From: a virus | Virus record (IMG/VR): IMGVR_UViG_3300022921_001019 | Location: 1-44,452 of that record | Length of the DNA stretch: 44,452 nucleotides | Reading direction: 5' to 3' (one strand) | Part shown: positions 1 to 44,452 of the stretch, piece after piece | Numbering within the stretch: position 1 is the first letter of the stretch | Layout: the number at the start of each line of letters is the position of its first letter | Translations under genes and position numbers: made by a program | The notes under the pieces: generated by a model | The model's database searches: none | Seen by the model: only the letters and a program-made list of their open reading frames with translations | Told to the model about the DNA's origin: nothing

Positions 1-546
1 ATGGCTGTACATGGAATGATAGATTTAGAAACACTTGGCGTTGAGCCAGATAGTGTTATCATAACACTCGGTGCTATTAAATTCGACCCGTATACAGATG
101 AAGATCCGCACTCAGGATTGTATCTACGTTGCGACATTGAAGAACAAAGTGAAAAGTATCATCGTACAATAGATGACAATACACTTGAATGGTGGGGTAA
201 ACAAGATCCTAAGATTAGAGAAGAAGCATTTGGTGAACACAAAGATCGTGTGAACATGGAGCAACTTACAAAAGCAATTAATAAATTTTGTGTAGGAGTA
301 GATCAACTTTGGTGTCAAGGTCCATTGTTTGATTATGCTATTTTACAAAACTTATACAAAGGCGTTGGTAAGCCGTGTCCATGGAACTTTTGGCAGATTA
401 GAGACAGTAGAACATTGTTTGCTATGATGCCTACAGATCCTCGTAAAGCAATACAAGAAGAATTACATAATGCATTAGCAGACTGTTACTATCAAGCTAA
501 GTGTGTACAATCAACCTATAAACACTTTGGAGTTAAATCTCGATGA
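1..546 (+). CDS. dexA: DexA-like DEDDh 3'-5' exonuclease
   Basis: This 181-residue protein has the DEDDh exonuclease residues in order: D8 and E10 in the MIDLETLG block, D111 in 'WCQGPLFDYAIL', and H156/D161 in 'HNALADCYYQAKC'. The family (T4 DexA and the Rv2179c-like exonucleases) degrades single-stranded DNA or RNA from the 3' end using two metal ions. In T4-like phages DexA helps host DNA turnover and nucleotide processing. The ATG is the first base of the window. The N-terminus looks complete because the first Asp/Glu pair sits at residues 8-10, as in DexA, but upstream sequence and the ribosome binding site cannot be seen. Its stop overlaps the next start by 4 bases (ATGA), so the two genes are probably translationally coupled. 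Confidence 0.85.
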   Translation: MAVHGMIDLETLGVEPDSVIITLGAIKFDPYTDEDPHSGLYLRCDIEEQSEKYHRTIDDNTLEWWGKQDPKIREEAFGEHKDRVNMEQLTKAINKFCVGVDQLWCQGPLFDYAILQNLYKGVGKPCPWNFWQIRDSRTLFAMMPTDPRKAIQEELHNALADCYYQAKCVQSTYKHFGVKSR

Positions 547-1310
547 GGATACTACTAACAGGACATAAAGGTATGGTTGGAACAGAGTTGTATACTGCTC
601 TAACCAAAGACCATCGTGTTATTGGTATTGATTTAAAAGACGGTAATAACTTACTAGACTGTTCGTTAGACTTCGATGTTGATCTAGTAATTCATCTTGC
701 AGGCGAAAGCGGAATACTAAGAAGTTTAGAAGAACCTGATTTGTATTTTCAACATAACGTACTAGCAACTAAAAGATTATTTGACCATTTTAAAAATACT
801 AGAATACTGTATGCTAGTTCAAGTACTGCAAAAGAACCTAATAGAAATCCGTATGCATTAACTAAACATACAGTTGAACGCATTGCACCACAATCAAGTC
901 TAGGCATGAGATTTACAACTATATACAGTAACAACTCAGAACTTAGGCCAAACATGTTAATACCTCGAATTATACGCAATGATGTACCACACGTAACTAA
1001 TCATAAAAGAGACTTTATTCATGTTGCCGATATTGTAAGTGCAATACTTACATTAATCAAAAACGAAGATGTAAGAGGAGTTATTGATATCGGAACTGGC
1101 AAAAGCCAATCACTAAAAAGTATTTTAAAAGAATTTGGAATGAATCCACAAATGAAAATGGATACTCCCAATGAAAGAGCTGATAATGTTGCTGACATAT
1201 CAGTGTTACAAGGCTTGGGTTGGAAAACAACAATTGAGCTAATACAATTCTTAAAAGACAAGAAAGAGCTTGACTTTTTAGAAAAACCTAAATATAATGT
1301 ATATAACTAA
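543..1310 (+). CDS. NAD-dependent epimerase/dehydratase (extended SDR)
   Basis: This 255-residue protein begins with a Rossmann glycine motif (GHKGMVG, residues 7-13). Further on come an SSST segment and the SDR catalytic YxxxK (YALTK, about residue 103), then a typical epimerase segment RDFIHVADIV. It resembles nucleotide-sugar epimerases/dehydratases but is shorter than the usual 310-350 residues. Marine myoviruses often carry such genes, presumably for host-surface or virion glycan remodelling. The substrate cannot be told from the sequence. It starts on the ATGA overlap with the exonuclease, and the sliding-clamp promoter lies inside its 3' end. Confidence 0.8.
   Translation: MRILLTGHKGMVGTELYTALTKDHRVIGIDLKDGNNLLDCSLDFDVDLVIHLAGESGILRSLEEPDLYFQHNVLATKRLFDHFKNTRILYASSSTAKEPNRNPYALTKHTVERIAPQSSLGMRFTTIYSNNSELRPNMLIPRIIRNDVPHVTNHKRDFIHVADIVSAILTLIKNEDVRGVIDIGTGKSQSLKSILKEFGMNPQMKMDTPNERADNVADISVLQGLGWKTTIELIQFLKDKKELDFLEKPKYNVYN
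1270..1298 (+). promoter_or_regulatory. sigma70-type promoter for the clamp gene
   Basis: TTGACT (1270-1275), a 17-bp spacer and TATAAT (1293-1298). Transcription should begin near 1305, 21 bases before the ATG at 1326. The -35 box sits inside the end of the epimerase gene. It is one of seven promoters in this window with identical spacing. Confidence 0.8.
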
Positions 1311-1325
1311 TGGAGAAATGTTAAA

Positions 1326-2057
1326 ATGAAAGATATCTTACAAGACGTTGTTGCTCATACACATTCACTAGGATTTTTAACTTTAGTAAAAGTTACTGGT
1401 GAAGATGCCGCAACGACAATCGAATCAATGGCAGAAGATAGAAGTGTTATCTTAACTGCTACAACAAAGGCGGCAGTAAACGAATTTAAAGGAACCTTTG
1501 GTATGCCTAACTTAGACAAGTTAGCACTACACTTAAAGAATCCTGAGTATCAAAAACAAGCAAAGATTACTGTAGAGTCTAGAGAAAAAGACGGCGAAAC
1601 TTTGCCAACACACTTACACTTTGAAAACGAAGCAGGTGACTTTGAAAACGATTATCGCTTTATGAATAAAGCAATTATTGATGAGAAACTTAAAACTGTT
1701 AAGTTTAAAGGTGCAAGTTGGGACGTAACCATTGAGCCTACAATGGCTTCAATTACTAGAATGAAATTGCAAAGTGCGGCACATTCAGAAGAAACTACAT
1801 TTACAGTTAAGACTGAAAATGATAACTTAGTGTTTACTTTTGGTGACGCTTCACAACACGCAGGATCATTTGTATTCCAACACGGAGTTGGCAGTGAATT
1901 GAAACATGCTTGGAGTTGGCCTGTAGCACAAGTACAAGCTATTTTAAATCTTGATGGTAAAGTAACTATGAAGATTAGTGATCAAGGTGCAATGGCATTA
2001 AGTGTTGACAGTGGTTTAGGTCAGTACGACTATATTCTACCAGCACAAACTAAGTAA
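1326..2057 (+). CDS. Probable sliding clamp (gp45-like DNA polymerase processivity factor)
   Basis: This is a 243-residue protein with no catalytic motifs and a two-half beta-rich pattern. The halves are joined near residue 130, and the protein ends in a strand-like 'QYDYILPAQTK', as PCNA/gp45 clamps do. Length is close to T4 gp45 (228 residues). The segments 'FKGTFGMPNLDKL' and 'TFGDASQHAGSFVF' can be laid on the corresponding gp45 strands, but this is a by-eye match and not a strong motif. In T4, gp45 is loaded by gp44/62, tethers gp43 polymerase and also activates late transcription from TATAAATA promoters. It has its own strong promoter (1270-1298). A structural prediction or HHpred search would settle the assignment. 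Confidence 0.55.
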   Translation: MKDILQDVVAHTHSLGFLTLVKVTGEDAATTIESMAEDRSVILTATTKAAVNEFKGTFGMPNLDKLALHLKNPEYQKQAKITVESREKDGETLPTHLHFENEAGDFENDYRFMNKAIIDEKLKTVKFKGASWDVTIEPTMASITRMKLQSAAHSEETTFTVKTENDNLVFTFGDASQHAGSFVFQHGVGSELKHAWSWPVAQVQAILNLDGKVTMKISDQGAMALSVDSGLGQYDYILPAQTK

Positions 2058-2063
2058 GGATAA

Positions 2064-2264
2064 ATGACGAAAAAAAATAAAAAGCCAGGCTTAATAGACA
2101 AAATAGGAAAAGCACATTCAAAGGTGTTTACATATGTTAGTAACAAAGCAAAGACAAGTAAACTATGGGCAATATTATTAACAGTATTAGTAATATACGA
2201 ACTAATAGAACATTTAGTTTATCCTTGGCTTGTTCCGCTTTTAGCAATTAAAGCCTTTGGATAA
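2064..2264 (+). CDS. Small single-pass membrane protein
   Basis: This is a 66-residue protein. A Lys-rich amphipathic N-terminus (residues 1-34) is followed by one hydrophobic segment of about 25 residues (roughly 35-60, LWAILLTVLVIYELIEHLVY...). The charge pattern suggests an N-in inner-membrane protein. A short 'aagga' ribosome binding site precedes the ATG and the gene follows the clamp by 6 bases. The function is not recognised. Small membrane proteins beside replication genes in marine phages are usually unassigned. I found no holin or spanin signature beyond the single helix. Confidence 0.6.
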   Translation: MTKKNKKPGLIDKIGKAHSKVFTYVSNKAKTSKLWAILLTVLVIYELIEHLVYPWLVPLLAIKAFG

Positions 2265-2276
2265 TAGGAGAATAAT

Positions 2277-3809
2277 TTGAATACCGACTTAACAAAAGCA
2301 CAGAACGATTACGCAACGTTCTTACCAGCACTAAGTGGCTTCTATGCTACGTTTGTTGGTAAACAAAGAGCAGGCGAATATGTAGAATACAATCGTATTC
2401 CTGCAAACTTTAAGAACGGTGTTGAAAGTCTTAATTGGTTAAACCGTAAAGACGGACAGTTTCAATACCATTGGAGTTTGTATTCAGCAGGACATGCCGA
2501 ACTTGATATCAACAAGGACTCACCTAAAGAAGATATGATCCGTAACAGAGATCGTACTACTAGTTGGCTACTTGGTGACTCAGGTGGTTTCCAAATTGGT
2601 AAAGGTGTTTGGGAAGGCGACTGGAAGAATCCTAACTGTCCTAAAGCAATGAAAAAACGTACACAAGTTCTTGCATGGATGGATGCTTACATGGACTATG
2701 GTATGATCCTTGATATCCCTGCCTGGGTGGCACGTTCACCTGAAGGTGCTAAAGCAACAGGTATTGACAACTATCAAGATGCCGTTAATGCTACACGTAT
2801 TAACAATGACTTCTTTATGAAAAATAGAAGTGGTGCTTGTAAATTCCTAAACGTACTACAAGGTGAAAATCATGCTGATGCTGAAGATTGGTATCAACAG
2901 ATGAAAGACTATTGTGATCCAGCCAAGTATCCTGATACACATTTTAATGGTTGGAGTATGGGTGGACAGAACATGTGTGATGTGCATTTGGTTCTTAAAC
3001 GTCTAGTTGCATTAAGGTTTGACGGACTATTACAAACAGGCTTACATGATGTAATGCACTTCTTAGGTACAAGTAAATTGGAGTGGGCTACACTATTAAC
3101 TGATATCCAACGTGCGGTGCGTAAGTATCACAACCCTAACTTTATGATTACATTTGATTGTGCTTCTCCATTTTTAGCAACAGCAAACGGTCAAATATAT
3201 TGTGAATTAGAAACACAGGATAGAAGTAAATGGGTGTATAGAATGGTTCCTAGTATCGACAACAAAGCACTAGCAACAGACACTACTCCGTTTGGACAGG
3301 CATTTGTTAGAGAAGGTAAACATACTAGTTTTAAAGATTCACCTATTACACAAGATTTAAAAGCCAAAGATGTTACAATTTATGCACCTGGTGATTTAAA
3401 TAAAATAGGTAAAGAAGGAAAAACATCTTGGGATAGTTTTTCATATGCGATCCAAATGGGTCATAATGTATGGAGTCATATTAATGCAGTACAAGAAGCG
3501 AATAGACAATACGACAATGGAGTCGTTCCGAACATGCTTGTGGAAGAGCGTTTTGACAGGGTATTTTTCCGAGATGTTGTGGAGGCAATATTTGCAACTG
3601 ACGACAGAGACAAAGCGAACAAAATCATAGAAGACAATTCAAAGTTTTTTATGACCATTATTGGAACACGTGGTGCAACAGGTAAAAAGACTGTAAACGC
3701 AAGTACACACTTTGGAAACTTGTTTGAAGTTGAAGATACTAACACAGCAACAGTAGACGAACCTGAACTATCAGAAGATAAGTTAGATAACTTAGAAGAG
3801 AATTTATAG
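2277..3809 (+). CDS. dpdA: DpdA-like 7-deazaguanine DNA transglycosylase (TGT fold)
   Basis: This 510-residue protein has tRNA-guanine transglycosylase (TGT) signatures: DSGGFQ with D101 (the proton-donor/acceptor Asp), 'MILDIPAW' (D146), 'LNVLQG' (191-196), 'WSMGG' (226-230) and 'ITFDCASP' with D294, matching the nucleophile block FDCVLP of TGT. The TGT zinc site (CxCxxC...H) is not present. That combination fits the phage DpdA group, which exchanges guanine in DNA for a 7-deazaguanine base. The start is TTG at 2277, with a good AGGAG (2266-2270) six bases upstream. The same window holds queD, folE and queE, which make the base precursor. Unrelated TGT-like functions are possible but less likely given that context. 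Confidence 0.85.
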   Translation: MNTDLTKAQNDYATFLPALSGFYATFVGKQRAGEYVEYNRIPANFKNGVESLNWLNRKDGQFQYHWSLYSAGHAELDINKDSPKEDMIRNRDRTTSWLLGDSGGFQIGKGVWEGDWKNPNCPKAMKKRTQVLAWMDAYMDYGMILDIPAWVARSPEGAKATGIDNYQDAVNATRINNDFFMKNRSGACKFLNVLQGENHADAEDWYQQMKDYCDPAKYPDTHFNGWSMGGQNMCDVHLVLKRLVALRFDGLLQTGLHDVMHFLGTSKLEWATLLTDIQRAVRKYHNPNFMITFDCASPFLATANGQIYCELETQDRSKWVYRMVPSIDNKALATDTTPFGQAFVREGKHTSFKDSPITQDLKAKDVTIYAPGDLNKIGKEGKTSWDSFSYAIQMGHNVWSHINAVQEANRQYDNGVVPNMLVEERFDRVFFRDVVEAIFATDDRDKANKIIEDNSKFFMTIIGTRGATGKKTVNASTHFGNLFEVEDTNTATVDEPELSEDKLDNLEENL

Positions 3810-3818
3810 GAGTTATTA

Positions 3819-4424
3819 ATGCATACAGAATCGCTTTTTGCAACGCCCTTCTTGTATGAACATGCTAACGAACTAAGCAACGATACGTTGTATGCATTTT
3901 GTCATGGCCTGTATAGTGCAGAAGGTACAAATGACAACTGGCAAAGTATGCATCTTGATCTTACTAACGTAATATTGCAACCTCTTGTAGCTCGTGTACA
4001 AGCATTGTTTGATAAACAAGCAGAACTATTAGGACTTGTTGACAACTGCCGTATAGAAGTAACACAGGCTTGGATTAACGTTAATAAGCCTAATACAAGC
4101 AGGTCTAATACTAATGACATGCATATGCACCCAGGACATATTATGTCAGCTGTATACTACGTAAAGGCGCCCGCAGAAGGTGGTAATCTTGTTCTTTCTA
4201 GTCCGCATGGACTAATGGACTATGCATTACCATATAAACTAACCAAAATTCCAACTCCCTTTAACGGAACAAGATACACAGTGATGCCAAAAGATGGTGA
4301 TCTTGTATGTTTTCCGGGTTGGATCAATCATAGTGTTGGAGATAATACGAGCAATACATCACGTATATCAATAGCATTTAATGGCAATTTAGGAGGAGAA
4401 GCACTTGACGACAAGTCATTATAG
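3819..4424 (+). CDS. 2OG-Fe(II) oxygenase (2OG-FeII_Oxy_5 type)
   Basis: This 201-residue protein has the pattern of the putative 2OG oxygenases common in cyanophages and pelagiphages: 'MHMHPGHIMSAVYYVKAP' (metal ligands around H102/H104), then 'GDLVCFPGWINHSVGDN' with H171, and R182 in 'SRISIAFN', the usual 2-oxoglutarate-binding Arg. It is expected to hydroxylate a protein, nucleic acid or small molecule using Fe(II), O2 and 2-oxoglutarate. The substrate is unknown. 'TAGGAGTT' upstream of the ATG is a good ribosome binding site. It follows dpdA by 9 bases, so a role in further modifying the DNA base is conceivable but unproven. Confidence 0.8.
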   Translation: MHTESLFATPFLYEHANELSNDTLYAFCHGLYSAEGTNDNWQSMHLDLTNVILQPLVARVQALFDKQAELLGLVDNCRIEVTQAWINVNKPNTSRSNTNDMHMHPGHIMSAVYYVKAPAEGGNLVLSSPHGLMDYALPYKLTKIPTPFNGTRYTVMPKDGDLVCFPGWINHSVGDNTSNTSRISIAFNGNLGGEALDDKSL

Positions 4425-4433
4425 TGCTATAAT
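4405..4433 (+). promoter_or_regulatory. sigma70 promoter, extended -10, giving a leaderless start
   Basis: TTGACG (4405-4410), a 17-bp spacer and TATAAT (4428-4433), with TGC just upstream making an extended -10. Six or seven bases past the -10 is 4439-4440, which is the ATG of the next gene. The transcript would therefore begin at its own start codon. The promoter lies over the last codons of the 2OG oxygenase. Confidence 0.85.
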
Positions 4434-4438
4434 ATATT

Positions 4439-4627
4439 ATGAAACAAAAAAAACTTGTAAAAAAATTAACCGAAGAGCATAAATTCTATGCAAAAAAAGT
4501 TGACGAGATTGAAAAAGAACGTACAATGTATAGAGACTTTGGACATAAAGCCCTATTAACAAAACTTAAAAAAATGAAATTAGTAATTAAAGATCAAATT
4601 GATAGGTTAACAAAAAATGAAACGTGA
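4439..4627 (+). CDS. YdcH/DUF465-like small helical protein
   Basis: This 62-residue, Lys/Glu-rich, fully helical protein contains 'KLTEEHKFYAKKVDEIE' and 'LLTKLKKMKLVIKDQIDRL'. That is the pattern of the DUF465 (YdcH) family: an EEH motif followed by LKKxKLxxKDxI. The family's function is not established. There is no ribosome binding site in front of the ATG; the nearest AGGAGG is about 43 bases away, inside the previous gene. The consensus promoter places +1 on the ATG, so leaderless translation is likely. Confidence 0.65.
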   Translation: MKQKKLVKKLTEEHKFYAKKVDEIEKERTMYRDFGHKALLTKLKKMKLVIKDQIDRLTKNET

Positions 4628-5165
4628 TTATTCAGATGGTGTAGTTAAAGATGATGTAGTATACTTTACTGGTTATGAAGTAGAAAAAACACCAGCATTT
4701 GAAATGGATACACTATTTGTCGTAGGATGTCCTCCATTAGATGAAGTTCTCGAACAAGCACACAAGCATCACGTTGATCATATCTATCTTGGTGCTAATC
4801 AAAGTTTTCAAATAAAATTACCACACGGTGACGATGCTACTAACAAGGCATGGGATACACTTGTACATGGTTTGCTTAAAGAAGGTTATATGGTTACATT
4901 AGACTATGATGTAAAATATCATGAGTATGTTATAGAAGCAGGGTACAACGAAGATAATAAATTTATTAGCCAAATTAGTGTTAAACTTCCTTACATTGAT
5001 CTACTAAACTATAATGCTTGTATTAAAATTGATGACAAAGACTTTAAGGCATCTAATGCTGGAGTTTGGATTCATCAAGTACATGACTTACAAGACCGTT
5101 CAAAATTTACAGATTGGTCCAAATATGAAAACGATAATCCGGTTGACAATGAGGACGAAAGATAG
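4617..5165 (+). CDS. Conserved phage protein of unknown function
   Basis: This 182-residue acidic protein overlaps the previous gene by 11 bases and abuts queD. It has an alternating alpha/beta pattern in the N-terminal half ('TLFVVGCPPLDEVLEQAHKH', 'HIYLGANQSF') and a C-terminal 'DLQDRSKFTDWSKYENDN' segment that I associate with conserved hypothetical proteins of T4-like marine phages. I recognise no catalytic motif. Its position immediately upstream of queD, with the queD promoter inside its 3' end, makes a link to deazaguanine metabolism possible but not shown. Confidence 0.6.
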   Translation: MKRDYSDGVVKDDVVYFTGYEVEKTPAFEMDTLFVVGCPPLDEVLEQAHKHHVDHIYLGANQSFQIKLPHGDDATNKAWDTLVHGLLKEGYMVTLDYDVKYHEYVIEAGYNEDNKFISQISVKLPYIDLLNYNACIKIDDKDFKASNAGVWIHQVHDLQDRSKFTDWSKYENDNPVDNEDER

Positions 5166-5171
5166 TATACT
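5143..5171 (+). promoter_or_regulatory. sigma70 promoter abutting the annotated queD ATG
   Basis: TTGACA (5143-5148), a 17-bp spacer and TATACT (5166-5171). The -10 ends exactly where the ATG at 5172 begins. A transcript from this promoter (+1 near 5178) would therefore lack that ATG. Either the 5172 start is used only in read-through mRNA, or translation begins downstream (5211, 5214 or 5238). Confidence 0.8.
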
Positions 5172-5630
5172 ATGAGTACAAATAACAACTACGAATCACA
5201 TCATGATTATATGATGAGAAGGACTAAAGAAGAAAACATGAAAGATCTTATGAACAACGCAAAAAGAATGATTTGGGTTACTTTTACTAAAGAAGGTATC
5301 CATAAGTATCCTGCGGCACTAGATGATCCTAGTCTTGCAACAGGTGACGAATATGATGTTTCGTTTTTGGGATATCCCCACAGACACATATTCCATTTTA
5401 AGGTCGCTATCACTGTAACACACAACGACAGAGATATCGAATTTATTCAATTTAAACGATGGTTAATGAAACTATATGAAGGTGAACTAAATGTAGATTA
5501 TAAAAGTTGTGAGATGATGGCAGACGATCTGTACCAAAAGATCAATGCTAAATACCCCGGTCGTGAGATTCATATTGACATTAGTGAAGATGGAGAAAAC
5601 GGCGCACATATTGAGTATGCAAAAAGCTAA
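5172..5630 (+). CDS. queD: QueD-like 6-carboxytetrahydropterin synthase
   Basis: This is a 152-residue PTPS/QueD-fold protein. Probable zinc histidines are H44 ('EGIHKYP') and H70/H72 ('GYPHRHIFHF'). The block 'RDIEFIQFKRWLMKLY' and the C-terminal 'ISEDGENGAHIEY' match phage QueD proteins. QueD converts dihydroneopterin triphosphate to 6-carboxytetrahydropterin, the substrate of QueE. The usual catalytic Cys between the zinc histidines is not visible in this protein. The start is uncertain: the sigma70 -10 touches the ATG at 5172, so ATG 5238 (residue 23, just before the conserved domain) may be the real start from that promoter. Confidence 0.85.
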   Translation: MSTNNNYESHHDYMMRRTKEENMKDLMNNAKRMIWVTFTKEGIHKYPAALDDPSLATGDEYDVSFLGYPHRHIFHFKVAITVTHNDRDIEFIQFKRWLMKLYEGELNVDYKSCEMMADDLYQKINAKYPGREIHIDISEDGENGAHIEYAKS

Positions 5631-5642
5631 AGGAGTAAAGCA

Positions 5643-5861
5643 ATGTCGTACTGGGAAGAAAAGCCTGAGATTATCAAAATTTTTGATGACTTGGATAAGT
5701 TCCGTGTTTTTTGTCGTAACTACGGTTTTAAGTTCGATGAAAAAGATTTGTACAACAAGAATAGCCGAGCATGGCAATTCTATTTAGATCCTTCCAAATT
5801 GAGGAAGAATCGTGATAATAAGAATAAGGGTAAGTTTACCCGGAATAGGAAACCTAACTAA
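5643..5861 (+). CDS. Small basic conserved phage protein
   Basis: This 72-residue protein has a strong ribosome binding site (AAAGGAG, 5629-5635) 8 bases before the ATG. The N-terminal half is aromatic and acidic ('IFDDLDKFRVFCRNYGFKF', 'RAWQFYLDP'). The tail from about residue 52 is strongly basic and Asn/Lys/Arg-rich, suggesting nucleic-acid or ribosome contact. I do not recognise a family. Its TAA shares a base with the ATG of the glycosyltransferase (TAATG), so the two are coupled. Confidence 0.6.
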   Translation: MSYWEEKPEIIKIFDDLDKFRVFCRNYGFKFDEKDLYNKNSRAWQFYLDPSKLRKNRDNKNKGKFTRNRKPN

Positions 5862-6907
5862 TGACAACGTACATTGTAGACATTGAAGCAGTAGATACCC
5901 GTTATACTAAGCAATGGAAAGAATATCTTCCAAAGCAACTTCAACGTGCTACAAATATGGACGTAAAGATTATTAGTGGAGGGGAAACGCCTCAGGCTAC
6001 AACGCCTGGGGCTTTTCTCAACTTTGGTGGTACTAACGTTTACAAAAGTAAACAACTAGAACAAATAGGAGAAATGTTCTGTGCAGGAACTATTAAGGAC
6101 GGTGATTATTTTCTTTATACCGATGCCTGGAACCCTACAGTTATACAACTACGCTACATGGCAGAACTATTGGGTGTTGACATTCGCATTGGTGGTATGT
6201 GGCATGCTGGTAGCTATGATCCACATGACTTCTTGGGTAGACTAATAGGCGACAAACCTTGGGTAAGACATGCAGAACGTTCTATGTATGAATGTTATGA
6301 TGATAACTATTTTGCTACACAATTCCATATTGATCTATTTGCAAAAAGTTTACGTATGGATCCAAACAAGAATCACAGAGTTGGTTGGCCTATGGAGTAT
6401 TTGCGTAACAGTTTAGACAGTTACAAAGGTATGCAGAAGCGAGACTTGGTCTTGTTCCCACATCGTGTAGCACCGGAGAAGCAAGTAGACATATTCCGTG
6501 ACTTAGCGGAGCAACTTCCTGAATACGAATTTGTAGTATGTCAAGAACAAACATTAAGTAAAAACGAATATCATAACTTGCTAGGTGAAGCAAAAGTAGT
6601 GTTTAGTGCTAACCTACAAGAAACACTTGGCATTAGTTGGTATGAAGGTGCATTAGTAAATGCACTTCCTATGGTGCCTGATAGACTAAGCTATAGTGAA
6701 ATGGCTATTGATAAATTTAAATATCCTAGTGCGTGGACTGAATCTTTTGAAAGCTACAAAGCTAATAAAGATAAAATAGTTGCACAGTTAGTTGACTATG
6801 TAGAAAATTATGAATCTTATTTGCCTGCACTATTAAAACAAACAGATCTATTAAAGAAAGAGTTCTTTGATGGTCGAGCTTTATATAAAGGAATTAGTAA
6901 TGGATGA
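5861..6907 (+). CDS. Glycosyltransferase, GT-B fold (GT4-like)
   Basis: This is a 348-residue protein. The C-terminal half has the GT4 donor-site pattern: 'LVLFPHRVAPEKQVDIF' (strand plus a basic donor-phosphate contact near residues 196-212) and 'FSANLQETLGISWYEGALVNALPMVP' (the ExxG...E helix that binds the nucleotide sugar, about 247-272). The N-terminal half contains 'DGDYFLYTDAWNP' and 'GGMWHAGSYDP'. It transfers a sugar from an activated donor to an unknown acceptor. Possible roles are glycosylation of phage DNA bases or of virion or host-surface glycans. The first is worth noting because the phage appears to make deazaguanine DNA. Confidence 0.75.
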   Translation: MTTYIVDIEAVDTRYTKQWKEYLPKQLQRATNMDVKIISGGETPQATTPGAFLNFGGTNVYKSKQLEQIGEMFCAGTIKDGDYFLYTDAWNPTVIQLRYMAELLGVDIRIGGMWHAGSYDPHDFLGRLIGDKPWVRHAERSMYECYDDNYFATQFHIDLFAKSLRMDPNKNHRVGWPMEYLRNSLDSYKGMQKRDLVLFPHRVAPEKQVDIFRDLAEQLPEYEFVVCQEQTLSKNEYHNLLGEAKVVFSANLQETLGISWYEGALVNALPMVPDRLSYSEMAIDKFKYPSAWTESFESYKANKDKIVAQLVDYVENYESYLPALLKQTDLLKKEFFDGRALYKGISNG

Positions 6908-7280
6908 TAAAGACAAAGATGACTATTCAATTACTATTGGTACTGACGATCAGTGCAGTACAAGTACAATTACTATTGGTAGTGCATCAGATAGTGGGCT
7001 TATCCTTGATAACACAATGAGTGACGTTACATATTCATTTGATGACTCATTTCAGTCAGGTGCAACAGTAGGCGGAATTACTAGTATTGATATTAATAGT
7101 ACACTTTTTTCTGACGTTGGCCTAAATACATTAGACGAAGATGAAATAACAGAAATGTGTAAAGAGTATCCAGCACTAAAAATAGTTTGGCATAATTTTA
7201 AAACTATGTATGATTTAGTTAAGCAAGATTACAAAGGTAAAAAAGAAGCAGGTGAATTTGATGATGACATTCCTTTCTAA
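6900..7280 (+). CDS. Acidic phage protein with an SSB-like C-terminal tip (DDDIPF)
   Basis: This is a 126-residue protein. The N-terminal 75 residues are Ser/Thr/Asp-rich and low complexity (TITIGT/TITIGS repeats). A helical segment 'KIVWHNFKTMYDLVKQDYKGKKEAG' follows, and the chain ends in 'EFDDDIPF'. The last six residues equal the C-terminal tip of bacterial SSB, which docks partner proteins such as PriA, RecQ, RecO, ExoI and DnaK-clamp-loader chi. No OB fold is evident, so it is not an obvious SSB. ATG 6900 was chosen over the longer reading from 6867 because it overlaps the upstream stop by only 8 bases and follows an AAAGGA. Confidence 0.7.
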   Translation: MDDKDKDDYSITIGTDDQCSTSTITIGSASDSGLILDNTMSDVTYSFDDSFQSGATVGGITSIDINSTLFSDVGLNTLDEDEITEMCKEYPALKIVWHNFKTMYDLVKQDYKGKKEAGEFDDDIPF

Positions 7281-7698
7281 GATTATGGACAAACTTGGAA
7301 GACGTCGAGTAATTACAGACAGAGACGGAAAGGTACCTTACCTTATCCGTTATTATCTATTTTTAAAAGAACGTAAAAACTTTCCGTTTAATATTACACT
7401 ACACAAAGTTCTTGTAAGCGATGAACCTACACTACATGATCATCCATGGAGTTGGGGTGCTATTATTTTAAGTGGTGGCTATTGGGAACATACACCTGAA
7501 GGTAAGTTTTGGCGTGGGCCAGGACATATTAGATTTAGAAGTGCAAAAGATTTGCATTGGTTAGAACTTGCTAAAGACAAGAACAACAATAACATTCCAT
7601 GTTGGAGTTTGTTCTTTATGGGTAAAAAAGCACAAAGCTGGGGCTTTGTCAAAGATGGCAAGTGGATTGATAATAGGGATTATTTGAAAGATGCATAA
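7261..7698 (+). CDS. Cupin-fold conserved phage protein
   Basis: This 145-residue protein has a cupin-like metal site pattern: 'LHDHPWSWGAIILSGGYWEH' (two His then a GGYWEH strand), followed by 'GHIRFRSAKDLHWLEL' (third His). Cupins can be isomerases, dioxygenases or binding proteins; no activity can be named. Candidate starts are ATG 7261 or 7264 (an AGGTG at 7250-7254 lies upstream) or GTG 7252. It overlaps the SSB-tip gene by 20 bases and the next 2OG oxygenase by 8, inside a chain of overlapping genes. Confidence 0.65.
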   Translation: MMTFLSKIMDKLGRRRVITDRDGKVPYLIRYYLFLKERKNFPFNITLHKVLVSDEPTLHDHPWSWGAIILSGGYWEHTPEGKFWRGPGHIRFRSAKDLHWLELAKDKNNNNIPCWSLFFMGKKAQSWGFVKDGKWIDNRDYLKDA

Positions 7699-8326
7699 GC
7701 CTAAAATTACAGAATACTTAGATGGTGATATTAAAATATATGATGAAGTATTTGGACCACCTGAACTAAATGAACTAGTAACAGAAGTCGCTAGTTGGAA
7801 TTATTTCTACGGTGAAGTTGACGATGTTGATTTGCCTCCAACAGGAATGAGTACCGGAGATTACTTAGGTACTAAAACATTTAACAGTCTTTGGACATTC
7901 TTAGAAGAACATGTACCGCATGTACATGGATCAGTATTAAAAAGATCACATGCAAACATCTTTGCACCACGTGAATTAGCAAACTATCACATTGATGACG
8001 AAGGTGATAATGCATGGACATTTATGTTCTATGCAAACAATAGCTGGGATATTAATCAAGGTGGTGAAACAAAGTTTATTACTAACCTTAAACACGAAGG
8101 TACTATTGAAGGTCAATCATATCCTGAAATTATTGCTATCCCTCCTATTCCAGGACGTATGATTATTTTCAAAAGTAATATATTACATACTGCTACTCCT
8201 TTCAAAGACTTTCACAGATTTACACCTACTATCAAATTTGTACCCTTTGATCCTGAAATACACACACAAGGACCATTAAGGTTAGCAATGAAAGAAACAT
8301 ACCCTTGGAGAAACAAAAATGATTAA
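7691..8326 (+). CDS. 2OG-Fe(II) oxygenase (prolyl-4-hydroxylase-like)
   Basis: This 211-residue protein has a complete facial triad: H100 and D102 in 'NYHIDDEGDNAWTFMFYAN', H166 in 'SNILHTATPF' and R176 in 'FHRFTPTIKF' for 2-oxoglutarate. 'INQGGETKF' is the typical strand between them (GGET/GGxLxF). This is the P4H-like family widespread in marine T4-like phages; substrates are unknown. It is embedded between the cupin and a phosphoribosyltransferase with 8-base overlaps on both sides, so the three proteins are made from one message. Confidence 0.85.
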   Translation: MHKPKITEYLDGDIKIYDEVFGPPELNELVTEVASWNYFYGEVDDVDLPPTGMSTGDYLGTKTFNSLWTFLEEHVPHVHGSVLKRSHANIFAPRELANYHIDDEGDNAWTFMFYANNSWDINQGGETKFITNLKHEGTIEGQSYPEIIAIPPIPGRMIIFKSNILHTATPFKDFHRFTPTIKFVPFDPEIHTQGPLRLAMKETYPWRNKND

Positions 8327-8867
8327 GAAACATTACTATAGTTGGACTGACGTAGAAAACATGTGCGTTAATATTGTAAATCAAATGTATAAGGACCATT
8401 GGCGTCCTGATTATATTGTAGGTATTACACGTGGAGGTAATGTACCTGCTACTATTATTTCAAACATGACAGGCATTCGTTGCGAAGCAATTAAAGTAGC
8501 ATTGCGTGATGGTGAAAGTCATCAAGAAAGTAACTTTTGGATGGCTGAAGATGCATATGGTTATGTAAGTGATGATGCATTAAAAGTTACAGGTGGTCCA
8601 TTAGAAAAGAAAATTCTTATTGTAGATGATATCAACGATACTGGTGCTACATTTAACTGGATTAAACAAGACTGGCAAGCAAGTTGTTTACCCGACGATC
8701 CTAAATGGGAACGTGTTTGGGGTAACAATGTTCGCTTTGCTACACTCACTGAAAACCTAGCAAGTACTTTTCATGACGTAAATTACACTTGCCACGAAAT
8801 TAATAAAGAAGAAAATGATGTATGGTTAGTATATCCTTGGGAGAATGTAGGCGAATATGACAGCTGA
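8319..8867 (+). CDS. Phosphoribosyltransferase (hypoxanthine/xanthine type)
   Basis: This 182-residue protein has the PRPP-binding loop 'ILIVDDINDTGATF' (residues 99-112) and a GITRGG loop (35-40), as in purine phosphoribosyltransferases. The ending 'WLVYPWENV' is like Gpt/XPRT proteins. It would join a purine base to PRPP (or the reverse), either for nucleotide salvage during infection or conceivably acting on a deazapurine. The insertion around residues 64-95 is longer than in simple HPRTs. It overlaps its neighbours by 8 and 11 bases. Confidence 0.8.
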   Translation: MIKKHYYSWTDVENMCVNIVNQMYKDHWRPDYIVGITRGGNVPATIISNMTGIRCEAIKVALRDGESHQESNFWMAEDAYGYVSDDALKVTGGPLEKKILIVDDINDTGATFNWIKQDWQASCLPDDPKWERVWGNNVRFATLTENLASTFHDVNYTCHEINKEENDVWLVYPWENVGEYDS

Positions 8868-9570
8868 TATAGGGTGGTGTTGGGCAGGTGCTATTCCTGA
8901 TCTATTAGTTATAGAACCTGAAAGATTTAAAACGCCAAAAGTAGTTAACAAAGATTACAACAAGCGTGGTGTTATTGATTGTCCTTCATATCAAGGATTT
9001 TATAACAACTTGTTTCTATTAAAGTCTCCTGTGTCGTTTGATGCAGAAGTTAAAGACGGAATAGTAGTTGTTACATCTAACGAAATTGATGACCATCAAT
9101 TACATAACTTGTTTACTATACACCCTAAAGAAGATATGCACGATGTTAAAAAACCATTATTTCAATTTAATTTAAATTATTTGTTTGTTGCAGACGAGCC
9201 TTGCTTAATGGAAATACTTCCGCCATTTATGCATAACGAAAACTTTCCTGGAGAAGTTGTTGGTGGATCTTTTAATATACACAAGTGGATAAGGACTACT
9301 AGTTGGGGGTTTATCTTTGATAATACGCGATCTAAGCTGTCTATTAAGCGTGGTGACCCGTTGTGCTACATTAAGTTTACAACAACTAACTTGACAAATA
9401 AGGTCGGTTTAGAAGAGTGTTTACTTACAGATGAACTGATTAAAGAATTAGAACGTAAAAGATATTTGACAAACTTTAAGAAAGGTGGTATAATTAATTT
9501 AATGACTAGAGCCTTAAAACTAAGACCTAAGAAGTTAATTAAACGTGATCCGAAATGGAGTATAAAATGA
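8857..9570 (+). CDS. Conserved phage protein of unknown function
   Basis: This is a 237-residue protein with no motif I can assign. It contains 'DCPSYQGFYNNLFLLKSPV', beta-rich stretches and 'FNIHKWIRTTSWGFIF', and ends in a basic tail (LRPKKLIKRDPKWSIK). The length and mixed beta content suggest a single compact domain. It overlaps the phosphoribosyltransferase by 11 bases and shares ATGA with the HIT gene. A strong promoter for the downstream genes lies inside its last 110 bases. Confidence 0.55.
   Translation: MTADIGWCWAGAIPDLLVIEPERFKTPKVVNKDYNKRGVIDCPSYQGFYNNLFLLKSPVSFDAEVKDGIVVVTSNEIDDHQLHNLFTIHPKEDMHDVKKPLFQFNLNYLFVADEPCLMEILPPFMHNENFPGEVVGGSFNIHKWIRTTSWGFIFDNTRSKLSIKRGDPLCYIKFTTTNLTNKVGLEECLLTDELIKELERKRYLTNFKKGGIINLMTRALKLRPKKLIKRDPKWSIK
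9466..9494 (+). promoter_or_regulatory. Consensus sigma70 promoter
   Basis: TTGACA (9466-9471), a 17-bp spacer and TATAAT (9489-9494): a perfect consensus. It lies inside the 3' end of the upstream gene, with +1 near 9501 and a leader of about 65 bases before the HIT gene at 9567. Confidence 0.85.
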
Positions 9571-9947
9571 AAGTTGATAATTTAGAACAAGCTCAAGCAG
9601 ATGGTAGAGCACCTTGGAACGATGTACAGATTAGTACAAGAGACTTTGTTGTATACAATGACAAGTATCCTGTTACAGAAGGACACACACTAATTGTACC
9701 ACGTGAAAACACACATGAAGCTATTATGAAATGTTTTAATTATGGTGTTACTATGGGCTACGAAAATGTTGTAAGTAAAAACAATAATATTACAGGTTAC
9801 AACATGGGTATTAATATAGGCAAGAGTGCAGGACAAACTTGTATGTATCCACATGTACATTTAATTTTTAGACGTGACGGGGATATGGACGATCCAAAAG
9901 GTGGTGTTCGTGGTGTTCTTCCTACAAAACAAAGTTACGAGTCATGA
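9567..9947 (+). CDS. HIT-family nucleotide hydrolase/transferase
   Basis: This protein of about 126 residues has the HIT layout: 'PVTEGHTLIVPRENTHEAI' and the histidine-triad block 'GQTCMYPHVHLIFRR'. The second and third triad histidines (PHVH) are present, and the first is a Tyr (Y-P-H-V-H). The middle His, the nucleophile, is kept, so AMP-lysine/ApppA-type hydrolase or GalT-like transferase activity remains possible. ATG 9567 is preferred over 9555 because GGAG (9558-9561) sits just upstream and the ATG overlaps the previous TGA (ATGA). It stops on an ATGA overlap with the next gene. Confidence 0.8.
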   Translation: MKVDNLEQAQADGRAPWNDVQISTRDFVVYNDKYPVTEGHTLIVPRENTHEAIMKCFNYGVTMGYENVVSKNNNITGYNMGINIGKSAGQTCMYPHVHLIFRRDGDMDDPKGGVRGVLPTKQSYES

Positions 9948-10792
9948 GAATTGCCGCTATAGGTTGTAGTCATACAAGTGGATATCACGTTGGTGATATG
10001 CCTGAAGCAAAAGAAGACATGACACAAGAACACTGGCCTTATAGTGGTAAGTGGAATGATAACAACTGGGCTGAACATTACATTAATAGTAAAGATGCTG
10101 ACGGCGTTATATTTGCTAATCCACAAAACGGTTGGTGGACTTATTCAGAATGGTTAAGTCATTTGTTTAAAACATATGACGACATTGAAGAAGTTGTTGT
10201 GCAAATGACCTACTGGAATCGTTTTAGATTAAGTATTCAATTTCCTACACACTATGAAAACATTGTACCGCTAGATGCAACCTATGTTAAAGAACTTACA
10301 AAAGGACGCATCGACTGTTGGTATCCTGCTAATCAAACATCTGACGGTAGTGTTAATGACATACCAATGCAAGTTTGGCCAATGGACTTTCAAAAGGAAG
10401 TACCCTTTAAATCAGTATACGACCCAGACTTTAAATTAGCAAAGCCTGATCTAAGAAATGAACCATACATGACTGTAAAAACATGGATGGAAGTTATGAG
10501 CCTTAAAGCACAACGTGAGTGGTTTAAGGAGATATATATTATACAAGAATTGTGCCGTAACAACGGTGCTAAAGTAAAACTGTTTGGAATAAACAGTTGG
10601 ACATGGATACCAAAAGAAATGAACAAAGAATTTTTTGATTTCAATTATATCCAAGTAGCAAAGACGACCGTTGAAGATTGGTTTCTTCAACAAAAAGATA
10701 TCAACGTAGGCAACTATACTGTAGACGGAGAGCATTTTGATGAAATGATTCATAAAATGATTGCTACAGAGTATTTGCCGTCACAATTTTAG
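9944..10792 (+). CDS. SGNH/GDSL-hydrolase-like protein
   Basis: This 282-residue protein starts with 'MRIAAIGCSHTSGYH', the block I position of SGNH hydrolases (GDS-type, with S9 as putative nucleophile), followed by 'NGWWTYSEWLSHLF'. It ends with 'DGEHFDEMIHKMIATEYL', which resembles block V (DxxH near the C-terminus). The family includes esterases and acetylhydrolases acting on glycans or lipids; phage versions are often of unknown substrate. It has no signal peptide, so it acts in the cytoplasm or on the virion. It is paired functionally with the second SGNH-like gene at 13495. Confidence 0.6.
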   Translation: MRIAAIGCSHTSGYHVGDMPEAKEDMTQEHWPYSGKWNDNNWAEHYINSKDADGVIFANPQNGWWTYSEWLSHLFKTYDDIEEVVVQMTYWNRFRLSIQFPTHYENIVPLDATYVKELTKGRIDCWYPANQTSDGSVNDIPMQVWPMDFQKEVPFKSVYDPDFKLAKPDLRNEPYMTVKTWMEVMSLKAQREWFKEIYIIQELCRNNGAKVKLFGINSWTWIPKEMNKEFFDFNYIQVAKTTVEDWFLQQKDINVGNYTVDGEHFDEMIHKMIATEYLPSQF

Positions 10793-10803
10793 AAAGGAAC
10801 TTT

Positions 10804-11010
10804 ATGTTGAAACAGCAAATGATACAAGCGGCAAGGAAACACGCAGAAGCGGAGATTGAATTGCATAAGACTAACATCGAAGTATATATGCAGAATGTTG
10901 TAGGTATTGGTGAGCATTCAGATATTATCGAAACAATTCAAAAAGAGTTAGATAAAATGGCCACTGCTAATGACAGACTTGAAATGTTAGACAAACATTT
11001 TGGTGCTTAA
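10804..11010 (+). CDS. Small helical conserved phage protein
   Basis: This is a 68-residue protein predicted to be almost all helix, with heptad-like stretches (MIQAARKHAEAEIELHKTNI and ETIQKELDKMATANDRLEML). It could form a coiled-coil dimer. AAAGGA lies 8 bases before the ATG. No family is recognised. It is the last gene before the folE promoter. Confidence 0.6.
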   Translation: MLKQQMIQAARKHAEAEIELHKTNIEVYMQNVVGIGEHSDIIETIQKELDKMATANDRLEMLDKHFGA

Positions 11011-11015
11011 AGTCA

Positions 11016-11044
11016 TTGACAAAAACCTAAATAAAGTATATAAT
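11016..11044 (+). promoter_or_regulatory. Consensus sigma70 promoter of the folE-queE block
   Basis: TTGACA (11016-11021), a 17-bp spacer and TATAAT (11039-11044): a perfect consensus in the 78-base gap before folE, with +1 near 11051. The 38-base leader can form a small GGCA/TGCC hairpin (11057-11070). I do not see a preQ1 aptamer pattern in it. Confidence 0.9.
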
Positions 11045-11088
11045 AATACTAACTTTGGCAATCCACTGCCTTAACATCGGAGAAACAA

Positions 11089-11772
11089 ATGAGTAAAAGT
11101 GAACAAATTAAAGCTCGCCTAGAAGAACAAGGCATACGTTACTGGGCGGGTGATAATATTAGTTTAGTCCTACAGAAGGGCGACAAAGAAGAACTGATTG
11201 AAGAACTTACACCTAAGTTTGAATCAGTATTAGATAGTTTATTAATTGATAGAGCAAATGATCCTAACAGTATGGACACTGGTAGACGTCTTGCTAAAAT
11301 GTATATTAATGAACTAATGGCAGGACGTTATGATCCTATGCCTAATGCAACTGCATTTCCTAATCATGTAGATGATGGTTATCAAGGTATGTTAGTTGTA
11401 CGTTCAGAACTTAAAAGTGTGTGTTCACATCATCATCAACCAGTAACAGGTATTGCATACATTGGTATTATTGCCGCTGAAACACTAATTGGTTTAAGCA
11501 AATACACACGTATTGCACAATGGTGTGCTAGACGTGGTACACTACAAGAAGAACTTTGTAATGATATCGCACGTGAGATTATGAAAGCAACTGGTTCAAA
11601 GAACGTAGGTGTTTATATTCAGGCAACACATGGGTGTTGTGAGAATAGAGGCATTATGGCAACTAGCAGTTTAACACAGACAACTGTGCTTAAAGGTGCT
11701 TTTAATGAAGATGCGGGTACTAAAAAAGAATTTATGGACAATATTAAATTACAACAGGAGTTTTCAAAATGA
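11089..11772 (+). CDS. folE: GTP cyclohydrolase I
   Basis: This 227-residue protein has the family's zinc ligands: C112 and H115 in 'SVCSHHHQPVTG', and C183 or C184 in 'ATHGCCENRGI'. It also has the conserved 'GLSKYTRIAQWCARR' and 'LQEELCNDIA' blocks. It converts GTP to 7,8-dihydroneopterin triphosphate, the first step of 7-deazaguanine (and folate) synthesis. With QueD, QueE and DpdA in the same window, the deazaguanine route is the better reading. GGAG precedes the ATG by 9 bases, behind a consensus promoter. Confidence 0.93.
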   Translation: MSKSEQIKARLEEQGIRYWAGDNISLVLQKGDKEELIEELTPKFESVLDSLLIDRANDPNSMDTGRRLAKMYINELMAGRYDPMPNATAFPNHVDDGYQGMLVVRSELKSVCSHHHQPVTGIAYIGIIAAETLIGLSKYTRIAQWCARRGTLQEELCNDIAREIMKATGSKNVGVYIQATHGCCENRGIMATSSLTQTTVLKGAFNEDAGTKKEFMDNIKLQQEFSK

Positions 11773-11957
11773 GTGACGGACCATTAAAATCAGCAGTTGA
11801 CAGCCTGGGCGATATGTCAGGAGTTGTTAAGCAAGAGTTTATTACGTATCGTGTTAAAGACGGTATGCTACGCAAAGAAACAACGGTACGTAGGTTCTTT
11901 GGTGATGACTATAATGATAGTACGACTACTGAGCCTTTGCTTAAGGTGGTGTCATAA
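11769..11957 (+). CDS. Small conserved phage protein
   Basis: This 62-residue protein overlaps folE by 4 bases (ATGA) and the next gene by 1. The second half is basic and beta-like ('EFITYRVKDGMLRKETTVRRFF') and the end is acidic and Thr-rich. The function is not recognised. Its position between folE and queE within one transcript makes it a candidate accessory of the deazaguanine pathway. Confidence 0.6.
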   Translation: MSDGPLKSAVDSLGDMSGVVKQEFITYRVKDGMLRKETTVRRFFGDDYNDSTTTEPLLKVVS

Positions 11958-12145
11958 TGCCTATTCCAGAAAGAGTATTTGTACCACAACCTAGAGATCC
12001 TAATAAAAAACATTTTTATATTAGTATTATAAAAAGCACATTACGTATTGGTGCTTGTGCTATAGCATTGTATACTGGTAGTATTGTTTGGCTTGCAAGT
12101 GGATTTCTTATTGCTGAATTACTAGGTATTGCGGAGGAATTATAA
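11957..12145 (+). CDS. Small membrane protein
   Basis: This is a 62-residue protein with a basic, Pro-rich N-terminus (MPIPERVFVPQPRDPNKK). A hydrophobic span of roughly residues 24-60 follows (IIKSTLRIGACAIALYTGSI VWLASGFLIAELLG), long enough for two short helices with a Gly-Ser turn. It overlaps the neighbouring genes by one base on each side (TAATG-type junctions). The function is unknown. Confidence 0.55.
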   Translation: MPIPERVFVPQPRDPNKKHFYISIIKSTLRIGACAIALYTGSIVWLASGFLIAELLGIAEEL

Positions 12146-13044
12146 TGCCAGCTCAACTTAGATACTCAGAAGCATTTTATAGTGTACAAGGTGAAGGACA
12201 ATATGTAGGAGTACCTAGTGTGTTCTTACGTACATTTGGTTGTAATTTTCGTTGTATGAACTTTGGTACAGATGAGAAACGTGATCGTTGGGAACAACAC
12301 AAAGACGGCAAAAAACACAATGCAGAAGTTAAAGCATTGATTGATGCTGGTGTACACGAAACTACAAAAGAATTTAATGACTTGCCTATTATACACACAG
12401 GTTGTGATACATACGCAAGTATCTACCCTGAGTTTAAACACTTTAATAAACTAGCAGGTGTTGATGCTGTTGTTGAACATTTACTTTCACTTACTCCAAA
12501 TGGTAAGTGGGTACAGGACAATGGACAAGATGTCCATTTAATATTAACCGGAGGCGAGCCATTACTTGCATGGCAACGATTATATATTGAATTATTCGAG
12601 CATCCACGTATGCAGGACTTAAAAAATGTTACATTTGAAACAAACACTACGCAAACTTTACACGAAGATTTCTTTGACTATCTCAACAATCAAGACAGGA
12701 TTAAAGTTACATGGTCTTGTTCCCCAAAACTTAGTGTTAGTGGAGAACCTTGGGATACTGCTATTAAGCCTGATGTGGCTAGTCAGTATAGTACTATTAC
12801 TAATTGCGACATCTATCTTAAGTTTGTTGTCGCTACTCAAGGCGACTTTGAAGAAGTTGAAAGAGCTGTGGAGGCTTACAGAAGTGCCGGGGTACAATGT
12901 CCAGTATATCTTATGCCTTTGGGTGGACGCAGTGAAGAATATTCCCTCAACGTTAAAGATGTTGCTGAAGCGTGTATGGCAAAAGGATGGCGATTCACTC
13001 CAAGACTACACATCAGCTTATTCGGAAATGCCTGGGGAACTTGA
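12145..13044 (+). CDS. queE: QueE-like 7-carboxy-7-deazaguanine synthase (radical SAM)
   Basis: This 299-residue protein has QueE features: 'EAFYSVQGEGQYVGVPSVFLR' at residues 9-29 (substrate loop) and 'FGCNFRC' (C33, C37). Further on come the SAM-binding 'LILTGGEPLL' and 'WSCSPKLSVSG'. The third cluster Cys is not two residues after C37. The best candidate is C87 in 'HTGCDTYAS', giving CX3CX49C, a loop insertion I associate with phage QueE. It converts 6-carboxytetrahydropterin to 7-carboxy-7-deazaguanine. AGGA precedes the ATG, which overlaps the upstream TAA by one base. Confidence 0.85.
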   Translation: MPAQLRYSEAFYSVQGEGQYVGVPSVFLRTFGCNFRCMNFGTDEKRDRWEQHKDGKKHNAEVKALIDAGVHETTKEFNDLPIIHTGCDTYASIYPEFKHFNKLAGVDAVVEHLLSLTPNGKWVQDNGQDVHLILTGGEPLLAWQRLYIELFEHPRMQDLKNVTFETNTTQTLHEDFFDYLNNQDRIKVTWSCSPKLSVSGEPWDTAIKPDVASQYSTITNCDIYLKFVVATQGDFEEVERAVEAYRSAGVQCPVYLMPLGGRSEEYSLNVKDVAEACMAKGWRFTPRLHISLFGNAWGT

Positions 13045-13048
13045 TGAA

Positions 13049-13129
13049 ATGTTAAAGGTTAAGAAGCACAACGCAACAAAAGACACTAGACCTCTTGATG
13101 AACAGTTAAGAGAAAAAGGTCTACTATAA
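13049..13129 (+). CDS. Possible 26-residue peptide gene
   Basis: This is a short frame in the 95-base gap between queE and the next gene. It encodes a charged 26-mer beginning MLKVKKHNATK and ending LREKGLL. A GGGGAA (13034-13039) lies about 10 bases before the ATG. It may be real, because phage genomes rarely leave such gaps, but the reading frame also runs back through queE in the +1 frame, so it could be chance. Confidence 0.3.
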   Translation: MLKVKKHNATKDTRPLDEQLREKGLL

Positions 13130-13139
13130 AGGAAAGACT

Positions 13140-13517
13140 ATGATTGAAAAACTAAAAACTATGTTTACAAAGTCTAAATCAAGTAGTGATGGTAATACTC
13201 CTCCTACAAGTAAAGAGGCTATGGAACGTGAAAAAGCTGAGGCAACAAAAGCAGGTAAACCTTGGGTTGGTGTATTAGATACACAAGTTAATCCAAAAGA
13301 TATTAAGAATGGTTTCTTTGAACTTGATTGGAATAACGAGTTTATTGAGCAGTTACTTGATGTTGGATATAAAGGTGAAACAAACGAAGAAATTATTGAC
13401 GGTTGGTTTAAAGATGTTGCTAGAACAATTTTGACAGAACAAGGACATGATCCGCAAAGAGAAGCTGGCCATATTAAAATTGTTCCTAGAAAAGATGGCA
13501 AAAGTGAAGCATCCTAA
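13140..13517 (+). CDS. Conserved phage protein of unknown function
   Basis: This is a 125-residue protein. A basic, Ser/Lys-rich and probably disordered N-terminus (1-40) precedes a compact domain containing 'GKPWVGVLDTQVNPKDIKNG', 'FFELDWNNEFIEQLLDVGY' and 'DGWFKDVARTIL'. I associate this domain with conserved proteins of T4-like marine phages, without a known role. AAAGGA precedes the ATG. It overlaps the next gene by 23 bases. Confidence 0.65.
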   Translation: MIEKLKTMFTKSKSSSDGNTPPTSKEAMEREKAEATKAGKPWVGVLDTQVNPKDIKNGFFELDWNNEFIEQLLDVGYKGETNEEIIDGWFKDVARTILTEQGHDPQREAGHIKIVPRKDGKSEAS

Positions 13518-14451
13518 ATGGGTAGAACAAGTTACCTTTCCGTCAGATAGTTATACACCCGGAATAATCCAACAAAGTTTAGGAACTCGTGTATGGGTTC
13601 GTGAGTGCCCAACTAAACCAGATTGGATTTCTGCTAGAAATACAGAAGTGTATGTTAAGAACAAGAAAAAATCAAGACTGTTAATTTCTGTAGGTGAAAG
13701 TTGGACCTATGGTGATAACTTTCAAGGTGTACAAAGCGGACTTGGTAGAGATAATATAACATATAGAGTCAATCATTCATTTGCAAGTCATAGTGCAAAA
13801 ATGCTGGATAGTGATCTAATACTATCAGCAGTTCCTGGTAACTGTAACCAAAACATGTTACAAGACTTAGATCGATTACTTGAAGAATATTCTGTTCTTT
13901 ATGAAGAAGTATTTGTCCAATTACAATTAACTAGTCCCGGTAGAGACCAATCTAAAATTGAAGATAAACATAGATTGTTAAAAGGTTATGATAATCTTTA
14001 TACAACTAAACAAACATTAACGAACAAGATGACTGATGCCGAATGGTTTCAGGCATATGATACAATGATGTTAACCGAATATGATCGAATTCTTAAATTA
14101 CATACAAATGTAAATGGTCTAGTTTGGAAGAATTTTAATCCATTTCAGGTTGACTTTAATACAGAATCGTTTATAATAGTAACATGTCCGTGGGTTAGAT
14201 TAACTTCACAGATGCATGGTAACGTTTTTGATTTACCTGTAATTAACGAAGCCGGTTGGTGGACTGAGCATTACAGTACATACGGAAATGTAGAAGGTAA
14301 ACAAGAGTATATGATGAAACAGTTAGATAATTTAGAAGCAAGTAACAAATTATTAAAGACAAGCAGTCTTAATGGATTTCATCCTAATGAAACGTTTCAT
14401 GCTATATGGGCATTATATATATTAGGCAAAACGGAGTGGGTAACATTATGA
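13495..14451 (+). CDS. Second SGNH-hydrolase-like protein
   Basis: The start is placed at ATG 13495 (318 residues), because the longer reading from 13447 only extends into the previous gene. 'RLLISVGESWTYGDNF' resembles SGNH block I with a Ser nucleophile. 'AVPGNCNQNMLQDLDRLLEE' could supply the block III Asn. 'NGFHPNETFHAIWALYIL' near the C-terminus resembles the block V His region. Its layout parallels the protein at 9944. The substrate is unknown; esterase or deacetylase action on a glycan is an inference from the family. It ends on an ATGA overlap with the flap nuclease. Confidence 0.55.
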   Translation: MAKVKHPKWVEQVTFPSDSYTPGIIQQSLGTRVWVRECPTKPDWISARNTEVYVKNKKKSRLLISVGESWTYGDNFQGVQSGLGRDNITYRVNHSFASHSAKMLDSDLILSAVPGNCNQNMLQDLDRLLEEYSVLYEEVFVQLQLTSPGRDQSKIEDKHRLLKGYDNLYTTKQTLTNKMTDAEWFQAYDTMMLTEYDRILKLHTNVNGLVWKNFNPFQVDFNTESFIIVTCPWVRLTSQMHGNVFDLPVINEAGWWTEHYSTYGNVEGKQEYMMKQLDNLEASNKLLKTSSLNGFHPNETFHAIWALYILGKTEWVTL

Positions 14452-15437
14452 AATACGTATTAGTAGACACGGCAAATACATTCTTTAGAGCAAGGCATGT
14501 AGTACGTGGTGACCTTGATACAAAAGTAGGCATGGCGTTTCATATTACATTAAACAGTATTAAGAAAGCATGGGAAGACTTTGATGCAGATCATATAGTG
14601 TTCTGCTTAGAAGGTCGTAGTTGGCGTAAGGATTATTACGAGCCTTACAAACGTAATCGGCAAGAGACACGTGATGCACTTAGTCCTAGTCAAGCAGAAG
14701 AAGAAAAAGTATTCTGGGAAACGTTTGATGCATTTAAAGATTTTGTAACTACAAAGACTAACTGTACTGTTATGCAACATCCTGAACTTGAAGCAGATGA
14801 TTTAATTGCTGGTTGGGTACAACATCATCCAGACGATGAACACGTTATTATTAGTACTGACGGTGACTTTGCACAACTAATTGCACCTAATGTAACACAA
14901 TACAACGGTGTTAGTAATACTATTATCACACATGAAGGCTACTTTGATGATAAGAAAAGAAAACCTATAATTGATAAGAAAACAGGTTTAGAAAAGCCTG
15001 CTCCTAATCCAGACTATATGTTATTTGAAAAATGTATGCGAGGCGACACTAGTGATAATGTGTTTAGTGCATATCCTGGTGTGCGTAAGAAAGGCACAAA
15101 GAACAAAGTTGGCTTACAAGAAGCATATGAAGATAAGAGCACAAAAGGTTACAACTGGAATAACATGATGCTACAACGTTGGGTAGATCATAACGGTGAA
15201 GAGCATCGTGTACTAGATGACTATCAACGTAATGTTGTACTATGCGACCTAACTGCACAGCCTGAAAACATTAAAGAAAAGATTTCTAATACTATTAACG
15301 AAAATGCACAACCTAAAAATATTTCACAGGTTGGGTTGCGTCTTATGAAATTTTGTGCATTATATGATATGCAACGAATTTCTGATAATGCACAAGCATA
15401 TTCAAAACCATTACAAGCGAGGTATCCGGTAAAATGA
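14448..15437 (+). CDS. 5'-3' exonuclease / T4 RNase H-like flap nuclease
   Basis: This 329-residue protein shows FEN/T4 RNase H acidic motifs: 'YVLVDTANTFFRAR', 'HIVFCLEGRSWRKDYYEPYKRNR', 'LEADDLIAGW', 'ISTDGDFAQL' and 'CMRGDTSDNVF'. The last is the GDxSDN motif followed by the helix-hairpin-helix region. It removes RNA primers and 5' flaps during lagging-strand synthesis, acting with the phage polymerase and 32-type SSB. ATG 14448 is chosen for the ATGA overlap with the upstream gene. The stop overlaps the next start (ATGA). Confidence 0.9.
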   Translation: MKYVLVDTANTFFRARHVVRGDLDTKVGMAFHITLNSIKKAWEDFDADHIVFCLEGRSWRKDYYEPYKRNRQETRDALSPSQAEEEKVFWETFDAFKDFVTTKTNCTVMQHPELEADDLIAGWVQHHPDDEHVIISTDGDFAQLIAPNVTQYNGVSNTIITHEGYFDDKKRKPIIDKKTGLEKPAPNPDYMLFEKCMRGDTSDNVFSAYPGVRKKGTKNKVGLQEAYEDKSTKGYNWNNMMLQRWVDHNGEEHRVLDDYQRNVVLCDLTAQPENIKEKISNTINENAQPKNISQVGLRLMKFCALYDMQRISDNAQAYSKPLQARYPVK

Positions 15438-15916
15438 CAAAACTAAAAGCAAACGAAATATTAAAAAACAAGTTCTGGATTATTGAAGATACAGACTCAA
15501 ATGAAAAGAAAGGCACACTATCACGTGATGCTGATAACAAATATATGTATAGTTGCGACACTGGAACATATATGTATGATACAAAAAGTATTGTTGAAAA
15601 GAATTTAGGTTCTCTACTTTGGAATAAATCAGACGTTAGTGAAGCAAAGAAAAATATTTCAAAAGAAATTTATAATCTGCCAACTAGTACTATTCCTTAC
15701 AACAGTATGTTTGATGTAAAACGTAAGTTTGGGTTATTTACAAAAAGTAAAAAATCAAAGAGCTTGTATTGTGCAGGTTATTTTTGTATTCACTTTGATA
15801 AGGGTTGGGTCAAAAGTTTTTGCCCAAAACTAGTAACGTTAGAAACTTATGAATATAAAGGTCCATTCAAAACAGAGATTGAAATGAGACAGGAGTTATC
15901 ACGTGCCAACCGTTAA
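15434..15916 (+). CDS. Conserved phage protein of unknown function
   Basis: This is a 160-residue protein. The N-terminal half is beta-like with 'KYMYSCDTGTYMYDTKSIVEK'. The C-terminal half has 'KRKFGLFTKSKKSKSLYCAG', 'WVKSFCPKLVTLETYEYKGPF'. The C-terminal block is one I associate with proteins conserved in marine T4-like phages; the cysteines might bind metal. No catalytic motif is recognised. It sits between the flap nuclease and a small protein, with overlaps of 4 and 14 bases, so it is probably part of the replication message. Confidence 0.6.
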   Translation: MTKLKANEILKNKFWIIEDTDSNEKKGTLSRDADNKYMYSCDTGTYMYDTKSIVEKNLGSLLWNKSDVSEAKKNISKEIYNLPTSTIPYNSMFDVKRKFGLFTKSKKSKSLYCAGYFCIHFDKGWVKSFCPKLVTLETYEYKGPFKTEIEMRQELSRANR

Positions 15917-16148
15917 TCCATTAAATACAATTCCATTACAGCAGTTTATTGACCGAGTTAAGACTGCTGATAACCAGCAACTAAAAGACATTACATTAAA
16001 CATTAGAGATGCTAAGAACTTAGCATTTACTATCGGTAGTGTAATGAGTCGCTTACACGGCGATTTAGAAGCTCTAGTACACCAAGAAAAGAACGCTGAA
16101 GAAGTTATTAATGTAACTGTAGACGGCGGCGGACAAGGCTGGAAGTAA
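15903..16148 (+). CDS. Small conserved phage protein (GTG start)
   Basis: This 81-residue protein starts at GTG 15903, with 'caggagtt' upstream as ribosome binding site. It is helical with amphipathic segments ('QFIDRVKTADNQQLKDITLN', 'MSRLHGDLEALVHQEKNAEE') and has a Gly-rich end (DGGGQGWK). It may oligomerise through the helices. The function is unknown. It is the last gene before a late-type promoter. Confidence 0.55.
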   Translation: MPTVNPLNTIPLQQFIDRVKTADNQQLKDITLNIRDAKNLAFTIGSVMSRLHGDLEALVHQEKNAEEVINVTVDGGGQGWK

Positions 16149-16180
16149 CTAATAAACTACGCATTTAACTCTCCTTTTTG

Positions 16181-16188
16181 GATAAATA
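16181..16188 (+). promoter_or_regulatory. T4-type late promoter element
   Basis: GATAAATA, matching the NATAAATA late -10 box of T4-like phages, 19 bases before the ATG at 16208 in the 59-base gap. There is no -35 box, as expected for late promoters. A GGGAGAAG ribosome binding site follows at 16193-16200. Confidence 0.6.
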
Positions 16189-16207
16189 CTATGGGAGAAG
16201 ATAATAA

Positions 16208-16498
16208 ATGAGTAGACCAAAACCAAATATTTTATTAGAATATACAGACAAAAAGTCTTATAGAAGCGAGCAGATTCTAGCCGCTGAGGCTATTTGGGCA
16301 GTATTCTATCAAGGTAATCCTTTTAACTTAAAAAGTTTAAATTCATTAACTAATTATCCTGGGCCTAAATATAAAAAAGTTAGTTTCAGTAATCCTGGTC
16401 ATGCACACAACTTAGCAAGTAAATTAAACGAATTATTTACAACTAAAGAGTTTACTGTTGTAAAGTTAACTACCGGACCAGTAGTAGAAGAAGAATAG
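16208..16498 (+). CDS. Conserved phage protein, late-type promoter
   Basis: This is a 96-residue protein. 'SEQILAAEAIWAVFYQGNPF' and 'NLASKLNELF' suggest helices flanking a basic central segment ('YPGPKYKKVSF'). A strong GGGAG ribosome binding site and the upstream GATAAATA suggest late expression, which would fit a virion or assembly role, but no family is recognised. It is followed after one base by the next gene. Confidence 0.6.
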   Translation: MSRPKPNILLEYTDKKSYRSEQILAAEAIWAVFYQGNPFNLKSLNSLTNYPGPKYKKVSFSNPGHAHNLASKLNELFTTKEFTVVKLTTGPVVEEE

Positions 16499-16499
16499 A

Positions 16500-16889
16500 A
16501 TGAACTGGAAAGAAACCTATACCAAGGTGTTCTTAAAACAAGCCAACATTAGTATTAATGATAGTACGTTAAAAGAATATATGCCTTTATGGTGGCAAAA
16601 CACTAGAGCAGTTGGCGGGTTACGTCTAACTGACGAAGGCATGATGTTTATTACAGACCAATTAGAATTAGTTACTTACGAAATACCATTTCCTCCCGAA
16701 TTTAAAATAACTACCCAAATTATACTGTTCTTAGATAAGTTTATTGATTGTCCATACTATGTAACTAACAAGCATATTACAGTTACAAGTGAAAAAAAGA
16801 GCATGGAATTACATCTGTTTAGTGGAGATGTCCGTAAATATGGACTAGCTAAAGCCCTAAAACGGACAGATGAAGAACTAACCCCTTGA
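16500..16889 (+). CDS. Conserved phage protein of unknown function
   Basis: This is a 129-residue protein. The characteristic segments 'MPLWWQNTRAVGGLRLTDEG', 'ILFLDKFIDCPYYVTNKHI' and 'MELHLFSGDVRKYGLAKAL' look highly constrained. I associate such a protein with T4-like marine phages, where it remains unassigned. Its length and position would also fit a recombination or transcription accessory protein, but I see no UvsY or RegA motif. It begins one base after the previous stop. Confidence 0.6.
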   Translation: MNWKETYTKVFLKQANISINDSTLKEYMPLWWQNTRAVGGLRLTDEGMMFITDQLELVTYEIPFPPEFKITTQIILFLDKFIDCPYYVTNKHITVTSEKKSMELHLFSGDVRKYGLAKALKRTDEELTP

Positions 16890-16930
16890 TATTACTACAT
16901 ATTTTTTCTTAAAAAAACTGCGTTTTCTGG

Positions 16931-16959
16931 TTGACCTTTTGATAAAGAGGTGCTATTAT
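16931..16959 (+). promoter_or_regulatory. sigma70 promoter (extended -10) for the MoxR ATPase
   Basis: TTGACC (16931-16936), a 17-bp spacer and TATTAT (16954-16959), with TGC directly upstream of the -10. +1 is near 16966, giving a 50-base leader before ATG 17016. The 126-base gap 16890-17015 holds nothing else that I can identify, apart from short A/T runs. Confidence 0.8.
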
Positions 16960-17015
16960 ATATACATACTAAGAAATTAAGTATGGCACTGAACAAACAG
17001 AAAGAGGAATACAAA

Positions 17016-18101
17016 ATGGAAAACATTGCAATTAGAACAGTAAGTCCTAATAATGCAAAGAAGAGCATTGTTAGAGCATTTAAAAAGAAACGTCCTTTGT
17101 TTATCTGGGGAGCACCAGGTATTGGTAAATCGGACATCGTTGGACAGGTTGCGTCAGAGATTGATGCACACATGATTGACATTCGTTTGTCACTATGGGA
17201 TCCAACAGACATTAAAGGCATTCCGTATTATAGTTCAAACGATAATACAATGCAATGGGCACCGCCACAAGAATTGCCAACTCAAGAGTTTGCTAAGAAA
17301 CATAAATTTATTGTATTGTTCTTAGACGAAATGAACTCTGCGGCACCGGCTGTACAGGCGGCGGCTTATCAATTAATTCTTAACCGTAAGGTTGGTACTT
17401 ATGTACTACCTGATAACGTTCTTATTGTAGCGGCTGGTAACAGAGATGCTGATAAGGGTGTTACATACAGAATGCCAGCACCGTTAGCAAATAGATTTGT
17501 TCACTTAGAACTTAAAGTTGATTTTGACGATTGGTTCCAGTGGGCAGTAAACAATGATATCCACCAAGATGTTGTTGGTTACTTAACATTTAGCAAGAAG
17601 GACTTGTATGACTTTGATCCAAAAAGTCCAAGTCGTTCGTTTGCTACACCTCGTTCTTGGTCATTTGTATCCGAACTACTAGAGGATGATGATGACGAGA
17701 CAACCACTACTGATTTAGTTAGTGGTTCAGTTGGCGAAGGCCTGGCAGTAAAGTTCATGGCCCATCGTAAAGTTTCATCTAAGTTACCTAACCCGAGTGA
17801 CGTACTCGCAGGTAAAGTAAAAACATTAGATACACGAGAAATCAGTGCCATGTATTCCTTGACTGTATCTTTATGTTACGAACTTAAAGAAGCTAACGAC
17901 AAAGGCAATAAGAAGTTTGACGAAATGGTCAATAATTTCTTAAGGTTCTCAATGGACAATTTTGATACTGAGCTAGTAGTTATGGGTATCAAATTAGGTC
18001 TAACACAATATCAACTTCCAATCGATCCAGATGAAGTTGAGTGTTTTGATGAGTTCCATGAAAAGTACGGTAAGTACATTACTGCCGCACAGGCTAGTTA
18101 A
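17016..18101 (+). CDS. MoxR/CobS-like AAA+ ATPase
   Basis: The start is placed at ATG 17016 (361 residues), with AGAGGA 7 bases upstream; a longer in-frame reading begins inside the promoter. Walker A is GAPGIGKS (32-39), Walker B is 'IVLFLDEMNSA' (D104/E105), and a sensor-like 'LIVAAGNRD' follows. The MoxR branch remodels proteins and often works with a VWA/MIDAS partner, here the gene immediately downstream. Marine T4-like phages carry a related gene annotated cobS, so cobalt-chelatase-like roles are often proposed. A chaperone role in virion assembly is equally possible. Confidence 0.88.
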   Translation: MENIAIRTVSPNNAKKSIVRAFKKKRPLFIWGAPGIGKSDIVGQVASEIDAHMIDIRLSLWDPTDIKGIPYYSSNDNTMQWAPPQELPTQEFAKKHKFIVLFLDEMNSAAPAVQAAAYQLILNRKVGTYVLPDNVLIVAAGNRDADKGVTYRMPAPLANRFVHLELKVDFDDWFQWAVNNDIHQDVVGYLTFSKKDLYDFDPKSPSRSFATPRSWSFVSELLEDDDDETTTTDLVSGSVGEGLAVKFMAHRKVSSKLPNPSDVLAGKVKTLDTREISAMYSLTVSLCYELKEANDKGNKKFDEMVNNFLRFSMDNFDTELVVMGIKLGLTQYQLPIDPDEVECFDEFHEKYGKYITAAQAS

Positions 18102-18106
18102 CTGAT

Positions 18107-18141
18107 AAGGGTAGGATATCTTTTGGTATTCTACCCTTTTT
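18107..18141 (+). terminator. Intrinsic terminator
   Basis: An AAGGGTAG arm (18107-18114) pairs perfectly with CTACCCTT (18131-18138). Four further pairs (including one GT) lie inside, leaving a loop of about 8 bases. The 3' side runs into TTTTT (18137-18141). It ends the ATPase transcript, and a fresh promoter for the VWA gene begins 7 bases later. Confidence 0.88.
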
Positions 18142-18147
18142 ATTTGG

Positions 18148-18176
18148 TTGACAAACTCAATTAAATAGTGTATACT
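18148..18176 (+). promoter_or_regulatory. sigma70 promoter for the VWA gene
   Basis: TTGACA (18148-18153), a 17-bp spacer and TATACT (18171-18176). +1 is near 18183, with AAGGAATAG as ribosome binding site before ATG 18205. With the preceding terminator it makes this gene a separate transcription unit from its ATPase partner. Confidence 0.88.
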
Positions 18177-18204
18177 GTAAGTATAAACAATAAGGAATAG
18201 GCAC

Positions 18205-19473
18205 ATGGCAACAGACGTATTAGAACTAGAAACAGAAACTCCAGAAATAGAAATAACTGACGAACTTCGTGCAGAAGTTTTGGACAGAATTATTGTAGCT
18301 AGAGTTGGCTTGTTACTACGTCACCCATTTTTTGGTAATATGGCTACAAGGCTTATTATTAAAGAAGCAAGTGATTGGTGTCCAACTGCGGCCACAGATG
18401 GTAGACACCTATTTTATAGTGTTCCGTTCTTTGCTAAGATGTCTAATAAAGAAATAGAATTTGTAATTGCACATGAAATACTTCATTGTGTATTTGATCA
18501 CATGACACGTAGAGAAGATAGAGATCCGCAAATACATAATATTGCGGCAGACTATATTGTAAACAATACACTAGTACGTGATCGTATTGGAGATAAGCCT
18601 AAAGACATTCCAATTTTCCAAGACTTTAAATATGATGGTTGGTCTTCAGAGGCTGTATATGATGACATCTTTGAAAAGTATGATCAAGAAGAATTAGATC
18701 AATTAGGTAAGTTACTTGACGAACACGTTGATTGGGAGAAAGGTAATACCCCAGGACAACCTAAAACAGGTAAAGGTAAAAGTAAAAGCAATAAGCCTAG
18801 TTATTCAAAAGAAGAACTTGCTAAAATACGTGATGAAATTAAAGAGAACATGATGTCTGCGGCACAGGCGGCAGGTGCTGGTAATGTTCCTAAAGAAGTA
18901 GAACGTATGATTAAGGATCTTACTGAGCCTAAAATGTCTTGGAGAGAGTTACTTAGACAACAGATTGAAAGTACTATCCGTAATGATTTTACTTTTGCTC
19001 GTCCTTCACGTAAAGGTTGGCATACTGGTGCAATACTTCCAGGTATGAACTTCCAAGATACTGTTGATCTTTGTATTGCTATTGACATGTCAGGTTCAAT
19101 TGGTGACGATCAAGCAACTGACTTCTTAAGCGAAGTACAAGGTATTATGGATGAGTATCAAGACTATAAAATTAAACTATGGTGCTTTGATACAGCCGTA
19201 TATGGTGAAGAAGACTTTAGTGCAGATTCGCCTAGTAACTTACGTGAATATAAAGTTATTGGTGGCGGCGGTACTGACTTTAATGCTAACTGGGAATACA
19301 TGAAAGAAAATGATATTGTTCCTAAGAAGTTCATTATGTTCACTGATGGTTATCCTTGGGATAGCTGGGGTGATGAAGATTATTGTGATACTATCTTTAT
19401 TGTACATAGCTATCATGATAAGAATATGCAGGCGCCATTTGGTGTTACTGCACATTACGAAAAAGGAAAATAG
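18205..19473 (+). CDS. Zincin-like metallopeptidase plus VWA protein (DUF2201 type)
   Basis: This is a 422-residue protein of two parts. Residues about 25-140 hold a zincin helix 'IAHEILHCVFDH' (H90-E91...H94), typical of DUF2201 N-terminal putative metallopeptidases. A charged linker (180-215) leads to a VWA-like domain with a MIDAS 'AIDMSGSIGD' (D294-S298), a 'GGGGTDF' loop and 'FTDGYPW'. MoxR ATPases pair with such VWA proteins to remodel targets in an ATP-driven way. The match to the upstream ATPase suggests a two-component complex. The target is unknown. Confidence 0.87.
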   Translation: MATDVLELETETPEIEITDELRAEVLDRIIVARVGLLLRHPFFGNMATRLIIKEASDWCPTAATDGRHLFYSVPFFAKMSNKEIEFVIAHEILHCVFDHMTRREDRDPQIHNIAADYIVNNTLVRDRIGDKPKDIPIFQDFKYDGWSSEAVYDDIFEKYDQEELDQLGKLLDEHVDWEKGNTPGQPKTGKGKSKSNKPSYSKEELAKIRDEIKENMMSAAQAAGAGNVPKEVERMIKDLTEPKMSWRELLRQQIESTIRNDFTFARPSRKGWHTGAILPGMNFQDTVDLCIAIDMSGSIGDDQATDFLSEVQGIMDEYQDYKIKLWCFDTAVYGEEDFSADSPSNLREYKVIGGGGTDFNANWEYMKENDIVPKKFIMFTDGYPWDSWGDEDYCDTIFIVHSYHDKNMQAPFGVTAHYEKGK

Positions 19474-19763
19474 TGCTGGATAAGAAAAATACACCCAACG
19501 CCTTAGACTTTTTTGATGTTCGAGAAACAAAATCAGCACCAAAGCATTTTGAGTTTTGTAATCTAACACCAAAATATAATATGGAAGATTCAATCCGTAA
19601 ATGGATTAAGACCAATCTAAAAGGCCGATTTTATATTGGAAAAACTATAGTGCTATCTGATAATCCAGATAGTGCATATAATCGGTGTATAAGAATTGGA
19701 TTTGAACAACATCGAGAGTTAAGTTATTTCATGTTGGCTTGTCCACATTTAAAGTACAACTAA
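19473..19763 (+). CDS. Small phage protein (GTG start)
   Basis: This 96-residue protein starts at GTG 19473, sharing a base with the VWA stop, with AAGGA upstream. It contains 'SIRKWIKTNLKGRFYIGKTI' and 'RCIRIGFEQHRELSYFMLAC', compact alpha/beta in appearance. No family is recognised. Coupled translation with the VWA protein suggests a related role. Confidence 0.55.
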   Translation: MLDKKNTPNALDFFDVRETKSAPKHFEFCNLTPKYNMEDSIRKWIKTNLKGRFYIGKTIVLSDNPDSAYNRCIRIGFEQHRELSYFMLACPHLKYN

Positions 19764-19785
19764 GTATCAACAAGTAAATAATAAT

Positions 19786-19805
19786 AGCATATAGATTAAT
19801 ATGCT
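19786..19805 (+). other. Perfect 7-bp hairpin in a leader
   Basis: AGCATAT (19786-19792) and ATATGCT (19799-19805) form a hairpin with a six-base loop, flanked by an outer AACAAG/CTTGTT pair. No U-tract follows, so it is not an intrinsic terminator. It lies 28 bases before the ATG of the next gene and could stabilise the mRNA or be a protein site. Confidence 0.4.
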
Positions 19806-19833
19806 TGTTATGATCAAAACAAGGAGAATATAA

Positions 19834-20187
19834 ATGTCAAATGATACAACAAAAGTTGCATCAACCCCTACAGTAGGAAAAGATGGCGCAGGCCAAGCAC
19901 CTATGCCACAGGGTGGTGCACCAACAGGAGCTCAGGCCGCGGCAGAATTAACTGTACAGGACCTAGGCGTTTTAAAAACTATTATCGAAGTTGCACAAAG
20001 TCGTGGAGCATTTAAAGCTAACGAACTAGAAGCAGTTGGAAAAACATTTAATAAATTAGATGTATTCCTAACAACGGTACAAAATCAACAAGTAGCCGAA
20101 TCGGCTAATGCACCTACTATGCCTGCAACACCAGCAAAAGATACACCAGTATCACCAGCTGATGCAAGTGCAGTATTAGGAGCCTAA
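19834..20187 (+). CDS. Probable virion/structural protein, low complexity
   Basis: This is a 117-residue, Ala/Gly/Pro-rich protein. Disordered ends flank a helical core (residues about 40-90: 'LTVQDLGVLKTIIEVAQSRG', 'AFKANELEAVGKTFNKLDVF'). Such proteins occur next to structural genes in marine T4-like phages. AAGGAG lies 8 bases before the ATG. It is followed after 11 bases by another protein of similar style. The role is inferred from composition and context only. Confidence 0.55.
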   Translation: MSNDTTKVASTPTVGKDGAGQAPMPQGGAPTGAQAAAELTVQDLGVLKTIIEVAQSRGAFKANELEAVGKTFNKLDVFLTTVQNQQVAESANAPTMPATPAKDTPVSPADASAVLGA

Positions 20188-20198
20188 GGAGAAATAAT

Positions 20199-20792
20199 AT
20201 GGCGTTAAAACACATTGGAAGAATTGAAAAGACAGGACGTAAAGTTGCTGTTGCATTCAGAACATTACCAAACGATGCAGAACATTGTTTAGTAGTACAA
20301 ACAGAAAACTTAAAAGATCAAGACCACGATGTCTTAATGAATCTTATTGAAAGTAATACAGGTCAAGTAGCTGAAGAATTAGCTGATGCTATGCAAAGAA
20401 CACAACTACAAGATGGTAGCACTATGTTACCAGCTTTTCATAGTAAAGGTAAGTTGACAAAAATCGCAACTAAAGACATTACTATGACTCCTGATAACTC
20501 AACTAACATTAATCTAGCAGAATTAAATAAAATTATTGCAGAGCAAAAAGGTGTTAGTATTTCAGACCTAGCAGTAGGTGGAAGTTCAGTTACAGAAGTT
20601 GCTAGTGCGTCAAAAATTGCAGAGCCTACAGCGCCAACAGTAGCACCAGGAGATGCTCCACTTTCGGACGCTGACCTAGCTAAAAATCTAAGAGCAGATG
20701 CCGATAGACTGTTTAAAGAAGCTACAGACCTACGTAAACAAGCAGACGAACTAGCACCAGCAAAGAAGGCGGCTGGTCGTGGCAAATCGTAA
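20199..20792 (+). CDS. Probable virion structural protein
   Basis: This is a 197-residue protein. The N-terminal 85 residues form a folded domain ('HIGRIEKTGRKVAVAFRTLP', 'HDVLMNLIESNTGQVAEELA'). A Thr/Ala/Pro-rich linker and a C-terminal helix ('LFKEATDLRKQADELAPAKK') follow. The opening resembles conserved structural proteins of marine T4-like phages. AAGGAG precedes the ATG. It overlaps the next gene by 14 bases. Confidence 0.6.
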   Translation: MALKHIGRIEKTGRKVAVAFRTLPNDAEHCLVVQTENLKDQDHDVLMNLIESNTGQVAEELADAMQRTQLQDGSTMLPAFHSKGKLTKIATKDITMTPDNSTNINLAELNKIIAEQKGVSISDLAVGGSSVTEVASASKIAEPTAPTVAPGDAPLSDADLAKNLRADADRLFKEATDLRKQADELAPAKKAAGRGKS

Positions 20793-21099
20793 GAAAAAAC
20801 GATTACCACAAGATATAATAGCTAAATGGCCTGAGGTATTTAAGGACATTGATATCGATGCCATACCTTTGGAATATGTAGAAAGTATAACAGTATTTTT
20901 CCACAACGGTAAGAAGTGGGAGATTGAAATTAAAGATAAGTCAAAATTAGACCCCCTTAAAGAGGTCGAAAATGCACTTAACGAGATGTTTACTAACTAC
21001 AATACTGCTATTAAAAATGTCGATTTCCGTGTAGATTCGGAACGTGTTAAGACTGATGTACAAAAGCGTACTAAACAGTTCTTAAAAAAGCAGAAGTAA
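20779..21099 (+). CDS. Conserved phage protein (GTG start), possibly assembly-related
   Basis: This 106-residue basic protein starts at GTG 20779. Its helical segments 'DIIAKWPEVFKDIDIDAIPL' and 'LKEVENALNEMFTNYNTAIK' flank a beta hairpin ('SITVFFHNGKKWEIEIK'). The tail is Lys-rich. It is compatible with a scaffold or neck accessory protein, but I do not recognise it. It ends 50 bases before the tail-fibre gene. Confidence 0.55.
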   Translation: MANRKKKRLPQDIIAKWPEVFKDIDIDAIPLEYVESITVFFHNGKKWEIEIKDKSKLDPLKEVENALNEMFTNYNTAIKNVDFRVDSERVKTDVQKRTKQFLKKQK

Positions 21100-21113
21100 A
21101 TTTTAGGTATTGG

Positions 21114-21121
21114 CATAAATA
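21114..21121 (+). promoter_or_regulatory. T4-type late promoter element
   Basis: CATAAATA fits the NATAAATA late box. It lies 29 bases before the tail-fibre ATG at 21150, in a 50-base gap, with 'ctaggag' as ribosome binding site. Late expression is what a tail-fibre gene requires. Confidence 0.6.
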
Positions 21122-21149
21122 CATGTATAAGATACTAGGAGTGCTATAA

Positions 21150-22523
21150 ATGGCTTTAAGATTACGAAGAGGAACAGATGCCCAGAGGGCTTTAATTACT
21201 CCGTTAGACGGAGAGTTGATCTATACTACAGACACTAAAAAGCTGTATGTAGGAGATGGAACTACCGCAGGCGGGTTAGCAGTTGACACAGCTGGTACGT
21301 TCCTTGGTGCAGACTTAGACCTAAATAACTACAATTTAACAGGTACAGGTAATGTAAACGTAACAGGAAACATTACTGCAACCGGTAATATCACTGCTGA
21401 CGGAAATTTAACGTTAGGTGGTAATTTACAAATTGGTGATTCTAATACTGATACAGTTAATTTATCAGCTAAAATCGAATCAGATATTATTCCAGATGTT
21501 GACGGTGCTAGAAGTTTAGGTTCATCTAGTAACAAGTTTGCAACAGCACACCTTAACACTCTTAATGTAACAGACCAAATTGATGCACTTTCTATTAATG
21601 CAAATGTAATTGGTAACGACAGTACAGTATTACTTAATGTTGCAACAGGTGCAGTTAATGTAACAGGCGAATTAACAGGTACAGTCAAAGCCAACGATGC
21701 AACAACATTTTACAATCCAGCACTTAAATCAATTGCGGCAAGTTCAGCTATCTTTTCAGCTACTGTAACTGCTCCAACTTTTAGTGGAACACTTGCAGGT
21801 GACGTAACAGGTTCAGTTTTTGCTGATGATAGTGGCGTACTAGTTGATGGTGTTAACAACACAGTTGTTATTGATAACGGTTCAATTTATGCACAAGGTA
21901 AAGTACTAAGAGTTAGAAACGCAGAAACAATTAAGATTGGTGACGTAACAGATGTATATAGTACTGGTTTAGAAATTACTAACGTAGACGGTTCACCGCC
22001 AATTGACATGGTCAGTTTAGCACAGAGCAGTTTTGGTGGTATTTCTAAAATGGCATTTACTGGTCGTCATGGCGATATAGTAACTCCGGTACAAGGTACT
22101 GCTGGTGATTACCTAGGTGCTATTGACGCTAGAAGTTATGATGCTACTACTGATACATTAGTTCCATCAAGTGTAATTGCATTCCAAATTGATCCTAACA
22201 CTACAGTATCAAACGATATAGCAAAAGGTTCAATTAGAATTATTAACAACAATGGTTCTGCAAGTAGTCCAGAGTTAAAAACAATGTCAATCATGTCAAA
22301 TGGTTGGGTTGCTATTAACAACACTCTTGCATTTACACCATTGGCTACATTAGACATTAACGGTTTTGCAAAATTGGCGGCTTCGTCAGCAGAACCTAAC
22401 ACTCCAACACTAGGTATGATTGCTGTCGCTGACAGAACTACTTGGGATCCAGTTGGGGTTGGTTCAGGAAACGCTTATCCAGTATTTTACGATGGCGCGG
22501 CTTGGATCAAAATGATTGCTTAA
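21150..22523 (+). CDS. Tail fibre / receptor-binding protein
   Basis: This 457-residue protein starts with 'MALRLRRGTDAQRALITPLD' and 'GELIYTTDTKKLYVGDGTTA', the N-terminal module used by many phage tail fibres (RRGT...DGELxYxxDTKxLYVGDG). Repeated short strands of the 'VTGNITATGNITADGNLTLG' type follow, typical of trimeric beta-helical shafts. A C-terminal region ending in 'VFYDGAAWIKMIA' may hold the tip. It is expected on the distal tail, binding the host. A late promoter precedes it. The genes after it are the accessory island. Confidence 0.85.
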   Translation: MALRLRRGTDAQRALITPLDGELIYTTDTKKLYVGDGTTAGGLAVDTAGTFLGADLDLNNYNLTGTGNVNVTGNITATGNITADGNLTLGGNLQIGDSNTDTVNLSAKIESDIIPDVDGARSLGSSSNKFATAHLNTLNVTDQIDALSINANVIGNDSTVLLNVATGAVNVTGELTGTVKANDATTFYNPALKSIAASSAIFSATVTAPTFSGTLAGDVTGSVFADDSGVLVDGVNNTVVIDNGSIYAQGKVLRVRNAETIKIGDVTDVYSTGLEITNVDGSPPIDMVSLAQSSFGGISKMAFTGRHGDIVTPVQGTAGDYLGAIDARSYDATTDTLVPSSVIAFQIDPNTTVSNDIAKGSIRIINNNGSASSPELKTMSIMSNGWVAINNTLAFTPLATLDINGFAKLAASSAEPNTPTLGMIAVADRTTWDPVGVGSGNAYPVFYDGAAWIKMIA

Positions 22524-22567
22524 TTCACATCCAATAATTCCAAAATAGTTTTCAAATAAGTAAGTAT

Positions 22568-23236
22568 ATGCTTACTCTATTCACATCAGGTAGTACAGAT
22601 GAACCAAAACGTGTAACACACTCTTGGGAATATATTAACCAATCTGCAAAACTTTCAGCAAAAGAAATTGGACTAACTAAAGACGATATTGTATTGGATG
22701 TCTTTCCAGCAAACACTATAGCACACTATACTATAACAGCTCTTCCTGCTTATATAAGCGGCGCACAGCTAGTTAGTGCTAACTTTAATGCACTTACCTA
22801 CCCTACGTTGTTTAGTAGCGTTAAACCGACGTATATAGCGTTAATTCCACGCCATTTAGAGTTGTTACAAAAGACAAAAGGCTTTAAAGACTTAGACATG
22901 AGTTGTGTACGTTATATGGTTACTGGTAGTAGTAAAATTGAGCAATCATTTATTGATGCATTCAAAGAGCGTGGAGTACAGACTGTTGCTAATTGGTACG
23001 GCATGACAGAGTATGCTCCGCCGGTAATGATTGGATACGATTCACCTAGTTTTGATTTTAACACTATAGATGAAAAAAGAACACATGTGATGTTTAATCC
23101 AATTACTGCTACATCTAAGTTAGCCCATTGTATTATTAATGGTAAAAGTACAGGCGATATATTTGACATGAATACTAAAACATTTTCACACAGGATGAAT
23201 ATAGCTAATGGTAAAACTTGGAAAAATGAATTTTAG
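22568..23236 (+). CDS. Minimal AMP-forming adenylation (ANL) domain
   Basis: This is a 222-residue protein made only of the core of an acyl-CoA synthetase/NRPS adenylation domain. It starts at the P-loop 'FTSGSTDEPK' (5-14; TSGSTGxPK with Gly to Asp), then 'YMVTGSSKI' (117-125), 'NWYGMTEYAPP' (142-152, the YGxTE motif) and 'GKSTGDIF' (D197, the ribose-binding Asp). The usual 150-residue N-terminal part and the C-terminal lid with the catalytic Lys are missing. The motifs for ATP binding are kept, so acyl-AMP formation is possible in principle. No carrier protein or CoA partner is visible. It overlaps the next gene by 11 bases. Confidence 0.75.
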   Translation: MLTLFTSGSTDEPKRVTHSWEYINQSAKLSAKEIGLTKDDIVLDVFPANTIAHYTITALPAYISGAQLVSANFNALTYPTLFSSVKPTYIALIPRHLELLQKTKGFKDLDMSCVRYMVTGSSKIEQSFIDAFKERGVQTVANWYGMTEYAPPVMIGYDSPSFDFNTIDEKRTHVMFNPITATSKLAHCIINGKSTGDIFDMNTKTFSHRMNIANGKTWKNEF

Positions 23237-23786
23237 GTTTGCTACTAAAGACGATGAATCGTTAGTAGAGAAATTTTGCAAATCACAAAACTTCAGCAAT
23301 AACACATCTCTTAAAAAAATGAAATGGGAATGGGTACTAGAAGAAGGTGCTTGGACTGTTGCTACACACAAAGATAAAATTGTTAGTATTGCTGGCATAC
23401 ATAAACTACCCGAAGTTAGTCCAGATGCATATAGATGTTTATTCCGTGGTGCCCAATTACCTGGTTATACATTAGGCACTGGTAGAGATATTTTTAAGAC
23501 TGGAATACAACTAAGTCAGTTATTAAATTTGCAAATCAATTGGGCATTAGAACAAAGTCTCAATGCAGAACTTTATATTAGTACAAACATAAATGATGAT
23601 GGTGGTAAAAGTAAACGTATGAATGATACTATGATGCCATTATTAGCAAGACGTGGTATATGGAAGTTAGAACAAAGTATGATGTTGTTTAATGTTCCAC
23701 AGCGTCTGTGGCGTATTAATGTTCTAAAGTATATGGAAGAGCGTAACCTTTCGCTAGGCAACGATAACTGTACTCATCAAAAATAG
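23226..23786 (+). CDS. GNAT-like acetyltransferase
   Basis: This 186-residue protein starts at ATG 23226 (an alternative at 23208 adds six residues). 'NFRFATKDDESLVEKF' at the start and 'WTVATHKDKIVSIAGIHKLP' are typical of the first strands of GNAT acyltransferases. The later 'INWALEQSLNAELYISTNIN' resembles the region after the acyl-CoA loop. The pyrophosphate loop (QxxGxG/A) is weak. It overlaps the adenylation gene by 11 bases, so the two are probably co-expressed and might act in sequence on one substrate. Its last 71 bases are also coding on the other strand. Confidence 0.55.
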   Translation: MNFRFATKDDESLVEKFCKSQNFSNNTSLKKMKWEWVLEEGAWTVATHKDKIVSIAGIHKLPEVSPDAYRCLFRGAQLPGYTLGTGRDIFKTGIQLSQLLNLQINWALEQSLNAELYISTNINDDGGKSKRMNDTMMPLLARRGIWKLEQSMMLFNVPQRLWRINVLKYMEERNLSLGNDNCTHQK

Positions 23787-24831
23787 CAAACGGTGTCTTT
23801 TTAATCTTAATTTCTTTAACTTCGTTTTTCCAATATGGAGTATTTTTACTAGTTGCAGTATAGTGAAGTTCTAAAAACTTTTCAATATGCGTTACAACCT
23901 TTCTCCATTGTGCGTTATAGATTTTTTGCTTGTTATAAAGTCTTACTAGCATTTCTACTTGGTATTGTATTAACCATATTGCTTGTGCTTCTAATGGTTC
24001 TAAAAATCCTGCACTTAAACCTACATTTAGAATATTACCTTGATAAGGAGTATCACTATATTGTCCTGTCCACTCAATTACTCTTAACTTATCTAATTCT
24101 AGTTTATACGGACAAGTATCTATGAACTCTTGTTTTGCATCTTCTATTGTTTGGTAGTCTTTATTAAATACATATCCATTACCTATTCTATTTTGTAAAT
24201 AGATATTCCACATCCATCCTGCACTCATAGCAGTAGTTTCTGTATAATACTTTAGTTCAGTATCATAACTAGGTGCTACTACTGCACAGTTATTTTTAAG
24301 ACTAGATTTAATCATATTAGTTTCAGGAAATAGTTTATTAAATCCTGCACAATTAATAATTAAATCTGCGTCAATATCATCTATAGTGTCTAATGTTTTG
24401 TTTATTAGTTTAACGCCATTAGGTAATGCTACTTTATCTCTAAGCATTATTCCAAACTTGTTAGCATCAATATGATATGCGTGGCGCCATTTTTTATCTG
24501 GCATTTCATAATTTATCATCCAACGCATTTGTTCGTCATGTTCTGATTCATTAAAACAAAAATGATGATACCAACTATCACCGTGCCAATTTTTGTGTTT
24601 AATTGTATACTTGCGTACAGCATCACAATCATCAAACAGATCTTGTTCAGTTAATCCACACTCTTGAATAAAATCGTATATACTTGGAAGTGTGCTTTCG
24701 CCTACTCCAATGATAGGGATATCTTGACTTTGAATAAGTGTAATGTCCCAATCGGTTTTTTTAGAAAGATAAGCGGCAGTCATCCATCCAGATGTACCAC
24801 CGCCTACTATAACAATTTTTTGTTTAGACAT
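23716..24831 (-). CDS. Flavin-dependent halogenase (tryptophan-halogenase family)
   Basis: The start is placed at the ATG at 24831 (371 residues), which overlaps the thioredoxin-like stop by 8 bases. Features are the FAD motif 'VGGGTSGWMTAAYL' (9-22), 'GVGESTLPSIYDF' (42-54) and 'VRKYTIKHKNW', whose K74 aligns with the halogenation Lys (K79 of PrnA). A WxWxI block 'AGWMWNIYLQNRIGNGYVF' (WxWxIP with Pro replaced by Tyr) and 'GLSAGFLEPLEAQAIWL' follow. Such enzymes chlorinate, brominate or iodinate aromatic substrates; marine phages are known to carry members. It needs reduced FAD from the host. The substrate is unknown, as no Trp-pathway gene is near. Confidence 0.88.
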   Translation of the reverse strand: MSKQKIVIVGGGTSGWMTAAYLSKKTDWDITLIQSQDIPIIGVGESTLPSIYDFIQECGLTEQDLFDDCDAVRKYTIKHKNWHGDSWYHHFCFNESEHDEQMRWMINYEMPDKKWRHAYHIDANKFGIMLRDKVALPNGVKLINKTLDTIDDIDADLIINCAGFNKLFPETNMIKSSLKNNCAVVAPSYDTELKYYTETTAMSAGWMWNIYLQNRIGNGYVFNKDYQTIEDAKQEFIDTCPYKLELDKLRVIEWTGQYSDTPYQGNILNVGLSAGFLEPLEAQAIWLIQYQVEMLVRLYNKQKIYNAQWRKVVTHIEKFLELHYTATSKNTPYWKNEVKEIKIKKTPFAIFDEYSYRCLAKGYALPYTLEH

Positions 24832-25147
24832 GTTTATCAATAAATTGTTTGATTTGTTCTTTTGAACTGTCACCATATAATGTTCCTAATACAGTTGTAC
24901 TTGAATCAGTGTGTTCAAATACTTTAACGCAGGGAACCCCGTGTACTGTGAATCTGTTGTATGTAGAGGGATTAGGATCTACTTCTGATTGTGCAAAGTT
25001 AACTTCACTATAGCTAGATTCTAGTTGTGCAAAGTTAGTTTGAAACTGACTGCTAGGGCCGTTCCAGTTAGCATAGAACAACATCACACACCGACCACGT
25101 GTAGTATCTAAGTACTCGTTAAAGTTTGTATCTGTAACTTCTTTCAT
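24824..25147 (-). CDS. Thioredoxin-fold protein lacking the CxxC site
   Basis: This 107-residue protein has a thioredoxin layout: 'CVMLFYANWNGPSSQFQTNF' (residues 20-39), where WCGPC is replaced by W28-N-G-P-S32, and 'TVHGVPCVKVF', the cis-Pro segment (P72). Without either active-site Cys it cannot act as a normal oxidoreductase. A structural, binding or chaperone role is more likely. Translation is coupled to the halogenase through an 8-base overlap, so it may be a partner or processivity-type subunit of that enzyme. Confidence 0.75.
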   Translation of the reverse strand: MKEVTDTNFNEYLDTTRGRCVMLFYANWNGPSSQFQTNFAQLESSYSEVNFAQSEVDPNPSTYNRFTVHGVPCVKVFEHTDSSTTVLGTLYGDSSKEQIKQFIDKHV

Positions 25148-25155
25148 ACTAGTGT

Positions 25156-25872
25156 CTAACTTCCTTTTATATTTGGCTTTTCCCAGACTTTTTCAACCTG
25201 TGAAGTTTTTATACTGAAATAGATATGTATTCTATCTGTGTCGCCATAATTTACAACATCATGAGGTTGTGTACTATTAATAATATAACACCCGTCAGTT
25301 GGCATTAAGAACGGAGTTCCGCCTATTGTCCAATTGGTTTTATCATTAGTGTATAAAGGTAAATGTACTGTAAGCCATTGTGGCTCATCTTGATGCATAC
25401 CTAAGCGTGTTCCTGGTGTATGTTTTACTACTACCCATTCAAATGCATCTTTATCTAATCCCATATCAATTAGTGCATTGTGTATATCTAACAAATAACC
25501 AAATAACTGTTCTTCTTTAATACTATATAACCCACACCCTTGTCCATATACACAACCCCAACTGTTAGGTTCTGTAGTTTCTCCTTGGTAGAGAAATTCA
25601 GTATCTGAATATTTTTCTAAAAATTGTTTATACCAATCACGGGCTTTCTCTAGATCAAACTCAAACCATTTATGCATTTGAAATCCTAGATCATGGTATG
25701 GATATATTTCACTTACACGATTAAAACTAGGAGCAAAGGTTTCTCTGCCTTGAGCGTTTTTAAAATGGCATCTATCTGGATTATTCTTTTTATCGTAGTC
25801 TACATATTCGTGATAGTCAGCGAACATTTTTCCTGTGGCGTCTTGGCAGGGCGTATCGTTAAAACGCTCCAT
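25156..25872 (-). CDS. 2OG oxygenase, Asp/Asn beta-hydroxylase-like
   Basis: This 238-residue protein's C-terminal half has the triad: H160 and D162 in 'LGMHQDEPQWLTVHLPLY', H204 in 'NSTQPHDVVNYG' and R214 in 'TDRIHIYF'. The pattern (HPPGxxLxxHxD...GxxxIxNxxxPHxxxNxGxxxRxHL) is the same as in the paralogues at 27144, 27869 and 28819, and resembles the aspartyl/asparaginyl beta-hydroxylase family. The N-terminal 130 residues differ among the paralogues and may select the substrate. The AspH family hydroxylates Asp/Asn in folded protein domains; the phage target is unknown. Confidence 0.82.
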   Translation of the reverse strand: MERFNDTPCQDATGKMFADYHEYVDYDKKNNPDRCHFKNAQGRETFAPSFNRVSEIYPYHDLGFQMHKWFEFDLEKARDWYKQFLEKYSDTEFLYQGETTEPNSWGCVYGQGCGLYSIKEEQLFGYLLDIHNALIDMGLDKDAFEWVVVKHTPGTRLGMHQDEPQWLTVHLPLYTNDKTNWTIGGTPFLMPTDGCYIINSTQPHDVVNYGDTDRIHIYFSIKTSQVEKVWEKPNIKGS

Positions 25873-25877
25873 AACAA

Positions 25878-27125
25878 TTAACTAGAATAAGTTTCTAGGC
25901 TTAAATTAACTGGAATAAGTTTTGATGTTTTAGAATTAAGATCTACAATAGCCATATCACTACCTAACCCTGCATCACTAAAATCAAACTTGTAAGGTGC
26001 CAACATTGTAACACTATCAGTATCATTAATTGATCCTGAAGTAATATTTGCAGTACCTAAGTCCATAACTTCGTTAATTGCAGTTCCTTCAACTTTAAAA
26101 ACTTTAGTTGTTGGATTTACCATGCTTGGATTTTGTATTGATGGAAACAAGTAAACGTCTCCAGCATTAATAACTGGTTTACTACCTAGTGACTCATTAG
26201 TTGCAAAGCTATCAATAGCAAGTGTATCTAAGTTTAATGATACAAACTCTTTACAGCCTTCCCAACAAGTATGTGTTAATAATGTGTTACCGTTCATAGT
26301 TCCGTATTTGAAACCCATTTGTCCACCCATGTCATCTGTGCTAGATGAATCATAAGCAACTGATTGAACTGTATCACCGTCATATACCCAGAAGTTAAAT
26401 TCTGTAGTACCGTCCATAATTAATGGAGCACCAACTGCTTTAGTTCCGTTTGTATTAACATGATAAAATGCACCGTTAGTTGGAGCTTCATGTGCAGTAA
26501 TTGTATTTGTTTCCATGTCTAATGTTAACAACTTGTTAGTTGTTTTACCATATGGAAAAAATACAACTTCATTTAAATCTTCTACGTACACACTATGAAT
26601 AGAAGCAAACTTTTCTTCTGTTTCGTGTACAGTAAATGTATTAGCAACAGTATCAAACACAATAATCATTCCACTCATAATTGGTGGATAAACAATTTTA
26701 GTACCAACTGTAATTGGGCGACCAAAGTTAAAGTGTCCACAGAATGTTTTAGGAGTTTCTGAGCCGTGTACTGTAACACCTTTTTCTTCAATCATTGTAA
26801 CTTCATTAGTATCTAAGTTTACAGCCGCTACTCTAATAATGCTGTCTACTTTGTCTTTTTGTGTACGCATTACATATGCTGTATTACCTACAACTGCAAT
26901 ACCTCGGTATCTGTCACCGTTATCACTTTTATCAAAAAAGTCTACAAATGTAGTACTATCTGCATTTACTCTAAGCAATCCTGCTCTTGCACCTGCATCT
27001 TTGTTAAAATCTCTTGTTTCTTCGCCTTCGTGACGTGCTTTTCCGTTAGTGATTACTGACAAAAATTCACCATTTCCTAAGTGGTATGGTTCGTCTAATA
27101 CCTGTGTAAAATATGTGTTGCTCAT
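25878..27125 (-). CDS. Beta-propeller protein, probable late/virion protein
   Basis: This 415-residue protein has about seven imperfect repeats of 45-55 residues. Each has a strand such as 'NEVVFFPYGKTTNKLLTLDM' followed by 'ETNTITAHE' or the like (VxV.DT.TN.IT). Blades recur at roughly 70, 130, 185, 235, 290, 330 and 370. It has a T4-type late promoter and a strong AGGAG ribosome binding site. Expression as a structural or adhesive protein therefore seems likely. It resembles the two propeller proteins at 34138 and 35357. No enzyme site is visible. Confidence 0.7.
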   Translation of the reverse strand: MSNTYFTQVLDEPYHLGNGEFLSVITNGKARHEGEETRDFNKDAGARAGLLRVNADSTTFVDFFDKSDNGDRYRGIAVVGNTAYVMRTQKDKVDSIIRVAAVNLDTNEVTMIEEKGVTVHGSETPKTFCGHFNFGRPITVGTKIVYPPIMSGMIIVFDTVANTFTVHETEEKFASIHSVYVEDLNEVVFFPYGKTTNKLLTLDMETNTITAHEAPTNGAFYHVNTNGTKAVGAPLIMDGTTEFNFWVYDGDTVQSVAYDSSSTDDMGGQMGFKYGTMNGNTLLTHTCWEGCKEFVSLNLDTLAIDSFATNESLGSKPVINAGDVYLFPSIQNPSMVNPTTKVFKVEGTAINEVMDLGTANITSGSINDTDSVTMLAPYKFDFSDAGLGSDMAIVDLNSKTSKLIPVNLSLETYSS

Positions 27126-27143
27126 TATTATCTCCTGTTACTG

Positions 27144-27872
27144 TTATTTATCTGCTATATTGCAGTTTATTAATAAAAGCGATTGCATAAAATCGTCATC
27201 AACTCTGGACAATAAGTGTACTCGCTCTGTACTTCCGTTATTTTCTGTACCATGTGGAACTAGGGTATTAATTATATATCCTTTGCCCAATTCCATGTGA
27301 TATGTTCGTTCTCTGTTTTCGCCAAAAGTAAAAACAGCATCTTTATTTGTATAAAATGGAACATGTAGTTTTCTAGTTTTTCCGTCAGTATGTGTATTAA
27401 CTTTAAGTCCACTAGGGTGTAATGCTATTAACATCTGTCTTAATGATTGCAAAGATAGTGTTTCTAACATTTTGTTTAAGATACCAAATTTATAAACTTG
27501 CATTGGTACACAATCATAATAGAATTTTTCTTCATCTAAATTTTGTAATTCAGGATACATATCAATGTTAGCTTGTGATTTACTTGGACATGGAATATCT
27601 CGCTCTATTGGCCAACTAACACTCCAACCTTGTACGTTTCCTTGATAATTTCCAACTGCATTTTCTTTTTGAAATCTATCATATATTTCAGGACGTAGAT
27701 ATTCTTTAGAATTAAAACTAAAGCATAAATTTTGTAATCGTGTTTTTAATTGTGTATAATAGAATTCTAAATCATCTTTATTAATGCTAAAGTCTAATTC
27801 AATTATATCCCATTCGAGACTATTAAATAATGCATCAACATCTGTTATATCTTTAGCAGTTAATAATCTCAT
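27144..27872 (-). CDS. 2OG oxygenase, Asp/Asn beta-hydroxylase-like
   Basis: This 242-residue protein has the same C-terminal domain as its neighbours: 'HPSGLKVNTHTDGKTRKLHV' with H161/D163, 'TLVPHGTENNG' with H207, and R217 in 'TERVHLLSRV'. The N-terminal 140 residues are specific to this copy, though 'GWSVSWPIERDIPCPS' echoes 'YGWGIQSNLDDLTIPCPPW' of the next gene, so the two are closely related. It shares ATGA with 27869-28420. The substrate is unknown; two adjacent related copies suggest different residues of one target or two targets. Confidence 0.82.
   Translation of the reverse strand: MRLLTAKDITDVDALFNSLEWDIIELDFSINKDDLEFYYTQLKTRLQNLCFSFNSKEYLRPEIYDRFQKENAVGNYQGNVQGWSVSWPIERDIPCPSKSQANIDMYPELQNLDEEKFYYDCVPMQVYKFGILNKMLETLSLQSLRQMLIALHPSGLKVNTHTDGKTRKLHVPFYTNKDAVFTFGENRERTYHMELGKGYIINTLVPHGTENNGSTERVHLLSRVDDDFMQSLLLINCNIADK
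27145..27152 (-). promoter_or_regulatory. T4-type late promoter element (minus strand)
   Basis: On the minus strand this reads GATAAATA, 19 bases before the propeller ATG at 27125, overlapping the end of the upstream gene. An AGGAG ribosome binding site follows (27132-27136). It makes the propeller independently transcribed late, within an otherwise continuous operon. Confidence 0.65.
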
Positions 27873-28420
27873 ATGTAATGTTCAGCAGGTACTTTAAAAA
27901 ATAAATGTACTCTATCTGTTTCTCCGTTATTAATAGTACCGTGTGGGCGTCTAGTATTTATTAGATATGCTTTTCCAATAACTAACGAATATTTTTTATC
28001 ACCAAATACAAAACATGCATCAGGGTTACTTAGTATAGGAATATGTATTTTAAGATATCTATCAGTGTCGGTGTGCTGTGCTATTTCAGTTCCGGGTGGA
28101 TGGCCGCTAATACTAAACTGTCTTGCTTGAGGAAATTTTACTTTAAGTCTATTAATTACACCGTATACTAATTCAGTATCTCTATAATCATCGCTACCTT
28201 CCTTGTGTACATTCCAAGGTGGACAAGGTATTGTTAAGTCGTCTAAATTACTTTGTATACCCCAACCGTATACACCATCAGTTTTATGTTTTTCACTATT
28301 AACAGTATCAGCTACATTAGTAAATTTTAAATGTTCAAAGTTTGTTTGTAATCCTATGTAGTAACTTCTAAAGTCACTATATTCGATCCCTATAGGTAAT
28401 TCTTTTACATCAAAGCTCAT
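27869..28420 (-). CDS. 2OG oxygenase, Asp/Asn beta-hydroxylase-like (short)
   Basis: This is a 183-residue protein and the shortest of the cluster. H116 and D118 are in 'GTEIAQHTDTDRYLKIHIP', H160 in 'NTRRPHGTINNG' and R170 in 'TDRVHLFF'. Its order 'FSISGHPPGTEIAQH' matches the neighbours closely. The N-terminal domain is reduced to about 95 residues. It overlaps the phosphatase-like gene by 11 bases and is translated as part of one minus-strand message. Confidence 0.82.
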   Translation of the reverse strand: MSFDVKELPIGIEYSDFRSYYIGLQTNFEHLKFTNVADTVNSEKHKTDGVYGWGIQSNLDDLTIPCPPWNVHKEGSDDYRDTELVYGVINRLKVKFPQARQFSISGHPPGTEIAQHTDTDRYLKIHIPILSNPDACFVFGDKKYSLVIGKAYLINTRRPHGTINNGETDRVHLFFKVPAEHYI

Positions 28421-28838
28421 CTAGTGTATTCCTTATAATTGTATATGCATACTTTCCATTATGTTTAATTCTAGTATTATTTACATAATCTGCAACTGCT
28501 TTGCTACGTGATTCGCCTTTCATACAATGAACATGAATTGTTCCACAAGCATCTTTAAGGAAATTTGAAATGTGTTGAATTTGTGTTAGGGTTGGTGCAA
28601 CTGCTTTGTAATATGATTGTATATCTTCTCCCCAATTTGTTTGATCTTCAGCAACATCATCAAAACATAAATTTAATACATTGGGATGAAATTGTTTAAA
28701 ATAAGGCTCACTGTTTGGACCACCTGTTGAATCAATGCAAATATAATAATCATTAGTATCTTCAACTGTTACATCTGTGATATTTTCACTTTGCATTTTA
28801 GATACAAAGTCTTTCTTACTATAACTTACGGCAATCAT
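28410..28838 (-). CDS. CX5R protein/dual-specificity phosphatase-like
   Basis: This 142-residue protein has the tyrosine/dual-specificity phosphatase P-loop 'VHCMKGESRSKAVADYV' (C105, R111; HCX5RS). An upstream 'LNLCFDDVAED' (D60/D61) may provide the general acid. It is one of the smallest forms of that family. It would dephosphorylate a phosphoprotein or a phosphorylated RNA or sugar. It lies between two beta-hydroxylase-like genes with overlaps of 11 and 20 bases. Its phosphorylated substrate is unknown; the kinase fragment at 33702 is in the same island. Confidence 0.75.
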   Translation of the reverse strand: MIAVSYSKKDFVSKMQSENITDVTVEDTNDYYICIDSTGGPNSEPYFKQFHPNVLNLCFDDVAEDQTNWGEDIQSYYKAVAPTLTQIQHISNFLKDACGTIHVHCMKGESRSKAVADYVNNTRIKHNGKYAYTIIRNTLDEL

Positions 28839-29466
28839 CTGTCCAAACCTTTCCGTATAAATGTATCCTATCCGTTGTACCTTTGTTTTCTACACTATGC
28901 GGAATAGTTGTGTTAACAAGATAAGCCCAGCCTACTTCCATATGGTATTCTTTTCCGCCTATTATCCAATTACTGTCTGCATTGGTATGTATAGGTATGT
29001 GTACACGTATTTTATCTGGAGCGTCTTGGTGTGTAATTAATTTAGTACCTGGTGTATGAATAGTTACTAACCATTTCTTACTACGCATAGGCAAATTGTT
29101 TACTAAATCTAATCCATATCCTTTAAAACATTCCCTTGGATTAAGCTCGTCATTATCATTATCTCTATACTCTGGCTTTGCACACCCTTGTTCAAATGGT
29201 TTAGGTCCCGGTTCATCACTATTCCAACAAAGAGTATAGTATGCTGTATCGTCCATTAGACGATGCCCTGTCTTTGCTTCAGGATCACTAATAGGAAACT
29301 GCCATACATGTTGTTGTTCACCTATAACAAATTTCCAATCGCTGTAATCTTTTTCTAAGTCAGCGTACCAACTTTGTATTTCATCCGGATTAACTCTGCA
29401 TAACTTTTTAACTGCCCAGCCTAAGTCTGCTTGGTCATGTTCCTCTATGTAACGCTTCATCTCCAT
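28819..29466 (-). CDS. 2OG oxygenase, Asp/Asn beta-hydroxylase-like
   Basis: This is a 215-residue protein. The triad is H146/D148 in 'GTKLITHQDAPDKIRVHIPI', H190 in 'NTTIPHSVENKG' and R200 in 'TDRIHLYGKV'. Its tripartite opening 'WQFPISDPEAKTGHRLMDDT' and 'FKGYGLDLVNNLP' is unlike the other copies and closest to the 25156 protein ('GQGCGLYSIKE'). It shares TAATG with the 489-residue gene. The substrate is unknown. Confidence 0.82.
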   Translation of the reverse strand: MEMKRYIEEHDQADLGWAVKKLCRVNPDEIQSWYADLEKDYSDWKFVIGEQQHVWQFPISDPEAKTGHRLMDDTAYYTLCWNSDEPGPKPFEQGCAKPEYRDNDNDELNPRECFKGYGLDLVNNLPMRSKKWLVTIHTPGTKLITHQDAPDKIRVHIPIHTNADSNWIIGGKEYHMEVGWAYLVNTTIPHSVENKGTTDRIHLYGKVWTDDCRKL

Positions 29467-30935
29467 TAGGCGTACCTCTGATGTGTTAGTCTAACACCGT
29501 TACGCACTCGTGAATTCATATCAACTGCAACATAGTCGTGTCCATACAACACAAGATCGTCTGGTATTTGAGCTTCAAACTTTGCCCATTGTTGTTCTAA
29601 CTCTTCTGGACCTAGATTCCAATGAAGCATTTCGCTTGACCATATGTTTGTAGTCCATAATACCTTAGTACCATGCACACTATTAATAACATCAAATAAT
29701 TTAGTATTATCATATACAAGATCTACTACATGAAATTCATGTTTTAAATTTTTATATCTTTCCCAGAGTCTTTGAAATGCTAAACTACCACCAAAGTCTT
29801 TTAATTCTTGTTCCCAAAACTGTTTATAGTTTCCTCTATAGGTACTACTAAAATTATATTCAAGATCATGTTCAAGTAACCAAGCATCTAAATCATACCC
29901 GTCCCATGTTTCTAATAAATGCTTTTTATAGTTTAAACTTGCTTCGCACCAATCAAAATAATGTACTGTTGTACCCGCATGAAAGCCGTTAGCATTTAAA
30001 ATAGCAAGAGGTTTAAAACCTGCGGCCGCACTAAACAGATGATCAATTAGTTTGCCTCCTGTACGAACACCTTCACTACTTAATGTTTCAGTATTAAAAG
30101 CATATACACGATTCTTTTCAATTTCTTCTTGATATCCTAACTTACGTATCCACGCTCTTTGACTTTGATTTGTTAATTCGTCTACTACAGGGCTTTGTTT
30201 GTCATACCATACTTTGCTTAATTTTTCAGAATCAATGTACGGATACAAAAATACTTTGCAGGCTCGCATATCGTTGTCTAAATTATCAATCTGTATGTTT
30301 TTACGCATAGCAATATCAATCCAATTAGAACCATCGCTAGTTGTAGCATACTTACTTGTGCCTTGCATGGGTTTAATCCATTTAGGTGTGTAAGTACTGT
30401 GAATAGTATCGTCACTTAGACAATAATTTTGTAACTCCGGTTTTCTGTCCCAAAAAACACCCATCTCATCAAATGCTGGCTTTCCTAATTCAACCCATTT
30501 ACTTAAATTTACAAACAAGTATTGTCTATGTAACCCAGGGTATGCACCTTTAGTAAGATAATGTTGATTCTTCTTGTCCATAATATGTCCAACTACAAAA
30601 AACTGCGGATTATTTTTTGCATATTCCACACTTTGTTGCACTAAGTTTGGACCTCTAAACAATAACAGTCCTTGACATGCTACCATTGCAAACTCTTTGC
30701 CTTTTACTAGTGCTTCTTCAAGAATTGTTTCAACACGGTTATGAAATCCTACGTAACTACACATGTTCATCTTTAACATACGGTTAACATAAAAATATGT
30801 CATATCAAAAGAACGCTTTTGTACTGTAGCATCTGGTATGTCACGACTAATATTAAGAATTCCTACACCAACACGATTGTCGAGATTGAGATTCTCGTAG
30901 TATCTATCAGCTGTGATGCTATTCCAGTCTTTCAT
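29466..30935 (-). CDS. Large two-domain protein, glycosyltransferase-like N-terminus, methyltransferase-like C-terminus
   Basis: This is a 489-residue protein. Residues 1-250 contain 'FFVVGHIMDKKNQHYLTKGA' and 'HRQYLFVNLSKWVELGKPAF', a pattern reminiscent of glycosyltransferase-A proteins (PLOD-type N-terminal domains). Residues 300-489 have 'LFSAAAGFKPLAILNANGF', 'TTVHYFDWCEASLNYKKHL' and 'KVLWTTNIWSSEMLHWN', an alpha/beta pattern resembling Rossmann methyltransferases. No motif is diagnostic, so both assignments are tentative. It lies between two hydroxylase-like genes. AAGGGTAAC precedes the ATG. Confidence 0.5.
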   Translation of the reverse strand: MKDWNSITADRYYENLNLDNRVGVGILNISRDIPDATVQKRSFDMTYFYVNRMLKMNMCSYVGFHNRVETILEEALVKGKEFAMVACQGLLLFRGPNLVQQSVEYAKNNPQFFVVGHIMDKKNQHYLTKGAYPGLHRQYLFVNLSKWVELGKPAFDEMGVFWDRKPELQNYCLSDDTIHSTYTPKWIKPMQGTSKYATTSDGSNWIDIAMRKNIQIDNLDNDMRACKVFLYPYIDSEKLSKVWYDKQSPVVDELTNQSQRAWIRKLGYQEEIEKNRVYAFNTETLSSEGVRTGGKLIDHLFSAAAGFKPLAILNANGFHAGTTVHYFDWCEASLNYKKHLLETWDGYDLDAWLLEHDLEYNFSSTYRGNYKQFWEQELKDFGGSLAFQRLWERYKNLKHEFHVVDLVYDNTKLFDVINSVHGTKVLWTTNIWSSEMLHWNLGPEELEQQWAKFEAQIPDDLVLYGHDYVAVDMNSRVRNGVRLTHQRYA

Positions 30936-30936
30936 G

Positions 30937-31635
30937 TTACCCTTGATTAGTATAATAGCTTTGTCTTAGCACGTAAAAGAAATCTCTAATACGTCTACCT
31001 AATTCATAATGTATAATCATATGTATACGAGGTTTATCACTATCGTTATATACTGCATGTACATTTGATATGTCCATTAAGAATGCACTACCGCTATCTT
31101 CAAACGGCACTATGCCGTGATCTTTAAAAATAAATTTGCAATTTTCTGGATTATTTAAACTAATATTGCAAACACTTAAACGTTTTTCTTCATCTGACCT
31201 ATCTTGATGTGGAAGTATGTAACCGCCTGGTTCAAGCAACATAAATCTTACTCGATTTAAAAACTCTGCAGGCCACACATCTGTTAAAAACTTTTTAGTA
31301 ATAGGACATTCGTCTGCTACCCAAGTCCAATCTAATTGTTTGATAGTTTCATCTCTATCACCATACCCACCTAAACTTTGTGTGTCATCATTTAATCCGT
31401 GTAGTGTTAAACTTTTCCAACCTTTGCCATATGTAGTTTCTCTATGTGGATAAAACTTGTCTGCAAGTGCTTCTGCTTCTGCATACATTTCTTTCCAAGG
31501 TTGATTATCCAAAGCACTTAGCCTAAAACAAGGCCAGCCGCTTTCCATTACAATCCATTTAGGGTCAAATTGCTCTGGGTACTTTACAGTAACAATGTCT
31601 TTCCTACGCTTTATATGTTCTATATCTGCTGTCAT
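30937..31635 (-). CDS. 2OG oxygenase of a second beta-hydroxylase-like type
   Basis: This is a 232-residue protein. H143/D145 are in 'GGYILPHQDRSDEEKRLSVC', H193 in 'DISNVHAVYNDSD' and R203 in 'KPRIHMIIHYE'. 'YGKGWKSLTLHGL' and the following region match the protein at 39684 ('DGKGWRSLTLHGH'), so these two are paralogues of a different subfamily from the 25-29 kb copies. It is the first gene of the minus-strand operon and faces the radical SAM gene across 39 bases. Confidence 0.82.
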   Translation of the reverse strand: MTADIEHIKRRKDIVTVKYPEQFDPKWIVMESGWPCFRLSALDNQPWKEMYAEAEALADKFYPHRETTYGKGWKSLTLHGLNDDTQSLGGYGDRDETIKQLDWTWVADECPITKKFLTDVWPAEFLNRVRFMLLEPGGYILPHQDRSDEEKRLSVCNISLNNPENCKFIFKDHGIVPFEDSGSAFLMDISNVHAVYNDSDKPRIHMIIHYELGRRIRDFFYVLRQSYYTNQG

Positions 31636-31674
31636 AACTCTACTATATCATTAAACTATCTGTTAAATATACTT
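31636..31674. promoter_or_regulatory. Divergent intergenic region, promoters not resolved
   Basis: Thirty-nine A/T-rich bases lie between two divergent genes, so at least the plus-strand operon must be read from here or from further upstream. On the plus strand GTTAAATA (31662-31669) is a one-mismatch late box, 5 bases before ATG 31675, which would also make a leaderless mRNA. No consensus -35/-10 pair is seen on either strand and there is no ribosome binding site before 31675. Confidence 0.35.
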
Positions 31675-32652
31675 ATGCCATACCTAACAGCTAATACCTT
31701 AGATGCGATTGTAGTAGATTTTACAAGTCATTGTAATTCTATGTGCGGAAATTGTAGTAGGAATCTAGGTGGTGTTAAGGTAAATCCTTTAATGCCATTA
31801 AGCCATATGACTATGAAAACATGGAAAAATATCATAGATAATGCTACTACTAATGAAATAATATTTAATGGTAGTTATGGAGATCCGTTAATGAATCCTA
31901 TACTAGTTGAAGCACTCGAATATGCCGCTTCAGAAGATATACAAATTATGATTCATACTAACGGTGGTATAGGTGTGCCAGAACAATACGTTGCACTAGC
32001 AAATGTATTAAAGAAGTTTAAACAACCTAGTGGCATTACTTGGAGTATAGACGGATTAGAAGATACTAATCACTTGTATAGACGAGGTGTTATATGGGAA
32101 CGTATTATGAACAATGCCAAAGCATTTATACAAGCTGGTGGTAAAGCACGTTGGCGTATGCTAGTATTTGATCATAATGCACACCAGTTAGAAGAATGTG
32201 AACAACTATCTAAAGACATGGGCTTTTTAAAGTTTGATGTCAATGGTGGATTTGCATTTACTGCTCTTAATAGTATGGTTGATAATGCTATTGAAAAATT
32301 TAAAGAAAATAAAAAGGACAAAGCTCGTGTAATTAAATATGATAGTAAACATCTTGATCATATTGAACGATTAGAAAAAATTAAAGACTTTAGTGACACT
32401 ACTATTAAATGCAAATGGCAGAACAAAAGAAAAATACAAATAAACCATGTAGGTGAAGTATTACCGTGTTGTTACTTACTAAGTGACCGTTGGCCTAAAG
32501 ACATTAATAGTCCATATGCTAAACAACAAAAAGATGTTGTATGGCCTAACGTAAATGATAAGTCACTAACAGATATAATTGAAGGTGAAGAATTATTAAT
32601 GCCAAGTAAAAACAGATTTAAAATATGTGAGGTAACCTGCGGTGAAATGTAA
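31675..32652 (+). CDS. Radical SAM/SPASM-like enzyme
   Basis: The start is placed at ATG 31675 (325 residues), because the longer reading runs into the opposite gene. 'FTSHCNSMCGNCSRN' holds the 4Fe4S CX3CX2C (C20, C24, C27). 'NGSYGDPLMNP' replaces the GGEP loop. The C-terminal Cys-rich part 'IKCKWQNKRKIQINHVGEVL' / 'PCCYLLSD' / 'KICEVTC' looks like an auxiliary-cluster (SPASM) domain. SPASM proteins usually modify peptides or sugars. It closely parallels the minus-strand gene at 42877 (same order, 'SIDGLEDTNHLYRRG' versus 'GIDGLEDTHKLYRIN'), so they are paralogues. It overlaps the next gene by 11 bases. Confidence 0.88.
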   Translation: MPYLTANTLDAIVVDFTSHCNSMCGNCSRNLGGVKVNPLMPLSHMTMKTWKNIIDNATTNEIIFNGSYGDPLMNPILVEALEYAASEDIQIMIHTNGGIGVPEQYVALANVLKKFKQPSGITWSIDGLEDTNHLYRRGVIWERIMNNAKAFIQAGGKARWRMLVFDHNAHQLEECEQLSKDMGFLKFDVNGGFAFTALNSMVDNAIEKFKENKKDKARVIKYDSKHLDHIERLEKIKDFSDTTIKCKWQNKRKIQINHVGEVLPCCYLLSDRWPKDINSPYAKQQKDVVWPNVNDKSLTDIIEGEELLMPSKNRFKICEVTCGEM

Positions 32653-33715
32653 GTACTTAGACAATCAAGTGTGTGTGCGATCAGATGGGCAATATCGTTT
32701 GTGTTGTGTTAGCCTTGAACAAAATAATAAAGAAAATATTAAAACACACACTCCACAAGAATGGCATGACAGCGATTTTCATAAAAAAACAAGAATGCAA
32801 ATGTTAAAAGGTGAATGGCCTGATGCTTGTACACGTTGCGAACTACAAGAACTACAAGGTATTGACAGTATGCGTACTAGGGTAAAACCAGACGGTACTA
32901 GATACGTTAGGAATTTCTTTGGTCCTGGAATAAGTCATCTTGATATTAGATTTGGTAATAGCTGTAATCTTAAATGTGTTAGCTGTTGGGAAATGAGCAG
33001 TAGTAGTATTGCTGAAGAAGCTATTGAAATGAAAAAAGCTGGCATTGTTCCGTTGCACGGAGTACTTGAAGTTCCAAACTTTAATTGGGCTTCGGAAGAA
33101 ACAATGAAAAAATTCGACGACTTACCTATTAGAGAAGTTTATCTAACAGGTGGTGAACCTATGATGGTTAGACACTTAGACAAGTTTTTAGAAAGACTTG
33201 ATCCTAGCGTGTTAGTTAGATTTAATACTAACGGAACTATATGGAACCCTAAGATTGAAAAACTATTAAGAAGATTTAATATGGTAATCATGAGTCTTAG
33301 TTTAGATGCCGCAAGTAATAAAATTGATTATATTAGAAGTGGAAGTAAATGGAGCGAGATAGAAGTTAATGCACAAAAGTATGCAGACTTTTGTAAGGTT
33401 GACGTAACTCCAACACTTAGTATTCTTAATGCATTGTACTATAACGAAATTAAAGAGTATGCAGAAACAAATAATTTTAAATTGTACGATAATTTATTAA
33501 TATTACCAGAATGGTTACATGTTAAAAATGCTCCAACTGTTTTAAAAGAACAGTTCAAAGGAATACACCCAGATGTTGATCAATGGGCAAATCATCCTAG
33601 TGATCCAAAAATTATTGAACACTTCATAAGACAAATAACAAAACAAGATAATTGGCGTAAACTATATATTAAAGATTACTTGCCGGAGGTTGCACAAGCA
33701 TATGGAATTGATTAA
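32642..33715 (+). CDS. Twitch-type radical SAM protein
   Basis: This is a 357-residue protein. A Cys-rich N-terminal region ('CVRSDGQYRLCCVSLEQ', C63/C66) precedes the radical SAM core: 'FGNSCNLKCVSCWEMSS' (C108, C112, C115) and 'VYLTGGEPMM' (GGEP 170-173). This order, an auxiliary-type domain before the core, is the twitch form seen in marine phages. Paralogues lie at 36462 and 41583. It acts on an unknown substrate by SAM cleavage. It is overlapped at the start by the first radical SAM gene. Confidence 0.87.
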   Translation: MKCKYLDNQVCVRSDGQYRLCCVSLEQNNKENIKTHTPQEWHDSDFHKKTRMQMLKGEWPDACTRCELQELQGIDSMRTRVKPDGTRYVRNFFGPGISHLDIRFGNSCNLKCVSCWEMSSSSIAEEAIEMKKAGIVPLHGVLEVPNFNWASEETMKKFDDLPIREVYLTGGEPMMVRHLDKFLERLDPSVLVRFNTNGTIWNPKIEKLLRRFNMVIMSLSLDAASNKIDYIRSGSKWSEIEVNAQKYADFCKVDVTPTLSILNALYYNEIKEYAETNNFKLYDNLLILPEWLHVKNAPTVLKEQFKGIHPDVDQWANHPSDPKIIEHFIRQITKQDNWRKLYIKDYLPEVAQAYGID

Positions 33716-34157
33716 AGAAAATAAAGAAATAGGCAGAAAAGTTTTTGAACTTGAAGATAGGTTTCGTAAAGAGTGGACTATAATTGATCAAGAAAGACTT
33801 GAAGAACATATTATCATACTAGGTGAAGTTATGGAGGGTTGGGTAATTGACTGGGGTATCAAAGATGACAAAATGTTTATTGAGTATCACAAAGTTCCTG
33901 GTACACCTGCAAGTAAATTTGCACATACTCCGCAGTTTATAAAAAAGATTTATGATTTTTGTATTTTTACTATCAACGAAACTAGTCCATATGCACACTT
34001 TGATTGGGTGCTAAGTAATATTATGATCGACGGTGATAACATGTACATGGTTGACTGGGATAACGTTGGCTTATACAGTGAAGAACAAATTATGACTAAG
34101 TTACATTCAGACTTAAAAAGTGCATTTGGAGATAAATTTGACCCCGCAAGCCTTTAG
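33702..34157 (+). CDS. Kinase C-lobe fragment (APH/choline-kinase type)
   Basis: This is a 151-residue protein starting at ATG 33702, 12 bases after GGAGG, overlapping the radical SAM gene by 14. 'AHFDWVLSNIMIDGDNMYMV' then 'DWDNVGL' is the HxDxxxxNI...D(W)D catalytic and metal-binding block of aminoglycoside/choline-type kinases. The N-lobe with the ATP-binding Lys is absent, as the protein is half the usual 260-300 residues. Part of residues 1-90 might substitute. It could phosphorylate a small molecule or protein, or it could be a degenerate binding protein. Confidence 0.65.
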   Translation: MELIKENKEIGRKVFELEDRFRKEWTIIDQERLEEHIIILGEVMEGWVIDWGIKDDKMFIEYHKVPGTPASKFAHTPQFIKKIYDFCIFTINETSPYAHFDWVLSNIMIDGDNMYMVDWDNVGLYSEEQIMTKLHSDLKSAFGDKFDPASL

Positions 34158-35364
34158 TTATGCTACATTAGGTAGTAATGGAATGATCTATATTCCACCA
34201 TTTGGATTAACTAAATCTATTGACTATATGCTTAAAATGGATCCGACTACATATGCTATTACAAAAATTAAACTTGATGTTGATAAGTCTACAGAAAAGT
34301 GGCAGAATGGTATTGTTTATCGTAACTTAATTTATTTCTTACCGTATAACGAAAGTAAAATTTTAGTTGTCGATACCGAAACTGATGAGATAACATATAT
34401 CGAAGTGTCTCATAAAGGTAAAGGCAAGTATATACAAGGACACATACACGGTAATGAAATTGTAGCACTACCTTACGGAGAACATGAACCATTTAGTTGG
34501 GTATTACATCTAAACTTAAATGATCATACACTAACGTATGTACACATAGATGTACCAACTGAAGATTGTAAAAAATGGCATACTACACAAATGATAGACG
34601 GAATTATTTATGGAGTGCCTAGAGGCGAAGCGTGTGAAGATCCAATGTTTCATTACAGGATACATTACGATTGCAATTCTATGACTTATGAACTTATTGA
34701 TATGCGTAACCATTGGTTGGATCTAGCTAATAAACAATTTACTAATAAGAAATTTACTACGTTAGCAAAAGTAGGACGTAAATTATATGCGCCACCATAT
34801 AGTGAAAATCCAGACTTTGATGTATTACTGCGGTTTGACGGAACACGTTGGTTTAGTGAACACACTGGATTAACAGATACAAGTAGAATGTATTATAGTC
34901 ATACTGTTGCACGTAATGGAAAGATTTATTTTCCACCTGCAGGGCATGACGAAGATTGGAGCGATATGCTTGTTATTGATACCAACGTTGACGCATGGTA
35001 TACACTTGACTTGCATATAGGAAAGGAAAGTAAAAAATACTTCACAGGTGTTGAAAATAGTAAAGGACTAATTTATTATATACCAAGAGGAGGATGTGTT
35101 TGTGAGCCAGAAGAAACTTGGAAAAGTCAAGGAGACCTTGCAGAAATATTAGTAATTGACACCAAGGACGATTCGTATTATACTCTAGATGTAGGAGAAT
35201 ATTTTAAAGACTCAACTACAATAGAAAAATATAACAACTGTATAATACATAATGATGTAATTTTTGCATTTCCGTACGGTGAAAGTGAGTCATTTCAAAC
35301 TGTACTAGTATTTGATACAACAAAAGAAAAAGTAGTACACACTATGGATTTAAAATATGTATAA
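34138..35364 (+). CDS. Beta-propeller protein (about eight repeats)
   Basis: The start is taken at TTG 34138 with GGAG (34128-34131) six bases upstream; GTG 34120 is the alternative. The protein has about 408 residues with eight repeats of the form 'NGxIYxPPxGE...VLVxDTxTxxxTxxD' at roughly 45-50-residue intervals, e.g. 'GNEIVALPYGEHEP', 'NGKIYFPPAGHDED' and 'NDVIFAFPYGESES'. This gives a seven- or eight-bladed propeller. It has no enzymatic signature. It overlaps the next propeller by 8 bases, and the pair is flanked by radical SAM genes. A virion adhesin, or the substrate of the nearby enzymes, are possible roles. Confidence 0.78.
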   Translation: MTPQAFSYATLGSNGMIYIPPFGLTKSIDYMLKMDPTTYAITKIKLDVDKSTEKWQNGIVYRNLIYFLPYNESKILVVDTETDEITYIEVSHKGKGKYIQGHIHGNEIVALPYGEHEPFSWVLHLNLNDHTLTYVHIDVPTEDCKKWHTTQMIDGIIYGVPRGEACEDPMFHYRIHYDCNSMTYELIDMRNHWLDLANKQFTNKKFTTLAKVGRKLYAPPYSENPDFDVLLRFDGTRWFSEHTGLTDTSRMYYSHTVARNGKIYFPPAGHDEDWSDMLVIDTNVDAWYTLDLHIGKESKKYFTGVENSKGLIYYIPRGGCVCEPEETWKSQGDLAEILVIDTKDDSYYTLDVGEYFKDSTTIEKYNNCIIHNDVIFAFPYGESESFQTVLVFDTTKEKVVHTMDLKYV

Positions 35365-36487
35365 GGCATTTCAAGACTTTTACAAGGAACAGTCTATTAA
35401 ACATATGTTGTTATCCGAGCATAACAACGAACTGTTAAGTCCTCCGTTTGCTACTGAGCAATGTAGAGATTATAGTAAAATATTTTACAAAAATAATTAC
35501 ATTGAATTAAGTCTGCCGGCGGCAACTAGTAAAACAAATGCTATTGCACAAGTTGGTAATAGTAGTTGGTTTATTCCTTATGGTATTTACGATGAGTTTA
35601 ATACTGTTGTAGAGTTACGTAATACAACTCCGTACTATCATACACTACCATTTAAAGGTAAGGGACAATTTTATAGTGTAGCAACAGACAATAAAACTGC
35701 ATTTAGTTTTCCATTAGGATACGAAGATACAAACTACGGGTTATACATTAACAACGGAGTTGAAGCACATAAACTACCTACTGAAGGTAAAAAACTACAC
35801 ATGGGTACTGTTTATTGTAACGGAAAGTATTGGAGTATGCCTAGAGGTGATGAACCTGGGTATAATACTCTACTAAGTTTTGACGGCAAACAATATCAAA
35901 GTTATGAACTAGATGTTGATGCTAGTATTACTAGAAAATATACAGATATCATTGTTAAAGACAATACACTTTATAGTTTACCATTTGGTGAAACTAAAGG
36001 ACTTAATACTATTGTAGAGTTTGATACAGAAACAAATACTGTAACCTATCACGACATACACGGAGTAGACTTTGCTAAAAAATATAACTGTGGTGTATTA
36101 GTAGGTAATAACATTATAGCATTGCCCTATGGTGATGAACATACAAATGATAGTAATTGGGGATTAGTGTTTAATACAGTTACAAAAGAAACTACACAGT
36201 TTGATATCAAATTAAACTTTGGTGGCAAGTATAGATTTAGATCAGGTATAGAGTACATGGGTAATGCATACTTTTTTCCTAGTGGTACTCCTAGTTGTCC
36301 TATTTTAAAAATTGACCAAACAGGCGAAGTAGTTAGAGGCGTATATGTAAAAAATATAATGTTTGGTAGACCTATTGTATACCAAAATCAAATACATGTT
36401 ATTGGACATCATATGAAGACTAACGAAGAAGCCATTTATATTGTTAAGGAGGATTTAAGTTATGAAATGTTACGCTCCTTGGCATAG
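35357..36487 (+). CDS. Beta-propeller protein (about seven repeats)
   Basis: This 376-residue protein has repeats of the same type as the upstream propeller: 'VGNSSWFIPYGIYDEFNTVV', 'NGKYWSMPRGDEPGYNTLL', 'DNTLYSLPFGETKGLNTIV', 'GNNIIALPYGDEHTNDSN' and others, ending near 'YQNQIHVIGHHM'. The N-terminal 55 residues ('FQDFYKEQSIKHMLLSEHNN') form a helical leader not found in the other propellers. Translation is coupled with its neighbour. It overlaps the next radical SAM gene by 26 bases. Confidence 0.78.
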   Translation: MYKAFQDFYKEQSIKHMLLSEHNNELLSPPFATEQCRDYSKIFYKNNYIELSLPAATSKTNAIAQVGNSSWFIPYGIYDEFNTVVELRNTTPYYHTLPFKGKGQFYSVATDNKTAFSFPLGYEDTNYGLYINNGVEAHKLPTEGKKLHMGTVYCNGKYWSMPRGDEPGYNTLLSFDGKQYQSYELDVDASITRKYTDIIVKDNTLYSLPFGETKGLNTIVEFDTETNTVTYHDIHGVDFAKKYNCGVLVGNNIIALPYGDEHTNDSNWGLVFNTVTKETTQFDIKLNFGGKYRFRSGIEYMGNAYFFPSGTPSCPILKIDQTGEVVRGVYVKNIMFGRPIVYQNQIHVIGHHMKTNEEAIYIVKEDLSYEMLRSLA

Positions 36488-37583
36488 TATTTTGGTACGC
36501 TTTAATGGTGATATTGTACCCGACGGAGTGTACAAAGAGCGTTATGGTAACGTGCTTAAATCGCCGTTAAACACCGTCTTAAACAGCATTACAGCGTCAT
36601 ACACAAAGGATAGTATCCGTAATGGAGTGTTACCGCCCGAGTGTGTACAATGTGCTTTAAAAGAAGGTTCTGTAGGTCATAGCAGGCGTTTATTCTTTCG
36701 TGACATACTCAATCCAATGTTAGAAAATACCAATTACGACTACTCAAAAAACTTCACAGATATCTACTTTTTGGAGTTTAATATGAGTAATATTTGTAAT
36801 TTGAAATGTCGCATGTGTAATGGTATTAGTTCTAGTGCTTGGGTTAAAGATGAAATTAAACTAGCTAATTTGGACAGTGATTATCAACGTCCAGTAGACC
36901 ATCCAGAATTTGGTTATACTAACAAAAGCGAACAAATTATAGAGCGACTGTTTGAAGACCCTACTCCATTAATGAATTTACGTTACCTAAGTATTAAAGG
37001 TGGCGAACCTTACATGGAGCCTGCAAATAAAAAAATATTACAGAAGTTTATTGACTTAGGTATTGCACAAAATATTACACTTGACTGGACCACTAATGGT
37101 ACTATTGTAGATGAAGAAGTACACGCACTTGCAAAACAATTTGGTCATACTAAATGGACTGTGAGCGTAGAAGGCACTGACGGATTATACGAATACATTA
37201 GAGGTGGTAAGAACTTTACATTTGCACAACTAAATGAAAATTTAAAACACTATAACTTTGATAGAGTAATTATTGCTGTTACAGTTATGGCGTATAACAT
37301 TTCACACTTGGATAAATTGTATTGGTGGTTTGAAGAAAACAAAAAAGATAACTGGTCAATTTATTTTAATAATGTAGTTGCACAACCAGCATATTTAAAT
37401 CCACAGATTTTACCTAACAACATTTTAGACAAAATTGATTTTAGATTTCCTAATATAAATTATACTAGCAAAGACGATAGCAAACAGTTAGAGTTATTTG
37501 TTAAGTATACAAAAGACTTAGATAAACTTAGAAATGAAAACGTATTAAACTACTGTCCAGAGCTTAAAGAGTTGTTTGAATAG
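36462..37583 (+). CDS. Twitch-type radical SAM protein
   Basis: This 373-residue protein has a strong ribosome binding site (AAGGAGG) 9 bases before the ATG, itself inside the propeller gene. An N-terminal Cys-containing region ('MKCYAPWHSILVRF', C61/C64) precedes the core: 'NMSNICNLKCRMCNGIS' (C112, C116, C119) and 'SIKGGEPYME'. It is a paralogue of the genes at 32642 and 41583. Its last 20 bases overlap the SDR gene on the other strand. Confidence 0.86.
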   Translation: MKCYAPWHSILVRFNGDIVPDGVYKERYGNVLKSPLNTVLNSITASYTKDSIRNGVLPPECVQCALKEGSVGHSRRLFFRDILNPMLENTNYDYSKNFTDIYFLEFNMSNICNLKCRMCNGISSSAWVKDEIKLANLDSDYQRPVDHPEFGYTNKSEQIIERLFEDPTPLMNLRYLSIKGGEPYMEPANKKILQKFIDLGIAQNITLDWTTNGTIVDEEVHALAKQFGHTKWTVSVEGTDGLYEYIRGGKNFTFAQLNENLKHYNFDRVIIAVTVMAYNISHLDKLYWWFEENKKDNWSIYFNNVVAQPAYLNPQILPNNILDKIDFRFPNINYTSKDDSKQLELFVKYTKDLDKLRNENVLNYCPELKELFE

Positions 37584-38112
37584 GATCAACTGCAAGGTAA
37601 TGAATATTTGTATTACGTGGGCTATCAATTAACCACTTAATAAGTTTACCTGCATCAAGCAAACTAATCTTCTTACGATCACTGTTGTCATTTACTTTTT
37701 TAGAATCAAGTTGTCCAAACGCAATATTGCTTACACGAATTTTGCTATCACCAAACGCACAATATTGTGAATATGTTTTACTTGCTTCATCTAGTGCAGT
37801 TTTACTTTCAAGATATCCTTTTGGACTATAACCGTCACCCCAATAACTTGTTGTACTAGAAATGTTAATTATATGTGACCCTTTGAAAGTTTTGTAAACT
37901 TTATGCAACAATTTTTCTTGACCGTTATCTGGTATTAACAAACTGTTTACAAATACGTCATAGTCTTTTATATAATCTGCAACAGCATCTAAGTCTTGCA
38001 TATCCCAACCATTGTGTCTACCAATAAATTCTAATTGGTTACCATTGTACGCTTCATATAGGCCTTTGCAAAGACCTTCATAATTAGGATTGCCTGTTAT
38101 AATTATTTTCAT
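37564..38112 (-). CDS. Short-chain dehydrogenase/reductase
   Basis: This is a 182-residue protein. 'KIIITGNPNYEGLCKGLYEA' is an SDR-type dinucleotide-binding start (TGxxxxxG), with 'DVFVNSLL' and 'HIINISSTTSYWG' (Ser) next. 'YLESKTALDEAS' lacks the strict YxxxK at the expected spacing, but 'GYLESKTAL' (Y-L-E-S-K) supplies it. It is shorter than typical 250-residue SDRs. It probably oxidises or reduces the product of the adjacent enzymes using NAD(P). It is the last gene of its operon, sharing ATGA with the radical SAM gene. Confidence 0.68.
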   Translation of the reverse strand: MKIIITGNPNYEGLCKGLYEAYNGNQLEFIGRHNGWDMQDLDAVADYIKDYDVFVNSLLIPDNGQEKLLHKVYKTFKGSHIINISSTTSYWGDGYSPKGYLESKTALDEASKTYSQYCAFGDSKIRVSNIAFGQLDSKKVNDNSDRKKISLLDAGKLIKWLIDSPRNTNIHYLAVDPIQTTL

Positions 38113-39044
38113 GCTTCAATTCTGCTTTGTCTATCTCCGCGGTCCTTACGTATGTATATATCACTCAAACATCCGCACACAGTTTTTCCGCATGTAATAG
38201 GCTCAGTTGGTAGTTTATATCTTTCCATATTTCCTATTGGTCCACCAAACTGACAATCTGCTCTATACATGTTGCCCCACATGTCAATGTTTATTCCGTC
38301 AACGCCTGCCCAACATTTCCAACCAGCAAAATTATTCATACCAGACATGATTAAATCATTTGCTGTAATAAGATTGTTATCAAGTTTAAGATCTCCACGG
38401 TGTAACTTCTCATCATTAACTTCTCTTGCAAACGGCCAAGCACCAATAATTTCTTTTTGTTCACTACTATAAGGTGCTACTGCATTAGTAATATGTTCAC
38501 CGTCTGTTTTATCTAAAATAACTTTAGGATATATTGACATCCTATCTGTTCTATCAAACAAGTATTGTGCTATTTTATACTGTTCTTCAAATGATTCTTT
38601 TCCAGGAGGTAACATTAAATTAACAATAATTTCACACGATGTTGCGTTTGCAATATCTACAAAATGTTGTGAAGAAGAATACTCTGGATGATAACTCATA
38701 AGCATACCATCAGTATATGGATCTATCTTTTGAAAATATTCAACTGATTGGCTACCGTTTGTAACAAAACTAAATGTGTGTCCTTGTTCCTTAACAAGTT
38801 TTGCAAGATCAATAAAGTGTTTCCAATAAGTAGGTTCTCCGCCACTAAGTCTGTAACAAATTTCTTTAGAAGGTACTTTAAAATTTTCGACAAAGTTTTT
38901 AACAGTTTCCCATTTGGGCTGTCCTGTAGTTCCGTTGTGTAATATATCCGGGCAGTAAGAACATTTGTAATTACATTTATTACTTAATGTCCAACTAACT
39001 AAGAACCAATCTTCTTTTGTTTTATCTTGATAATCTAGCTTCAT
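38109..39044 (-). CDS. Radical SAM/SPASM-like enzyme
   Basis: This is a 311-residue protein. 'SNKCNYKCSYCPDILHN' (C24, C28, C31) is the cluster site and 'CYRLSGGEPTYW' the GGEP motif. The C-terminal third is Cys-rich, 'FAGWKCWAGVDGINIDMWGN' / 'MYRADCQFGG' / 'CGKTVCGC', as in SPASM domains with auxiliary iron-sulfur clusters. SPASM proteins modify peptides in RiPP pathways and also amino-sugars. It does not look like the twitch group. It is coupled with the SDR downstream and a 2OG-like protein upstream (overlaps of 4 bases). Confidence 0.86.
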   Translation of the reverse strand: MKLDYQDKTKEDWFLVSWTLSNKCNYKCSYCPDILHNGTTGQPKWETVKNFVENFKVPSKEICYRLSGGEPTYWKHFIDLAKLVKEQGHTFSFVTNGSQSVEYFQKIDPYTDGMLMSYHPEYSSSQHFVDIANATSCEIIVNLMLPPGKESFEEQYKIAQYLFDRTDRMSIYPKVILDKTDGEHITNAVAPYSSEQKEIIGAWPFAREVNDEKLHRGDLKLDNNLITANDLIMSGMNNFAGWKCWAGVDGINIDMWGNMYRADCQFGGPIGNMERYKLPTEPITCGKTVCGCLSDIYIRKDRGDRQSRIEA

Positions 39045-39697
39045 TCGCTCATGCTATTCTTAATAATTAAATCGTGTGTGCGTTGATTTAGTTTAACTGT
39101 AAGTATTAAAGAATATAATCCGTTAGTGTAACTAAACACACTATGTTCTTTTTGAAAGTTAATAAAATGTACATACTCTGGATCAGGATAAATTAATTGC
39201 TTGTCAAGTATATGTGCATAGTTTTCTGGTTGTGCTTTGCCAAATGTACATAACAATCTAAAGTACTCTGGTCCTACTCCTGGAAAGTCTCTGTGCGGCG
39301 GAAAGAACCCACCTTCATCTACTCTAAGTAAATGCACTCGGCCAATGTCAGGTGCAAACGCATCTACAAGACTAGCAAGTTGTGGAATTTTGTTATACAC
39401 TTCTGTTGGTGTTGTAAAGTTTTCTTCTTTCATCTCAACATCGTGATATCGTTGCATATGGCCAAAGCTATTCAAATGATAGTTGTCCATTACATCACCT
39501 GTATGACTTGTTACAGGTAATCCCCATCGATTGTTGTGAGCATCTTTTTTTTGGTTGTAAGGACACCAGTTATCTTCAAACTGCTCTAATTGCTGTACAA
39601 GCTCATGCCCGTTAACTTTTAGCTTTAATTTTACCATGTCGCCTAAATTACATAGACTATTCCATAGCAATGCTCTTTCAATATTATTTTGTTCCAT
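39041..39697 (-). CDS. Divergent 2OG-oxygenase-like protein lacking the usual Arg
   Basis: This 218-residue protein keeps the HxD...H pattern: H135/D137 in 'GGFFPPHRDFPGVG' and H185 in 'FQKEHSVFSYTNGLYSLILT'. The Arg that binds the 2-oxoglutarate C5 carboxylate, about 10 residues after the second His in the paralogues, is missing (L/Y there). It may use a different cosubstrate anchor or have lost activity. 'VHFINFQKEHSVF' is the local equivalent of 'NTxxPHxxxN'. It shares overlaps of 4 and 14 bases with its neighbours. Confidence 0.65.
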   Translation of the reverse strand: MEQNNIERALLWNSLCNLGDMVKLKLKVNGHELVQQLEQFEDNWCPYNQKKDAHNNRWGLPVTSHTGDVMDNYHLNSFGHMQRYHDVEMKEENFTTPTEVYNKIPQLASLVDAFAPDIGRVHLLRVDEGGFFPPHRDFPGVGPEYFRLLCTFGKAQPENYAHILDKQLIYPDPEYVHFINFQKEHSVFSYTNGLYSLILTVKLNQRTHDLIIKNSMSE

Positions 39698-40328
39698 TAT
39701 ATACCTTGTCGTAACTGTTGCAGACTAGTTGCATAATTTTTTTATTCCACTTATCAATTGGTTCACTATGTACAATAATATGTATCCTAGATTCACTACT
39801 GTTGTTTGTAATTTGGTGCACACTTCCTAAATCAATCAGTCTTGATTCACCTTCTTGCCATTCTACATTGCCATAATTCTCAATATCAAACACTACTTCT
39901 TTGGGGTGTGTAATAGCAATATTAATTCCGCCTAGTAATTGTCCATGTAAAAAGTCTTTGTGTGGACTAACATACCCGCCTGGGTCAACTATCATTATTC
40001 TAATTCTTCCGTACTTTTCAAAAGGTATATTTTTAGTAATCCATTGTTTGGTTAACGGAAAGTGCTTTGCTACATCAGTCCATTCTTTGGTACCTAATGT
40101 AAATCCTTTTTCTTTGTAAGCATCATCACTATCAGTCATTACAGAACTATGTCCATGAAGTGTTAAACTGCGCCAACCTTTGCCGTCAGTATCCCTGTGA
40201 GGAACAGCAATATCAACACTTTTTAATATTTCATCTCTAATATCATTTGTAGGCTTTGGAATATCTAACAGAAGTGTAGCAAGGCCACTGTTGTGTCTAA
40301 TCCAATTAAATTTTTCTACTAGATCCAT
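39684..40328 (-). CDS. 2OG oxygenase of the second beta-hydroxylase-like type
   Basis: This is a 214-residue protein. H123/D125 are in 'GGYVSPHKDFLHGQLLGG', H171 in 'DLGSVHQITNNSS' and R181 in 'ESRIHIIVHSE'. It is a paralogue of the 30937 protein, as both contain 'GKGW(R/K)SLTLHG' and 'VDPGGY(V/I)xPH'. It overlaps the methyltransferase-like gene upstream by 10 bases. The substrate is unknown. Confidence 0.82.
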   Translation of the reverse strand: MDLVEKFNWIRHNSGLATLLLDIPKPTNDIRDEILKSVDIAVPHRDTDGKGWRSLTLHGHSSVMTDSDDAYKEKGFTLGTKEWTDVAKHFPLTKQWITKNIPFEKYGRIRIMIVDPGGYVSPHKDFLHGQLLGGINIAITHPKEVVFDIENYGNVEWQEGESRLIDLGSVHQITNNSSESRIHIIVHSEPIDKWNKKIMQLVCNSYDKVYNGTK

Positions 40329-41008
40329 GGCAATACCTTAAATTTATCGTCTAACGGCATGTCTACTAATTCACTTGCTAGTGTTTGAATATGTGTTCCG
40401 TTGACTGTTACCATATCAACATACCATTTGATTTTATCTTGTGCTAATAAACTAATTAATTCATTTTGTTTTTTAAGTCTTGCCTTTGCATCAAACATTA
40501 CGCAATTAGGAAAGTATAAAAACACATTACTTAAACAAAATAATCCTACGTTACCTTGGCATTTTGTTAAAAACTTTTTTACAGCTGGTATATCAAATAA
40601 ATCAACTTGGTCGTATTTGTAACTCTTATCTACATCTATATTATATTTTTCTTTTGTTTTTTCTAGTGCCATTGGACTAATGTCAATAACATATGTATGT
40701 TTGGCTGGTAACTGACTTGGAGTGTCTCCACTTGCTAACGCAACAACACAATCAAGATCAATTATTGTTTTTAACGGTACTTCGGTATTCTTTTTAAAAT
40801 ATACATTATAATTTAAAATACTATTTAACACACTGATATTTTCAACTGTATGTGTGTCATCTAAGAAAATAGTTCCTAGCGGTACTCCTTTAATTGTAGA
40901 GTACTTAACTTTTAGTGCATGAGCAGTATGATACTCTGCAATATTTCTTGCTATACTATTAAGACTGTCGTTATTATAGTCAATATGTTTCCAAATTAGT
41001 TTGTTCAT
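40319..41008 (-). CDS. SAM-dependent methyltransferase-like protein
   Basis: This 229-residue protein has a Rossmann-like core: 'IIDLDCVVALASGDTPSQLP' at the motif I region, then 'YVIDISPMALEKTKEKY' (acidic residue ending beta 2). 'GNVGLFCLSNVFLYFPN' is the motif IV-like segment. The Gly-rich loop is weaker than in standard methyltransferases. It may methylate a small molecule or peptide made by the neighbouring radical enzymes. It shares ATGA with the tail-fibre-like gene. Confidence 0.62.
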   Translation of the reverse strand: MNKLIWKHIDYNNDSLNSIARNIAEYHTAHALKVKYSTIKGVPLGTIFLDDTHTVENISVLNSILNYNVYFKKNTEVPLKTIIDLDCVVALASGDTPSQLPAKHTYVIDISPMALEKTKEKYNIDVDKSYKYDQVDLFDIPAVKKFLTKCQGNVGLFCLSNVFLYFPNCVMFDAKARLKKQNELISLLAQDKIKWYVDMVTVNGTHIQTLASELVDMPLDDKFKVLPWI

Positions 41009-41583
41009 GTTGATATCCTGTACAATGGCATAGCATATTTGTTGCCGTCTAATTCAATTTGAACATATTTCTCTATTGGTCCTACTTCGTTAACTACTGT
41101 GTCTGTTATTTTTAAATTGCCACTAGTTATATTACCTTGTGTAATTAAGTTACCATCACTATCAAGTTTTAATTTAATAGACGTGTCTGTATTATTAGAC
41201 AATGCTATAACCATTTCATTAGCAACCGGACCTTGTTTATTATAATCTTTAGATACAAAAAATTGTATAGCACCATTCAACGGTGTTTCATCATGACAAT
41301 ATCCTAAACTACTGCCTGGCTTAGTTCTTCCATAAATTTGAACGCCACCTAAGTTATCTCCAGGTTCAACTGGTAACTTATTCTGCTGTGTTCCTCTTGA
41401 TTTAGTTATTCCAAGAAAAATAGGTTCATTGCCGCCTGTGGCTCCGTCAATATATAACAACTGTTCGTTAGCAGTAGAACGCACAATAAGATTTGCATTT
41501 GTTTCTTCTGTACCAATAACAGTTTGTTCGTGTAGTTCTATAGGATCTACATCATGACAAACAATTTTATATCCTACGTCCAT
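41005..41583 (-). CDS. Tail-fibre-like protein on the minus strand
   Basis: This is a 192-residue protein. It has beta-strand-rich repeats ('LKLDSDGNLITQGNITSGNL', 'KITDTVVNEVGPIEKYVQIE') like the shaft region of the 21150 tail fibre ('GNLTLGGNLQIGD') and a C-terminal 'LDGNKYAMPLYRIST'. The N-terminal part ('ELHEQTVIGTEETNANLIVR', 'QLLYIDGATGGNEPIFLGIT') resembles fibre collar or head segments. It may be a fibre module, cap or recombination donor for host-range change. It sits inside the enzyme operon with overlaps of 4 and 1 bases. Confidence 0.65.
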   Translation of the reverse strand: MDVGYKIVCHDVDPIELHEQTVIGTEETNANLIVRSTANEQLLYIDGATGGNEPIFLGITKSRGTQQNKLPVEPGDNLGGVQIYGRTKPGSSLGYCHDETPLNGAIQFFVSKDYNKQGPVANEMVIALSNNTDTSIKLKLDSDGNLITQGNITSGNLKITDTVVNEVGPIEKYVQIELDGNKYAMPLYRIST

Positions 41584-42884
41584 TATATATGTTTTCCTAA
41601 TTCTATAAATGTTGTTCTAAAGTCTGTTCCACGACGTTGGTCTAATACTTTTAAATAATCTTGTAACTGGGGCAATTTGTTAGACCAGTCTTCACTCATC
41701 ATATAGTCTACTATACCTTTGAATCTCTGTTTACCCATTGCGTGTTGATTCCACTCAGTATTAAATTTTTGACTGTCAATAAATTTTTCAATATTGTTTT
41801 TAGCAAATTCTTTATACTCTTGTGGTAACACTCGTACATTCAAATAACTTGGAAAATATACAAGGTGTGTTCCAATAAGGCCGCCGCCGAACGGTAATAC
41901 ATTAATGTTATTAAACTTTTGCTCTATTTTCCATTCAGCAAGTTCATGTATGTATGCTACATTTAATAACTGTACTGCACAAGCCATATTAACTCTAATA
42001 TTAGGTCCTGCGTTATCTAATTTATGTAGGTTTGCACTTACGTCTTGCCATTTACTAGGATAGCGTATATAATCATTCTTATCTCCGTATGCATCAACAC
42101 TAAAGTTAAATGTTACTTCTTGAAAGTGTTTCCACAATGCAAATAGTTTATCAGGTAGTTCTAATCCATTACTGTTATAACGTATACAAATATTTTTACT
42201 AAAGCCGTTGTCAACCATAAACTCTAGTATAGCATAATGCTCTGGTATTAGTAAAGGTTCTCCACCAGCAAAATACAATTCTTTAATATGCTGTGATTGA
42301 TCTTTCATTGAATCTAAGAAACTTCCTTTTTTATACCAAGTATAATCAAAGTCTTCATCCCAACTTTGTTCTGCAATTAAATCTTTGTTTGTATATTTAG
42401 GTTTTTGTAGTTTCCATTCTTTAATCCAACTGCTTGAATCATGTGGACTACACATTACACACTTTAATTGACACAAGTTGCCAAGTCGTAAGTCAAAGTA
42501 AGGAATATTAACAGGCAAATTACCTTCTGCATCTGTTTTATCTACAATACTATCAAGGTCTAAACGCTTTTCCCACACTTTAGTTTCCCATTGACGCTTA
42601 CTTACGATGCCTTTTTCTTCTTCTGCAAAACATTTACGACAACTTGCAGGTATTTGGTCATTTAGCATTTGCAATCTTGTGTTACGCATATGCTCACTAT
42701 TCCACACTTCTTCAATAGTATGGTCACGCATGTTCATAGCAATGCCGTCCTTTTTAACAAGGCCTGCTGTTTTGTCATCTTCAAGTCCAGCACCTGATGC
42801 ATTAGCAGTACAGCAAACTCTAACATCACCATTAGGTCGTGTTGCTAAGTGTATCCATGGTAACGGACAAAATGTCTTACGCAT
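41583..42884 (-). CDS. Twitch-type radical SAM protein
   Basis: The start is placed at ATG 42884 (433 residues), overlapping the upstream stop by 8; ATGs 42890 and 42908 are alternatives. 'TFCPLPWIHLATRPNGDVRV' / 'CC' and 'ASCRKCF' form the N-terminal auxiliary region. The core is 'LGNLCQLKCVMCSPHDSSS' (C138, C142, C145), followed by 'LYFAGGEPLLI'. It is the largest member of the twitch group in this window, a paralogue of those at 32642 and 36462, and on the other strand. It probably acts before or after the methyltransferase-like protein in the same operon. Confidence 0.87.
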   Translation of the reverse strand: MRKTFCPLPWIHLATRPNGDVRVCCTANASGAGLEDDKTAGLVKKDGIAMNMRDHTIEEVWNSEHMRNTRLQMLNDQIPASCRKCFAEEEKGIVSKRQWETKVWEKRLDLDSIVDKTDAEGNLPVNIPYFDLRLGNLCQLKCVMCSPHDSSSWIKEWKLQKPKYTNKDLIAEQSWDEDFDYTWYKKGSFLDSMKDQSQHIKELYFAGGEPLLIPEHYAILEFMVDNGFSKNICIRYNSNGLELPDKLFALWKHFQEVTFNFSVDAYGDKNDYIRYPSKWQDVSANLHKLDNAGPNIRVNMACAVQLLNVAYIHELAEWKIEQKFNNINVLPFGGGLIGTHLVYFPSYLNVRVLPQEYKEFAKNNIEKFIDSQKFNTEWNQHAMGKQRFKGIVDYMMSEDWSNKLPQLQDYLKVLDQRRGTDFRTTFIELGKHI

Positions 42885-43875
42885 GTTCATGCCTTTCAAA
42901 TTGTGCATTCATTTTGTCAAAACTTCCACATTGTTTTGAACATTCTTTTAGTCCGCAAGTGCTCCATGTCTTTTCTATCTTGTTAAAGAAGTTTGAAGAA
43001 AACACTTCTTGCATAGTATTCCTATGCAAATTAGGGAATTCTTTAATTTTTATCATATAATCTATTTTTGAATGGGCGTGTTGTGGTAACCATTCTAAAT
43101 CTAACCAACAGCACGGACTAACGTTTCCATTAGCACTAATATACAGTTGCTTGTCTTGAACTGCTTTACAATTAATAGTTGGTAATGTTTCGTTCCTAGC
43201 TTTTTCTGCTGGTGCAATCATTTCTAAACTTTTTTGCGACGGTAATAGTGTATGTGTAACATTGTAGTTGTCATCTATTACATCAAACTTACCATCTTTA
43301 AATCTTGTTGTATGCTTAATACTAAAGCCTTTAAATCCCATGTCTTTACTTAATTGTTCACAAGTATCTACTTGATGTTCATTGTGTTTGAATACTAACA
43401 TATCCCAACGTGCATCGCCGCCTTCGTCAATAAAATGTGATGCATTTTGCATAATCTTATTAAAGTCTGTATTGATCCTGTATAACTTATGAGTGTCTTC
43501 TAAACCGTCAATTCCAAAAACAACTTTAACTTTTAGTTGTGCAAGTTGTTTCCACCATGTAATATTTCTTCCACTTCCGTTAGTGTGCATCTGTAGTGTC
43601 ATTTCAGAGTTTGTATCACGCAGGTATTGAAAAATTTCTAATGTATCTTTAGCGACAATAGGATCACCCAAATTACCACACATACTAAGAAACTTTAATT
43701 GACGCACAAAGTCTCTTGGAAACCAATTAACAAATGTTCCTAGATCTATTTCATCTAAATCTAATCCTTCAAGTAATGGTCCGCCATGTAAACGTCTTGG
43801 ACACATAGGGCATCTTGCTTGACATTTGGAAGTTACTTCTAAATGTATTGCTGTTATGTCTGTGTAATTATACAT
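42877..43875 (-). CDS. Radical SAM/SPASM-like enzyme
   Basis: This 332-residue protein is a paralogue of the 31675 protein. 'LEVTSKCQARCPMCPRR' holds C18, C22, C25. 'MCGNLGDPIVAKDT' replaces GGEP, and 'FGIDGLEDTHKLYRIN' and 'ARWDMLVFKHNEHQ' match the paralogue almost residue for residue. The C-terminal 'YISANGNVSPCCWLDLEW' and 'CGLKECSKQCG' resemble an auxiliary-cluster domain. It follows the methyltransferase by an 8-base overlap. Confidence 0.88.
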   Translation of the reverse strand: MYNYTDITAIHLEVTSKCQARCPMCPRRLHGGPLLEGLDLDEIDLGTFVNWFPRDFVRQLKFLSMCGNLGDPIVAKDTLEIFQYLRDTNSEMTLQMHTNGSGRNITWWKQLAQLKVKVVFGIDGLEDTHKLYRINTDFNKIMQNASHFIDEGGDARWDMLVFKHNEHQVDTCEQLSKDMGFKGFSIKHTTRFKDGKFDVIDDNYNVTHTLLPSQKSLEMIAPAEKARNETLPTINCKAVQDKQLYISANGNVSPCCWLDLEWLPQHAHSKIDYMIKIKEFPNLHRNTMQEVFSSNFFNKIEKTWSTCGLKECSKQCGSFDKMNAQFERHEHA

Positions 43876-44446
43876 GCTGTGTTCCTATAATCATAAATCT
43901 TTTATATTTTGCTAATTGTAATTCGTTTGCTGTTTCAACATTTAACTTTGATTTCTTTACAAATTCATCTAATGTTTCACTACAATTAATATGTTCATCT
44001 AATTCAAAGTAATTGTTAGATTGTAAAATTATTTTTGCCGATGATGGAACATTATCTAACCATTGCATATACTGCTCTTGTGTAATATGTTCACAACTGG
44101 TATTGATAACAAAATAAGGATTAGTTGTATATTCATAACTACACATGTCTCCTGTAACTGCTTCAAACATACCTTCCATCTCTTGACGTTTGTTTATTGT
44201 ACTTGCAATTTGTTTACAAGCTGGATCAATATCAATACTTATAATATGTTTAATACCAATGTCACTATTAAACAACATATTTGCTAGTACACCGTTCCAG
44301 CCGCCATGTATTACAGCATTAGCATTACTAATTGCTTTAGATTTTTTACTTAAACATTCTATTAACCAAGTTTTAGATTCTAACTGTCCTCCCCAGAAAC
44401 TTTCAAGCGTACGGTCACGGTCATCGCTGTTGCGAATTGCATCCAT
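43868..44446 (-). CDS. SAM-dependent methyltransferase-like protein, possibly truncated at window edge
   Basis: This is a 192-residue reading from ATG 44446. The open frame continues to the window edge without a stop, so the true start could lie outside. 'NANAVIHGGWNGVLANML' is a Gly-rich motif I, 'IISIDIDPACKQIASTIN' gives the acidic residue of beta 2, and 'YFVINTSCEHI' is the motif IV-like segment. The fold matches class I methyltransferases. As the first visible gene of the operon its promoter is not in view. The substrate is unknown. Confidence 0.72.
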   Translation of the reverse strand: MDAIRNSDDRDRTLESFWGGQLESKTWLIECLSKKSKAISNANAVIHGGWNGVLANMLFNSDIGIKHIISIDIDPACKQIASTINKRQEMEGMFEAVTGDMCSYEYTTNPYFVINTSCEHITQEQYMQWLDNVPSSAKIILQSNNYFELDEHINCSETLDEFVKKSKLNVETANELQLAKYKRFMIIGTQHV

Positions 44447-44452
44447 CCAAAA

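Follow-up and report, generated by a model that had tools for sequence, protein, structure and literature searches.

A possible late-expressed, modular adhesin-tailoring system in a T4-like phage's host-recognition region

A dense island of tailoring-enzyme genes adjoins a tail fibre gene in the 44,452-nt viral record IMGVR_UViG_3300022921_001019, the whole of which is called the window here. We read this island tentatively, at somewhat less than an even chance, as a late-expressed, modular system that tailors adhesins and lies where a T4-like phage encodes host recognition. The cluster had been proposed in an initial annotation of the DNA, and its presence is borne out: the island (22568-44446) comprises 27 genes and is 99.66% coding, the order of its core genes recurs in divergent IMG/VR contigs, and each of 78 gene comparisons against three contigs gave a dN/dS below 1 (0.02-0.60). 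The record is a piece of a T4-like phage genome. This assignment rests on the portal, MCP and terminase genes of related records. As a check on T4-type membership of these relatives rather than of the window, 7 of 18 related records, mostly fragments, had Portal_T4 above cut-off, and the MCP and terminase of the relative G001 are 37% and 33% identical to those of HTVC008M.

The island begins 44 nt past the fibre gene MtdFib (21150-22523, plus strand), in which Mtd_N was above cut-off (PF18454, 44.3 bits against 26.3), in agreement with the proposed tail fibre neighbour. From this gene to 44446, 21 of 27 junctions overlap and the widest gap is 44 nt. The coupling of the genes by overlaps therefore stood, but the three operons originally described are four strand blocks. 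Curated cut-offs were applied to the six PF05118 calls, PF04055, PF13186 and PF18454.

All seven 2OG oxygenases that had been counted were recovered, each on the minus strand. Six of them are of the AspH type and exceeded the PF05118 cut-off of 22.6 bits: OGa (25156-25872, 35.6 bits), OGb (27144-27872, 29.1 bits), OGc (27869-28420, 43.6 bits), OGd (28819-29466, 47.5 bits), the core gene OGe (30937-31635, 47.7 bits) and OGg (39684-40328, 46 bits). The seventh, OGf (39041-39697), had no match in the Pfam scan and was identified by its family profile, which matches an L-proline cis-4-hydroxylase (E 1.5e-4) and aligns with the OGd family (hhalign E 1.9e-5, probability 78%). L-proline cis-4-hydroxylases were the nearest PDB profile matches of both OGd and OGf. 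The relatives of the AspH-type and proline-hydroxylase enzymes include enzymes of free amino acids, which counts against adhesins as the target.

Radical SAM proteins number six rather than the five first reported. RSa to RSe exceeded the PF04055 cut-off of 29.5 bits, while RSf (42877-43875, minus) fell just under it at 28.6 bits and passed for its C-terminal SPASM domain (PF13186, 28.4 bits, over cut-off). RSa (31675-32652, plus; PF04055 36.2 bits) also ends in a SPASM domain (PF13186, 26.9 bits). Its coding frame is listed from 31570, with a probable ATG at 31675; a start at 31678 was used for NF033640 scoring, dN/dS and junction computations. The profile for twitch domain-containing radical SAM proteins (NF033640, cut-off 170 bits) was passed by the N-twitch proteins RSb (32642-33715, plus; 227.8 bits), RSc (36462-37583, plus; 223.5 bits) and RSe (41583-42908, minus; 418.5 bits), with RSa, RSd (38109-39044, minus; PF04055 40.1 bits) and RSf below it. 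RSc was found at 71 loci among viral contigs.

Three further assignments were confirmed. HAL (23716-24831, minus; likely start 24831, with a longer frame reaching 24876) is a flavin-dependent halogenase (PF04820, E 2.6e-72) whose PDB profile matches include tryptophan 5-halogenase (E 5e-44) and VirX1 (E 1.6e-39). We take the hallmarks of such enzymes to be a flavin motif, a catalytic Lys and Glu, and WxWxIP. In HAL, GGGTSG is present, a Lys and a Glu align with those of tryptophan 5-halogenase, and the WxWxIP position reads WMWNIY (Pro to Tyr). The adenylation core AMPb (22568-23236, plus) is a mini adenylate-forming enzyme of 222 aa (PF00501, AMP-binding, E 2.9e-21, profile positions 168-331 of 384). 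TSGST..PK, WYG.TE and TGD, presumably motifs with functional roles in AMP-binding enzymes, are kept in 10 aligned relatives, and the 12 relatives listed of 37 distinct ones measure 215-223 aa. TRX (24824-25147, minus) has a thioredoxin fold (PF00085, E 9.9e-14), and the label 'redox-dead' fits because its site reads WNGPS.

The other labels are weaker. The GNAT-like protein (23208-23786, plus) had no Pfam or PHROG match, although its family profile matched a GNAT acetyltransferase over the first half only (E 0.0092). DSP (28410-28838, minus) carries the HCX5R signature of the proposed CX5R phosphatase, but its DSPc match (E 0.0032) was below cut-off. The kinase lobe KIN (33690-34157, plus), a core protein, matched a PDB kinase-domain profile at E 0.007, and its HxD and DWDN are invariant. 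The SDR-like protein (37564-38112, minus; PF13561, E 0.036) was below cut-off. So was MTb (43868-44446, minus; PF13649, E 0.036), one of the methyltransferase-like proteins, which is truncated by the record end and whose family profile had no PDB match. MTa (40319-41008, minus) bears that label from sequence reading, with no methyltransferase match in Pfam or PHROG, as does the fibre-like FIB2 (41005-41583, minus), with no Pfam or PHROG match.

The three propellers originally described differ in their evidence. PROPb (34120-35364, plus) was modelled as a beta-propeller (pLDDT 81.7, pTM 0.86), and the model gave Foldseek matches at E about 1e-10; a PDB profile search with PROPb gave no matches. 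PROPc (35357-36487, plus) is propeller-like, with a Kelch match (E 0.0045) below cut-off. PROPa (25878-27125, minus) was called propeller-like on sequence reading and had no Pfam, PHROG or phage match; it is 92-95% identical across three related contigs. The dN/dS of the propeller genes was 0.08-0.16. Since it is not raised, these genes give no hint of an arms race over adhesins, and this line of support was dropped.

The initial annotation had overlooked U489 (29466-30935, minus), a core gene. In its predicted structure (pLDDT 66.6), residues 14-269 look like a GT-A fold, with a structural match to VIA (Z 9.9 over residues 18-231); the best Foldseek hit had E 2.2e-3 and none reached E 0.001. 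No match to U489 was found among phages. Lysozyme matches in the PDB profile search (E 0.24 or worse) were judged to be chance. Among 50,697 phage records, 5 of 8 island proteins probed had no match. A scan of genome contigs with RSf as a test of bacterial origin gave one locus of 22 residues, likewise judged chance.

We examined linkage at the fully flanked loci of 36 distinct U489 proteins. The genes are not scattered in homologous phages, the outcome named beforehand as a refutation: OGe, RSb and KIN were linked to U489 at 36/36 loci and RSd at 33/36. The per-locus counts for RSa, SDR and RSc were left uninterpreted, as flank limits and tblastn cut-offs may hide divergent copies. Recurring order and linkage in divergent contigs rule out chance or scattered clustering. 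Parts swapped between contigs are limited to, for example, HAL-TRX-OGa, and the core order is kept.

The propeller genes co-vary with particular enzymes. PROPb and OGf were both present at 36 loci and both absent from 22, with no mixed case (58/58 concordant). Across the distinct U489 loci, all 28 with PROPb also had PROPc, OGd, OGc and AMPb, and none of the 8 without it had any of these; for HAL the counts were 22/28 and 0/8. The oxygenases and the mini-adenylation gene that co-vary with the propeller pair lie elsewhere in the island. Locus comparison shows PROPb and PROPc as a unit cleanly inserted between KIN and RSc: KIN abuts RSc in 17 of the 20 PROP-minus loci listed, and the KIN-RSc spacing is 2.3-2.4 kb in the 20 PROP-plus loci listed. 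On the U489 tree, PROPb presence needs two changes, both forced by well-supported branches. One PROP-plus locus is nested inside the PROP-minus clade, and its RSb is of the PROP-plus type (64% identity, against 46-47% in neighbours). The co-variation could thus stem from a few large recombination events. The PROP-minus clade retains the radical SAM core, which indicates that propellers are not the only clients of that core.

Evidence on the timing of expression came from a de novo motif search, which recovered a T4-type late-promoter motif; 8-mer enrichment upstream of operon starts was measured in the relatives G001 and G010. ATAAATAC was found upstream of 12 of 63 operon starts in G001 (0.31 expected) and 11 of 57 in G010 (0.24 expected). 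NATAAATA, reported as the late promoter in cyanophage S-PM2 (PMC2984593), is rarer than expected genome-wide, with 37 copies against 82-96 in G001 and 25 against 64-75 in G010. Even so, 25 of the 37 G001 copies (1.1 expected by area) and 23 of the 25 G010 copies (0.86 expected) lay 10-70 nt upstream of a called gene, sheath and baseplate-type genes being among these. In the window the late-promoter motif, with its ATAAATA core, lies before MtdFib (21115-21121, plus), before PROPa (27145-27151, minus), where it leads PROPa-OGa-TRX-HAL, and within OGc about 90 nt before OGb (27955-27961, minus). At other loci the motif was present in 4/4 distinct fibre-gene upstreams, 3/3 distinct PROPa upstreams (the G001 copy 27 nt from PROPa) and 9/14 distinct OGb upstreams. 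In G001 the motif at 40011 precedes a minus-strand block of 14 genes, RSg, RSf, RSe and RSd among them. Rates at other leaders were 9/32 OGe and 3/29 RSa upstreams, and the OGe/RSa intergene in the window has no exact copy. Motifs before the fibre gene, PROPa and some leaders of relatives suggest that the island is probably expressed late in infection. An early host take-over is opposed by these motifs. Late motifs are compatible with a host target too.

Late motifs and propeller/oxygenase co-variation suggest virion-adhesin modification as a better fit than early host take-over, and the proposed phage-encoded modification system is supported in part, the host surface staying a rival target. 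In the mechanism we propose, late sigma-factor-dependent transcription would co-produce the enzymes with the fibres and propellers. A first set of changes would come from the radical SAM core together with U489 and OGe, and propellers and/or fibres would gain hydroxyl, acyl and halogen groups through the AspH-type oxygenases, the halogenase and the mini-adenylation/GNAT pair. These additions would precede virion assembly and alter adhesin binding or resistance to escape. The propellers are likely candidate clients of the system, but their role as substrates is its least certain step, and they may bind the enzymes as partners instead.

A host target is unlikely, though it is a serious contender. 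On this view the island would change the envelope of the host, either an O-chain-like glycan or a surface protein, for example to shut out other phages, which is how PMC7029224 interprets the glycosyltransferase-rich islands of pelagimyophages. Sugar-related genes in the window and its relatives favour this explanation. A 186-kb relative has an island about 12 kb longer, followed by tail-fibre genes, and its extra stretch holds three more radical SAMs and a UDP-sugar dehydrogenase. The G001 island continues past its MTb homologue (203 aa) with a UDP-glucose/GDP-mannose dehydrogenase-type gene and genes that appear GT-like by eye and had no Pfam match, and its end adjoins a phage Tail Collar domain protein and a 4,937-aa protein. 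DegT and class-III aminotransferases in G010 and the GT-A fold predicted for U489 point the same way. The late-promoter motifs argue against a host-envelope role, however, and the tight tie between propellers and oxygenases has no obvious place in it.

We give a small chance to a biosynthetic role, in which the product, a small molecule or a peptide of RiPP-like or amino-acid origin, would target the host or competitors. Radical SAM/SPASM proteins, 2OG oxygenases, flavin halogenases and adenylation enzymes are the usual tools of natural-product pathways, and OGd and OGf are closest to L-proline cis-4-hydroxylases. Yet with no gap above 44 nt in 22568-44446 there is no room for a free-standing precursor peptide gene, though a precursor embedded in another gene or encoded elsewhere would be compatible with this, and in the Pfam scans none of the block proteins matched a carrier-protein or condensation family. 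These scans also listed no PqqD-like precursor-recognition domain, although divergent ones can be missed by such scans.

It is distinctly improbable that the propellers are enzyme partners, scaffolds or effectors, with the enzymes acting on another protein. The same propeller-enzyme co-variation would be expected, and the core does persist without propellers; but the pair is cleanly inserted between KIN and RSc, and PROPa leads a block that has a late motif of its own, as would a delivered structural protein. Auxiliary metabolism, with the radical SAM proteins contributing to the Fe-S metabolism of the host in general, is very remote as the main role: the 183-kb T4-like TARA_ERS488813_N000010 was read in this way (PMC5332604) and 9 of 28 related records have A-type carriers, but the explanation leaves unaccounted the linkage of radical SAM genes with oxygenases beside fibres at all loci examined, and the carrier, which in G010 lies 24 nt downstream of its own late motif, may simply supply the radical SAMs.

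Enzyme-rich host-recognition islands are already known in pelagiphages and Campylobacter phages. The combination, first described as one that could not be named, is unusual, but enzyme-rich radical SAM islands in T4-like phages have been published (PMC7029224, PMC2853527 and PMC5332604). New here, on sequence comparison, are the late motif before the fibre gene and PROPa, and a propeller pair co-varying with oxygenases and a mini-adenylation gene. The pelagimyophage host recognition cluster, placed between VrlC and gp14, likewise lies in the tail-fibre region of a T4-like phage and holds many non-structural enzymes, glycosyltransferases and radical SAM cassettes among them; surface change and superinfection avoidance are argued to be the role of such islands (PMC7029224). 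As described there, the cluster is hypervariable, non-syntenic and glycosyltransferase-dominated, whereas the island has a conserved radical SAM/AspH-type/propeller order. Tail fibres and many accessory enzymes share one region in the window and in G001.

The Pelagibacter phage Mosig (MT647606), cultured on HTCC1062, has an island between tail-fibre genes and VrlC with two AspH-domain genes, GNAT-type, methyltransferase and MoaA-type genes, and the same motif at 13 sites, 9 of them at -10 to -70 (0.57 expected). It differs in its nitroreductases, carbamoyltransferase and desaturase, with no halogenase or propeller annotated, and of the eight window proteins searched only RSf matched Mosig (23% over half its length). 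In the stretch of CP220/CPt10 examined, six radical SAM-labelled genes and nucleotide-sugar-transferase-type genes lie upstream of a tail-fibre gene; no 2OG oxygenases are annotated and the RSf match is 22%. That radical SAM module was described as interchangeable and probably non-essential (PMC2853527). TARA_ERS488813_N000010, in which an A-type carrier accompanies 12 radical SAM genes, is possibly of the same lineage as the island phages; the passage that describes it draws no oxygenase, propeller or fibre link (PMC5332604). The halogenases of cyanophage (VirX1), HTVC008M and Sf-CH11 belong to the same flavin halogenase family, and those of HTVC008M and Sf-CH11 also adjoin 2OG oxygenases and structural genes. 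Their neighbourhoods have no radical SAM annotated, however, and HAL is shorter (about 371 aa against about 500) and at most 31% identical to phage halogenases. In pelagiphage HTVC008M neither the halogenase nor most of the 2OG genes have a well-placed motif, which speaks against the late-tailoring reading. Within the coverage of our literature search, which subscription journals and bioRxiv largely fell outside, we found no paper on a cyanophage halogenase together with radical SAM proteins, or on radical SAM/hydroxylase post-translational modification of phage tail fibres.

It is possible, though doubtful, that the virus self-diversifies its receptor-binding proteins by late chemistry of several kinds (radical SAM, hydroxylase, halogenase, acyl and glycosyl) on propeller and fibre adhesins, with propeller/enzyme cassettes exchanged as modules. 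Adhesin tailoring would give the radical SAM-rich modules of T4-like phages, hitherto without explanation, a testable rationale. If it is true, the island would be a conserved reservoir from which new enzymes (N-twitch radical SAMs, adenylation enzymes of 220 aa and paired oxygenases) could be drawn, with candidate protein clients alongside. Phage host range would then depend on post-translational chemistry, beyond fibre sequence alone, and binding surfaces would extend beyond the range of the genetic code itself.

Twenty-seven tightly packed genes fill the right half of this 44,452-base virus record (22568–44446). Counted from the fibre gene (21150–22523), 21 of the 27 junctions overlap, gaps reach 44 nt at most and 99.66% of the block is coding. 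Six AspH-type 2OG oxygenases scored above the curated Pfam cut-off and the seventh, OGf, was recognised through its family profile, in agreement with the seven of the initial annotation; its five radical SAM proteins must be raised to six, three of them belonging to NCBIfam NF033640 with a SPASM/twitch part in front. The proposed halogenase (HAL) belongs by sequence to the flavin-dependent family: a Lys and a Glu can be aligned with the catalytic pair of tryptophan 5-halogenase, while the WxWxIP position reads WMWNIY, with Tyr in place of Pro. For the genes called phosphatase (DSP), SDR, kinase (KIN), GNAT, methyltransferase and FIB2, the labels are backed by weak or no matches. AMPb (22568–23236) is a mini adenylate-forming enzyme of ~220 aa without the usual N-terminal and C-terminal parts; its size is kept among the relatives listed (215–223 aa in all 12 listed, of 37 distinct relatives), as are TSGST..PK, WYG.TE and TGD across an alignment of ten AMPb proteins. 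Outside the block lie a QueE-like radical SAM gene (12145–13044; phrog_2076, E 2.6e-50) and, a few genes ahead of the fibre gene (16950–19473), genes for an ATPase (phrog_1297) and for a protein classed as an HNH endonuclease (phrog_1314), the latter resembling a metallopeptidase/VWA protein in sequence.

A query with the radical SAM protein RSc returned 71 loci in viral contigs (52–100% identity). Comparison by tblastn of 31 window genes (OG, oxygenases; RS, radical SAM; PROP, propellers; MT, methyltransferase-like) gave a shared core order, U489 OGe / RSa RSb KIN (PROPb PROPc) RSc / SDR RSd ... RSe RSf MTb. An independent profile of U489 (29466–30935) matched 96 stretches, from which 80 loci were kept, 52 of them fully flanked, with 36 distinct U489 proteins. 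Scattering of the block genes in relatives would have spoken against the initial annotation, and it is not seen: OGe, RSb and KIN accompany U489 in 36/36 distinct loci, and RSd in 33/36. Eight proteins were queried against 50,697 phage records, a set that may omit records very close to the window; there were no matches to RSc, PROPa, U489, PROPb or OGe (E limits 1e-5 or 1e-3), and HAL matched 81 records (identity ≤31%), RSe 21 and RSf 4. dN/dS was below 1 in all 78 gene comparisons with three related contigs (0.02–0.60, some synonymous distances being near saturation). A local swap spot lies at 23716–25872, where HAL (37–50%) and TRX/OGa (thioredoxin fold and oxygenase; 37–70%) are divergent or not found in three close relatives; the adjoining PROPa is 92–95% identical in these.

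We examined two longer relatives, G001 (186,342 bases; adding 8522 to a G001 coordinate gives the window position) and G010 (156,563 bases). The G001 capsid protein shares 37% identity, and the terminase 33%, with the counterparts in pelagiphage HTVC008M, and Portal_T4 is present in 7 of 18 related records. In G001 the block extends ~12 kb further. This part holds another radical SAM gene, genes of 224 aa (unclassified) and 305 aa, a dehydrogenase gene of the UDP-glucose/GDP-mannose type, two additional radical SAM-type genes, of which one passes SPASM only, and glycosyltransferase (GT)-like genes without a Pfam match. Next come fibre-type genes, among them one that encodes a Tail Collar domain, and a gene for a protein of 4,937 aa; the latter is a single open frame (G001 55113–69926) adjoining the fibre genes. 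The radical SAM search gave nine matches in G001 and 6–10 per record across 28 records. A-type Fe-S carriers, which may supply the radical SAM enzymes, occur in 9 of 28 related records; that of G010 (140104–140430) has a late-promoter motif 24 nt upstream.

Part of the block varies as a unit. PROPb and PROPc always co-occur, and OGd, OGc and AMPb were found in 28/28 distinct loci with PROPb and 0/8 without it. The corresponding counts were 22/28 and 0/8 for HAL, 19/28 and 0/8 for DSP, and 28/28 and 2/8 for GNAT, the last two being weak ~23% matches. Among the 58 of 71 RSc-centred loci that show KIN, RSc, RSd and RSe (redundant loci included), PROPb and OGf (>45% identity) were both present in 36, both absent in 22 and mixed in none. 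The co-varying genes sit at three places with retained core genes between them. The U489 tree needs two changes, two being forced by well-supported branches, because one PROPb-bearing locus nests in the clade that lacks it. The RSb of that locus is also of the PROPb-bearing kind, so the whole module may have arrived in a single large recombination.

Unsupervised 8-mer counting upstream of operon starts recovered ATAAATAC, by its sequence a T4-type late promoter motif, at 12/63 starts in G001 (0.31 expected) and 11/57 in G010 (0.24 expected). NATAAATA is reported as the late promoter of cyanophage S-PM2 (PMC2984593). Sites are rarer than chance, 37 in G001 (82–96 expected) and 25 in G010 (64–75 expected), and lie 10–70 nt ahead of a called gene in 25/37 (1.1 expected) and 23/25 cases (0.86 expected), respectively. 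Outside promoter positions NATAAATA falls to ~40% or less of Markov expectation in both, as if counter-selected. The window holds five copies of the core (27.7 expected). Three precede 16208, the fibre gene and PROPa, one is within OGc ahead of OGb, and one is antisense in PROPb. G001 carries a divergent pair (39990+/40011−), the minus copy leading a 14-gene run that ends with SDR. In other loci (distinct upstreams, first 150 nt of the frame included) the motif precedes 4/4 fibre genes, 3/3 PROPa, 9/14 OGb, 9/32 OGe and 3/29 RSa, and almost no internal block genes. These counts make the late-motif evidence strong for the fibre gene and PROPa and partial for the core blocks; the block would thus be transcribed late.

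From the genes, linkage, motif and co-variation, all observed directly, we infer late transcription, substrates and function. Position, timing and co-variation lead us to prefer, tentatively, a modular tailoring system, active late and linked with the attachment proteins of the virion, as the best explanation. U489, overlooked by the initial annotation, looks GT-A-like in its model over residues 14–269 (VIA Z 9.9; Foldseek best E 2.2e-3; pLDDT 66.6). Its listed matches include human COLGALT1 (collagen galactosyltransferase) and lysyl hydroxylase LH3, both at Z 9.2, a score that many other GT-A and nucleotidyltransferase chains equal. Alteration of the host envelope, the published view of pelagimyophage islands (PMC7029224), ranks second, as a serious rival. 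PROPb is a β-propeller in its model (pLDDT 81.7), and among its viral matches, at rank 13, is a protein of cyanophage S-TIM5 named "virion structural protein" (E 9.5e-9); many propellers with other roles also match. Natural-product synthesis, propellers as mere partners and general Fe-S metabolism are less likely readings.

Radical SAM-rich modules of T4-like phages are already in print: 11 radical SAM genes are reported for Campylobacter phage CP220 (PMC2853527) and 12 plus an A-type Fe-S carrier for a 183-kb ocean T4-like genome (PMC5332604), while the islands of pelagimyophages carry cassettes of such genes (PMC7029224). 2OG oxygenases and halogenases are well known from marine T4-like phages (PMC3037559), and Fe(II)-dependent oxygenases stand among host-recognition genes in a marine-phage island study (PMC3909814). 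Our literature search found no published account of the conserved radical SAM–2OG–propeller block or its late promoters. Vibrio jumbo phage K566 has four radical SAM-labelled genes within 25 kb, possibly another such module. Comparable islands in pelagiphage Mosig and in CP220 suggest that enzyme islands of this sort are a wider theme, and Mosig can be cultured, which makes its island open to experiment.
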